This document shows, one piece after another, positions 1 through 40,561 of a DNA stretch of 40,561 nucleotides. The notes under the pieces were generated by a model. The model saw only the letters and a program-made list of their open reading frames with translations. It searched no databases and was not told the origin of the DNA. The stretch is taken from positions 1-40,561 of the forward strand of contig CASFRV010000024.1 of assembly GCA_949297215.1 (NCBI GenBank), in the 5' to 3' direction. Source of the DNA: an uncultured Bacteroidales bacterium. GTDB lineage: Bacteria; Bacteroidota; Bacteroidia; Bacteroidales; Bacteroidaceae. Both the position numbers and the translations under genes were made by a program. Position 1 is the first letter of the stretch; the number at the start of each line of letters is the position of its first letter.

Positions 1-106
1 CGCCACGTGCCGCCGGGGCGTGCCTTTATGCCCGCGCCGTCCGCGGCAGGCCTCTCCGCGCCGCCGGCGCCCCCTCCACCCACCGACAACAACATCACAC
101 CTCCAC
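1..106. other. Leader of the S41 protease gene, no gene seen
   Basis: This stretch at the window edge is very G+C rich. It holds no recognisable coding segment of its own, only alternative upstream start codons (GTG at 7 and 20) in frames that give arginine- and proline-rich translations unlike any protein. It is probably the leader of the protease gene that starts at 107. The end of an upstream gene just outside the window cannot be excluded. Confidence 0.4.
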
Positions 107-1678
107 ATGAAACGTTACCTCCTCACGGCCCTGGCCCTCTGCCTGGCGCTCACGGCCACGGCCCAGCGCGATGCCGACATCGACATCAGCCAGATGCGCA
201 AACTGCAAATGGCGCAAATGGCCATCTCCACCCTCTACGTCGACACCGTCGACCAGACGAAGCTCGTCGAGAGCGCCATCCGCGGCATGCTCAAGGACCT
301 CGACCCCCATTCGGCCTACAGCACGCCCGAAGAGACGCGCGAGCTCAACGAGCCCCTCGAAGGCAACTTCGACGGCATCGGCATCTCCTTCAACATGCTC
401 GACGACACCGTCGTCGTCATCCAGCCCGTGGCCAAAGGGCCCAGCGAGCGCGTGGGCATCCGCGCCGGCGACCGCATCGTGAGCGTCGACGGACGGCCCA
501 TCGCCGGCGTCAAGATGAGCCGCGACAGCATCATGAAGAAGCTGCGCGGCCCCCGCGGCACGCGCGTCGAGCTGGGCGTCGTGCGCCACGGCGTCGACGG
601 CAGCCTGCGCTTCACCGTCGTGCGCGACAAGATACCCATGAACACGCTCGACGCCGCCTACATGATCACCCCCACCGTGGGCTACGTCCACCTCGACCGC
701 TTCGGCGCCACCACGGCCGACGAGCTGCGCCGCGAGCTCCGCACCCTGCGCAAGGCCGGCATGCGCGACCTCATCCTCGACCTCGAGCTCAACGGCGGAG
801 GCTATCTGGGCGCCGCCGTCGACGTGGCCGGCGAGTTCCTGGGCCGCGGCGACCTCATCGTCTACACCATGGACCGCAACGGCCACCAGCAGACCTACAA
901 GGCCAAGGGCGGCGGCACCTTCGGCCAGGGGCGCGTCGTCGTGCTCGTCGACGAGTTCACCGCCTCGGCCGCCGAGATTGTCGCCGGCGCCATCCAGGAC
1001 CACGACCGCGGCACCATCGTGGGCCGCCGCACCTTTGGCAAGGGCCTCGTGCAGCGCCCCCTGCCCCTGCCCGACGGATCGATGATACGCCTCACCGTGT
1101 CGCACTACTACACCCCCTCGGGCCGCTGCATACAGAAGCCCTACGTCAAGGGCGACCGCAGCGGCTACGACCAGGACATGAACAACCGCTACACCCACGG
1201 CGAACTCACCTCGATCGACAGCGTGCGGCTCGACTCCTCCAAGGTCTACCGCACCCTCGTCAAGGGCCGCACCGTCTACGGCGGCGGAGGCATCATGCCC
1301 GACGTCTTCGTTCCCCTCGACACCACGCGCTACACGGCCTACTTCACCGCCCTGCGCCGCCTCAACACGATGAACACCGCCGTGCTGCAATACGTCGACG
1401 GCCGCCGCGACGAGCTCAAGCGCACCTACCGCAAGTTCTCGCGCTTTGTCGAGAGCTACGAGGTGCCCCGGGAGCTCGTCGACAAGGTCATCGCCGAGGC
1501 GCGCGAAAAGAAAGTGGTGCCCAAGGACAGCGCCGAGCTCGCCGCCACCCTGCCCGACCTGCGCTTCACGCTCAAAGCCCTCGTGGCCTACGACGTGTGG
1601 GACCGCTCCGAATATTTCCAAATCATCAACACGCGCAGCGACATCGTGGCCGCCGCACTGCGCGAGCTCGAAAAATAG
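107..1678 (+). CDS. S41 family carboxyl-terminal processing peptidase
   Basis: Exported serine protease of the CtpA/Tsp (S41) family, which degrades or trims envelope proteins from their C-terminal ends. The ATG at 107 gives 523 residues that begin with a signal peptide (MKRYLLTALALCLALTATAQ). The longer frame open from 20 would add arginine-rich residues ahead of it and is rejected. A PDZ-like segment (around residues 85-160, with GIGI and the carboxylate-binding-type loop) precedes the catalytic core. The nucleophile is Ser287 in TASAAE, and the general base is Lys312 in FGKG. Their 25-residue spacing is that of Tsp-type proteases with a Ser-Lys dyad. The length suits the ~55-kDa Bacteroidetes S41 enzymes. 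No partner gene is visible: a stem-loop with a T tract follows at 1807. The substrate cannot be told from the sequence. Confidence 0.95.
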   Translation: MKRYLLTALALCLALTATAQRDADIDISQMRKLQMAQMAISTLYVDTVDQTKLVESAIRGMLKDLDPHSAYSTPEETRELNEPLEGNFDGIGISFNMLDDTVVVIQPVAKGPSERVGIRAGDRIVSVDGRPIAGVKMSRDSIMKKLRGPRGTRVELGVVRHGVDGSLRFTVVRDKIPMNTLDAAYMITPTVGYVHLDRFGATTADELRRELRTLRKAGMRDLILDLELNGGGYLGAAVDVAGEFLGRGDLIVYTMDRNGHQQTYKAKGGGTFGQGRVVVLVDEFTASAAEIVAGAIQDHDRGTIVGRRTFGKGLVQRPLPLPDGSMIRLTVSHYYTPSGRCIQKPYVKGDRSGYDQDMNNRYTHGELTSIDSVRLDSSKVYRTLVKGRTVYGGGGIMPDVFVPLDTTRYTAYFTALRRLNTMNTAVLQYVDGRRDELKRTYRKFSRFVESYEVPRELVDKVIAEAREKKVVPKDSAELAATLPDLRFTLKALVAYDVWDRSEYFQIINTRSDIVAAALRELEK

Positions 1679-1717
1679 CCGCCCCGCCACCCGCAGCCAA
1701 GCGCCGCACGCGAAACG

Positions 1718-2010
1718 CCATTTTCCAAAAAATTGCGACACGTCCCCGCGGCCCTTCCAGGTCAGCGGGGCCCGAAAACAGGGCATCCGTCCCATCCCTC
1801 CGCCGCAGCATCCCATGGATCCACCGATCCATGGGATGCTTTTTTCGCTCCATGGGCACTCTCCGGGGCAAACATCCCACCCATTTTGTGACACATCGTG
1901 GCAAAAATCGCCCTCCGCGGCCCCTCCGCCACCGTCCCTCGCAGCTAACCACCTCAACATCTGGCGTTTGCATTTTTCGCACGGACGCAGCCGCGCAAAA
2001 CGTCGCCCCC
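1718..2010. repeat. Degenerate copy of the zeta palindromic element
   Basis: Shares blocks, in the same order, with the two well-preserved zeta copies at 18710 and 39979. These are a palindrome built on ATCCATGGGATG, a GTGGCAAAAATCG-type segment (GTGGCGAA in the others), and a TTTTTCGC...GCGCAAAA inverted pair. The remainder has diverged. Assigned by eye from shared words and their order. Confidence 0.5.
1807..1845 (+). terminator. Rho-independent-type terminator after the S41 protease
   Basis: A perfect 14-bp stem (1807-1820 pairing with 1827-1840, arm AGCATCCCATGGAT) with a 6-nt loop is followed directly by a run of T. It lies about 130 bp after the protease stop. The same palindrome recurs inside the zeta elements, so the terminator appears to be part of a repeat. 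Confidence 0.75.
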
Positions 2011-2142
2011 CGCAACGCCAACCCACGGCGCCCCCAAAATCCGGTTAGGGGGTGAAATCGCCCGCCCGCGGGCGGGCATTCTGCCGCATGGAAGGGTGTC
2101 TACAAACCGTGCTGCTAACGGTGTGCGGGCCGCGAGGATGCC

Positions 2143-2652
2143 GACCCCATAGGGGTCGCACTTTCTATAACCGCGGGTAAGCGTAGCGCACCCGCGGACA
2201 GGCTCCCCACACCATTCCGACCCCATCGGGGTCGAACTATCTATAACCGCGGGTAAGCCGAAGGCGAACCTGCGGAGAGGGTAAGCGCAGCGCGCCCGCG
2301 GACAGGAACTCCCCAAACCATGAGGACCCCATAGGGGTTCAACTATCTATAACCGCGGGCAAGCCGAAGGCGCACCTGCGGAGAGGGTAAGCGCAGCGCA
2401 CCCGCGGACAGGCTCCACACACTATTCCGACCCCATGGGGGTCGAACTTCATCCCGACGTCGTGCGGGCGCAGGGATGCGCGGCACGGGGCTTTGGCGGG
2501 TGACCGCACCACGCTGTCCGCGGGTGAGCCTGCGGCTTACCCGCGGTAAGGGGAAGTTGGACCCCTATGGGGTCCCATTATAGGGTGAGTTCTGTCCGCA
2601 GGTTCGCCTTTGGCTCACCCGCGGTTATAGAAAGTTCGCCCCCTATGGGGGC
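2143..2652. repeat. Alpha-beta palindromic mosaic element (expanded copy)
   Basis: Forward half (2143-2443): alternating short palindromes (GACCCCATAGGGGTC and variants at 2143, 2219, 2324 and 2429) and hairpins CCGCGGGT...ACCCGCGG, joined by a CTATAA-type spacer. Reverse half (2518-2652): the same modules inverted, ending in GCCCCCTATGGGGGC, where both arms have changed together. Other copies in the window have two forward alpha-beta units; this one is expanded. It contains no credible gene. Confidence 0.85.
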
Positions 2653-2726
2653 GCTTGCCCCGCGGTGTGGTTGTGGGCCGTATGTGATATTCGGCCGCAT
2701 GCGACGAATGTTGCCACGAGGCAGGC

Positions 2727-2977
2727 GGCCTCCAAGAGGCCGGGCTATGAGTAGCCTCGGGTGGAGCGCAGCGGAACCCGAGGTGGGGCGGTGCGTGGAG
2801 ATGTCGGCCTCGAAGAGGTCGCTATGCCCGCTAGATGTCGGCCTCGAAGAGGTCGCTATGCCCGCTGCGGCCTGTGGCATAGACGCCTCTTCGAGGCTAT
2901 CTTCGTTATGTGCTCCTTTTCCGCGGGTTCCGCTGCGCTCCACCCGCGGTTACTCATAGCCCGGCCCCCTTGGGGCC
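2727..2977. repeat. Epsilon palindromic mosaic element, copy 1
   Basis: Starts with palindrome GGCCTCCAAGAGGCC and ends with GGCCCCCTTGGGGCC. In between are CCTCGGGT...ACCCGAGG and CCGCGGGT...ACCCGCGG hairpins and a duplicated segment carrying GGCCTCGAAGAGGTC (about 2804 and 2840). The plan is that of alpha-beta: short palindrome, ~13-nt spacer, long hairpin. An inverted partner lies at 14968-15105 and shares more than 80 bp. Confidence 0.75.
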
Positions 2978-3045
2978 GCTCGTGCTACGAAGGACCGACG
3001 ATAAGGGCCGGCAGTGTGCCGGCGATGCCAGGTGTCCGCTGCGTA

Positions 3046-3140
3046 GAGACGCGATTCATCGCGTCTCACCCGCTCGGGGCACAGCCCCGCCCGGCATTCC
3101 TCCCCACGCCGGGCCATCCCGGCGTCGCTCCTGTGGCTGC
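3046..3140. repeat. Delta/gamma hybrid palindromic element
   Basis: Begins with the delta palindrome (arm GAGACGCGAT, 3046-3067). A CGGGGC/GCCCCG inner hairpin follows, then a right end of gamma type (ACGCCGGG/CCCGGCGT, then a GTCGCTCCTGTGG tail, compare 15160-15190). The element therefore combines ends of two related families. Confidence 0.6.
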
Positions 3141-3449
3141 TCCCCGCGGCGCACCGCCCCGCCCGCCATCGTCCCCGCCACATTTCTGCATATTCCGCAC
3201 CGTTTATACATTTTGCCCGCCGTCGCCTCAGGGGGCGTTCGGGGCTGTTTGCCACGCCGTTTGGCCCGCTTGCCCCACAGAGCGGGGCGCGTACTGCGGC
3301 GCGGGCCGAAAGCATAAATGCAAGGTTATGCAGGAAATATCGACCGAATATTGCAAAGCCCGCATGGCAAAGAGGCGTTGTAGCATCACGGATAGTTAAA
3401 AAAATAAGCTTATATCTACAAATTTTATCCCCGTTACGTGGAAAACGGC

Positions 3450-3457
3450 TATCTTTG
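3450..3457 (+). promoter_or_regulatory. Bacteroidetes-type -7 box of the SusC operon
   Basis: TATCTTTG fits the TAnnTTTG consensus. It sits in an A+T-rich stretch (3390-3585) that contrasts with the surrounding DNA. No good -33 TTTG is visible at the usual spacing. It predicts a leader of roughly 120 nt before the ATG at 3586. Confidence 0.6.
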
Positions 3458-3585
3458 CAAATTGATATGTTTGGGCCGTAAAAAGTGGCAACTTGTCACA
3501 AAAGACGCAAAGGGCGCGGCAATATGGCAAGCCCCGCCCCCGGAAAACGAAGATTATACACAATGTTTAATTTAATGGTTATATT

Positions 3586-6555
3586 ATGAACAAGAAGTTA
3601 GTGCTTTTGTCGGCTCTTGCCCTTATGGGGAGCGGGACGCTGATGGCACAGAAGCGCGTGACGGGTCGCATCCTCGACACCGACGGGCAGCCGGTCTATG
3701 GCGCCCACGTCAAGGTGGAGGGCACCGACATCGTCACGGCGACCGACGCCGAGGGCCGCTTCACCCTGACGAACGTACCCTCGTCGGCCAAGCGCGTGAG
3801 CGTTTCCTACATCGGCATGCAGACGCAGACCGTGAGCATCTCGGGCAACATGAACGTCGTGCTCGAACAAAACGACCGCCTGCTCGAAGAGGCCGTCGTC
3901 GTGGGTTACGGTACGGCCAAGAAAATCGGTAGCGTCACGGGCGCCATTAAGAAAGTGAACGCCGAAGCCGTTACAGACAAGCCTACGGTCAACGTCATCG
4001 ACGCTCTGCAAGGCCAGGTGTCGGGATTGCAAATCCTAAACAACTCCGGTGAAGTTGCTAACTTGAATTCGTTCTCTATGAATATCCGTGGTATCGGTTC
4101 GCTTTCGGCCAATACCACTCCTTTGATTGTTGTGGACGGCTCTCCGGCCGGAGTGCAAGTGTTCTCGCTGATGAACGACGACGACATCGAGAGCATCACC
4201 GTGCTGAAGGACGCTTCGGCCACGGCCATCTATGGTTCGCGTGCCGCCAACGGCGTCATCTATATAACCACCAAGAAAGGCCGCCGAAATGAAAAGGCCC
4301 AGGTGACCGTTTCGCAGAAAATCGGTTGGAGCCAGCTGGCCAACGGCATCGGCAACCCCATGAACTCCACCGAAATCCTCGACTTCCAGTTTGAAAACGG
4401 TGTTATCGATGCAGAGCAGTACATCCGATTCAAAGAGCACGGCGCCAACACCGACTGGCAGCGCTACTTCTTCGACAACGCCGCCCCCATGTATGAAACA
4501 GCCCTTTCGATACAGGGCGGTAGCCAGTCGACCTCTTATTTCATCTCGACCTCGTACTTGAAGCAAGACGGTATCACCCACGCTTCCTCCCTAAAGCGCT
4601 ATACATTGCGTGCCAACATCGACAGCAAAATCAACGACTGGCTGCAAGTGGGCCTCAACCAGAACGCGGCCTACTCCGAGCGCCGCACCGAAAACTGGAC
4701 GGACAACGGCGAGAACAGCGCGGGCAACTATGCCGTCAACGCATACATGGATCTTCCCTACTGGGATCCGTTCGACGAAGAGTCGATGGCCAACCACGTC
4801 GTGTGGGGAAAGGACTCGTACGACACGCAATGGCTGCTCGATCAAAACCCCGTATGGTACAACGACGTCAACTATAACGGAACCGCCTACATCCAGCTGA
4901 CGCCCATGCGCGGCCTGACGCTGCGCTCGCAGCTGGGTCTGCACGCCTTTGAGTCGCGTGGTTCGTCAAAGGTGCTGCCCTCATATCCCGGAGCCGGGCA
5001 GCAGGCAGGAGCTTCCGAGAGCTTCTCGCGCATGGCCATGTGGACCATCACGAATACGGCCGAATACAAATTCAACATCGGCACCGACCACGCCTTCACG
5101 CTGTTGGCCGGGCAGGAAGGCATCAAATACACCAGCAGTGGCTTTGGCGCGCAGGGCAACGGCTTTACCGACAACCGTCTGACGGAGCTGGGCAACGCCA
5201 CCATCGCCGTTCTGCCCACGAGTAGCTACTCGAAGTATGAGTACCTCTCGTTCTTCGGCCGCGTGGACTACTCTTTAAAGGAAAAGTACTTTGCCGACTT
5301 CACCGTGCGCTCCGATGCCTCTTCGCGCTTCGGACGCGACAACCGCACCGCCCTGTTCTACTCCGGCGGCCTCATGTGGAACATGAAGAAAGAAGCCTTC
5401 ATGGAGCCCGTTTCGTGGATTTCGGCCTTGCAGCTCAAAGCCAGCGTCGGCTCGACGGGTAACTCCGAGATTGGCGACTACACGCATCTTGGCATCATCG
5501 GAACCACCATCTACAACAACACCACCGGCTGGGGCCTCGCGCAACCGGCCAACACGCAGCTCGGCTGGGAAAAGCAGATACAGACGAACGTGGGCTTCAA
5601 CCTCTCGCTCTGGAACAAGCTCCACATCGACTTCAGCTGGTACAACCGTCTGACAAAGGACATGCTCATGTCGATGCCGCTGCCCTACACCACGGGCTTC
5701 TCGTCGCAGATGATGAACATCGGCCAGCTGCGCAACCGCGGTGTCGAGGTGGAAGTCATTTGGGACGCCATCCGCACGGACGAAGCCTACCTGACGCTGC
5801 GCGCCAACTACTCCTACAACAAAAACGAAATCATCAAGCTCTTCAACGGCATCACCGAATGGCCCAACGAAGGAGCGCTCACCAGCTACATCGAGGGCAA
5901 GAGCCTCAACTACTACATGCCCATCTCTGCCGGTGTTGACGCCACGGACGGTGCCCCCATGTGGTACCTGCCGGGCCACAGCGGAGAGCGCGTTCACACG
6001 TTCAACCCCGAAACGATGACCAAGGACGCCAACATGATCAACGACCTCTACCAGGATACGGGCAAACCCGTGTATGCTCCCCATACAGGCGGTTTCGGCA
6101 TCGCCGGTGGCTGGAAAGGTCTGACCATCTCGGCCGACTTCTCCTTCGTGTTGGGCAAGTGGATGGTCAACAACGACTACTACTTTGCCAACAGCAGAGA
6201 AAATGCAACGAGCGGCTTTTGCAACCAGGACAAGGACATGCTGACCAACGTATGGAAGAAGCCGGGCGACATCACCCCACGCTCTGCGCTGGAATATCAG
6301 ACGCAATTTGACACGCAATGGCTGGAAAATGCATCGTTCCTGCGCCTGAAGAACCTCACGGTGGCCTACGACCTGCCGAAAGCATGGATGAAAGCAACTG
6401 GATTCATCAGCAACTTCCGCATCACAGCCCAGGCACGCAACCTCTTCACCATCACGAAGTACAAAGGCACCGACCCCGAAATCATGGCCAACGTCAACTT
6501 GGGAAGCTACCCCGCAACCCGTCAGTACACCATCGGGGCCGAGATTACGTTCTAA
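3586..6555 (+). CDS. SusC/RagA-family TonB-dependent outer membrane transporter
   Basis: Outer membrane importer that works with a SusD lipoprotein to bring in oligosaccharides or peptides. The 989 residues start with a signal peptide (cleavage near MAQ, 20-22). Next comes a carboxypeptidase-regulatory-like beta domain (about 24-100), a TonB-box region with EAVVVGYGT, and a plug domain with the family hallmarks NIRGIGS, PLIVVDG, VLKDASATAIYGSRAANGVI and ITTKKG. The rest is a 22-strand-type barrel ending in an aromatic residue (ITF). Length is normal for the family. The SusD gene follows 31 bp later. The segment around 4030-4140 is noticeably richer in A+T than its flanks. No sigma/anti-sigma pair, sensor or glycoside hydrolase adjoins it, so the substrate is unknown. 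Confidence 0.96.
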   Translation: MNKKLVLLSALALMGSGTLMAQKRVTGRILDTDGQPVYGAHVKVEGTDIVTATDAEGRFTLTNVPSSAKRVSVSYIGMQTQTVSISGNMNVVLEQNDRLLEEAVVVGYGTAKKIGSVTGAIKKVNAEAVTDKPTVNVIDALQGQVSGLQILNNSGEVANLNSFSMNIRGIGSLSANTTPLIVVDGSPAGVQVFSLMNDDDIESITVLKDASATAIYGSRAANGVIYITTKKGRRNEKAQVTVSQKIGWSQLANGIGNPMNSTEILDFQFENGVIDAEQYIRFKEHGANTDWQRYFFDNAAPMYETALSIQGGSQSTSYFISTSYLKQDGITHASSLKRYTLRANIDSKINDWLQVGLNQNAAYSERRTENWTDNGENSAGNYAVNAYMDLPYWDPFDEESMANHVVWGKDSYDTQWLLDQNPVWYNDVNYNGTAYIQLTPMRGLTLRSQLGLHAFESRGSSKVLPSYPGAGQQAGASESFSRMAMWTITNTAEYKFNIGTDHAFTLLAGQEGIKYTSSGFGAQGNGFTDNRLTELGNATIAVLPTSSYSKYEYLSFFGRVDYSLKEKYFADFTVRSDASSRFGRDNRTALFYSGGLMWNMKKEAFMEPVSWISALQLKASVGSTGNSEIGDYTHLGIIGTTIYNNTTGWGLAQPANTQLGWEKQIQTNVGFNLSLWNKLHIDFSWYNRLTKDMLMSMPLPYTTGFSSQMMNIGQLRNRGVEVEVIWDAIRTDEAYLTLRANYSYNKNEIIKLFNGITEWPNEGALTSYIEGKSLNYYMPISAGVDATDGAPMWYLPGHSGERVHTFNPETMTKDANMINDLYQDTGKPVYAPHTGGFGIAGGWKGLTISADFSFVLGKWMVNNDYYFANSRENATSGFCNQDKDMLTNVWKKPGDITPRSALEYQTQFDTQWLENASFLRLKNLTVAYDLPKAWMKATGFISNFRITAQARNLFTITKYKGTDPEIMANVNLGSYPATRQYTIGAEITF

Positions 6556-6586
6556 CAATTCATTCACATTTAGATACAGCAAAACA

Positions 6587-8077
6587 ATGAATAAGTATAT
6601 TGCAAAGACAATATTAGGTTCGGCCCTGCTTTTGCCGTTGGTATCTTCCTGCGAATTGGACCAGTTTCCGCGCGGAAGCATCATGGAAGAAAACAGCTGG
6701 GAGCAGGTGAGCGACGCCACGAACTATTATGTCGGCTTGCAATCTGCCCTGCGTAATGTCATCGGCGGCTCTCAGGTGTACGTATCTGAGATGCAGACCG
6801 ACTTGTTCAACACGACGTTTGGAGCAACCAGCTTGCAGCAGGAGCACGATTGGTCCTTCACCACGATGCAGTTTGCAGGAGATGTAAAATGGGTCAACAA
6901 CTATTCGTTGATTTCCAATGCCAACGAAATTATCAACAACATTGATAAAATTCAGGTGGAAACCGACGAAGACCAGCTCTATCTCGACAACATCAAGGGC
7001 GCTGCCTACTTTGCCCGCGCCTATGCCTACTCCAACATGGTCGTGCGCTACTGCAAGGACTATGAGCCCGCCACGGCTGCCGGCGAGCTGGGCCTGCCCC
7101 TCGTGGAAACGGTCGACGTGAACGCCAAGCCCCGCCGCTCGACGCTCGAAGAGACCTATCAGTTCATCATGGACGACATCGAGCGCGCCCATCAGTACCT
7201 GAAGACGACGGGCACCGTCACCGAGCCGGGCACCGACGCCCTCACGGCGCTGGAAGCACGCATGGACCTCTACATGCACAAGTATGACGAGGCCGCCGAG
7301 AAGGCACAGAGCCTCATGGCCAAGTACCCGCTCATCAGCGACGCCGCCACGTTTGCTTCGATGTGGAGCAACGACGCCGGGTCGGAAATCATCTATCAGC
7401 CCATCCTGATTGCACCGAACGAACTGGGTATGGGATATGCCGGCATCTACATCTCCTATAACACGAGCCTGCGCCGCTACAATCCGTCGTTCCTGCCCAC
7501 GCAAGGCCTGATGGACATGTACGAAAGCAGCGACTACCGCAAGAGCACCTACTTCGTAGAGGTAAACCTCAGTGCCAACGGTGGTGCAAGGGATGAAGGC
7601 TACATGTTCTACAAGTATCCCGGCAACCCCGCCCTGCGTCAAAGCGAAACTGACTTCTACAACATGACGAAAGCTTTCCGCTCGGCCGAGCTCTACCTCA
7701 TCGCTGCCGAGGCCGAGCTGATGAAGGACAACAAGGACGAGGGTGCCGCCCTGGGCTACCTGAACACCCTGCGCCAGAACCGCGGCGCTTCGGCCCTGAG
7801 CTCCACGGGTGACCAGCTCGTGCAGGACATGAAGGACGAGTGGGTGCGCGAAATGGTGGGCGAAGGCTTCCGCCTCGACTGTCTGAAGCGCTGGCACGAA
7901 GGTTTCACGCGTAAGCCTGCACAATCGTTCAGCACGGCCATCCTCTCTACCGAGATGAACACACAGAACCTCACCATATCGGCCGACAACCAGAAGTTTG
8001 TATGGGAAATCCCCAGCAACGACCTCCAAGCCAACACCAACTTGGAACGCAACTGGACGTCGACGACGGCTCAATAA
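6587..8077 (+). CDS. SusD/RagB-family nutrient-binding outer membrane lipoprotein
   Basis: Surface lipoprotein that caps the SusC barrel and binds the nutrient. The 496 residues open with a lipoprotein signal peptide whose lipobox ends at Cys22 (LVSSC). Typical SusD features follow: a helical tetratricopeptide-like body (GAAYFARAYAYSNMVVRYCKDY), the LPLVETVD segment, and the conserved C-terminal RSAELYLIAAEAELMK...LNTLRQNRG. A late WEIPSNDLQANTNLERN ending is also common in the family. It follows SusC by 31 bp and precedes another lipoprotein gene by 50 bp, consistent with one transcript. The start at 6587 is fixed by the signal peptide. Confidence 0.95.
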   Translation: MNKYIAKTILGSALLLPLVSSCELDQFPRGSIMEENSWEQVSDATNYYVGLQSALRNVIGGSQVYVSEMQTDLFNTTFGATSLQQEHDWSFTTMQFAGDVKWVNNYSLISNANEIINNIDKIQVETDEDQLYLDNIKGAAYFARAYAYSNMVVRYCKDYEPATAAGELGLPLVETVDVNAKPRRSTLEETYQFIMDDIERAHQYLKTTGTVTEPGTDALTALEARMDLYMHKYDEAAEKAQSLMAKYPLISDAATFASMWSNDAGSEIIYQPILIAPNELGMGYAGIYISYNTSLRRYNPSFLPTQGLMDMYESSDYRKSTYFVEVNLSANGGARDEGYMFYKYPGNPALRQSETDFYNMTKAFRSAELYLIAAEAELMKDNKDEGAALGYLNTLRQNRGASALSSTGDQLVQDMKDEWVREMVGEGFRLDCLKRWHEGFTRKPAQSFSTAILSTEMNTQNLTISADNQKFVWEIPSNDLQANTNLERNWTSTTAQ

Positions 8078-8127
8078 GCCGAGGGTTCAAAAAGTAAAAC
8101 CATTAACCAGAGAAACGAAGAAACAAA

Positions 8128-8856
8128 ATGAAACAATACATCAAGACTTTGGCGCTCTGCCTGATGGCGGGCCTGGGCCTGGCCTCCTGCAACGACAACT
8201 TCGACGAGGACGAGGGCTTCGTGACCTACCCCGAGCACGTGGCCTTGGGCACTTGGGAATGTGAGTACGTGAACAGCACGACGCCATACAGCGACTTCAC
8301 CATCTCCCTTACGCTCAATGAAGAAGGCGACACCATCTGCAACCTCACTTTCTACGAGGAAGCTTACGACACCTGGTACATCTTCACCAATGGAGAGGTA
8401 ACTTACAATCCTACCGTCGGCATGACGCAGGTTTCGTTCGACGCCTCTTCCCAAGGCATCCCGGCCGAACTCAACATGGCCTTGCAGCGCGACTTGGAGA
8501 CCATGGGCGTGCAGTTCATCATGAACGGCAATACCGCAGGTAAGCTCAGCTTCCGCGGCGAGCGCGTCGCATCCTTCAACGTAGTTGGCCAGTGGACGGG
8601 CACCGACGCCGCAGGCAACACGCTCAGCCTCAACTTCGACAACGAAGAGGGCACCTGCGCCGTAGCGCTCAACTATGCCGACGCCACAGCAACCGACCTC
8701 ACGGCATCGGGCACCTATACCTTCGCCGACGGCACGGGCGCCGTGGCCTACACCACCACCGAAGGCCAGGCAGCCTCCATCGCCCTCGGCCTGAACGACA
8801 AGAACCAGCTCACGGCCACCACGGCCAACGGCACCACCTACGTCATGGCCCGCTGA
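8128..8856 (+). CDS. Hypothetical lipoprotein of the SusCD operon
   Basis: A 242-residue predicted lipoprotein with Cys21 in LASC followed by an acidic stretch (NDNFDEDEG), an arrangement often seen in surface-exposed Bacteroidetes lipoproteins. The rest is rich in Thr, Gly and Asn and looks all-beta, with internally similar strands (GTWECEYVNSTTP... near 45 and VVGQWTGTDAAGNTLSLNF near 150), suggesting two lipocalin/calycin-like halves. I do not recognise a named family. It is the last gene before a strong terminator, so a role in binding the substrate of this SusCD system is a reasonable inference. Confidence 0.85.
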   Translation: MKQYIKTLALCLMAGLGLASCNDNFDEDEGFVTYPEHVALGTWECEYVNSTTPYSDFTISLTLNEEGDTICNLTFYEEAYDTWYIFTNGEVTYNPTVGMTQVSFDASSQGIPAELNMALQRDLETMGVQFIMNGNTAGKLSFRGERVASFNVVGQWTGTDAAGNTLSLNFDNEEGTCAVALNYADATATDLTASGTYTFADGTGAVAYTTTEGQAASIALGLNDKNQLTATTANGTTYVMAR

Positions 8857-8877
8857 CAACAGCCGCCACAACGCCTA

Positions 8878-8917
8878 CGCCCCGCCCCGGTCCTCCGACG
8901 GCGGGGCGATTTTTTTA
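8878..8917 (+). terminator. Terminator of the SusCD operon
   Basis: A 9-bp G+C stem (CGCCCCGCC at 8878-8886 with GGCGGGGCG at 8900-8908) is followed by an A and a run of T, 22 bp after the last stop codon. Confidence 0.85.
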
Positions 8918-8970
8918 ATTGACAATGGACAATTAAGAATTGACAATGGACAATTGACAATGGACAATGC
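8918..8970. repeat. Tandem TTGACAATGGACAA-type short repeat
   Basis: Several imperfect tandem copies of a 10-12-nt unit (TTGACAATGGACAA). A similar array in the opposite orientation lies at 9597-9630, and a remnant (AATGGACAATTAT) lies near 35019. The two arrays bracket the 9125-9425 mosaic element. Confidence 0.75.
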
Positions 8971-8995
8971 ACCCGCACGGGCTGTCCGCCGCGTA

Positions 8996-9040
8996 GAGAC
9001 GCGATTCATCGCGTCTCACCCGCTCGGCGCAGCGCGCCGC
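8996..9040. repeat. Delta palindromic element, half copy
   Basis: The delta palindrome (arm GAGACGCGAT, 8996-9017) is followed by the CACCCGCTCGG segment and a GGCGCAGCGCGCC inner hairpin. The mirror-image second palindrome seen at 14497 is missing. Confidence 0.7.
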
Positions 9041-9124
9041 CACGGCATTCCCCACACACCATATTATATATACGCGCGCGAATGGATCGTCCGATGCCAC
9101 CCTAAGCCACACCGCGAGGCCTGC

Positions 9125-9425
9125 GCCCCCATAGGGGGCGAACTTTCGATAACCGCGGGTGAGCCAAAGGCGAACCCGCGGACAGAACCCACCCTATAAT
9201 GGGACCCCATAGGGGTCCAACTTCCCGTTACCGCGGGTAAGCCGCAGGCATACCCGCGGACAACGCCGCACAGTCTACCACCACAGCCCCCAACCACGCA
9301 TCCCGGCACCCGCACGACGCCGACATGAAGTGCGACCCCCCTGGGGTCGGAGTTGTGTGGTAGTTCCTGTCCGCGGGTACGCTTCGCTTACCCGCGGTTA
9401 TCAATAGTGCGACCCCTATGGGGTC
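9125..9425. repeat. Alpha-beta palindromic mosaic element
   Basis: A standard ~300-bp copy. GCCCCCATAGGGGGC (9125-9139, both arms changed relative to GACCCC/GGGGTC), hairpin CCGCGGGT...ACCCGCGG, a second alpha-beta unit, and a ~70-nt spacer containing CCGCACGACG come first. The inverted half follows, ending in GACCCCTATGGGGTC (9411-9425). It lies between the SusCD terminator and the TauE promoter. Confidence 0.85.
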
Positions 9426-9596
9426 GGCAACACCACTGCTTGCACCCCATCAGCCTCGCAGTGATCCGCCACGCCCACCCGCACGCAGCAGGCACCCTGC
9501 CTTCGCGGCTACACGCCGCGCGCCAAGCGCCGCGGACGCGGAGGACCCGCAAAGGCGAGCTCCGCAGGGGCGACGCCACCCCACGGGGCAAGAAAA

Positions 9597-9630
9597 TTGT
9601 CCATTATCAATTGTCAATTGTCAATTGCAT
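9597..9630. repeat. Inverted array of the TTGACAATGGACAA-type repeat
   Basis: Reads TTGTCAATTGTCAATTG, the reverse complement of the array at 8918-8970. It overlaps the -33 position of the TauE promoter. Confidence 0.7.
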
Positions 9631-9641
9631 TGCTACTTTTG
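9611..9641 (+). promoter_or_regulatory. Promoter of the TauE/DUF1634 operon
   Basis: TTG at 9611-9613, a 20-bp gap, then TACTTTTG at 9634-9641, a good match to the Bacteroidetes consensus. The -33 element is supplied by the short tandem repeat. The ATG at 9668 lies 26 bp downstream of the -7 box, which excludes the longer frame that is open from 9353. Confidence 0.7.
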
Positions 9642-9667
9642 CACCGTCAAAGCCAAAGTTTCAAGCC

Positions 9668-10504
9668 ATGACCATACTGACTTTCACCATCATTCTGCTC
9701 GTCGGGGCCTACTGTGCCGGGCTGCTGGGCTCGCTCACGGGCCTGGGCGGCGGCGTGGTGGTCATCCCCCTGCTGACGCTCGCTTTCGGCGTCGACTTCC
9801 ACTATGCCATCGGCGCGGCCCTTGTGGCATCCATCTCCACTTCGTCGGGTTCGGGCAGCGCTTACGTCCGCGAGGGCGTGACCAACATCCGCCTGGGCAT
9901 GTTTCTCGAAATAGCCACCACCATCGGCGCCGTGGGGGGCGCCGTGGCCGCGCTCTGGCTGCAAACAAACACGATCGCCGTCATCTACGGTCTGGTGCTC
10001 GTGCTCACCGTTGTGATGCAGCTGCGCCGCAAGAGCGACCACGACGGCGTCGTGGGCTCGCCCGCCGCGCGGCGCCTGCGCCTCTACGGCACCTATCCCC
10101 TCAAGACGGGCGGCACCAAGAGCTATGAGCTCCGCAATGTGGGCGGGGGCTTTGCCACCATGCTCGGGGCAGGCGTGCTCTCGGGCATACTGGGCATAGG
10201 CAGCGGCGTTCTCAAGGTCATCGCCATGGACGGCATCATGAAGGTGCCGTTCAAGGTGAGCACGACCACGAGCAACTTCATGATGGGCGTCACGGCCTGC
10301 GCCTCGGCCGTCGTCTACATCCAGCGCGGCTACATCGAGCCGGGCATCGCCTTTCCCGTCATGGTGGGCGTGCTGGGCGGGGCCCTCACGGGCGCCCGTT
10401 TGCTCAGGCGCATGGAGGTCAAGGTGCTGCGCTGGATGTTTTGCGGCGCCATCCTGCTCGTAGCCATGAACATGATTTACAACGGGCTCACGGGCAAGTT
10501 CTGA
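9668..10504 (+). CDS. TauE/SafE-family membrane permease
   Basis: Integral membrane protein of the sulfite/organosulfonate exporter (TauE/SafE, formerly DUF81) family. The 278 residues form several hydrophobic segments in two related halves. Each half has the glycine-rich signature (GLLGSLTGLGGGVVVIPLL near the N terminus, GVLSGILGIGSGVLKV around residue 170). The family exports small anions such as sulfite, sulfoacetate or thiosulfate derivatives, but the substrate here is not evident. The start is the first ATG after the promoter at 9634. The next gene encodes a DUF1634 protein, a common partner of this permease. Confidence 0.92.
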   Translation: MTILTFTIILLVGAYCAGLLGSLTGLGGGVVVIPLLTLAFGVDFHYAIGAALVASISTSSGSGSAYVREGVTNIRLGMFLEIATTIGAVGGAVAALWLQTNTIAVIYGLVLVLTVVMQLRRKSDHDGVVGSPAARRLRLYGTYPLKTGGTKSYELRNVGGGFATMLGAGVLSGILGIGSGVLKVIAMDGIMKVPFKVSTTTSNFMMGVTACASAVVYIQRGYIEPGIAFPVMVGVLGGALTGARLLRRMEVKVLRWMFCGAILLVAMNMIYNGLTGKF

Positions 10505-10531
10505 CCCGCGGCCACTAAAGACGCTTTCCCC

Positions 10532-10906
10532 ATGAAACGCAAACACGACATACAGAAACTCATCGGCAACACGCTACGCCGCGGCGTCACGCTGGCCTGC
10601 GTGCTGGCGGTCGTGGGCGGCGTGCTCTACCTCGTGCGCCACGGCGCCGAGCCCATGCCCGACTATACGCGCTTCCGCGGCGCCGACCCGTCGTTCACCA
10701 CGCTGGGCGGCATCCTGGGCGGCCTGCCGCGCTTCGAGGCACGCGAGTGGATACAGCTCGGCGTCATCGCCCTCATCCTCACGCCCATCCTGCGCGTGGC
10801 CCTCTCGCTCGTCGACTTCATCGAAGAGCGCGACTGGCTCTTTGCCGCCATCACCGCCGTCGTGCTGGCCGTCATCATCACCAGTTCGCTGGCCACGCCG
10901 CTCTGA
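10532..10906 (+). CDS. DUF1634 membrane protein, TauE partner
   Basis: A 124-residue protein with three predicted membrane spans (about 18-37, 74-94 and 102-121). It carries the family pattern: a basic N terminus with RRGVTLACVLAVVGG, a TLGGILGGLPRF loop, IQLGVIALILTPILRVALSLVDFIEERDWLF, and a last helix. DUF1634 genes commonly follow TauE/SafE genes, as here (27-bp gap), so the two probably form one transport unit; the biochemical role is unknown. It converges on the recombinase gene, whose stop lies 13 bp away on the other strand. Confidence 0.9.
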   Translation: MKRKHDIQKLIGNTLRRGVTLACVLAVVGGVLYLVRHGAEPMPDYTRFRGADPSFTTLGGILGGLPRFEAREWIQLGVIALILTPILRVALSLVDFIEERDWLFAAITAVVLAVIITSSLATPL

Positions 10907-10918
10907 GCCGGGCGCGGC

Positions 10919-11998
10919 TCAGAGCTCCATGCGCAGGGGCGCCAGGCGGTCCACGGCCTCGCGCCGCCGGTGGTCGGCCAGGTGCACGTAGCGCTCGGTG
11001 TGGCGCGTCGACGAGTGGCCCGCCAGCGACGCCGCCACGCTCAGGTGCGTGCCCTGCGCAATGAGGTTCGAGATGAACGTATGCCGGGCGCAGTGGAACG
11101 TCAGGTGCTTGCCGATGCCCGCCTCGCGGGCCCACTGCGCCAAAGCCCGCGACGCATAGCCGTACGACGGCAGGTCGAACACGGCGCCCATCTCGCGCGG
11201 CACGGCCGCCAGCAGCCGGCGGGCGTTGGCGTTGAGCCCCACGCGCAGCAGGGCGCGCCGCGAGTGGCCCTCGACCTTGCGCTGCACCACCGTCATCTCG
11301 CCCCGCTCGGCGTCGATGTCCGAGGTGCGCAGCCTCCGCACGTCACACCATCGCAGCCCCGTGTTGCAGGCAAAGAGAAAGGCCCGCTTCACCTCGGGGA
11401 CCGCGCAGGGCGCAGCCGCCAGACGGTTCAGTTCGCCAAAGGCCAGCACGGCTTTCGACAGCCCCTCGTCGGCCACCACGCGTATCCCCTCCGCCGGGTC
11501 GCACATGAGCAGCCCCTGCCGGCGGCACTGCGCCAGGAAGCGGCGGAACTTCTTGAAATAGCCCGCAGGCGACGAGCCGTGCAGCCGCTCTTGCAGATAA
11601 GCCAGGAAGCGCAGGCAAAACGCCGTGTCCACCTCGTGCACATACATGTCGGCCGCCGGCAGGAAGCGCAGCAGGTGGCGTCCCACGGCCCTCACCACCG
11701 CCACGTCGGCCCCCGCATACGACCGCTCGAAGCGCGCAAACGCCTCCATGAGCAGCACCACGCGGCGTTCCAACGGCGGCAGTTCCCACACCGAAGCGAT
11801 GTTCGACAGCTCATACCGCGCCCTTATCATCGTGGCCTGGCGCATTTTCCTTCGGTTTATCTCGCGTGTGGCCGCGTCCACGGCGCGTTCCAGCACGATG
11901 CCCAAAGCCTTGCGGCGCCGCTCGCCGCGCTCGGCAAAGTTCAGATAGAGCGAGCGACGCCCCCCTTTCAGCTTTCGGCTGCTAATCGTAATCTTCAT
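10919..11998 (-). CDS. Tyrosine-type site-specific recombinase
   Basis: DNA strand-exchange enzyme of the phage-integrase family, 359 residues. An N-terminal arm-binding-like region (about 1-60) is followed by a SAM-like core-binding domain (about 80-185) and the catalytic domain. All catalytic residues are present: Arg216 (NTGLRW), Lys241, His302 and Arg305 (HCARH), His328 and nucleophile Tyr337 (ERYVHL). It should therefore be active. The ATG at 11998 is preferred to the TTG two codons upstream. No phage, conjugation or att-like repeats are visible nearby, so it may be a leftover integrase or a stand-alone invertase such as those that switch Bacteroidetes surface genes. A surface-protein gene starts on the other side of the 310-bp divergent gap. 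Confidence 0.93.
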   Translation of the reverse strand: MKITISSRKLKGGRRSLYLNFAERGERRRKALGIVLERAVDAATREINRRKMRQATMIRARYELSNIASVWELPPLERRVVLLMEAFARFERSYAGADVAVVRAVGRHLLRFLPAADMYVHEVDTAFCLRFLAYLQERLHGSSPAGYFKKFRRFLAQCRRQGLLMCDPAEGIRVVADEGLSKAVLAFGELNRLAAAPCAVPEVKRAFLFACNTGLRWCDVRRLRTSDIDAERGEMTVVQRKVEGHSRRALLRVGLNANARRLLAAVPREMGAVFDLPSYGYASRALAQWAREAGIGKHLTFHCARHTFISNLIAQGTHLSVAASLAGHSSTRHTERYVHLADHRRREAVDRLAPLRMEL

Positions 11999-12202
11999 AA
12001 GCAATCAAGCGTTTTTGTTTTCAGTGCAAGCGGTAAAGATATAAATTTCCTTTGCCCGCACGCGCCGTCCGTCGCAGGGAAACGCCCCTGCGGCCGCGGC
12101 ACGGCGTGCATTTCACGCATGCCACGGGCCTATGCCCTCATTGTCACGGCTTTTTAACGGGAATATCATGCCTTCGTTGCGCCGCAAAATGAATAAAGTC
12201 CG

Positions 12203-12210
12203 TATTTTTG
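12203..12210 (+). promoter_or_regulatory. -7 box upstream of the 12308 surface protein
   Basis: TATTTTTG matches TAnnTTTG. A TTG at 12177-12179 is 23 bp upstream, slightly further than usual. The rest of the divergent region 12005-12307 holds no gene or palindromic mosaic. Confidence 0.55.
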
Positions 12211-12307
12211 CACCGCGAGATGAAACCCCTGTGCCCCGACGCCCCGCGCCCGGGCCTCAAACGGATAGAAAACATTGTACATAACAAACCAATCAACTCA
12301 AACAAAC

Positions 12308-14077
12308 ATGAAAAGATTTACTTTCTTGAAAAGTCTCGTCATGCTCTTTGCCCTTTGCCTCTTAGGCACCGGGGCCGCGTGGGCACAGACGGAACAAACC
12401 GTGACATTCGACATGTCAACGTATTCTTTTAACGATGGAGCTAGGCTATCAGCCAATCCCTTGACGATTTCTCCCATCACCATTTCCGATGAAGGCGATG
12501 GTGGAGGTTCTAATCCAGCTGCATTTTATGACGAATTGCGCATTTACACATCCAACGTCGTTACTATATCTGCTGAACCCGGTGCAACCATAACTTCCAT
12601 CTCTTTTGATTATACAAGAGACGGCAACTTTAACGTAAACGCCGGCTCGTATTCAGACGGAACATGGACGGGTGAAGCCCAAGCTGTAAAGTTTGAAAAA
12701 ACCGGTGGCCAAATCAGAATAACAAGTATAGACGTAACCTTCCGTCTCGCCGCAGGATTCGTTGCCCCCCCAACTTTTTCGCTTGAAGAGGGCACTTATA
12801 ATTTGGGTCAGTCGCACGAATTGGAATTAACTGCCGGTGAAGGCACGACCATCTACTACGCCTTGAACGGCAACACCACATATACCGAGTACACCCGCCC
12901 CATCATCCTCAACAAAACGACGACCGTCAGCGCCTATGCCGAGGACGTTGAGGGAACTCGAAGTGACATTGTTGAAGCTACATACACATTTGAAGTAAAT
13001 TCGGGAGATAATTACCAGGCAATCACGTCTGCAGCCGACATCGTAGACGGCGGTAAATATCTTATCGTAGCAGAAAGTAAAAACGAAGCGCTTTCCAGTG
13101 CTGAATCCAAGTATAGAAATGCCACAGCTGTTGATATATTTAATCAACAAATTACCAATGAAGTAAATGCAGAAGGCCTTCCTTATGTAATAACACTGGA
13201 ATTAGTTGAAGGTAACACGTACAAACTTTATGATGAAACGCTGGGGCAGTATTTAGCTTCTGGAAGTTCTACAGATTTAAAGAGTGATTCTGACGGAAAT
13301 TCCAATAACGCCCTCTGGACTGTCACTTTTGATAATGGTGTCGTGCACATTGTAAGCGTGGCAACAAATACCCGCGAAATCAGACACAATACAGTAAGCG
13401 GCAGCACACGCTTTGCTAATTATGCGGCCAATGGACAACAGGAACCCGTCACCCTCTACAAAAAAGCAGAAGCTTCTATCTCGGGCAGCTTCACCATCGG
13501 TAAGGCAGGCTATGCCACGTTCTTCACCGATTGGACGTTCGTCATGCCCGAGGGCGTGGAGGGCGGCATCGTGACGGGCGCTGCCGACGGCAACCTCACG
13601 GTCGACTACTGCTACACGGCCGGCACCGTCGTGCCTGCCAACACAGGCCTGCTGCTCAAGGGCGCTGCCACCACCTACACCTACGACCTCTCCACCGAGA
13701 CGCCCGACGCTCCCGAGGTGAACTACCTGAAGGGTTCCGTCGACGGTGGCATGACCGAAGGCGAGGGCTGCCTGTTCTACATGCTTTCGTACGATCAAGA
13801 GGGCAAGAACCTGGGCTTCTACTGGGGCGCTGCCGACGGTGCTGCCTTCGAGAACGGCGCCGGCAAGGCCTACCTCGCCCTGCCGCAGGCCGTGGCCAGC
13901 CAGGTGCGCGGCTTCATCCTCGACGGCTCGACCACGGGCATCAGCGGCGTGACGACCGAAGCCACCAACGCTCCCGCCGCCGTCTACTCGCTCACGGGCG
14001 TCCGCATGGGCACCACCACCGACAACCTGCCCGCTGGCATCTACATCGTGAATGGCAAGAAAGTGCTCGTCAAATAA
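12308..14077 (+). CDS. T9SS-tailed surface protein with chitobiase-type beta domain
   Basis: A 589-residue exported protein of unknown function. It has a signal peptide (ending ...GTGAAWAQ). Around residues 155-235 is a chitobiase/beta-hexosaminidase C-terminal-like beta domain (FSLEEGTYN...TTIYYALNG...TTVSAYAEDVEG). Next comes a YQAITSAADIVDGGKYLIV domain, then a block typical of Prevotella surface proteins (GYATFFTDWTFVMPEGV, ANTGLLLKG, LGFYWGAADG, KAYLALP). The tail AVYSLTGVRM...LPAGIYIVNGKKVLVK resembles T9SS sorting domains. The gene is compositionally split: about 12400-13480 is A+T rich with codons unlike its neighbours, whereas 13480-14077 is G+C rich like the genome. This suggests that the front part was acquired and joined to a resident tail. 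A 59-residue peptide gene follows after 35 bp. Confidence 0.88.
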   Translation: MKRFTFLKSLVMLFALCLLGTGAAWAQTEQTVTFDMSTYSFNDGARLSANPLTISPITISDEGDGGGSNPAAFYDELRIYTSNVVTISAEPGATITSISFDYTRDGNFNVNAGSYSDGTWTGEAQAVKFEKTGGQIRITSIDVTFRLAAGFVAPPTFSLEEGTYNLGQSHELELTAGEGTTIYYALNGNTTYTEYTRPIILNKTTTVSAYAEDVEGTRSDIVEATYTFEVNSGDNYQAITSAADIVDGGKYLIVAESKNEALSSAESKYRNATAVDIFNQQITNEVNAEGLPYVITLELVEGNTYKLYDETLGQYLASGSSTDLKSDSDGNSNNALWTVTFDNGVVHIVSVATNTREIRHNTVSGSTRFANYAANGQQEPVTLYKKAEASISGSFTIGKAGYATFFTDWTFVMPEGVEGGIVTGAADGNLTVDYCYTAGTVVPANTGLLLKGAATTYTYDLSTETPDAPEVNYLKGSVDGGMTEGEGCLFYMLSYDQEGKNLGFYWGAADGAAFENGAGKAYLALPQAVASQVRGFILDGSTTGISGVTTEATNAPAAVYSLTGVRMGTTTDNLPAGIYIVNGKKVLVK

Positions 14078-14112
14078 ACATCATCACCAACGCTAAAAAC
14101 ATCATCAACGTC

Positions 14113-14292
14113 ATGAAAAAATATATCAAGCCCTCCGTAGAGGTCATCGCCCTCAACACCGAAGGCATGATTGCCGCAAGTGGCGACAACCCCGCAAGCT
14201 ACCACGACGCCGTGGGCAACGGCATCCAGCTCGGCAACCGCAACGACGGCGGAGCATGGGACAGCAGCCTGTGGAGCGAGATGGAGGAATAA
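14113..14292 (+). CDS. 59-residue peptide of the MKKYIKP-type family
   Basis: A small protein beginning MKKYIKPSVEVIALNTEGM, followed by IAASGDN and a Gly/Asn/Asp/Ser-rich, Trp-containing tail. Short Bacteroidales proteins with an MKKxxxPxxxxxxxxxxxxML/IAxS opening are widespread and uncharacterised. From memory they often sit beside genes for exported proteins. There is no classical hydrophobic signal peptide. The conserved front and variable tail resemble a leader-plus-core layout, but no modification or peptidase-transporter gene is near, so that is only a thought. It starts 35 bp after the surface-protein stop and precedes a terminator, so the two are probably co-transcribed. Confidence 0.75.
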   Translation: MKKYIKPSVEVIALNTEGMIAASGDNPASYHDAVGNGIQLGNRNDGGAWDSSLWSEMEE

Positions 14293-14332
14293 CACCCCCA
14301 CACGCATAGAGAGACAATCCACATGCACCCCC

Positions 14333-14376
14333 GGCGGGCGGCCGCGCATACAGCGCAGGCCGCCCGCCTTCGTTTT
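14333..14376 (+). terminator. Terminator after the 59-residue peptide gene
   Basis: An 11-bp G+C stem (GGCGGGCGGCC at 14333-14343 with GGCCGCCCGCC at 14358-14368) is followed by TTCGTTTT. Confidence 0.75.
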
Positions 14377-14396
14377 GCGCGGGGCGCCCCGCAGGG

Positions 14397-14530
14397 GAAG
14401 TCCGCCACGTAGAGACGCGATTCATCGCGTCTCTCACCGCCCGGACGGTCCACCGCGGGGGAAGAATGCCGGGGCGGGGCTATGCCCCGAGCGGGTGAGA
14501 CGCGATGAATCGCGTCTCTACGCAGCGGAC
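14397..14530. repeat. Complete delta palindromic element
   Basis: Two delta palindromes (arm GAGACGCGAT; 14412-14433 and 14497-14518) lie in mirror orientation. They flank a core with CACCGCCCGGACGG, a GAAGAATGCC segment and a GGGGC/GCCCC hairpin, and outer flanks TCCGCCACGTA and TACGCAGCGGA. This intact copy is the reference for the truncated or interrupted ones. Confidence 0.8.
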
Positions 14531-14583
14531 ATCCCATGCGGCAGAATATCACCCAGACCCCGTAGCCACACCGCGAGGCAAGC

Positions 14584-14883
14584 GACCCCATAGGGGTCGA
14601 ACCATCTATAACCGCGGGTGAGCCAAAGGCGAACCCGCGGAAAGAATCCACCCAACAATGGGACCCCATAGGGGTCCAACTTCGCATTACCGCGGGTACG
14701 CCGCAGGCACACCCGCGAACAGCGTGGTGCAGTCGCCCACCAAAACCCCGAGCCACACATCCCGGCGCCCGCACGACCTCGGCATGAAGTTCGACCCCTA
14801 TGGGGTCGGAGTTGTGTGGAGTTCCTGTCCGCGGGTGCGCTGCGCTTACCCGCGGTTATAGAAAGTGCGACCCCTATGGGGTC
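14584..14883. repeat. Alpha-beta palindromic mosaic element
   Basis: A standard 300-bp copy from GACCCCATAGGGGTC (14584-14598) to GACCCCTATGGGGTC (14869-14883). It has two forward alpha-beta units, the ~70-nt spacer and the inverted half. Confidence 0.85.
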
Positions 14884-14967
14884 GGCAGCCTCGCGGCACT
14901 CACTTAACACCGCGCAGGTAGGCCGCGTAGCTCGCGTCCCCATCATCAGTCCCTCCGTCGCACGAGC

Positions 14968-15105
14968 GGCCCCAAGGGGGCCGGGCTATCAGTAGCCTCG
15001 GGTGGAGCGCAGCGGAACCCGAGGAAAGGGAGCACATAACGAAGATAGCCTCGAAGAGGCGTCTATGCCACAGGCCGCAGCGGGCATAGCGACCTCTTCG
15101 AGGCC
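14968..15105. repeat. Epsilon palindromic mosaic element, copy 2
   Basis: From GGCCCCAAGGGGGCC (14968-14982) through hairpin CCTCGGGT...ACCCGAGG to GACCTCTTCGAGGCC (15091-15105). The right part is the inverted counterpart of 2804-2920. A half gamma element (GGACGCCGGGATGGCGTC) follows at about 15159-15190. Confidence 0.7.
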
Positions 15106-15255
15106 GCCAGCCTCACCGCAACATTCCCTACGCCCGCACGGGAAGTCCGCCACGGGGTGGACGCCGGGATGGCGTCGCTCCTATGGCCGCCCCGCAGAAA
15201 GGCGTCGGGGCGGCCTGTGTCACGGAAACGTCACAGGTTTTTATGCTTTTTTATA

Positions 15256-15286
15256 TTGACGCCTCTGTCCGCATTTCGTAACTTTG
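15256..15286 (+). promoter_or_regulatory. Promoter of the large surface-protein gene
   Basis: TTG at 15256-15258, 20-bp gap, TAACTTTG at 15279-15286. This predicts a ~135-nt leader before the ATG at 15428. The region just upstream is A+T rich relative to the repeats. Confidence 0.65.
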
Positions 15287-15427
15287 CATCGGGAAAGTCC
15301 GGCTTTTCGCCTCGCGCCCGCTCCCCGCGGTGCCCGCAGCGCCGCCTGCGACGGCTGCCGGGCCCCTTCCCGCACGAAGATGAGAAAACCAATCAACATG
15401 TTTCACTATTTTAATCCAACAAAAGTC

Positions 15428-18400
15428 ATGAAGAAATTCTACACTTTGAAGTTGTTCCTCACGGTGCTCTTCGCTGCCGTGTTCGGAACGATGAGTGCCG
15501 ATGTGTCTTCGAACTTCACGGACGAAAAGCTGACCGTTAGCAGCGGCGAGCTGGGCTGGACGGCCAGCATCGCTGCCCAGCAATGGGACAGCCAGTACGA
15601 CCGTGGCGTTCAGTTCGGCACGTCGAAAAGCCCCGTCGGCACGTTCACGCTGACGGCCGGCCAGAGCCTCACGCAGGTGACGTCCGTGAGCATCACGGCC
15701 TCGGCCAGCGGTGCGGGCAACACCATCAGCGTCAACGTGGGTGGCGTTGAGTTTACGGGCGACGTGACGGAAATTGCCAGCGGCACCCAGAACGCCAACC
15801 AGGTCTACACCTTTACGGGCCCGGCCACGGACGGCGTCATCACCATCACCATCGATGACAACACGAAGGCCGTGTGGGTGAAGAGCATCGCTGTGGCCTG
15901 CACCGAAAGCAGCGTTGAAGGCGGTGGCGACACGCCCGATCCCGAGCCTGAGCCCGAACCCGAGCCCGAGGAAGGCGTCATCTTCAGCGAGTCGTTCGCC
16001 ACGAGCCAAGGCTCCTTCACCATCGACGACGTCAACCTGCCCGAGGGTCTCTCCTACGTTTGGAAGAACGACAACAACTATGGCTACATGAAGGCCAGCG
16101 CCTTCGTGAGTGGCACCGGCTACGCCGCCGAGAGCTGGCTCATCTCGCCCGAAATTGACCTGACGGCCCAGACGGGCAACGTGACGCTCACCTTCGAGCA
16201 GGCCTGCAACTACTTCAAGGGCACGTTGGCCGACGCCGTGTCGGTACAGGTGCGCGAGCAGGGCGGCGAGTGGACCAAGCTCGACGTGACGGGCTGGCCC
16301 GAAAGCGACAGCTGGGACTTCGTTAACGCCACGGCCGACCTCTCGGCCTACGCCGGCAAAACCATCCAGCTTGCCTTCGTCTACACCAGCACGGCCGAGG
16401 TGGCCGGTACGTGGGAATTGAAGAACGTCACCGTGCGCGGCGGAGAGGGCGGCACCGATCCCGAACCTCCCGTGGGCGAGGACGATGTCACGTTCTTCAG
16501 CGAGACGTTTGCCGACGGCCAAGGCGACTTCACCATCGACAACGTGCAGGAACCCGCCAGCGGTGGCTACGTATGGAGCCACGACAGCTCCCACGGCTAC
16601 ATGAAGGCCAGCTGCTTCATCGGTGGCCAGGACCTGGCTGCTGAAAGCTGGCTCATCTCGCCGGCCATCGACCTGACGAAAGCCACCGCAGCCACGCTGA
16701 GCTTCTCCCACTGCGCCAACTTCTTCGACGGTGCCGTGGCCGACGCTCTCTCCGTGCAGGTGCGCGAGCAGGGCGGCGAGTGGACCAAGCTCGAGGTGAG
16801 CCAGTGGCCCGCCGGCAACACCTGGGACTGGGTGGACGCCACGGCCGACCTCTCGGCCTACGTGGGCAAGACCGTTGAAATAGCCTTTGTCTACACCAGC
16901 CAGGACGGCGACGCCGGCACCTGGGAGGTGAAGAACGTTAGCGTCGCCGGTAAGGGCGAGGCAGGCGAGCAGCCCGACCCCGAACCCGAACCCGAGCCCG
17001 AACCCGAGCCCGGCGTCATCTTCAGCGAAACGTTCGCCACGGGCGAAGGCACCTTCACCATCGACAACACCACCCTGCCCGAGGAGCTCTCCTACGTGTG
17101 GAGCAACGACGACCGCTACGCCTGCATGAAGGCCAGCGCCTACGTGAACGGCACCAACTATGCCGCCGAGAGCTGGCTCGTCTCGCCCGAAATTGACCTG
17201 ACGGCCCAGACGGGCACCGTGACGCTCACCTTCGAGCACGCCACCAACTTCTTCAAGGGCACCCTGGCCGACGCCGTGTCGGTACAGGTGCGCGAAAAGG
17301 ACGGCGAGTGGACCGCGCTCAACGTGACGGGCTGGCCCGAAAGCGACGGCTGGACCTTCGTTGACGCCACGGCCGACCTCTCGGCCTACGCCGGCAAGAC
17401 CATCCAGATTGCCTTCGTCTACACCAGCACGGCCGACGTGGCCGGCACGTGGGAAGTGCGCAACGTCGTCATCCGCGGCGAAGAAGGCGGCGACACGCCC
17501 GAGCCCGAACCCGAGCCCGGCGTCATCTTCAGCGAGACGTTCGCCACGGGCGAAGGCACCTTCACCATCGACAACACCACCCTGCCCGAGGGTCTCTCCT
17601 ACGTGTGGAGCAACGACGACCGCTACTCGTGCATGAAGGCCAGCGCCTACGTGCAGGGCACCAACTACGCCGCCGAGAGCTGGCTCATCTCGCCCGAAAT
17701 CGACCTGACGGCCCAGACGGGCACCGTGACGCTCACCTTCGAGCACGCCACCAACTTCTTCAAGGGCACGCTCGCCGACGCCGTGTCGGTACAGGTGCGC
17801 GAAAAGGACGGCCAGTGGACCACGCTCAACGTGACGGGCTGGCCCGAAACCGACAGCTGGACCTTCGTTGACGCATCGGCCGACCTCTCGGCCTACGCCG
17901 GCAAGACCATCCAGATCGCCTTCGTCTACACGAGCACGGCCGACGTGGCCGGCACGTGGGAAGTGCGCAACGTTGTCGTCAGCGGCGAAGAGGGTGGCGA
18001 CGAGCCCATCGGTCCCGAGCCTCCCGTAGCCGACGTTGTGTTCAACTTCAACGCCAACGCATGGGGTCTGCCCGTTTCCGACAGCAGCAACCCGACGCAG
18101 GGCAACGTCACCGCTCCCATCACGCAGGACGGCGTAACGCTGACGGCCGAGGGCGGTTCGACGGCTCCCCGCATGTACCTCAACTTCACCACGCAGCTGC
18201 CTCAGCTCCGCGTCTACAAGGGTGCCACCGTCACGCTCACGGCTCCCGAGGGCAAGAAGTTCCTCTCCATCACCTGGTACGACGGCAACGACAAGTTCTC
18301 GGCCACGGCCGACAACGGCACGTGGGACGACGCCTCCTACACGTGGACGGGCGAGGCCACGACCGTGACGTTCACCATCGCCGGTACGAGCAACACCAAC

Positions 18401-18589
18401 TTCATCGCCCTCGACCTTGACAACACCACGGGCATCGACGGCCTGACCGACGGCGCCGCCAACGCTCCCGTCGACGTTTACAGCATCGACGGCCGCCTGC
18501 TCCGCACAAACGTGGCACGCAGCGAGGCTGCCAACGGTCTGCCCGCCGGCATCTACGTCATCGGTGGCCAGAAGGTCGTTGTGAAGTAA
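15428..18589 (+). CDS. Large surface protein with four tandem adhesin-like domains and T9SS-type tail
   Basis: A 1053-residue exported protein, probably cell-surface attached or secreted. The ATG at 15428 gives the best signal peptide (MKKFYTLKLFLTVLFAAVFG); in-frame ATGs further upstream (for example 15380) would precede it. An N-terminal beta domain (about 25-165) is followed by four repeats of roughly 155 residues starting at residues 184, 354, 530 and 699. Each reads IFSETFA..G.FTIDN...YVW...MKAS...AESWLISPEIDL...DAVSVQVREQGGEWT...WPE...DLSAYAGKTIQIAFVYTS...AGTWEVKNV. This pattern fits the cleaved-adhesin / choice-of-anchor-J fold. Acidic Pro-Glu linkers (EPEPEPEPEP) separate the repeats. 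A last beta domain and a tail (VDVYSIDGRLL...LPAGIYVIGGQKVVVK) resemble T9SS sorting signals. No catalytic motif was seen; binding to host or matrix is inferred. Confidence 0.88.
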   Translation: MKKFYTLKLFLTVLFAAVFGTMSADVSSNFTDEKLTVSSGELGWTASIAAQQWDSQYDRGVQFGTSKSPVGTFTLTAGQSLTQVTSVSITASASGAGNTISVNVGGVEFTGDVTEIASGTQNANQVYTFTGPATDGVITITIDDNTKAVWVKSIAVACTESSVEGGGDTPDPEPEPEPEPEEGVIFSESFATSQGSFTIDDVNLPEGLSYVWKNDNNYGYMKASAFVSGTGYAAESWLISPEIDLTAQTGNVTLTFEQACNYFKGTLADAVSVQVREQGGEWTKLDVTGWPESDSWDFVNATADLSAYAGKTIQLAFVYTSTAEVAGTWELKNVTVRGGEGGTDPEPPVGEDDVTFFSETFADGQGDFTIDNVQEPASGGYVWSHDSSHGYMKASCFIGGQDLAAESWLISPAIDLTKATAATLSFSHCANFFDGAVADALSVQVREQGGEWTKLEVSQWPAGNTWDWVDATADLSAYVGKTVEIAFVYTSQDGDAGTWEVKNVSVAGKGEAGEQPDPEPEPEPEPEPGVIFSETFATGEGTFTIDNTTLPEELSYVWSNDDRYACMKASAYVNGTNYAAESWLVSPEIDLTAQTGTVTLTFEHATNFFKGTLADAVSVQVREKDGEWTALNVTGWPESDGWTFVDATADLSAYAGKTIQIAFVYTSTADVAGTWEVRNVVIRGEEGGDTPEPEPEPGVIFSETFATGEGTFTIDNTTLPEGLSYVWSNDDRYSCMKASAYVQGTNYAAESWLISPEIDLTAQTGTVTLTFEHATNFFKGTLADAVSVQVREKDGQWTTLNVTGWPETDSWTFVDASADLSAYAGKTIQIAFVYTSTADVAGTWEVRNVVVSGEEGGDEPIGPEPPVADVVFNFNANAWGLPVSDSSNPTQGNVTAPITQDGVTLTAEGGSTAPRMYLNFTTQLPQLRVYKGATVTLTAPEGKKFLSITWYDGNDKFSATADNGTWDDASYTWTGEATTVTFTIAGTSNTNFIALDLDNTTGIDGLTDGAANAPVDVYSIDGRLLRTNVARSEAANGLPAGIYVIGGQKVVVK
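15977..17988 (+). repeat. Four in-frame tandem domain repeats inside the surface-protein gene
   Basis: Units begin at 15977, 16487, 17015 and 17522, spaced 510, 528 and 507 bp. Units 3 and 4 are almost identical at the nucleotide level, including synonymous positions. Unit 2 is the most divergent. Recent duplication or gene conversion of 3 and 4 is implied, so the repeat number may vary between strains. Confidence 0.85.
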
Positions 18590-18637
18590 ACCCCATCCCC
18601 TCTCCCGCGCCGGGCACCCCGCCCGACGCCCCCAACC

Positions 18638-18672
18638 GCCCGCCCGGACCGCAAGGCCCGGGCGGGCTTTTT
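18638..18672 (+). terminator. Terminator of the large surface-protein gene
   Basis: A 10-bp G+C stem (GCCCGCCCGG at 18638-18647 with CCGGGCGGGC at 18658-18667) is followed by five T, about 50 bp after the stop. Confidence 0.8.
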
Positions 18673-18709
18673 CGTGCCCACAGCCTCCCCCGTAAAAGGG
18701 GGCCGCTCC

Positions 18710-19052
18710 CCTGTGCGCTATATGGCAAACAGTTAAAGCGGACACCCACCGAGCTCCGCCTTCCAGCGTTGTTTTTGTGCGTCCGTCCGGCCGACGCACC
18801 GATCCAAGGGATGTTTCGCCCGAAGCATCCCATGGATTTCAGTTTCCAAGGGATGGATTTCGCCATCCAAGGCCTGTTTCTGCATGAAAAATCGCTCCGA
18901 ATCGTGCCATATAGTGGCGAAAAAGCCCTTCCAACGGTGTTTTATGAAGGAGTGTCGCGCGGATGTATCTCATATTCAAGCGTTTCTATTTTTCGCGTAT
19001 TTGCGAGCAAGGGAGCAGTCGCGCGAAAATAATCGATTCTCCGTGTTAAAAA
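18710..19052. repeat. Zeta palindrome-rich element, copy A
   Basis: A ~343-bp element closely matching 39979-40320 in order and mostly in sequence. It opens with CCTGTGCGCTATATGGCAAA and GTTAAAGCGGAC. A palindrome around CGAAGCATCCCATGGAT follows, then a GGGATGG/CCATCC hairpin, GTGCCATATAGTGGCGAA, a TTCGCG...CGCGAA inverted pair, and CGATTCTCCGTGTTAAAA. The first palindrome here has mismatches relative to copy B. No credible ORF and no transposase. Confidence 0.8.
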
Positions 19053-19090
19053 CCCGGGCTGCGGACAAGGAGATGGGGCGTCTAGGCGCA

Positions 19091-20601
19091 GGAAAAAGCT
19101 ACCTTAGGAGGGACGCCATCCCGGCGTCCCACACCGCCCGGACGGGCTGATGCGGGGGAGGCATGCCGGGGGCGGAGCTACGCCTCGACCGTGGGTGGAC
19201 GCCAGGATGGCGTCCCTCCTATGGCAACTTCGCGTGCGGAAAGGAAACCGCGAGGCCGGCGACCCCATAGGGGTCGAACCATCTATAACCGCGGGTGAGC
19301 CATGGGCGAACCCGCGGACAGGACTCTCCCCATAATAGGACCCCATGGGGGTCCAACTTCCCGCTACCGCGGGTAAGCCGCAGACACACCCGCAGACAGC
19401 GCGGTGCTATCAGCCGCCAAGGCCCCGGGCCACGCATCCCCGTACCTGCACGACATCGGGATGAAGTTCGACCCCTATGGGGTCGGAGTTGTGTAGGCGC
19501 CTGTCCGCGGGTGCGCCTTCGGCTTACCCGCGGTTATAGAAAGTGCGACCCCTATGGGGTCGACAGCCGCGCGGCATGCACACTGACACCCGCCCGCTGG
19601 GGAAAAAGCTACCATAGGTGGGACGCCATCCTGGCGTCCCACACCGCCCGGACGGACACCGCAAGGAGGCATGCCGGGGGCGGAGCTACGCCTCGACCGT
19701 GGGTGGACGCCAGGATGGCGTCCCTCCTATGACAACTTCGCGCGCGGAAAGGAAACCGCGAGGCCGGCGACCCCATAGGGGTCGAACCATCTATAACCGC
19801 GGGTGAGCCATGGGCGAACCCGCGGACAGGACCCTCCCCATAATAGGACCCCATGGGGGTCCAACTTCCCGCTACCGCGGGTAAGCCGCAGACACACCCG
19901 CGGACAGCGCGGTGCAGTCACCGGCCAAGGCCCCGGGCTACGCATCCCCGTGCCGGCACGACATCGGGATGAAGTTCGACCCCTATGGGGTCGGAGTTGT
20001 GTAGGCGCCTGTCCGCGGGTGCGCCTTCGGCTTACCCGCGGTTATAGGAAGTACGACCTCTATGGGGTCGGCAGCCGCGCGGCATGCACACTGCCACCCG
20101 CCCGCTGGGGAAAAAGCTACCATAGGAGGGACGCCATCCTGGCGTCCCACACCGCCCAGACGGCCACCGCAAGGAGGCATGCCGGGGGCGGAGCTACGCC
20201 TCGACCGTGGGTGGACGCCAGGATGGCGTCCCTCCTATGACAACTTCGCGTGCGGAAAGGAAACCGCGAGGCCGGCGACCCCATAGGGGTCGAACTTTCT
20301 ATAACCGCGGGTGAGCCATGGGCGAACCCGCGGACAGGCCCCATCCCATAATGGGACCCCATGGGGGTCCAACTTCCCGTTACCGCGGGTAAGCCACAGG
20401 CTCACCCGCAGACAGCGCGGTGCTATCAGCCGCCAAGGCCCCGAGCCACGCATCCCCGTACCTGCACGACATCGGGATGAAGTTCGCCCCCCATGGGGTC
20501 GGAATAGTGTAGGAGCCTGTCCGCGGGTGCGCCTTCGGCTTACCCGCGGTTATCAATAGTGCAACCCCTATGGGGTCGGCAGCCGCGCGGCATGCACACT
20601 G
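19091..20601. repeat. Three tandem copies of a ~510-bp composite repeat unit
   Basis: Units begin at GGAAAAAGCT (19091, 19601, 20109), with periods of 510 and 508 bp. Each unit contains a gamma element: palindrome GGGACGCCA/TGGCGTCCC, core, and mirror palindrome (first unit 19110-19215). A short linker then leads into a full alpha-beta mosaic element (19261-19561, 19769-20069, 20277-20577) and a GCCGCGCGGCATGCACACTG tail. The copies are near-identical. Apparent ORFs on both strands only follow the repeat and carry no recognisable protein features. Confidence 0.9.
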
Positions 20602-20651
20602 TTCGCCGCACATTTGCCGCCACTCCCCGGGGTGCGAAAAGAAAAAATCCG

Positions 20652-20659
20652 TACTTTTG
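20652..20659 (+). promoter_or_regulatory. -7 box of the DUF2851-dprA operon
   Basis: TACTTTTG lies about 31 bp before the ATG at 20691, just downstream of the tandem repeat array. No -33 TTTG is seen at the usual spacing. Confidence 0.55.
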
Positions 20660-20690
20660 TTTCACGAACTATGGCCCGACGGCCTTTGCC

Positions 20691-21983
20691 ATGGAAAAAC
20701 TCCTTCACTACGTGTGGCTCCACAAGCTGTTTCCGCCCGGCGGTCTGACGACCGACGAGGGGGTGACGGTCGACGTGGTGGACCCGGGGCTGCCCAACGC
20801 CAACGCGGGCCCCGACTTTGCGGGGGCCAAGGTGCGCATCGGGCAGACGCTCTGGGCGGGCGACGTCGAGCTGCACCTGCGCTCGTCGGACTGGCACCGA
20901 CACGGACACGACACCGACGCGGCCTACAACCGCGTGGTGCTGCACGTGGCGGAACGCATCGACGCACCGGTGACGACGGCGGCGGGCGAGCGCGTGCCGC
21001 AGGTGGAGCTCGGCGTGCCCGCGGAGCTCCGCGCCCACTACGAGGCGCTGCTGGCGGCCGATGGCTTTCCGCCCTGCCGCAGCGTGCTGACGCACGTGGA
21101 GGGGGCGGCCGCGCGGGCCTGGCTGACGGCGCTGGGCGTCGAGCGCCTCGAAGAGAAGACGCAGCACGTCGACGACGTGCTGCGACGCACCGGGGGCGAC
21201 TGGGAACGCACGTTCTTCGTCGTTGTGGCCCGGGCTTTCGGCTTCGGCGTGAACGGCGCGGCCTTCGAGGAGTGGGCGCTGGGCATCGAGCCGTCGGCCG
21301 TGGGCAAGCACCGCGACAACGCCCGGCAGGTGGAGGCCTTCTTCCTGGGCCGCGCAGGCCTGCTCGACGCCGGGGCCGCAACGCCGGGCCGCGACGACGC
21401 CTACCGCCGGGGGCTGGCCGCCGAATATGCCTTTCTGCGCCATAAGTTCGGCCTGGAAACGATGGACGCGGCGCGCTGGAAGTTTCTGCGCCTGCGCCCC
21501 CAAAACTTTCCCCACGTGCGGCTGGCGCAGCTGGCCAACCTCTACCACCGCGGGCGCTGCACGCTTTCGGCCGTGCTCGAAGCGCCGCGGGCGGCCGACA
21601 TGAAGGGGCTGCTGGCGGCCCGCGCCACGGGCTACTGGGAGACCCACTACGTCTTTGGCCGCGAGAGCGCCGCGCGGGGCAAGGCGCTGAGCGAGGCCTC
21701 GCTCGACGGCCTCGTGGTGAACGCCGCGGCGCCCGTGCTCTTTGCCTACGGGCGGCGCCACGGCGACGAGCGGCGCTGCGAAAGGGCCATGGAATGGCTC
21801 GAACAGACGCGGCCCGAGCGCAACCACGTGGTGGAGGCCTGGGCCGCGGCGGGCCTCAGGGCGGGCAGCGCCGCCGAGAGCCAGGCCCTGCTCTGCCTGA
21901 CGCAGCGCTACTGCGAGCGCCACGACTGCCTGCGCTGCCGCTTCGGCACGGCCTGGCTGCGACGGGCCGGGGCAGGCACCTGA
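20691..21983 (+). CDS. DUF2851 family protein
   Basis: A 430-residue cytoplasmic protein of DUF2851, a family found mostly in Bacteroidetes and without known function. It begins with the typical MEKLLHYVWLHKLFP and contains the conserved NAGPDFAGAKVRIG...WAGDVELHLRSSDW segment (about 38-68), YNRVVLHV, and the later FLRLRPQNFPHVRLAQLANLY. The C-terminal part is Cys/His-rich (RYCERHDCLRCRFG), which might bind a metal. The GDVE-type pattern in the front half has suggested nuclease-like folds to me, but I cannot confirm this. The ATG at 20691 starts the conserved region and lies just behind the promoter. A thioesterase and dprA follow. Confidence 0.9.
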   Translation: MEKLLHYVWLHKLFPPGGLTTDEGVTVDVVDPGLPNANAGPDFAGAKVRIGQTLWAGDVELHLRSSDWHRHGHDTDAAYNRVVLHVAERIDAPVTTAAGERVPQVELGVPAELRAHYEALLAADGFPPCRSVLTHVEGAAARAWLTALGVERLEEKTQHVDDVLRRTGGDWERTFFVVVARAFGFGVNGAAFEEWALGIEPSAVGKHRDNARQVEAFFLGRAGLLDAGAATPGRDDAYRRGLAAEYAFLRHKFGLETMDAARWKFLRLRPQNFPHVRLAQLANLYHRGRCTLSAVLEAPRAADMKGLLAARATGYWETHYVFGRESAARGKALSEASLDGLVVNAAAPVLFAYGRRHGDERRCERAMEWLEQTRPERNHVVEAWAAAGLRAGSAAESQALLCLTQRYCERHDCLRCRFGTAWLRRAGAGT

Positions 21984-22037
21984 AAGGGCTCGCCCCACGG
22001 CCCTGCATCACCAAGCAACCAACACACAACAAACAAC

Positions 22038-22439
22038 ATGACCCGATACATCTTCGAACTGCCCATGAAGGTGCGCGACTACGAATGCGACCTGCAAGGC
22101 ATCGTGAACAACGCCAACTACCAGCACTACACGGAGCACACGCGCCACGAATTTCTACTGTCGGAAGGCATCAGTTTTGCCCGCCTGCACGAGCAGGGCA
22201 TCGACGCCGTCGTGGCACGCATGCAACTGGCCTTTAAGACGCCGCTGCGCAGCGGCGACCGCTTCGTGTCGCGCCTGGGGCTGCGCAAGGAGGGCATCAA
22301 GTACGTATTCGTGCAGGACATCTTCCGCCTGCCCGACGAACGGCCGGTGCTGCGCTCCACGGTGGAGACGGTGTGCCTCGTCGACGGGCGGCTGGCAGCC
22401 TGCAAGGAGCTGGACGAGGCCTTTGCCCAATATCTCTAA
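22038..22439 (+). CDS. Acyl-CoA thioesterase, 4-hydroxybenzoyl-CoA thioesterase (hot-dog) family
   Basis: A 133-residue single hot-dog-fold protein of the YbgC/FadM type, which hydrolyses acyl-CoA or acyl-ACP thioesters in the cytoplasm. The diagnostic motif DLQGIVNNANYQHY (residues 18-31) includes the catalytic Asp18 and the asparagines of the active-site loop. The length is typical. It lies 54 bp after DUF2851 and 10 bp before dprA, so the three are probably one operon. The acyl substrate is unknown. Confidence 0.92.
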   Translation: MTRYIFELPMKVRDYECDLQGIVNNANYQHYTEHTRHEFLLSEGISFARLHEQGIDAVVARMQLAFKTPLRSGDRFVSRLGLRKEGIKYVFVQDIFRLPDERPVLRSTVETVCLVDGRLAACKELDEAFAQYL

Positions 22440-22449
22440 GCACCGCGCC

Positions 22450-23556
22450 ATGGACGAAACGCTCTGTGCGCTGGCGCTGAGCCGCCTGCCGGGCATCGGG
22501 ACGGCCACGGCCCTGAAGCTCTACCGCGCGGCAGGGTCGGCCGCGGCCGTCTACGAGCGGCGCCACGCGCCCGAAACGCTCACGCCCGACGCCACGCCAC
22601 GCCTGCGCCGTGCGCTGGCGGCGTGGGACGAGGCGCTCGCTCATGCCGGGACGGAGCTGCGCCTGGCCGCCGAGAAAGGCATCGACGTGCTCACGCCCGC
22701 CGCAGCGGGCTGGCCGCGGCGGCTCGACGCCTGCCCCGACGCGCCCCTCGTGCTCTTCGGGCGGGGCACGGCCTGCCTCGACGCACCCCACGTGCTCACG
22801 GTGGTGGGCACGCGGCGCATCACGGAATATGGCAAACGGCTCTGCGCCGCGCTCTGCCGCGACTTGGCGCAGCTCGTGCCGGGCACGCTCATCGTGAGCG
22901 GACTGGCCTATGGTGTCGACATACACGCCCACCGCGCCGCACTCGACGCGGGTCTGCCCACGGTGGCCGTGCTGGCCCACGGGCTCGACCGCATCTACCC
23001 GCCGCTGCACCGCTCTACGGCCGTCGAAATGACGCGCCACGGCGCACTGCTCACCGAATATACCTTCGGAACGAACCCCGACAAGGGCAACTTCGTGCGC
23101 CGCAACCGCATCGTGGCGGGCATGAGCGACGCCACGCTCGTCGTGGAGAGCGCCAGCCACGGCGGGGCCCTCATCACGGCACGGCTGGCGCGCGAATATG
23201 GCCGCGACGTACTGGCCTTTCCGGGACGCACGACGGACGAATATTCCGCAGGGTGCAACGCCCTGATACGCAGCCACGGCGCCGCCATGGTGACGTCGGC
23301 CGCCGACGTGGCCGCGGCCCTGGGATGGCAGACGGCCGCGCCCGACAAGCCCGTACAGCGCGAACTCTTCCCCGCCCTGACGACGGAGGAGACGCGCCTG
23401 CGCGACCTGCTGCGCGGCACGGAGGGGAAACACACGGACCGCCTGGCCGTCGAAGCCAACCTGCCCGTCTACCGCCTGACCACCCTGCTCTTCGAACTGG
23501 AAATGAAAGGGCTGGTGAAAGCCCTGCCCGGCGGCAGGTACGTGTGGCTGGAATGA
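22450..23556 (+). CDS. dprA: DNA-processing protein DprA
   Basis: Binds incoming single-stranded DNA and loads RecA during natural transformation; widespread also in species not known to transform. The 368 residues show an N-terminal helix-hairpin-helix-like region (LSRLPGIGTATALKLY). The Rossmann-like core follows, with VVGTRRITEYG (about residues 118-128), SGLAYGVDIHAHRAAL, HGLDRIYPPLH, GTNPDKGNFVRRNRIVAGMSDATLVVESASHGGALITARLA and FPGRT. The C-terminal winged-helix (DML1-like) domain ends LPGGRYVWLE. All family landmarks are present. The ATG is 10 bp after the thioesterase stop; the frame open from 22177 overlaps that gene and is rejected. Confidence 0.96.
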   Translation: MDETLCALALSRLPGIGTATALKLYRAAGSAAAVYERRHAPETLTPDATPRLRRALAAWDEALAHAGTELRLAAEKGIDVLTPAAAGWPRRLDACPDAPLVLFGRGTACLDAPHVLTVVGTRRITEYGKRLCAALCRDLAQLVPGTLIVSGLAYGVDIHAHRAALDAGLPTVAVLAHGLDRIYPPLHRSTAVEMTRHGALLTEYTFGTNPDKGNFVRRNRIVAGMSDATLVVESASHGGALITARLAREYGRDVLAFPGRTTDEYSAGCNALIRSHGAAMVTSAADVAAALGWQTAAPDKPVQRELFPALTTEETRLRDLLRGTEGKHTDRLAVEANLPVYRLTTLLFELEMKGLVKALPGGRYVWLE

Positions 23557-23634
23557 GGGGAGCCGCATAAAAACACACATAGTCGGGCCGTTGGGCGATG
23601 TCCACCCGACCTAAAACCACACCGCAAGGCCGGC

Positions 23635-24103
23635 GACCCCATAGGGGTCGAACCTTCTATAACCGCGGGTGAGCCAAGGGCGAACCCGCGGACAGGCCCC
23701 ACCCTGTAATGGGACCCCATGGGGGTCCAAGACCCGCGAAGATACATCATGCCCAGCCGCAGGGAGTACCCACCACATTCCAAGGCCACACCGCGAGGCC
23801 GGCGACCCCATAGGGGTCGAACCTTCTATAACCGCGGGTGAGCCAAGGGCGAACCCGCGGACAGGCCCCACCTTGTAATGGGACCCCATGGGGGTCCAAC
23901 TTCCCACTACCGTGGGTAGGCCGCAGGCACTCCCGCGGAGCAGCGAGGTGCTATCAGCCGCCAAGGCCCCGGGCCACGCATCCCCGTACCTGCACGACGT
24001 CGGAGGGAAGTGCGACCCCCATGGGGTCGGAGTAGTGTAGGAGCCTGTCCGCGGGTGCGCTGCGCTTACCCGCGGTTATCAAAAGTGCGACCCCTATGGG
24101 GTC
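23635..24103. repeat. Alpha-beta mosaic element with a 169-bp internal duplication
   Basis: The first forward segment (GACCCCATAGGGGTC, hairpin, second palindrome) occurs at 23635 and again at 23804. A normal second half follows, ending in GACCCCTATGGGGTC at 24089-24103. Between the two is a short unique stretch (about 23731-23780). Confidence 0.8.
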
Positions 24104-24197
24104 GACAGCCACGCGGCATGCACACCGACCGCCACGCAGTAAGCAGGTACGCTCCGTCTGCACAGGAAGTCCGCCACGTAGAGACGCGATTCATCGC

Positions 24198-25521
24198 ACT
24201 GCTGTCCCAAATAATTTTTAACTTGTCGCCGATAGAAAAATAATGATTACAGAAGTATCATTTCGTTAAAATCAAAAAGTGTCGGTTCATAATACGACCT
24301 GAGCGCTTCCATCGGCTTGGCAGACCTTGCCAGGAGGTCTGCCATGTGCTCCTTCTCTGTAAGCGAAACACCCATCATATTGGAGAACTCATACAGGGAG
24401 CCCTCATAGCGCAAGGCGTCGGCGGCCAGGGCGAGCATGCAGAAGGAGATGAACGCCGTGTAGATCTGTATCATTACGGCATTGGCCGAGGTGCCATAGA
24501 ACGCCGTGACACGCAGGTGTTGCTTTATCCACTTGAAAAACAATTCGATCTGCCACCTGTACTTGTACAGCAGTGCTATCGTGGCAGGGTCGAGTGCAAA
24601 GTTGTTGGTCACGAAACACAGCACGCGGTTCTTCTCGGAACTGTAATATCTGACAAGGCGCAGCTTCCCGGCGAAGCCCCTGCACGCCCATCCTCAACCT
24701 CGTAGAGCACGCCGCGCTTGAGCCGTGTCACGAAATACGCACCGCGTGAAGCGATGCAGGAGAGCCCTTTCGTCTTGAAGTACATCTTGTCGAGTATGTA
24801 AAAGCATCCTTTCTCATAGGGATAGTCTTCCATGAACGTCTGGTCCCTCTCCTCGTGCCCTGTTATCAGACACATCCGCGGAACACCTCTCAGCAGGTCG
24901 TACATGGTGTGCAGCTTGACTCCGCCCGTCCCCTCCTGCGGCACCGATCACTGAAACTTGCGCAAGTCCAGCACCACCGTACTTGAATCAATGGCAAAGA
25001 AGCCATTGATGCCGAACACATTTCCGATCATTTGTAACGTCTTGTCTTTCATCGACAAGGAAGCGCCTCGCCGCATCATTTCCTGTGCGAACTCTCTGTA
25101 CAGGGCAACCTCCCGCCCGGCGTTGGCGTGTGCGATGTTGTTGCGGCTGACGCTCCGCCCGATCCCCATACGGTACAGTTTGTCGGCATGTACGCGAAGC
25201 GACGACTCTATGTCGCGCAGGCTGCGCCGCGAGGTGAGCTGCGCTCAGAGCATGACGAGCAGGTGGTTCCAGCAGCTATAGTTCTTCACTCCTGCGTTAC
25301 CGTTGTATTTCCCGACCAGGCGGTCGAATACATCTTTGGGCAGGAACGCGGTCAATTGGGTGAAAATGTAGGGCGTTTGTGTCATCTGGTGTCATTTTAA
25401 TATTTGCCCAAAGATAGGGAGTCAGTCCCGTTCCAAAATGTACCGCGCACCAAATCACCGTTTATCGCACTGATTCTATGCGATTTAGACGAAAAAGTTA
25501 ATGATTATTTGGGACAGTAGT
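24198..25521 (-). mobile_element. IS4-family-like insertion sequence, 1324 bp
   Basis: The ends are near-perfect inverted repeats: ACTGCTGTCCCAAATAAT on the left and, read inward from the right, ACTACTGTCCCAAATAAT. A 12-bp direct repeat GCGATTCATCGC flanks both sides (24186-24197 and 25522-25533), consistent with the 10-12 bp target duplications of IS4-family elements. The target is the centre of a delta palindrome. One transposase gene on the - strand fills the element and is inactivated. Confidence 0.88.
24247..25385 (-). pseudogene. Degraded IS4-family (DUF4372-type) transposase
   Basis: Reading from ATG at 25385, the frame gives MTQTPYIFTQLTAFLPKDVF and DRLVGKYNGNAG..., the usual start of DUF4372-containing IS4 transposases. 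It then meets TGA near 25246, where VML[stop]AQLTSRRSL expects Trp. A second TGA follows near 24954 after DLRKFQ, also at a probable Trp position. Between them is the DDE-type IDSSTVVLDLRKF segment. After EVEDGRAGA the frame shifts near 24680 and resumes with VLCFVTNNF...YKYRWQIELFFKWIKQHLRV, the YREK-like region of IS4 enzymes, ending at 24247. Two nonsense changes and one frameshift make it non-functional in cis. Neighbouring genes use TGA as an ordinary stop, so recoding is not an explanation. Confidence 0.85.
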
Positions 25522-25729
25522 GCGATTCATCGCGTCTCTCACCGCCCGGAAGGGCCAACGCAGAGGAAGAATGTCGTAGCGGGGCTGCGCCCCGAGCGGG
25601 TGAGACGCGATAAATCGCGTCTCTACGCAGGCAACACCCAACTTCGCGGCAGCACGCCCGCACACGCGACGCGGGACCGCGCTTCCCTATGCGTTGCTTT
25701 GCGACTTTTTTAAAAATCCACCCCATTTC

Positions 25730-25761
25730 TTGTCTCCATTTTGGCAAATTCCGTATTTTTG
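25730..25761 (+). promoter_or_regulatory. Promoter of the 25849 surface-protein gene
   Basis: TTG at 25730-25732, 21-bp gap, TATTTTTG at 25754-25761; leader of about 80 nt. Confidence 0.6.
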
Positions 25762-25848
25762 CAGGGAGGTCAGTCCGAAACTTTGCGCCGTGCGACACGG
25801 GCGGGGGCGGGCGACCCAGAACGTTGAACCTTATAAAAAAGACAGGTT

Positions 25849-27696
25849 ATGAAAAAATTTCTACTCTGCGGCCTGCTCCTGCTGGCAGGCGTGACGGCCC
25901 GGGCCACGGAAGTGACCTTTACGACGGACGAAGGGTACATCTTCGGCACTGTGCGCATCTATCAGGAGGGCCTCGACTATGCTGTGAGCGGGGGTGCGCC
26001 CTATGAGCCAACGACAACGCTCGACCTCGAACCGGGCACCTACTACGTGAGGGCACAGCTCTGCACAAACGACTATGTGACCAACCTGCCCACCGGCGGC
26101 AAGACCACCTTCACCGTGGGCAACGCGCCGATGACGGTGAACTACTCGGTGGCCGACAACTACGTGACGGTGCGCTTCAGCGTGACGGACGAGAACGGCC
26201 GGCCGCTGGAAGGATGCAACGTGGGAGCCGACCCCACGGTGCAATCGGACGAATACAGCCTGTGCAGCTTCACAGCCACCACCGGCGCCGACGGAACGGT
26301 CGAAGCCCTGGTCACTCCCGACTTGAGCTTCAACGGATGGTGCAGCGCCGAGCACTACACTGGCCTGGACCAGGCGTTCACCACGACGAACGAGGACGGC
26401 AGTGTGGACTTTTCGTACGAAGGCCATCGCCGCGTGACCTTTACCTGCACGGGCTACTACGCACCCGACGACATGCCCGACTACTTCTCGGGCACCATCA
26501 CCATGAACGGCACCGACGGGGCCTACCTCATGTATGTTAACCCCGCTTACGACGGAAAAAACACCACCACCTACGTCGTGCTGCCCGAAGGCAACTACGA
26601 CTATGAGGCCTATGCCGACATCGACGCCAACGAGGGTGAAGCCTATCTGCGCGACGTACTGAACGTGGGCGGCAGCAACGTCAACGTGACGCTCGACTTT
26701 GCCAACGTGCAGCCCGTGACGCTCGTCTTCGACGAAACGCTGGGCTTTTCTCCCGGCGTGACGAAACTGGTGGGCGACAAGAAACTCATCATCAACGCCA
26801 GCGACGAAGGGCTCCACCTGGCTTCCGGCTCCTACTTGTGCACCGGAAGCTTCGCCGACGAGAACAACGAGGACGGCTACCACTTCAACCAGCCGTTCAC
26901 CGTGGCCGACGCTCCCGTCACCGTGGAGATCGACACCGACCCGTCTGCCTATCACGGCGTGACGTTCGACGTGACGACGCCGCAGGGCAAGGTGCAGTCG
27001 ATGTGCTACGTGGAAAGAGACATCATGGTGAGCGATGCGGGCGACTACTACGAGAGTCTGCCGCGCTTTGCCAACGGCACGTACGAATACTTCGCAACGG
27101 TCGTTTGGATCAGCAATTACAGCTACGCTCTCCCCTTTATGCCGGGCGGAACGTTCGCCGTTGACGGTGCCGACGTGGCAGTGCCCGTGAACCTGACCGA
27201 CCATCGCTTCTTCAAGCTCCACTACACCAAGGACGGGGAAGTGGGCTACTTGTTCTCGAACATGTACCTGATCGACGGCGAAGGCAACAGAAACCCCGTC
27301 AGCCTGGGCGGAACGAGCGGCATCGGCATGGGCCTGAAGCCCGGCACGTACGTTGTTGAGGGCGAGACCGACTATGCCTACGAACCCATCCACGGCACGC
27401 TTGTCGTCCCGGCCGACTGCCCCGAGAACATCACGGTGGAGATGGCTGACGGCACGAGCGGCATCGGCCACATCGAAGCTACTGAGGGCGGCCTGCGCGT
27501 CGTGGACGGCGGGCTGGCAGTGAGCTGCACGGGCCGCGCCACCATCGACGTGTACGACACAACGGGCCGCCGCGTGATGAGCTGCACCGCCACCGACGGC
27601 GAGACCATCGGCACCACGGGCCTGCCCGCAGGCGTCTACGTGGCCCGCATGCAGCAAGCCGGCGCAACGCAGAGCGTGAAGTTCGCCGTGCGCTGA
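25849..27696 (+). CDS. T9SS-tailed exported protein of unknown function
   Basis: A 615-residue protein with a signal peptide (MKKFLLCGLLLLAGVTARA). It is built of repeated beta-rich modules of the type LEPGTYYVRAQL / LPEGNYDYEAYADI / LASGSYLCTGSF / FANGTYEYFATV / LKPGTYVVEGETDY, recurring every ~90-110 residues. I take these as several Ig- or carboxypeptidase-regulatory-like domains. The end (IDVYDTTGRRVMSCTA...GLPAGVYVARMQQ...VKFAVR) is a clear T9SS type-A-like sorting domain. No catalytic residues were recognised. It is a single-gene unit with its own promoter, just downstream of the IS and a delta element. A structural or adhesive role is inferred. Confidence 0.85.
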   Translation: MKKFLLCGLLLLAGVTARATEVTFTTDEGYIFGTVRIYQEGLDYAVSGGAPYEPTTTLDLEPGTYYVRAQLCTNDYVTNLPTGGKTTFTVGNAPMTVNYSVADNYVTVRFSVTDENGRPLEGCNVGADPTVQSDEYSLCSFTATTGADGTVEALVTPDLSFNGWCSAEHYTGLDQAFTTTNEDGSVDFSYEGHRRVTFTCTGYYAPDDMPDYFSGTITMNGTDGAYLMYVNPAYDGKNTTTYVVLPEGNYDYEAYADIDANEGEAYLRDVLNVGGSNVNVTLDFANVQPVTLVFDETLGFSPGVTKLVGDKKLIINASDEGLHLASGSYLCTGSFADENNEDGYHFNQPFTVADAPVTVEIDTDPSAYHGVTFDVTTPQGKVQSMCYVERDIMVSDAGDYYESLPRFANGTYEYFATVVWISNYSYALPFMPGGTFAVDGADVAVPVNLTDHRFFKLHYTKDGEVGYLFSNMYLIDGEGNRNPVSLGGTSGIGMGLKPGTYVVEGETDYAYEPIHGTLVVPADCPENITVEMADGTSGIGHIEATEGGLRVVDGGLAVSCTGRATIDVYDTTGRRVMSCTATDGETIGTTGLPAGVYVARMQQAGATQSVKFAVR

Positions 27697-27740
27697 CACA
27701 CAACCCACACGGAGCGGTACGCACCGCCCCCGAACCCCAA

Positions 27741-27777
27741 GCGCCCCGCCACGGCCATACGGCCGCAGGCGGGGCGC
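27741..27777 (+). terminator. Possible terminator hairpin
   Basis: A 10-bp G+C stem (GCGCCCCGCC with GGCGGGGCGC) has an inner GGCC-ATAC-GGCC stem, 44 bp after the stop. No T tract follows, so termination is uncertain. The rest of 27778-27928 holds no gene; it includes an alternating purine-pyrimidine stretch near 27849-27866. Confidence 0.4.
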
Positions 27778-27928
27778 CCTGCGTAAACACGGCTGAGCCC
27801 GGCGGCGCTGCCCGCGCACACGCAACAAAGCGGGACGCCTCGCGCGCACGCGCGTATATAATAAGGAGTGGGCCTGGGCAAAAAAGAGGAATGAGCGCCG
27901 CTGCCACGGCCGTATGGGGGAAAAGTCG

Positions 27929-27936
27929 TATATTTG
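27929..27936 (+). promoter_or_regulatory. -7 box of the epimerase/PAP2 operon
   Basis: TATATTTG lies 16 bp before the ATG at 27953, implying a very short leader. Confidence 0.55.
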
Positions 27937-27952
27937 CAGAAATTTTTCCTGC

Positions 27953-28996
27953 ATGCAACTTAGTTGTCACAAACTCCTCGTGACGGGAGCCAGCGGCTTC
28001 GTGGGAAGTTTTCTCGTGGAGCACGCCCTGGCCGCCGGGGCCGAGGTATGGGCTGCCGTGCGCCCCACGAGCAGCCGCCGCTACCTGACGGACGGGCGCA
28101 TACGCTTCGTGGAGCTCGACCTGGGCGACGACGCGACGCTGCGCCGGCAGATCGAGGCACACGTCGGGGCCGAAGGGCCGTGGACGGCGTGCATCCACGT
28201 GGCGGGCGTGACGAAGTGCCGACACGAGGAAGACTTCTTCCGCGTGAACACCGAGGGCACGCTGCGCCTGGCGCGGACGTTGCAGGAAACGGGCGCGCTG
28301 CGCGGACGCTTTGTGTTCGTCAGTTCGCTGAGCGTCATGGGCCCCGTGCGCGAAAAGCCCGCACCCGACGGCCACGGGCGGCGCTATGCCCCCATCAGCG
28401 ACGCCGACGAGCCCCGCCCCGACACCGCCTACGGCCGCAGCAAGCTCGCAGCCGAACGGGGACTGGCCCGCATGCCGGGGCTCGACTACGTCGTGCTGCG
28501 GCCCACAGGCGTCTACGGCCCGCGCGACAAGGACTACTACCTGATGGCCCTGAGCGTGAAGCGCCACGTCGACACGGCGGCCGGCCTGCGCCCGCAGGAG
28601 CTGACGTTTGTCTACGTGCGCGACCTGGCCGACGCGGCCCTGCTGGCCATCGGCCACGGACGGCGCGGCGCAGCCTACTTCCTGACGGACGGAGGCGTGT
28701 ATGGCAGCAGCACCTTTGCGCGCCTGCTGCAACGGGCCATGGGCGTGAAGGGGCTGGTGCGCATCAGCGTGCCGCTGTGGGCGCTGCGGGCCGTGTGCCA
28801 CGTGGCGGGAAAGCTGGCCGCCGCCCGCGGACGGACGTCGACGCTCAACGCCGACAAATATCACATCATGAAACAACGCAACTGGCAATGCGACACCACG
28901 TCCGCCCGCAACGACCTGGGGTGGCAGCCCGCCTACGACCTGGAACGGGGCGTGGCCGAAACCGTCGCCTGGTATAAACAAGAACGATGGCTCTGA
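27953..28996 (+). CDS. NAD-dependent epimerase/dehydratase (extended SDR)
   Basis: A 347-residue Rossmann-fold enzyme. The nucleotide-binding motif is TGASGFVG (residues 11-18), and the catalytic pair is Tyr160/Lys164 (YGRSK) with an upstream SSLSVMG serine segment. Extended SDRs of this type act on nucleotide sugars, sterols or lipid intermediates; the substrate cannot be read off. The stop overlaps the start of the next gene, a PAP2/inositolphosphotransferase-like membrane enzyme, by 10 bp. Tight coupling and a role in lipid head-group or sugar chemistry are therefore likely. The ATG at 27953 fits the promoter; an earlier ATG at 27914 lies upstream of the -7 box. Confidence 0.9.
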   Translation: MQLSCHKLLVTGASGFVGSFLVEHALAAGAEVWAAVRPTSSRRYLTDGRIRFVELDLGDDATLRRQIEAHVGAEGPWTACIHVAGVTKCRHEEDFFRVNTEGTLRLARTLQETGALRGRFVFVSSLSVMGPVREKPAPDGHGRRYAPISDADEPRPDTAYGRSKLAAERGLARMPGLDYVVLRPTGVYGPRDKDYYLMALSVKRHVDTAAGLRPQELTFVYVRDLADAALLAIGHGRRGAAYFLTDGGVYGSSTFARLLQRAMGVKGLVRISVPLWALRAVCHVAGKLAAARGRTSTLNADKYHIMKQRNWQCDTTSARNDLGWQPAYDLERGVAETVAWYKQERWL

Positions 28997-29958
28997 ACCT
29001 GCTCACCTCGCTGCCCCGCCAACGCGGCCTGCTCGGCGTGGAAAAGGCCACACTGGCCTACACGCTCCTGACAGCCGTGCTCATCCTGCTCTTTCACGAC
29101 GACATGACGGCGCCCCTGCGCCTGCTCATGGGACGCTCGTTCGTGCTGCTGGGCATGGCGGCCACCATGGCCGTCTACTACGCGGCGCCCAACCGCGCCA
29201 CCCTCATCCTGCGCACCATCTATCCCCTGACGCTGCTGAGCTACTGGTACCCCGACACGTACGAGTTCTGCCAGCTGTTTCCCAACCTCGACTACGTGTT
29301 CGCCGGCGTGGACCAGGCGCTCTTCGGCTGCCAGCCGTCGCTCGAATTTGCGCGCCACCTGCCGTCGGCAGTGTGGAGCGAACTGTTCCACCTGGGCTAT
29401 TTCTCCTATTACCCGCTGATTTTCCTCACGGCACTGGCCCCCCTCTTCTGCCGCCGCGAGCTCTTTGGCGAAACAGCCTATATCATCCTGGCAAGCTTCC
29501 TGGCCTATTACATTATCTACCTGTTTCTGCCCGTGGCAGGGCCGCAATACTACTTCCACGCCGTGGGGCTGGAAGAAATAGAGGCGGGCCGCTTCCCGAT
29601 GCTGGGCGACTATTTCCGCCACCACACGGAGCTGCGGCCGAGCACGGCGCCCGACGGGCTGTTCTGCTCGCTCGTCGAGGCCACACAGGCCAGCGGCGAA
29701 CGGCCCACGGCGGCCTTCCCGTCGAGCCACGTGGGCATGAGCACCATCCTCATGATGCTCCTTTCGCGCACAAAGCGCTCATTGCTGCTTGGCGCCCTTC
29801 CGTTCTACATACTGCTGTGCCTGAGCACCGTCTACATCGAGGCCCACTATCTCATCGACTCGCTCTGCGGCCTGTTCAGCGCACCGCTCGTGTACACGAT
29901 GGCCCACCGCCTGTATGAGGTGCAGCGCAACCCGCGCCTGGGGCCCGAATTTGCCTGA
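28987..29958 (+). CDS. PAP2_3 family membrane enzyme, inositol-phosphorylceramide-synthase-like
   Basis: A 323-residue membrane protein with about six hydrophobic segments. It carries the two signature motifs of lipid phosphatase/phosphotransferases: AFPSSHVGMS with His248, and YIEAHYLID with His287 and Asp291. The HYxxD form is that of fungal Aur1 inositol phosphorylceramide synthase and of the Bacteroidetes PAP2_3 proteins, rather than the classic PAP2 phosphatase. From established work, Bacteroides make sphingolipids with phosphoethanolamine or phosphoinositol head groups, so transfer of a phospho-head group to ceramide is a plausible role. It overlaps the epimerase gene by 10 bp. A simple lipid phosphatase remains possible. 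Confidence 0.88.
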   Translation: MALNLLTSLPRQRGLLGVEKATLAYTLLTAVLILLFHDDMTAPLRLLMGRSFVLLGMAATMAVYYAAPNRATLILRTIYPLTLLSYWYPDTYEFCQLFPNLDYVFAGVDQALFGCQPSLEFARHLPSAVWSELFHLGYFSYYPLIFLTALAPLFCRRELFGETAYIILASFLAYYIIYLFLPVAGPQYYFHAVGLEEIEAGRFPMLGDYFRHHTELRPSTAPDGLFCSLVEATQASGERPTAAFPSSHVGMSTILMMLLSRTKRSLLLGALPFYILLCLSTVYIEAHYLIDSLCGLFSAPLVYTMAHRLYEVQRNPRLGPEFA

Positions 29959-29986
29959 ACAAACTGAACCAAACAACGATACAACG

Positions 29987-31384
29987 ATGAAAAAAGCGAT
30001 TTTATCCCTGCTCCTGGCCCTGCCCGCCGCAGGAGCCGCCGCACAGACCGAGGGAGGAGGCATCAGCGCCGACCTGCTGGCCAAACTGCGCGCCGGCCGC
30101 ACCGAACAGGCCGCCGACCGCGCCCTGCGCAACGCACTGGCCACCAACAGCATCAACTCGCTGGCTGCCAACCCCGCCGCACGCCAGGCACGCGACACCT
30201 ATTTCTCGAACCGCGTCGAGTCGAAAGGCATCACCGACCAGAAGCAGTCGGGACGGTGCTGGCTCTTCACGGGCCTCAACGTGATGCGTGCCAAGGTGAT
30301 AGCCCGCTATGGCATGGGAGACTTCCGCTTCTCGCAAAACTACTGCTTCTTCTACGACCAGTTGGAGAAGGCCAATCTCTTTTTGCAGGCCATCATCGAC
30401 AGCGCCGACAAACCGATGGACGACCGCACGGTCAACTGGCTCTTCCAGCACCCGCTGAGCGACGGAGGGCAGTTTACGGGCATACAGGACATCATATCGA
30501 AATATGGCGTGGTGCCGGCCGACGTGATGCCCGAGACGTACAGCGCCGAAAACACCTCGACCATGGCACAGCTCCTCTCGCTGAAGCTGCGCGAATATGG
30601 CCTCGCGCTGCGCAAAAGCGCCGCCAAAGGCGAAAAGGCCGACGCCTTGCAGGAAAAGAAAGCCGGGATGCTCGCCACGGTGTACGACATCCTGGCCGAA
30701 TGCCTGGGCGAACCGCCCGTGAAGTTCACCTGGACGCGCCACACGGCCGACGGACGCCCCGCAGGCACGAAGGAATACACGCCCCTGTCGTTCTACAAAG
30801 AATATGTCGGCGCCGACCTGAAGAACAACTACGTCATGCTGATGAACGACCCCACACGCCCCTATCACAAGACGTACACCATCGACCTCGACCGCCACGT
30901 CTACGACGGAAGCAACTGGACTTACATCAACCTGCCCATAGAGGAAATCAAGGAGATGGCCATCGCCTCGATCAAGGACAGCACGATGATGTATTTCTCG
31001 TGCGACGTGGGCAAGTTCATCGACGCCCGCAGCGGATGGCTCGACCCGAACAACTACGACTACGCCTCGCTCTTCGACACTTCCTTCCCGATGAACAAGG
31101 CCGAGCGCATCAGCACCTACGCCTCGGCTTCGAGCCACGCCATGACGCTCATGGCCGTCGACCTCGACGCCAACGGTAAGCCCAAGAAATGGATGGTGGA
31201 AAACTCCTGGGGCAGCGACGCGGGCTACCAGGGCCACCTCATCATGACGGACGAGTGGTTTGACGAATATATGTTCCGCCTTGTGGTGGAAAAGAAGTAT
31301 GTTCCCGCCGCCACACTGAAACTCCTGAAGCAGGAGCCCGAGAAACTGCCCGCATGGGACCCTCTCTTCGCTCCCGAACCCTGA
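29987..31384 (+). CDS. Exported C1 aminopeptidase / bleomycin-hydrolase-like peptidase
   Basis: A 465-residue papain-fold cysteine peptidase of the C1B family (bleomycin hydrolase, PepC). The triad is visible: Cys91 in QSGRCWLF, His384 in SSHAMTL and Asn406 in VENSWG. Other family blocks are NYCFFYDQLEKAN, DGGQFTGIQDIISKYGVVP and YHKTYTIDLDRHVYDG. Unlike the cytosolic PepC/bleomycin hydrolases it has a signal peptide (MKKAILSLLLALPAAGAAAQ), so it should act in the periplasm or outside. It starts 28 bp after the PAP2 gene and ends before a strong terminator. Trimming of peptides from host proteins is inferred. Confidence 0.93.
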   Translation: MKKAILSLLLALPAAGAAAQTEGGGISADLLAKLRAGRTEQAADRALRNALATNSINSLAANPAARQARDTYFSNRVESKGITDQKQSGRCWLFTGLNVMRAKVIARYGMGDFRFSQNYCFFYDQLEKANLFLQAIIDSADKPMDDRTVNWLFQHPLSDGGQFTGIQDIISKYGVVPADVMPETYSAENTSTMAQLLSLKLREYGLALRKSAAKGEKADALQEKKAGMLATVYDILAECLGEPPVKFTWTRHTADGRPAGTKEYTPLSFYKEYVGADLKNNYVMLMNDPTRPYHKTYTIDLDRHVYDGSNWTYINLPIEEIKEMAIASIKDSTMMYFSCDVGKFIDARSGWLDPNNYDYASLFDTSFPMNKAERISTYASASSHAMTLMAVDLDANGKPKKWMVENSWGSDAGYQGHLIMTDEWFDEYMFRLVVEKKYVPAATLKLLKQEPEKLPAWDPLFAPEP

Positions 31385-31416
31385 CGCAGGCCATGACAAA
31401 AGGCCTCCACGCATAA

Positions 31417-31473
31417 AGCAGCGGCGCGCAGCCACGGACACTCCCGGGCCGCGCGCCGCTGCTTCGCTTTTTT
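31417..31473 (+). terminator. Terminator after the C1 peptidase gene
   Basis: A perfect 13-bp stem (AGCAGCGGCGCGC at 31417-31429 with its complement at 31451-31463) is followed by TCG and six T. Confidence 0.8.
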
Positions 31474-31508
31474 GCAACAACGGACGGCATACTTTCAGCA
31501 TAAATGCG

Positions 31509-31516
31509 TAATTTTG
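31509..31516 (+). promoter_or_regulatory. -7 box of dsbD
   Basis: TAATTTTG lies 35 bp before the ATG at 31552. An in-frame ATG at 31504 lies on or before the box and is therefore rejected as the start. Confidence 0.55.
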
Positions 31517-31551
31517 CCGCGAAAATACAGAACCATAGAATTTTATACAGC

Positions 31552-33600
31552 ATGAAAAAAGCCTTTACCCTGACTCTGCTGCTGCTTGCAGGCCTCTTCA
31601 CGGCGCTGCATGCGCAGGTGAGCTTCACGGTCAGCCAGAAACGCGTCAGCCCCACGGAGATCGACATCGTCTTCACGGGCCGTGCCGACGCCGGCTGGCA
31701 TGTCTATTCCACCAACCTGCCTCCCGACGGCCCTAACTCCGCCACGTTCAACGTCGACAAGAAGCAAGGCGTCGAACTGGTGGGCGGCCTGCGCCACGGC
31801 AGCGGCGAGAAGAGCGTGTACGACCCCATGTTCGAGATGGAACTGCGCTTCTTCGAAGGGCAATGCACCTTTACACAGCGCGTGCGCCTGACGGCTCCGC
31901 AGTATGAGCTGGACGGCTACCTCCTATACAGTGCCTGCAACGACCAGAACTGCCTGCCCCCGACGTCTGTGGAGTGCAAGGTGAAGGGCTCCGACGGACC
32001 TAAGGCCGCCAAGCCCGCCGAAGAAGCCGCACCCAAGGAGGCTGCCGCACCGGCCGTCGCACCCGAAGCCGCCGACAGCACAGCGGCTCCCGCCGACACC
32101 ACCGCCACGGCCGACACGACGGCTACCGCGGGCGGCAACAGCGCCGACAGCAACCTCACCGCAGCGTGGTGGGCGCCCGTCGTCGACGAGATGGCAGCTT
32201 TCGGCAGCGAGGACCACAACGTGGCCGGGAAGGCTTGGTGGTACATCTTCCTCATGGGCTTCGCCGGTGGCCTCATCGCCTTGTTCACCCCCTGCGTGTG
32301 GCCCATCATCCCCATGACGGTGAGCTTCTTCCTGAAGCGCTCGGGCAACCGCCGCAAGGGCGTGCGCGACGCCGTGACCTACGGCATCTCCATCGTCGTC
32401 ATCTACGTGGCGCTCGGCCTCATCATCACCACCATCTTCGGTGCCAACGCGCTGAACGACCTTAGCACGAACGCCATCTTCAACATTCTGTTCTTCCTCA
32501 TGCTGGTTGTGTTTGCTGCCAGCTTCTTCGGCGGGTTCGAAATCACGCTTCCCGAGTCGTGGGGCGCCGCCGTCGACAACAAGGCCGAAAAGACGACGGG
32601 CCTGCTGAGCATCTTCCTCATGGCCTTCACGCTATCGCTCGTGTCGTTCTCGTGCACGGGCCCCATCATCGGTTTCCTGCTGGTCGAGGTGTCCACCTCG
32701 GGCGGCTCGGCCCTGGCTCCCACCATCGGCATGCTGGGCTTTGCCATCGCCCTGGCCCTGCCGTTCACGCTCTTCGCCCTCTTCCCCACGTGGCTCAAGA
32801 GCGCGCCCAAGAGCGGCGGCTGGCTCAACGTGGTCAAGGTGGTGCTTGGCTTCCTCGAACTGGCCTTTGCGCTGAAATTCCTCTCCGTGGCCGACCTGGC
32901 CTACGGCTGGGGCATTCTGGACCGCGAGACGTTCCTGGCCCTTTGGATTGTTATCTTCGCCCTCCTCGGCTTCTACCTGCTGGGCAAGATACGCTTTCCC
33001 CACGACGACGAGACAGACCACACGGGCGTGACGCGCTTCTTCCTGGGTCTCTGCTCGCTGGCCTTCGCCGTCTACATGGTGCCCGGCCTCTGGGGCGCCC
33101 CGCTGAAAGCCGTGAGCGCCTTTGCGCCCCCCGTCTCCACGCAGGACTTCAACTTGGACGAAACGAAGGTCGAGGCCAAGTTTACCGACTATGAGGCCGG
33201 CATGGCCTATGCCCGCCAGACGGGCAAGCCCGTCCTCGTGGACTTCACGGGCCACGGCTGCGTCAACTGCCGCAAGATGGAGCTGGCCGTATGGCACGAC
33301 CCCAAGGTGCGCGACATCATCATGGACGACTACGTGCTCATCTCCCTCTACGTCGACGAAAAGGCCAAGCTCCCCGAGCCCATCATCGTGAAGGAAAACG
33401 GGAAAGAGACGAAGCTCCGCACCGTGGGCGACAAGTGGAGCTATCTGCAACGCAGCAAGTTTGGCATGGGCGCCCAACCCTACTACGTCCTGCTCGACAA
33501 CGAAGGTCGGCCCCTCACGGGCAGCTACGCCTACGACGAGGACGTCGACAAATACGTACGCTTCCTGCAAGACGGCCTGAAAGCCTACCGCAACCGATAA
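31552..33600 (+). CDS. dsbD: Thiol:disulfide interchange protein DsbD
   Basis: Carries electrons from cytoplasmic thioredoxin across the inner membrane to periplasmic partners. The 682 residues contain a signal peptide (ending ...ALHAQ). An N-terminal immunoglobulin-like DsbD-alpha domain follows, with Cys129 and Cys134 (SACNDQNC). An Ala/Pro/Thr-rich linker (about 150-200) leads to a membrane domain of about eight helices with Cys248 (TPCVWPIIPMT) and Cys368 (SFSCTGPIIG). A C-terminal thioredoxin domain has CVNC (570-573). All three redox pairs are present. It has its own promoter and sits between terminators, so it is probably transcribed alone. It faces the sialidase gene tail to tail. Confidence 0.95.
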   Translation: MKKAFTLTLLLLAGLFTALHAQVSFTVSQKRVSPTEIDIVFTGRADAGWHVYSTNLPPDGPNSATFNVDKKQGVELVGGLRHGSGEKSVYDPMFEMELRFFEGQCTFTQRVRLTAPQYELDGYLLYSACNDQNCLPPTSVECKVKGSDGPKAAKPAEEAAPKEAAAPAVAPEAADSTAAPADTTATADTTATAGGNSADSNLTAAWWAPVVDEMAAFGSEDHNVAGKAWWYIFLMGFAGGLIALFTPCVWPIIPMTVSFFLKRSGNRRKGVRDAVTYGISIVVIYVALGLIITTIFGANALNDLSTNAIFNILFFLMLVVFAASFFGGFEITLPESWGAAVDNKAEKTTGLLSIFLMAFTLSLVSFSCTGPIIGFLLVEVSTSGGSALAPTIGMLGFAIALALPFTLFALFPTWLKSAPKSGGWLNVVKVVLGFLELAFALKFLSVADLAYGWGILDRETFLALWIVIFALLGFYLLGKIRFPHDDETDHTGVTRFFLGLCSLAFAVYMVPGLWGAPLKAVSAFAPPVSTQDFNLDETKVEAKFTDYEAGMAYARQTGKPVLVDFTGHGCVNCRKMELAVWHDPKVRDIIMDDYVLISLYVDEKAKLPEPIIVKENGKETKLRTVGDKWSYLQRSKFGMGAQPYYVLLDNEGRPLTGSYAYDEDVDKYVRFLQDGLKAYRNR

Positions 33601-33634
33601 CCCCCGGCGCCCCGTGCGCCCACACAAACACAGC

Positions 33635-33668
33635 GCGGCCCCTCCTCCCCAAGCGGAAGAGGGGCCGC
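33635..33668. terminator. Hairpin between convergent dsbD and sialidase genes
   Basis: A 10-bp stem (GCGGCCCCTC with GAGGGGCCGC) lies in the 97-bp gap between converging genes. No T run is present on either strand, so it is only a possible bidirectional terminator. Confidence 0.4.
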
Positions 33669-33697
33669 GCCGCATCCGGGCCGCAGGCCGCCGCGCG

Positions 33698-34900
33698 TCA
33701 GCGCGAACGGTAACGGCCTTTGGTGATTTCTTCGAGCGTCAGGGCGCGGTAGACCATCTGGTACCACCCCGGCTCCTCCTCGTAGAAGAAGCCGATGCGC
33801 CCGTCGGCTTGGAGGGTCATCGTGGAGTAGGCCGAGCCCGTGTGGCTCACGCGGTAGGCTCCGTCCCAGTCCTCGGCAAAATGGGCAGGCGTGTCGTAGT
33901 CGGCCGCCGTCACCAGCTCCTTATAATAAATGGTGACGTTCTGCCGCGCCGGGCCTGCGGGCAGACTTTGCAGGGCCAGCTCCACCTTGCGCCCGGCAGC
34001 GTCGCGTGCGGGAACAATCAGTATCTCGCCGTTGCAGGCCCCGCTCTCGTTGGCAATGCCGCCGCGCACCTGCTTCGAGTCGACCACCTCGCCCCAGCTG
34101 CCTTCGGCGTGCCGGGCGTCGGTGTAGCGGAAGATGTTGAAATAGCGCCCGCCCGCCTTGCGGCTGCTCAGGAGCACGCTGCCGTCGGGCAGTTCCTCAC
34201 ACTTCGGTTCGTCGCCCCGCCGTGCAGGCGAGGCCTCGGCGCCGCCCAGCGCCTGCCACGTGCGGCCGAAGTCGTCGGAATAGATCACAAAGTTGCCGCT
34301 CGTCGTGGCCAGCGCGGCATAGAGGCGGTAGTAGTCGCCCGTCTTCACGCGCTCCGACTGGCAGATGCGCCCGCTGCCCATGAAGATGCCGTTGATGCGC
34401 CCGCCGAAGACGTCAAAATAGATTTGCCCCGTGATGTCGGTCGGCGTCTGCCAGCGCCACGTCGCGCTGCGCTTGTCGTACGTGGCCCGCGTGTACACCA
34501 TGCGCAGGGGGTGCGAGGGTCGCGAGCTCCAATAGGGCACGTCGCCCGAGGCACACACCAGCAGCAGTTCGTTCCGCACGCGGTCGGCCACAAGGCAGGC
34601 GTCGCCATAGCCCGTCGTAGCTCCGCGGCCCGTGCCTTCGAGCACGGTGACGGCCGGCGTCCACGTCTCCCCGTCGTCGTGGCTCGTGCGCATCAGGATG
34701 TCCACGCGTCCGTAGCCAATGTCGCCCCCGCAGGGCCGGCGGTCGCTCAGCGCCACGAGCTGCCCGTTGCGCGCCGTGGCAATGGCCGGTATGCGGTAGG
34801 GATAACCCGTCGAATCGCCCGTATGAAACAGCACCGTCTGCGCCCCTCCCGTCCACGGCAGGAGCGCCAACAACCAAGCAAGCAAATGTTTCTTCTTCAT
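33698..34900 (-). CDS. nanH: Exo-alpha-sialidase (GH33)
   Basis: Exported neuraminidase that removes terminal sialic acid from host glycans. The 400 residues start with a signal peptide (MKKKHLLAWLLALLPWTGGAQ). Family marks are the YRIP motif with Arg36, Asp-boxes SHDDGETW (73-80) and SDDFGRTW (208-215), an acidic GDEPKCEE segment (Glu231), SSRKAGGRYFN, and a late HTGSAYSTMTL Tyr region. The ATG at 34900 is chosen because a -7 box lies at 34937-34930, which leaves no leader for the alternative ATG at 34927. It is a lone gene: no sialic acid transport or catabolism genes are near. Confidence 0.93.
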   Translation of the reverse strand: MKKKHLLAWLLALLPWTGGAQTVLFHTGDSTGYPYRIPAIATARNGQLVALSDRRPCGGDIGYGRVDILMRTSHDDGETWTPAVTVLEGTGRGATTGYGDACLVADRVRNELLLVCASGDVPYWSSRPSHPLRMVYTRATYDKRSATWRWQTPTDITGQIYFDVFGGRINGIFMGSGRICQSERVKTGDYYRLYAALATTSGNFVIYSDDFGRTWQALGGAEASPARRGDEPKCEELPDGSVLLSSRKAGGRYFNIFRYTDARHAEGSWGEVVDSKQVRGGIANESGACNGEILIVPARDAAGRKVELALQSLPAGPARQNVTIYYKELVTAADYDTPAHFAEDWDGAYRVSHTGSAYSTMTLQADGRIGFFYEEEPGWYQMVYRALTLEEITKGRYRSR

Positions 34901-34929
34901 CGTCTCGTTTTTTAAAATGATTTTCATGG

Positions 34930-34937
34930 CAAAGTTA
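34930..34937 (-). promoter_or_regulatory. -7 box of the sialidase gene
   Basis: On the - strand it reads TAACTTTG, 29 bp upstream of the ATG at 34900. No matching -33 element is evident. Confidence 0.5.
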
Positions 34938-35063
34938 AGACAAAAGGGGGAAAAGAGGAGGAAACGGCGCACAACCTTAACACACAGACGCGGGAAGAGG
35001 TTCGAGGCGCAGCCCCGCAATGGACAATTATGGCTGTCACCACTCCCAGTCCGCGTGGCTGTC

Positions 35064-35360
35064 GACCCCATCGGGGTCGAACTTCCGATAACCGCGGGTA
35101 AGCGAAGCGCACCCGCGGACAAAACTCACCTATCAAATGGGACCCTATGGGGGTCCAACTTCGATTACCACGGGTAAGCCACAGGCGCACCCGTGGACAA
35201 CGCAGTGCTATCACCCGCCAAAGCCCCATGCAACGCATACCGGCGGCCGCACGACGTCGGTATGAAGTACGACCCTTATAGGGTCGGAGTAGTGGGGGAG
35301 TCCTGTCCGCGGGTGGCTTCGCTCACCCGCGGTTATTAATGGTGCGACCCCCATGGGGTC
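35064..35360. repeat. Alpha-beta palindromic mosaic element
   Basis: Runs from GACCCCATCGGGGTC (35064-35078) to GACCCCCATGGGGTC (35346-35360) in the usual order. It lies between the divergent sialidase and purD units. A remnant of the TTGACAATGGACAA repeat (AATGGACAATTAT) lies just before it near 35019. Confidence 0.85.
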
Positions 35361-35399
35361 GTCAGCCTCGCTGCCTGCACACCATCAACCGCCCCGCAC

Positions 35400-35535
35400 G
35401 GGATGGCCGCCACGTAAAACCATCGCACGCCCCGTCCGCACGTTCGGGGCATGGCCCCGCCTCAGCATTCTTTCCCTGCCATGGGCCGTCCGGGCGGTGA
35501 GAGACGCGATGAATCGCGTCTCTACGCAGCGGGCT
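35400..35535. repeat. Delta element with a decayed left end
   Basis: The right palindrome (arm GAGACGCGAT, 35501-35522), the TACGCAGCGG flank and an inner GGGGC/GCCCC hairpin (about 35445-35458) are present. The left delta palindrome has decayed. Confidence 0.6.
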
Positions 35536-35552
35536 TCCCCTTGCTGCGCCAC

Positions 35553-35696
35553 CTGCGCCTCGGGTAAGAGAAGAAAAACGGATTTTTTCTTCTCTTTCCT
35601 CTCGGCTTGCACCACTTTGGCTACGCCCAACTTAGGCTGCGCCTCGGGTAAGAGAAGAAAAACGGATTTTTTCTTCTCTTTCCTCTCGGCTTGCAC
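35553..35696. repeat. Perfect 60-bp direct repeat upstream of purD
   Basis: 35553-35612 and 35637-35696 look identical over 60 bp, separated by 24 bp. Each contains a 13-bp A/G stem (AAGAGAAGAAAAA pairing with TTTTTCTTCTCTT) with a 5-nt loop. The second copy ends directly at the TAACTTTG box of purD; at the same place the first copy is followed by CACTTTGG. Confidence 0.9.
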
Positions 35697-35704
35697 TAAC
35701 TTTG
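35697..35704 (+). promoter_or_regulatory. -7 box of the purD operon
   Basis: TAACTTTG lies 29 bp before the purD ATG and abuts the second 60-bp repeat. The hairpin in the repeat lies just upstream of the box, where a regulator or upstream terminator would act. Confidence 0.55.
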
Positions 35705-35733
35705 TCCGCTAAAAGAACCAAAAGACAAGCAGC

Positions 35734-36999
35734 ATGAAAATCTTACTCCTGGGAAGCGGCGGCCGCGAGCACGCCTTGGCTTGGAAGATAGCCCAAAGCC
35801 CCAAAACCACGAAGCTTTACATCGCACCGGGCAACGCCGGCACGGCCGAGGTGGGCGAGAACGTCGACATCGCCGTCAACGACTTCGACGGCATCGCGCA
35901 GTTCGTCATCGACTATGAGGTGGACATGGTGGTCGTCGGGCCCGAGGATCCGCTCGTGCACGGCATCGCCAACTATTTTGCCGCCCACGACCTGCTGAAA
36001 GGCGTGCCCGTTATCGGACCCACGCGCGAGGGCGCACAGCTTGAAGGCTCGAAAGATTTTGCCAAGCACTTTATGCAACGCCACGGCATCCCCACGGCTG
36101 CTTATGCCACCTTCGACGGCACGCAGGCCGACGAAGCCTGCCGCTATCTGGAAACGCTCAGTGCCCCCTACGTCTTGAAGGCCGACGGTCTCTGCGCGGG
36201 CAAGGGCGTGCTCATCGTCCCCACGCTCGACGAGGCCAAGGCGCAGCTGCGCGACATGCTGAGCGGCCGCTTCGGCACGGCGTCGGCCCGCGTGGTCATC
36301 GAGGAGTATATGAGCGGCATCGAATGCTCCGTCTTTGCCCTGACCGACGGACGCCACTACCTCATCCTGCCCGAAGCCAAGGACTATAAGCGCATCGGCG
36401 AGGGCGACACCGGGCCCAACACGGGCGGCATGGGCTCTGTTTCGCCCGTTCCGTTTGCCACGCCCGAGTGGATGAAGAAGGTCGAGGACGAGATTGTGCG
36501 CCCCACGGTCGAAGGGCTGGCAGCCGAGGGCATCGGCTACAAGGGCTTCATCTTTTTCGGCCTGATGAACTGCGACGGGCAGCCCCGCGTCATCGAGTAC
36601 AACTGCCGCATGGGCGACCCCGAGACTGAGACGGTCATGCTGCGCCTCGACGCCGACATCGTGGAGCTCTTCGAGGGCGTGGCCGCCGGCACGCTCGACC
36701 GCTGCACCGTCAAGGCCGACCCGCGCGCCGCCGTGTGCGTGATGTGCGTGTCGGGGGGCTATCCCGGCTCTTATGAGAAGGGCAAGGAGATCAGTGGCAC
36801 CGACATCGACGGCAGCATCGTCTTCCACGCCGGGACGGCCCTGCGCGGCGGACGCCTCGTCACGGCGGGCGGCCGCGTCATCGCCGTGAGCTCCTACGGC
36901 GCCACGCGCGCCGAGGCCCTGGAACGCTCCATGCGCGGCGCCGAACGCATCAGCTTCGAAGGCAAATATTTCCGCCGCGACATCGGCAGCGACCTCTAA
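35734..36999 (+). CDS. purD: Phosphoribosylamine-glycine ligase
   Basis: Second enzyme of de novo purine synthesis: joins phosphoribosylamine and glycine using ATP to make glycinamide ribonucleotide. The 421 residues show the ATP-grasp family landmarks: [12 protein letters not shown] at the N terminus, [32 protein letters not shown] (GARS signature) and [12 protein letters not shown]. Length and all motifs are normal. The next gene, a membrane protein, starts 18 bp later, so purD appears to head a small operon of otherwise unrelated envelope genes. No other purine genes are in view. Confidence 0.97.
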
Positions 37000-37017
37000 T
37001 CCCCCGCTCCACCACCG

Positions 37018-37953
37018 ATGGCCGGCAAGAGCTTACGCCTGCGCGTGGCGGGCAGCGCCACCACGCTGCCCGTCACGGCTGCCGCCACCGCCGCCCTGTG
37101 GCTCCTGCCCTTTCCGCCCGACGCGGCGCGATGGGGCGGGCTGCTCACGACGGCGCTGGCGGCCTATGTCATGATGGAGTGCAACAACCGCAACGCCCTG
37201 CTGCGCGTCCGTTCGCGCATGACCACCACGTCGTTCCTGGCCCTCACGGCGGCGTGCCCCTTCCTGCACGCGTGGCAGCCCGCCATGGCGGCCGCCGTGG
37301 CCCTGCTGGCCACGCTCACGCTGCTCTTTGCCACCTATCAGCAGCGGCATGCCGAGGGGCGCACGTTCTATGCCTTCTTCTTTCTGGGGCTGGGCAGCCT
37401 GCTGTTTCCGCCCCTGTTGCTGCTCGCGCCGCTGCTCTGCCTGGCCATGCTTTTCTACCTGCGCTCGCTCACGGGCCGCAGCCTTCTGGCCGCCGTGTTC
37501 GGCTTGGCGCTGCCCTACTGGGGCTACGTGGGCTGGATGGGCTGGCACAACCGCCTCGACACGGCCTTTGTCTACATGCTGCCCTATCTGGCCCCCGGGC
37601 CGCCCGACGTTTCGGCCCTGCCCCCCGGGCGCATGGCGGCGCTCTCGGCGGTGCTCGTGCTGGTGGTGCCGGCCATCTTCCATTTCTGGCGCACGTCGTA
37701 TAACGACAAGATACGCACCCGCATGCTCTACCACACCCTCGTGCTCACGGTCTTTGCCCTGCTGGCCCTGCTCGTGCTGCGTCCGCAGTGGCACGACGCC
37801 CTGCTGCGCCTGCTGCTGGCGGCGGGAGCCCCCTTCGTGGGCCACCACTTCGCCCTGGCGCGCGGCCGGCTGATGGACGTGTGGTTCGTCGTGTGCCTCG
37901 TGCTGCTGGCGGGGCTGGCCGTGTCGTTTCAGCTGTTGCCATGGACGCGCTGA
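37018..37953 (+). CDS. Hypothetical polytopic membrane protein
   Basis: A 311-residue protein with about nine to ten predicted membrane helices and short loops. Polar landmarks are few: MMECNNRNALLRVRSRM (about 51-67), YQQRHAEGRTFYAFFFLGLGSLLFPP (about 106-131) and WRTSYNDKIRTRMLYH (about 224-239). The overall pattern resembles the poorly characterised Bacteroidetes membrane proteins encoded after purD; I cannot name a function. It begins 18 bp after purD, and its last 13 bp overlap the next gene, which supports co-translation. Confidence 0.82.
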   Translation: MAGKSLRLRVAGSATTLPVTAAATAALWLLPFPPDAARWGGLLTTALAAYVMMECNNRNALLRVRSRMTTTSFLALTAACPFLHAWQPAMAAAVALLATLTLLFATYQQRHAEGRTFYAFFFLGLGSLLFPPLLLLAPLLCLAMLFYLRSLTGRSLLAAVFGLALPYWGYVGWMGWHNRLDTAFVYMLPYLAPGPPDVSALPPGRMAALSAVLVLVVPAIFHFWRTSYNDKIRTRMLYHTLVLTVFALLALLVLRPQWHDALLRLLLAAGAPFVGHHFALARGRLMDVWFVVCLVLLAGLAVSFQLLPWTR

Positions 37954-38390
37954 ACGAACTGCTCGTCCACTGGGGCTGGCTCGGGCTGTTTGTCTCGGCC
38001 TTCCTCTCGGGCACGGTGCTGCCGTTCAGCTCCGAAGTGGTGCTGCTGGCCTGCCTGGCGGGAGGCACACCGCCCCTGGCGGGCGTGGCAGCGGCCACGG
38101 CGGGCAACGCCCTGGGCGGCATGACGTGCTACTGGGTGGGCCGCCTCGGCCGCATCGAGTGGATCGGGCGCTACCTGCGCGTGGGGCCGCGCGAGCTGGC
38201 CCGTGCCCGCCGCTTCGTCAGCGGCCGCGGCGCCTGGATGGCCCTGCTCTCGTTTCTGCCCGTCGTGGGCGACGCCCTGCTCATCGTGCTGGGGCTCATG
38301 CGCGCCAATCCGTGGATCACGGCCGCCGCCATGACAGCCGGCAAGCTGGGCCGCTATGCCGCCATGGCGGGGCTCATCGAGCTTTTCTAA
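37941..38390 (+). CDS. YqaA/DedA-like small membrane protein (SNARE-associated family)
   Basis: A 149-residue inner membrane protein of the YqaA branch of the DedA/VTT superfamily. It shows the expected hairpin segments: GLFVSAFLSGTVLPFSSEVVLLACLAGG (about 14-41), GNALGGMTCYWVGRLGR, and RRFVSGRGAWMALLSFLPVVGDALLIVLGLMR with the conserved Arg and Pro-Gly-Asp type turn. DedA-like proteins act as lipid scramblases or in membrane homeostasis. This assignment comes from general family resemblance. It overlaps the preceding gene by 13 bp, and a metal-binding lipoprotein follows after 18 bp. Confidence 0.85.
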   Translation: MDALNELLVHWGWLGLFVSAFLSGTVLPFSSEVVLLACLAGGTPPLAGVAAATAGNALGGMTCYWVGRLGRIEWIGRYLRVGPRELARARRFVSGRGAWMALLSFLPVVGDALLIVLGLMRANPWITAAAMTAGKLGRYAAMAGLIELF

Positions 38391-38408
38391 CCATCTTTTC
38401 TCACCGAC

Positions 38409-39242
38409 ATGAACCGTCTTCTCCCCCTCCTCCTTGTGCTCCTGCTGCCCCTGGCCGGCTGCCGGCGCACCGCCTCCGCCCCCACGGAGCGCCCCGTGCT
38501 CACGGCCACCATCGTGCCGCTGGGCAGCTTTGTCGGCGCCATCGCCGGTCCTGGCTACGACGTGGCTGTGCTCGTGCCGCCCGGCGCCGGGCCCGAAACC
38601 TACGAGGCCACCACGCGCCAGCTCGTCGACCTGAGCCGCAGCCGTGCCCTGTTCCGCATCGGCACGCTGGGGCTCGAACAGACGCGCGTGGAAAAAATGG
38701 CCGAGACGGCCCCCGACCTGCTCACGACCGACGTGGCCCGCGGCATCGCCCCCGCCGCCGACGCCGGCCACGACCCGCACCTGTGGACCTCGCCCGCCAA
38801 CGTCCGCCACATGGCCCGAGCCATCCACGCCACGCTCTGCCGCATCGACCCCGAGGGCAAGGCCGGCTATGACCGGCGCCTGCGCGCCTTTGAGCGCCAC
38901 GCCGACAGCGTCGACACCGCCATACGCCGGCGCCTGCAAGGCGTCGAGGCCCGCACCTTCCTGGCGGCCCACCCCGCCCTGGGCAGCTTTGCGGCTGAAT
39001 ATGGGCTGCGCCAGCTCTGCGTCGAGCAGGACGGCAAGGAGCCCTCGCCCGAGGGCATCGCCCGCCTCATCCGCCAGTGCAAGGCCGAGGGCGTGCGCGT
39101 GGTCTTCGTGCAGAAGCAGCATCCCGCCCGCGCCGCCCGCCACATAGCCCGCGAAACGGGCGCACGCATCGTGGAAATTGACCCGCTGAGCAGCCATTGG
39201 GGCGACGAGCTGCTCCGCATAGCCGACGCCCTGGCCCAATGA
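38409..39242 (+). CDS. Metal ABC transporter substrate-binding lipoprotein (ZnuA/TroA-like)
   Basis: A 277-residue cluster-9 binding protein for zinc or manganese. It carries a lipoprotein signal (Cys18 in LPLAGC), VTATIVPLGSFV-like start of the first lobe, PGAGPETYEATTRQL, and metal-ligand candidates in GHDPHLWTSPANV, AAHPALGSFAAEYGL and the late VEIDPLSSHW. The classical His-rich loop of ZnuA is absent or reduced to DAGHDPH. One histidine normally found near the first lobe (DPHEY in many relatives) appears as GPETYE here, so the metal site may differ. Its stop overlaps the ATPase start (ATGA at 39239-39242). Confidence 0.9.
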   Translation: MNRLLPLLLVLLLPLAGCRRTASAPTERPVLTATIVPLGSFVGAIAGPGYDVAVLVPPGAGPETYEATTRQLVDLSRSRALFRIGTLGLEQTRVEKMAETAPDLLTTDVARGIAPAADAGHDPHLWTSPANVRHMARAIHATLCRIDPEGKAGYDRRLRAFERHADSVDTAIRRRLQGVEARTFLAAHPALGSFAAEYGLRQLCVEQDGKEPSPEGIARLIRQCKAEGVRVVFVQKQHPARAARHIARETGARIVEIDPLSSHWGDELLRIADALAQ

Positions 39243-39895
39243 ACGCCTCGCCCCTGAGCCTCAGCCACGTCAGCCTGGCCTACGGCACGCACCGCGTGCT
39301 CGACGAGGTCACGCTCGCCCTGCCCGCCACGGGCATCACCCTGCTCACGGGGCCCAACGGCGGGGGCAAGACGTCGCTGCTGCGCGTCATGGCCGGCCTG
39401 CTGCGCCCCGCCGCGGGCAGCGTCGAGCGCCGCCCCGGCCTGCTCACGGGCTACCTGCCCCAGCAGCGCCGCATCGACCGCCGCTTCCCCATCACCGTGG
39501 CCCAGGTGGTCGCCTCGGGCCTGCTCAACCGCCGCTCCATCTTCGGCCGCATGGGGCGCGAGGGCCGCGCCGCCGTGGAGCGCACCCTGGCCGAGCTCCG
39601 CCTCGACGCGCTGGCCGGACGGCCCATCGAAGCCCTCAGCGGCGGGCAGTGGCAACGCACGCTCTTGGCGCGCGCCGTCGTCTCCTCGCCCGGTCTGCTC
39701 CTGCTCGACGAGCCCGATACCCACCTCGACACCCCTTCGCGCGCCTTCCTCTACGACCGCCTCGCGGCCTGGGCCTCGACGTGCAGCATCGTCATCGTGA
39801 GCCACGACGCCGCGGCCGCCACTGCCCTCCGCCCCACCGCCACCTACGTGGCCGACGGCGGCCGCCTCAGCCTCGCCGCCCCCGCAGCCCTCTGA
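39239..39895 (+). CDS. Metal ABC transporter ATP-binding protein (ZnuC-like)
   Basis: A 218-residue ABC ATPase with Walker A GPNGGGKT (38-45), Q-loop region LPQQRRIDRRFPITVAQVV, signature LSGGQ (133-137), Walker B LLLLDEP (153-159) and switch His189 (SHD). The YLPQQRRIDRRFPITV segment is characteristic of the zinc/manganese (ZnuC/MntB) subgroup. The start codon overlaps the stop of the binding-protein gene. No permease gene follows: the remaining 666 bp hold only repeats. The membrane partner must be encoded elsewhere or beyond the window. Confidence 0.92.
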   Translation: MNASPLSLSHVSLAYGTHRVLDEVTLALPATGITLLTGPNGGGKTSLLRVMAGLLRPAAGSVERRPGLLTGYLPQQRRIDRRFPITVAQVVASGLLNRRSIFGRMGREGRAAVERTLAELRLDALAGRPIEALSGGQWQRTLLARAVVSSPGLLLLDEPDTHLDTPSRAFLYDRLAAWASTCSIVIVSHDAAAATALRPTATYVADGGRLSLAAPAAL

Positions 39896-39978
39896 CGCCC
39901 CGCCAACCCGCCGGGCACGCCCACGCCTCCCCCAAGAAAAAGCCACCGGCCGCACAAGGCCGCACGGGGCGCCGAAGC

Positions 39979-40320
39979 CCTGTGCGCTATATGGCAAACC
40001 GTTAAAGCGGACGCCCACGCCGACGCTCCTTCCAGCTTTGTTTTTGTGTGCCCATGCGGCGGCCCAACCGATCCATGGGATGTTTCGGCCGAAGCATCCC
40101 ATGGATTTCTGTTTCCAAGGGATGGATTTCGCCATCCAAGGCCTGTTTCCGATGGAAAAATCGCCCCAAAACGTGCCATATAGTGGCGAAATTCGCGTTT
40201 TTGGGCGTCCATGCGGCAGCTCGCCGCAAGGATGTCTTTGAAAATGAGATGTTTCTGATTTTCGCGTATTTGCGAGCGACGGAGCAGTCGCGCGAAAATA
40301 TTCGATTCTCCGTGTTAAAA
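39979..40320. repeat. Zeta palindrome-rich element, copy B
   Basis: The best-preserved copy, 342 bp. Its main palindrome (about 40070-40105: ATCCATGGGATG, inner TTCGGCCGAA, CATCCCATGGAT) is perfect except for one position pair. The element then has the GGGATGG/CCATCC hairpin, GTGCCATATAGTGGCGAA, the TTCGCG...CGCGAA pair and the CGATTCTCCGTGTTAAAA end. It follows the ABC gene directly, as copy A follows the large surface-protein gene. Confidence 0.85.
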
Positions 40321-40402
40321 AGCAGTTGTGGCGGGCAATCATCGATGGCTGCGCAGGGCAAAGGAAGTCCGAGCGAGTGTGCGGAGGGGCAGCGAGGCAA
40401 AC

Positions 40403-40561
40403 GCCCCCATAGGGGGCGAACTTTCTATAACCGCGGGTGAGCCAAAGGCGAACCTGCGGACTGAACCCACCCTATAATGGGACCCCATAGGGGTCCAACT
40501 TCCCCTTACCGCGGGTAAGCCGCAGGCACACCCGCGGACAACGCTACGCGGTCATCCGCCA
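40403..40561. repeat. Alpha-beta palindromic mosaic element, cut by the window end
   Basis: Starts with GCCCCCATAGGGGGC (40403-40417), then a hairpin, GGACCCCATAGGGGTCC and a second CCGCGGGT...ACCCGCGG hairpin. The inverted half lies beyond the window. It resembles the 9125 copy, including the paired G/C change in the first palindrome. Confidence 0.8.

Follow-up and report, generated by a model that had tools for sequence, protein, structure and literature searches.

Recognition of folded single-stranded DNA was described for TnpA-REP in a part of PMC8266576. The TnpA-Y1 subclass 1.2 was characterised in passages of PMC6006769 by the signature YIKNQKEHH, by its presence in Bacteroidetes and Cyanobacteria and by low copy number. 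The window is a stretch of 40,561 nucleotides from an uncultured Bacteroidales bacterium (contig CASFRV010000024.1; genome G000) and was found to contain repeated palindromic blocks. With a probability of about 0.78, these blocks belong, as non-autonomous repeats, to a REP/REPIN-like single-stranded DNA system run by a subclass 1.2 TnpA. No description of these repeats, or of REPs with subclass 1.2, was recognised in the literature searched, which consisted mostly of sources other than subscription journals.

Anatomy of the repeat blocks

The unit was found to contain a palindrome P (6-7 bp with a 3-nt loop) followed by a linker of 8-10 nt ending in TAA or TAG and by a second hairpin H. In the window, the standard block contained four P palindromes and only three full P+H units, and the triloop of P was mostly ATA, not GNA. 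A second (beta) sequence type with GGCCTC or GGCCCC palindromes was interleaved at two places. The features were found in the following order:

2142 to 2653: enlarged block with six P palindromes and five P+H units at 2142, 2218 and 2324 (plus strand) and 2518 and 2596 (minus strand)
2726 to 2978: beta type, two units at 2726 (plus) and 2921 (minus), palindromes GGCCTC/GAGGCC and GGCCCC/GGGGCC
9124 to 9426: block with P+H units at 9124 and 9202 (plus) and 9371 (minus), an extra P at 9334 and the outer palindrome GCCCCC/GGGGGC
14583 to 14884: block (the 14584 block) with full P+H units at 14583 and 14661 (plus) and 14829 (minus); the fourth, extra P (14793) is not followed by an H hairpin
14967 to 15024: beta-type unit, plus strand
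19260 to 20578: 508-bp tandem triplication, three blocks at 19260, 19768 and 20276, each with two plus-strand units and one minus-strand unit
23634 to 24104: block with the outer unit duplicated, units at 23634, 23803 and 23881 (plus) and 24049 (minus)
35063 to 35361: block with units at 35063 and 35140 (plus) and 35307 (minus)
40402 to 40561: block on the plus strand, truncated by the window end, units at 40402 and 40480 (plus)

The initial annotation had listed nine block positions and stated a total of ten; nine blocks were found, with the outer palindromes exactly at 2143, 9125, 14584, 19261, 19769, 20277, 23635, 35064 and 40403. The arm changes that it reported (GACCCC/GGGGTC versus GCCCCC/GGGGGC) and the paired hairpin tips (GCC..GGC and GCG..CGC) were present as described. 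Its plan of palindrome and hairpin modules followed by their inversion was recovered, and inverted unit pairs, a mark of REP/REPIN sequences, were seen in the window blocks; the plan departs slightly from its account in that only three of the four palindromes belong to full units.

Within the window the octamer ACCCGCGG was counted 50 times, the expected number being 4.9. Visual inspection of the ORF list, made for the window only, placed the elements between long open reading frames. The DNA fold of positions 19256-19566 was calculated at -110.2 kcal/mol (z -13.3).

Paired changes and folding

The paired change noticed in the initial annotation was borne out in an alignment of 82 distinct units, in which 98.4% of the cells were paired (37-52% in slid controls), 11 of the 15 pairs varied on both sides and double-change cells numbered 115 against 23 in shuffles; the alignment was fitted to the structure model and the figures carry no correction for descent. 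The alignments A3, A4, A6 and A7 were likewise model-fitted and therefore biased towards the model structure, and the MAFFT alignment A1 was excluded from model building because it misaligned the short palindromes. Both helices, P and H, are supported by the paired changes.

Copy number and turnover

The copy number exceeded the few copies that the initial annotation had set as a refuting result. The 2.4-Mb genome carried the core hairpin at 145 positions, against one for the reversed pattern; the congener G015 had 81, another congener one and the other 98 of the 101 genomes examined none. The genes of this region in the two species rich in the hairpin (G000 and G015) were mostly 87-94% identical, and same-site copies were no more alike across them than different-site copies, with copies within one genome in contrast; this indicates turnover.

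A gene block was found to be relocated between element-bearing junctions. At the 35063 block, the matching junctions of G015 contained no unit and a 5.8-kb gene block was present there instead. The search for empty sites gave only one-sided or rearranged cases (the end of G015:C26 against G000:C21, and the 35063 block compared with G015) and none that was two-sided; an insertion footprint is therefore not claimed.

The TnpA gene

The genome was found to contain one full Y1 (HuH) gene (Y1_Tnp profile, E 1.9e-28), located inside a unit array with units on both sides. Five tandem units adjoin this tnpA, and the adjoining units do not form the simple inverted bracket found elsewhere. The protein (P0001) contained the signature YIKNQKEHH, which is the Y---Q--HH of TnpA-Y1 subclass 1.2, and the DH[IV]H motif. 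The HuH, the Y and the Q--HH were invariant in 16 relatives. The WQ motif was absent, its place being occupied by WA in G000 and WG in G015; it was found in 3 of 21 rows of this gene's group (absent in 18) against 25 of 25 other subclass 1.2 rows of a tree. The labels of that tree were partly judged by hand, and its rows exclude those above L070 as well as three near-copies and the duplicate L037.

The initial annotation had left REPIN-like spread by a trans-acting nuclease open and suggested a search for a RAYT or another single-copy nuclease. The nuclease is favoured by association, the sole full Y1 gene lying inside the unit array, whereas a RAYT proper is not, given the Y---Q--HH signature and an NCBIfam RAYT score of 23.7 bits (cut-off 80). 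A RAYT-like domain at G000:C3 (NHVH, WQ, YIINNP) was considered as a canonical RAYT partner and rejected on its motifs; by those motifs, its partners would be the window's separate GTAG palindromes and not these elements.

IS608 and ISDra2 were among the nearest solved relatives by sequence, and the predicted fold was closest to the TnpA of ISDra2 and IS608, with the E. coli RAYT 4er8 at rank 30. Among the 101 genomes, G015 contained the only close relative of tnpA (77%) and was also the only other genome rich in these hairpins. The tnpA locus was syntenic between the two genomes. The gene showed dN 0.13 and a saturated dS (3.6), indicating purifying selection. Simple vertical descent of tnpA was rejected on this dS, the neighbours showing mostly about 0.1-0.25 (exceptions 0.34, 0.40 and 0.93) in a table from which overlapping wrong-frame ORFs were disregarded by eye.

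Alternatively, the units could derive from an ordinary IS200/IS605 insertion sequence, as its ends and as internally deleted, MITE- or PATE-like derivatives, and not from a domesticated REP system. NCBIfam assigns the protein the name IS200/IS605 transposase (86.9 bits against a cut-off of 55), which agrees with this, as does the arrangement P-H > tnpA < H-P, which bracketed tnpA like a complete element in several genomes. The ends of IS200/IS605 are same-strand hairpins, whereas those found here are inverted. Low copy number, with one tnpA in G000 and one in G015 at the same chromosomal site, stands against the several near-identical copies at different sites that mark IS200/IS605 (looked for in these two genomes only), and more than 100 short copies accompany the one gene. 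This alternative is considered unlikely.

The same plan in other Bacteroidales

Many subclass 1.2 tnpA relatives in other Bacteroidales were found to be flanked by units of the same plan with different letters. The model R2 of this plan (E<=0.001) matched 15 of the 26 additional tnpA loci and, even at E<=0.1, none of 61 mostly IS200-type control loci (compared by Fisher test), which were mostly from Bacillota with another base composition and of which one (L056) carries the HH signature. Similar palindromes were present on both sides of tnpA at 22 of 45 subclass 1.2 loci, at 3 of 57 mostly IS200-type loci and in 7 of 230 arbitrary windows; by a looser count, three or more similar palindromes were found at 20 of the 45 loci, at none of the 57 controls and in 35 of the 230 arbitrary windows, which were from element-rich genomes.

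The palindrome families were genome-specific. The palindrome CTGGCTGGAAGCCAG was present in 13 copies in G009, 17 in G010 and 8 in G024 and was absent from 9 other genomes; it flanks tnpA in G010 and G024. The flanking repeats were also dispersed in the same genome in G000, G015, G035, G010 and G024, with the exception of GCGTCTGGAAGACGC, which flanks tnpA in G009 without dispersal (its 3 copies there all adjoin the gene).

A spread driven solely by homologous recombination and slippage, with tnpA among the repeats by chance through shared intergenic space, would account for the tandem expansions (the 508-bp triplication and the five units beside tnpA), the relocated gene block and the existence of orphan repeat families. 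It is rated very improbable, as repeats of differing letters flank tnpA in many genomes and such units were not found at the 61 control loci.

Read on one strand, the P triloop was GNA in 30 of the 36 units chosen and TNC in none. The foot of these units was ATAA in 23, ATAG in 7, GTAA in 4, GTAG in 1 and none in 1; the 36 units were picked by hand from 84 rows (38 and 46) after exclusion of weak rows, family repeats and two overlapping stretches. The GNA triloop is the loop of very stable DNA minihairpins.

The RNA role that the initial annotation had left open is disfavoured by these strand-specific loops and by Rfam, which gave no match above the gathering score in the window. In such a role, the elements would be transcribed intergenic hairpins, maintained at their sites by selection, with a function in transcription termination or in the stabilisation or processing of mRNA between operons. 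Their position between long ORFs, the strong hairpins and the maintained paired changes would suit it; the plan, however, is associated across the order with the gene of a DNA nuclease, and the same-site copies of the two species lack the conservation expected of a regulator. An RNA function is accordingly improbable.

Co-occurrence of elements and TnpA

In a set of 295 genomes of the order, a TnpA homologue was found in 58 of the 64 genomes with elements (at least 64) and in 114 of the 231 without an element hit (p 4.6e-10). For the 101 genomes examined first, the association was weak: a homologue was present in 12 of the 16 that have elements and in 40 of the 85 that do not (p 0.056). At most 55 candidates per genome were scored in the congener model search and at most 19 in the 295-genome search, so the counts are lower bounds. 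A strict one-to-one presence of element and tnpA was rejected: no Y1 gene was found in the element-bearing congeners G040 (99% complete, at least 27 model hits), G003 (at least 15) and G018 (at least 2), and no TnpA homologue in six element-bearing genomes of the order set. Model hits in at least 64 of the 295 genomes suggest that the system is common in the order.

Proposed mechanism and meaning

That one design, in different letters, brackets the gene of a transposase-like nuclease in many relatives of this bacterium points to a partnership of nuclease and repeat. In the REP/REPIN-like reading, a low-copy HuH nuclease (TnpA, Y1, subclass 1.2) would recognise the folded single strand of the two-hairpin unit, that is P (6-7 bp stem, GNA-type triloop), the 8-10 nt linker, the RTAR foot and the hairpin H. 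The TnpA would bind and nick the P-to-H strand, and RTAR would act as a foot or guide, by analogy with the GTAG of REPs and the guide tetranucleotides of IS608. Two facing units would be the mobile or copyable module, copied probably via single-stranded DNA at replication forks, and arrays would result from repeated insertion or duplication. Cleavage and mobility of the elements are thus what we infer.

The orphan TnpA-Y1 subclass 1.2 would thereby gain a candidate substrate and a reason for its retention. The REP partnership would be extended to the enzyme class nearest the true IS200 transposases, which is relevant to the domestication of an insertion sequence into a REP system. The system may drive rearrangement in the order. 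Enzyme-repeat pairs of common plan and different letters provide a test set for the co-evolution of single-stranded DNA nucleases and their hairpins.

A wider and tentative proposal, more doubtful than the reading above, is that HuH-guided single-stranded DNA repeats occur throughout the Bacteroidales, with the subclass 1.2 TnpA reading a composite signal of GNA minihairpin, linker, RTAR and H and continually rewriting occupied intergenic sites. On this view, once a tnpA allele had been exchanged, the repeats at the old sites would be replaced in their turn. This would explain both the saturated dS of tnpA beside its neighbours and the lack of greater likeness between same-site copies across species.

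Comparison with known systems

BrickBuilt of Porphyromonas gingivalis (PMC4596501) is likewise intergenic, from Bacteroidales and built of internal tandem units, whereas its abstract describes a 23-nt minisatellite with leader and tail in 19 copies in one strain and no paired triloop plan. The CGTC-tagged REPs, also of Bacteroidetes, share dispersed palindromes in inverted dimers; as presented in parts of PMC3733652, they have 8-9 bp stems, 4-5 nt loops, a CGTC tag and no transposase, in contrast to the triloops and RTAR found here. The subclass 2.6 RAYTs with 'atypical secondary structures' (Bacteroidetes; sections of PMC6006769) share the phylum and non-GTAG hairpins near the gene and differ in the enzyme class YIH[QN]NP, the comparison being by description and not by hairpin sequence.

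IS608 and ISDra2 share HuH with one catalytic tyrosine in addition to their nearness in sequence and predicted fold; they differ from the single gene copy of G000 and of G015, the paired inverted units and the many dispersed copies without tnpA. The signature and low copy number of subclass 1.2, as given in parts of PMC6006769, are shared by the present gene. Table 1 of that paper, however, gives 'no' for REP, whereas here repeats flank many subclass 1.2 genes, and the 21-row group of the present gene mostly lacks WQ.

The REP/REPIN and RAYT systems of E. coli and Pseudomonas share the low-copy gene of the Y1 HuH type with cognate hairpin repeats on its flanks and the dispersed intergenic inverted pairs with several subfamilies per genome. 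The enzyme found here is Y---Q--HH whereas theirs is class 2 Y---NP, the foot is RTAR (GTAG in 1 of the 36 chosen units) whereas theirs is GT[AG]G, and the present unit contains an extra triloop palindrome P before the foot.

Structure of the element blocks and paired change

The nine block starts given in the initial annotation were all found to be exact, and nine blocks were counted in the window in place of the ten proposed. The shared plan was retained, and the description of the second half as the same modules inverted was replaced: the standard block contained units in the order +, +, −, and a fourth triloop palindrome (P) without the second hairpin (H). In the window unit, the palindrome P was found to pair 7 bp around a loop of 3 nt (CGACCCC-ATA-GGGGTCG), followed by a 9-nt linker, TAA and H, which contained CCGCGGGT...ACCCGCGG and, at the tip, a small inner stem. 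The DNA fold of one block gave −110 kcal/mol (z −13). A third triloop palindrome was found at 19111-20231, as pairs of GGACGCCA-NNN-TGGCGTCC with loops mostly TCC/GGA, lying within a 508-bp tandem triplication.

The paired change claimed for the hairpin arms was borne out in five genomes, which together gave 94 model hits, 82 of them distinct: 98.4% of cells paired in a model-fitted alignment with kinship ignored; partners moved by 1-3 columns were paired in 37-52%. In the same model-fitted alignment, kinship again ignored, the 82 distinct units changed on both sides in 11 of 15 pairs and contained 115 double-change cells, against 23 in shuffles. In a set of greater diversity, with 78 hits of which 61 were distinct (likewise model-fitted, kinship ignored), 97.8% of cells paired, 12 of 15 pairs changed on both sides and 138 double-change cells were counted against 27. 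Double changes were also found in 12 of 14 RNAalifold-predicted pairs when 46 hits were taken from 13 genomes of the order, none of which had supplied seeds to the model (model-fitted, kinship ignored). These three model-fitted alignments, in which kinship is ignored, strongly support paired change in the units, by a measure distinct from the R-scape test.

Copy number and distribution

The source genome G000 is 2.40 Mb in size and contributes the window as bases 1-40561 of its contig C24. The pattern CCGCGGGT-N4..20-ACCCGCGG was found at 145 places in G000 versus 1 for the reversed pattern. Among 101 genomes (G000, 57 of its genus, 3 more of the family and 40 more of the order), it occurred 145 times in G000, 81 times in the congener G015 and once in G003, and was absent from the remaining 98. 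The palindrome CTGGCTGGAAGCCAG was present in 13, 17 and 8 copies in G009, G010 and G024, respectively, and was absent from the 9 other genomes examined; the palindrome families are genome-specific. The three copies of GCGTCTGGAAGACGC were found in G009 only, every one beside tnpA, which shows that a palindrome can flank the gene without being dispersed.

Of 295 genomes of the order, at least 64, covering 54 of 184 genera, were found to contain element hits (19 candidates were scored per genome, so element counts are lower bounds), and a TnpA homologue was found in 172. Both were present in 58 genomes, elements only in 6 (G200, G222, G255, G258, G329 and G352), the homologue only in 114 and neither in 117 (Fisher p 4.6e-10); many genomes with a homologue show no elements. 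After removal of the seed genomes G000, G077 and G093, 55 of 61 element genomes contained the homologue. In the 101-genome set, of which congeners make up more than half, the homologue was found in 12/16 genomes with elements versus 40/85 without (p 0.056). No Y1 gene was found in the element-bearing G040 (99% complete, 27 hits), G003 (15 hits) and G018 (2 hits), whose hits are orphan repeat families.

The tnpA gene and its flanks

A single full Y1_Tnp gene was found in G000, with its domain at C21:7474-7821, besides one partial match. The full gene lies inside a unit array: upstream of it are five units in tandem, with six palindromes, plus further units, and five units lie downstream. Its 151-aa product contained DHVH and YIKNQKEHH, the signature assigned to TnpA-Y1 subclass 1.2 (PMC6006769), for which Table 1 of that paper enters REP as 'no'. 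The NCBIfam IS200/IS605 model scored 86.9 bits (cut-off 55) and the RAYT model 23.7 bits, below its cut-off of 80. The nearest solved relatives by sequence included the ISDra2 and IS608 transposases. Among matches to the predicted structure of G015 TnpA (mean pLDDT 87.9), ISDra2 complexes ranked first, and IS608 and further transposases of the IS200 type came next; the complex of the E. coli RAYT with a REP hairpin was at rank 30.

The closest TnpA outside G000 was that of an uncultured Alloprevotella sp. (L037). Among the 101 genomes, the only close relative was G015 TnpA (77%; others ≤53%); its gene was likewise flanked by units, and G015 was the only other hairpin-rich genome. In a 58-protein tree, G000 tnpA fell in a 21-row group (support 92/99, inner order drawn open), in which 20 of 21 rows carried an element-evidence label versus 6 of 25 other subclass-1.2 rows, the labels being partly hand-judged. 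At locus L005, a small gene pair (60-610), presumably a HigBA-type toxin-antitoxin, adjoins tnpA within the poorly conserved segment.

In other Bacteroidales, many subclass-1.2 flanks were found to carry palindromes that differed in sequence and shared a stem of 6-7 bp and a loop of 3 nt; behind them came a linker, then TAA or TAG, then a hairpin. Similar palindromes on both sides of tnpA (≤1.2 kb) were found at 22/45 subclass-1.2 loci, 3/57 control loci and 7/230 windows; the 45 loci exclude the duplicate L037 and loci with <200 bp on one side, and the 230 windows overlap and were cut from six of the genomes. A looser count (≥3 similar palindromes) gave 20/45, 0/57 and 35/230, the last because the windows are themselves element-rich. 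R2, a model of the unit plan seeded with 78 units from tnpA loci and nearby stretches, had hits at 15 of 26 further tnpA loci (none a seed source) with E≤0.001, a number that rose to 18 with E≤0.01, versus none of 61 control loci (mostly IS200-type, Bacillota) at E≤0.1; base composition may add to this contrast. The units directly outside tnpA at the further loci were + upstream and − downstream, and units on both sides were found in L128, L131, L135, L145, L146 and L150 (second unit of L150 weak, E 0.08).

Loops and foot

A GNA or TNC loop was found in 22 of 31 repeated triloop palindromes of subclass-1.2 loci (L007 and L008 omitted), where 1/6 is expected (p 3e-11, which is too small as some loci have families in common); in control loci, 35 of 222 stem-6 triloops were GNA/TNC. 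Read on the P-to-H strand, 36 units hand-picked out of 84 model hits contained GNA in 30, TNC in 0 and other loops in 6, with stems of ≤4 bp in five. The bases 5′ of H in these units were ATAA (23), ATAG (7), GTAA (4), GTAG (1) and none (1). The window P loop, mostly ATA or ATG, is an exception to GNA, and the window H tips carry exactly GNA minihairpin motifs (GCGAAGC, GCGCAGC and GCGTAGC). DNA minihairpins with GNA loops are known to be extraordinarily stable (PMC4686876, which cites Hirao and Yoshizawa). The substrate would be one strand, as folded single-stranded DNA.

Turnover between G000 and G015

The window was found to be mostly collinear with G015:C4, with long matches mostly 87-94% identical and 79% identity in an internally repeated ORF (15.2-17.5 kb). 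The ORF at 15254-18799 (−), of 1182 aa, had no Pfam match, and its internal repeats were seen as shifted G015 matches. Four element-bearing junctions were common to both genomes (blocks 2142 and 9124 of G000 pooled in the first). Unit likeness between G000 and G015 was 75.4% at the same site and 75.8% at different sites; between sites it was 83.1% within G000 and 82.1% within G015. For G000 units, the most similar copy elsewhere in G000 averaged 93.9%, versus 78.4% for the most similar one at the corresponding site of G015. Element sites are retained between the two species, and what they contain is replaced, by copying or conversion. Two junctions differed: G015 lacked the 35063 block at the corresponding place, and units were present in G015:C26 but not in G000:C21, a case visible from a single side. 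No insertion footprint was found at the differing junctions. The elements are inferred to be mobile. A 5.8-kb SusC/SusD block (3172-8928) was found at a different element junction in G015 with 94% identity, and has moved between element-bearing junctions.

The tnpA locus occupied the same place in both genomes (flanks 90-94%), and a ~4.7-kb segment with tnpA aligned in parts only, at 74-77%. For tnpA, dN was 0.13 and dS saturated; most neighbours had dS of about 0.1-0.25, the highest exception being 0.93. This divergence fits a tnpA allele that has been exchanged and is under strong purifying selection.

Comparison with REP/REPIN-RAYT systems

Another palindrome, GAGACGCGATTCATCGCGTCTC (≤3 mismatches), was found at 3046, 8996, 14412, 14497, 25602 and 35501, preceded by GTA where read; these palindromes look like canonical GTAG REPs. 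In G000, a RAYT-like domain (P0002) was also found with NHVH, WQ and YIINNP, the motifs of RAYT subclass 2.4, and its NCBIfam RAYT score of 69.6 bits was below the cut-off of 80. Two REP-like systems may coexist in G000.

The paired-hairpin system appears to work like REP/REPIN-RAYT. Two features that define that family are a class 2 enzyme and a GT[AG]G foot, whereas here the enzyme was of subclass 1.2 and the foot of the units was close to GT[AG]G and not the same; the elements are therefore not filed as a member. No description of such a system was recognised in the literature searched, which covered few subscription journals. The description that suits the elements best is that of a REP-like system of TnpA-Y1 subclass 1.2 built on paired hairpins.
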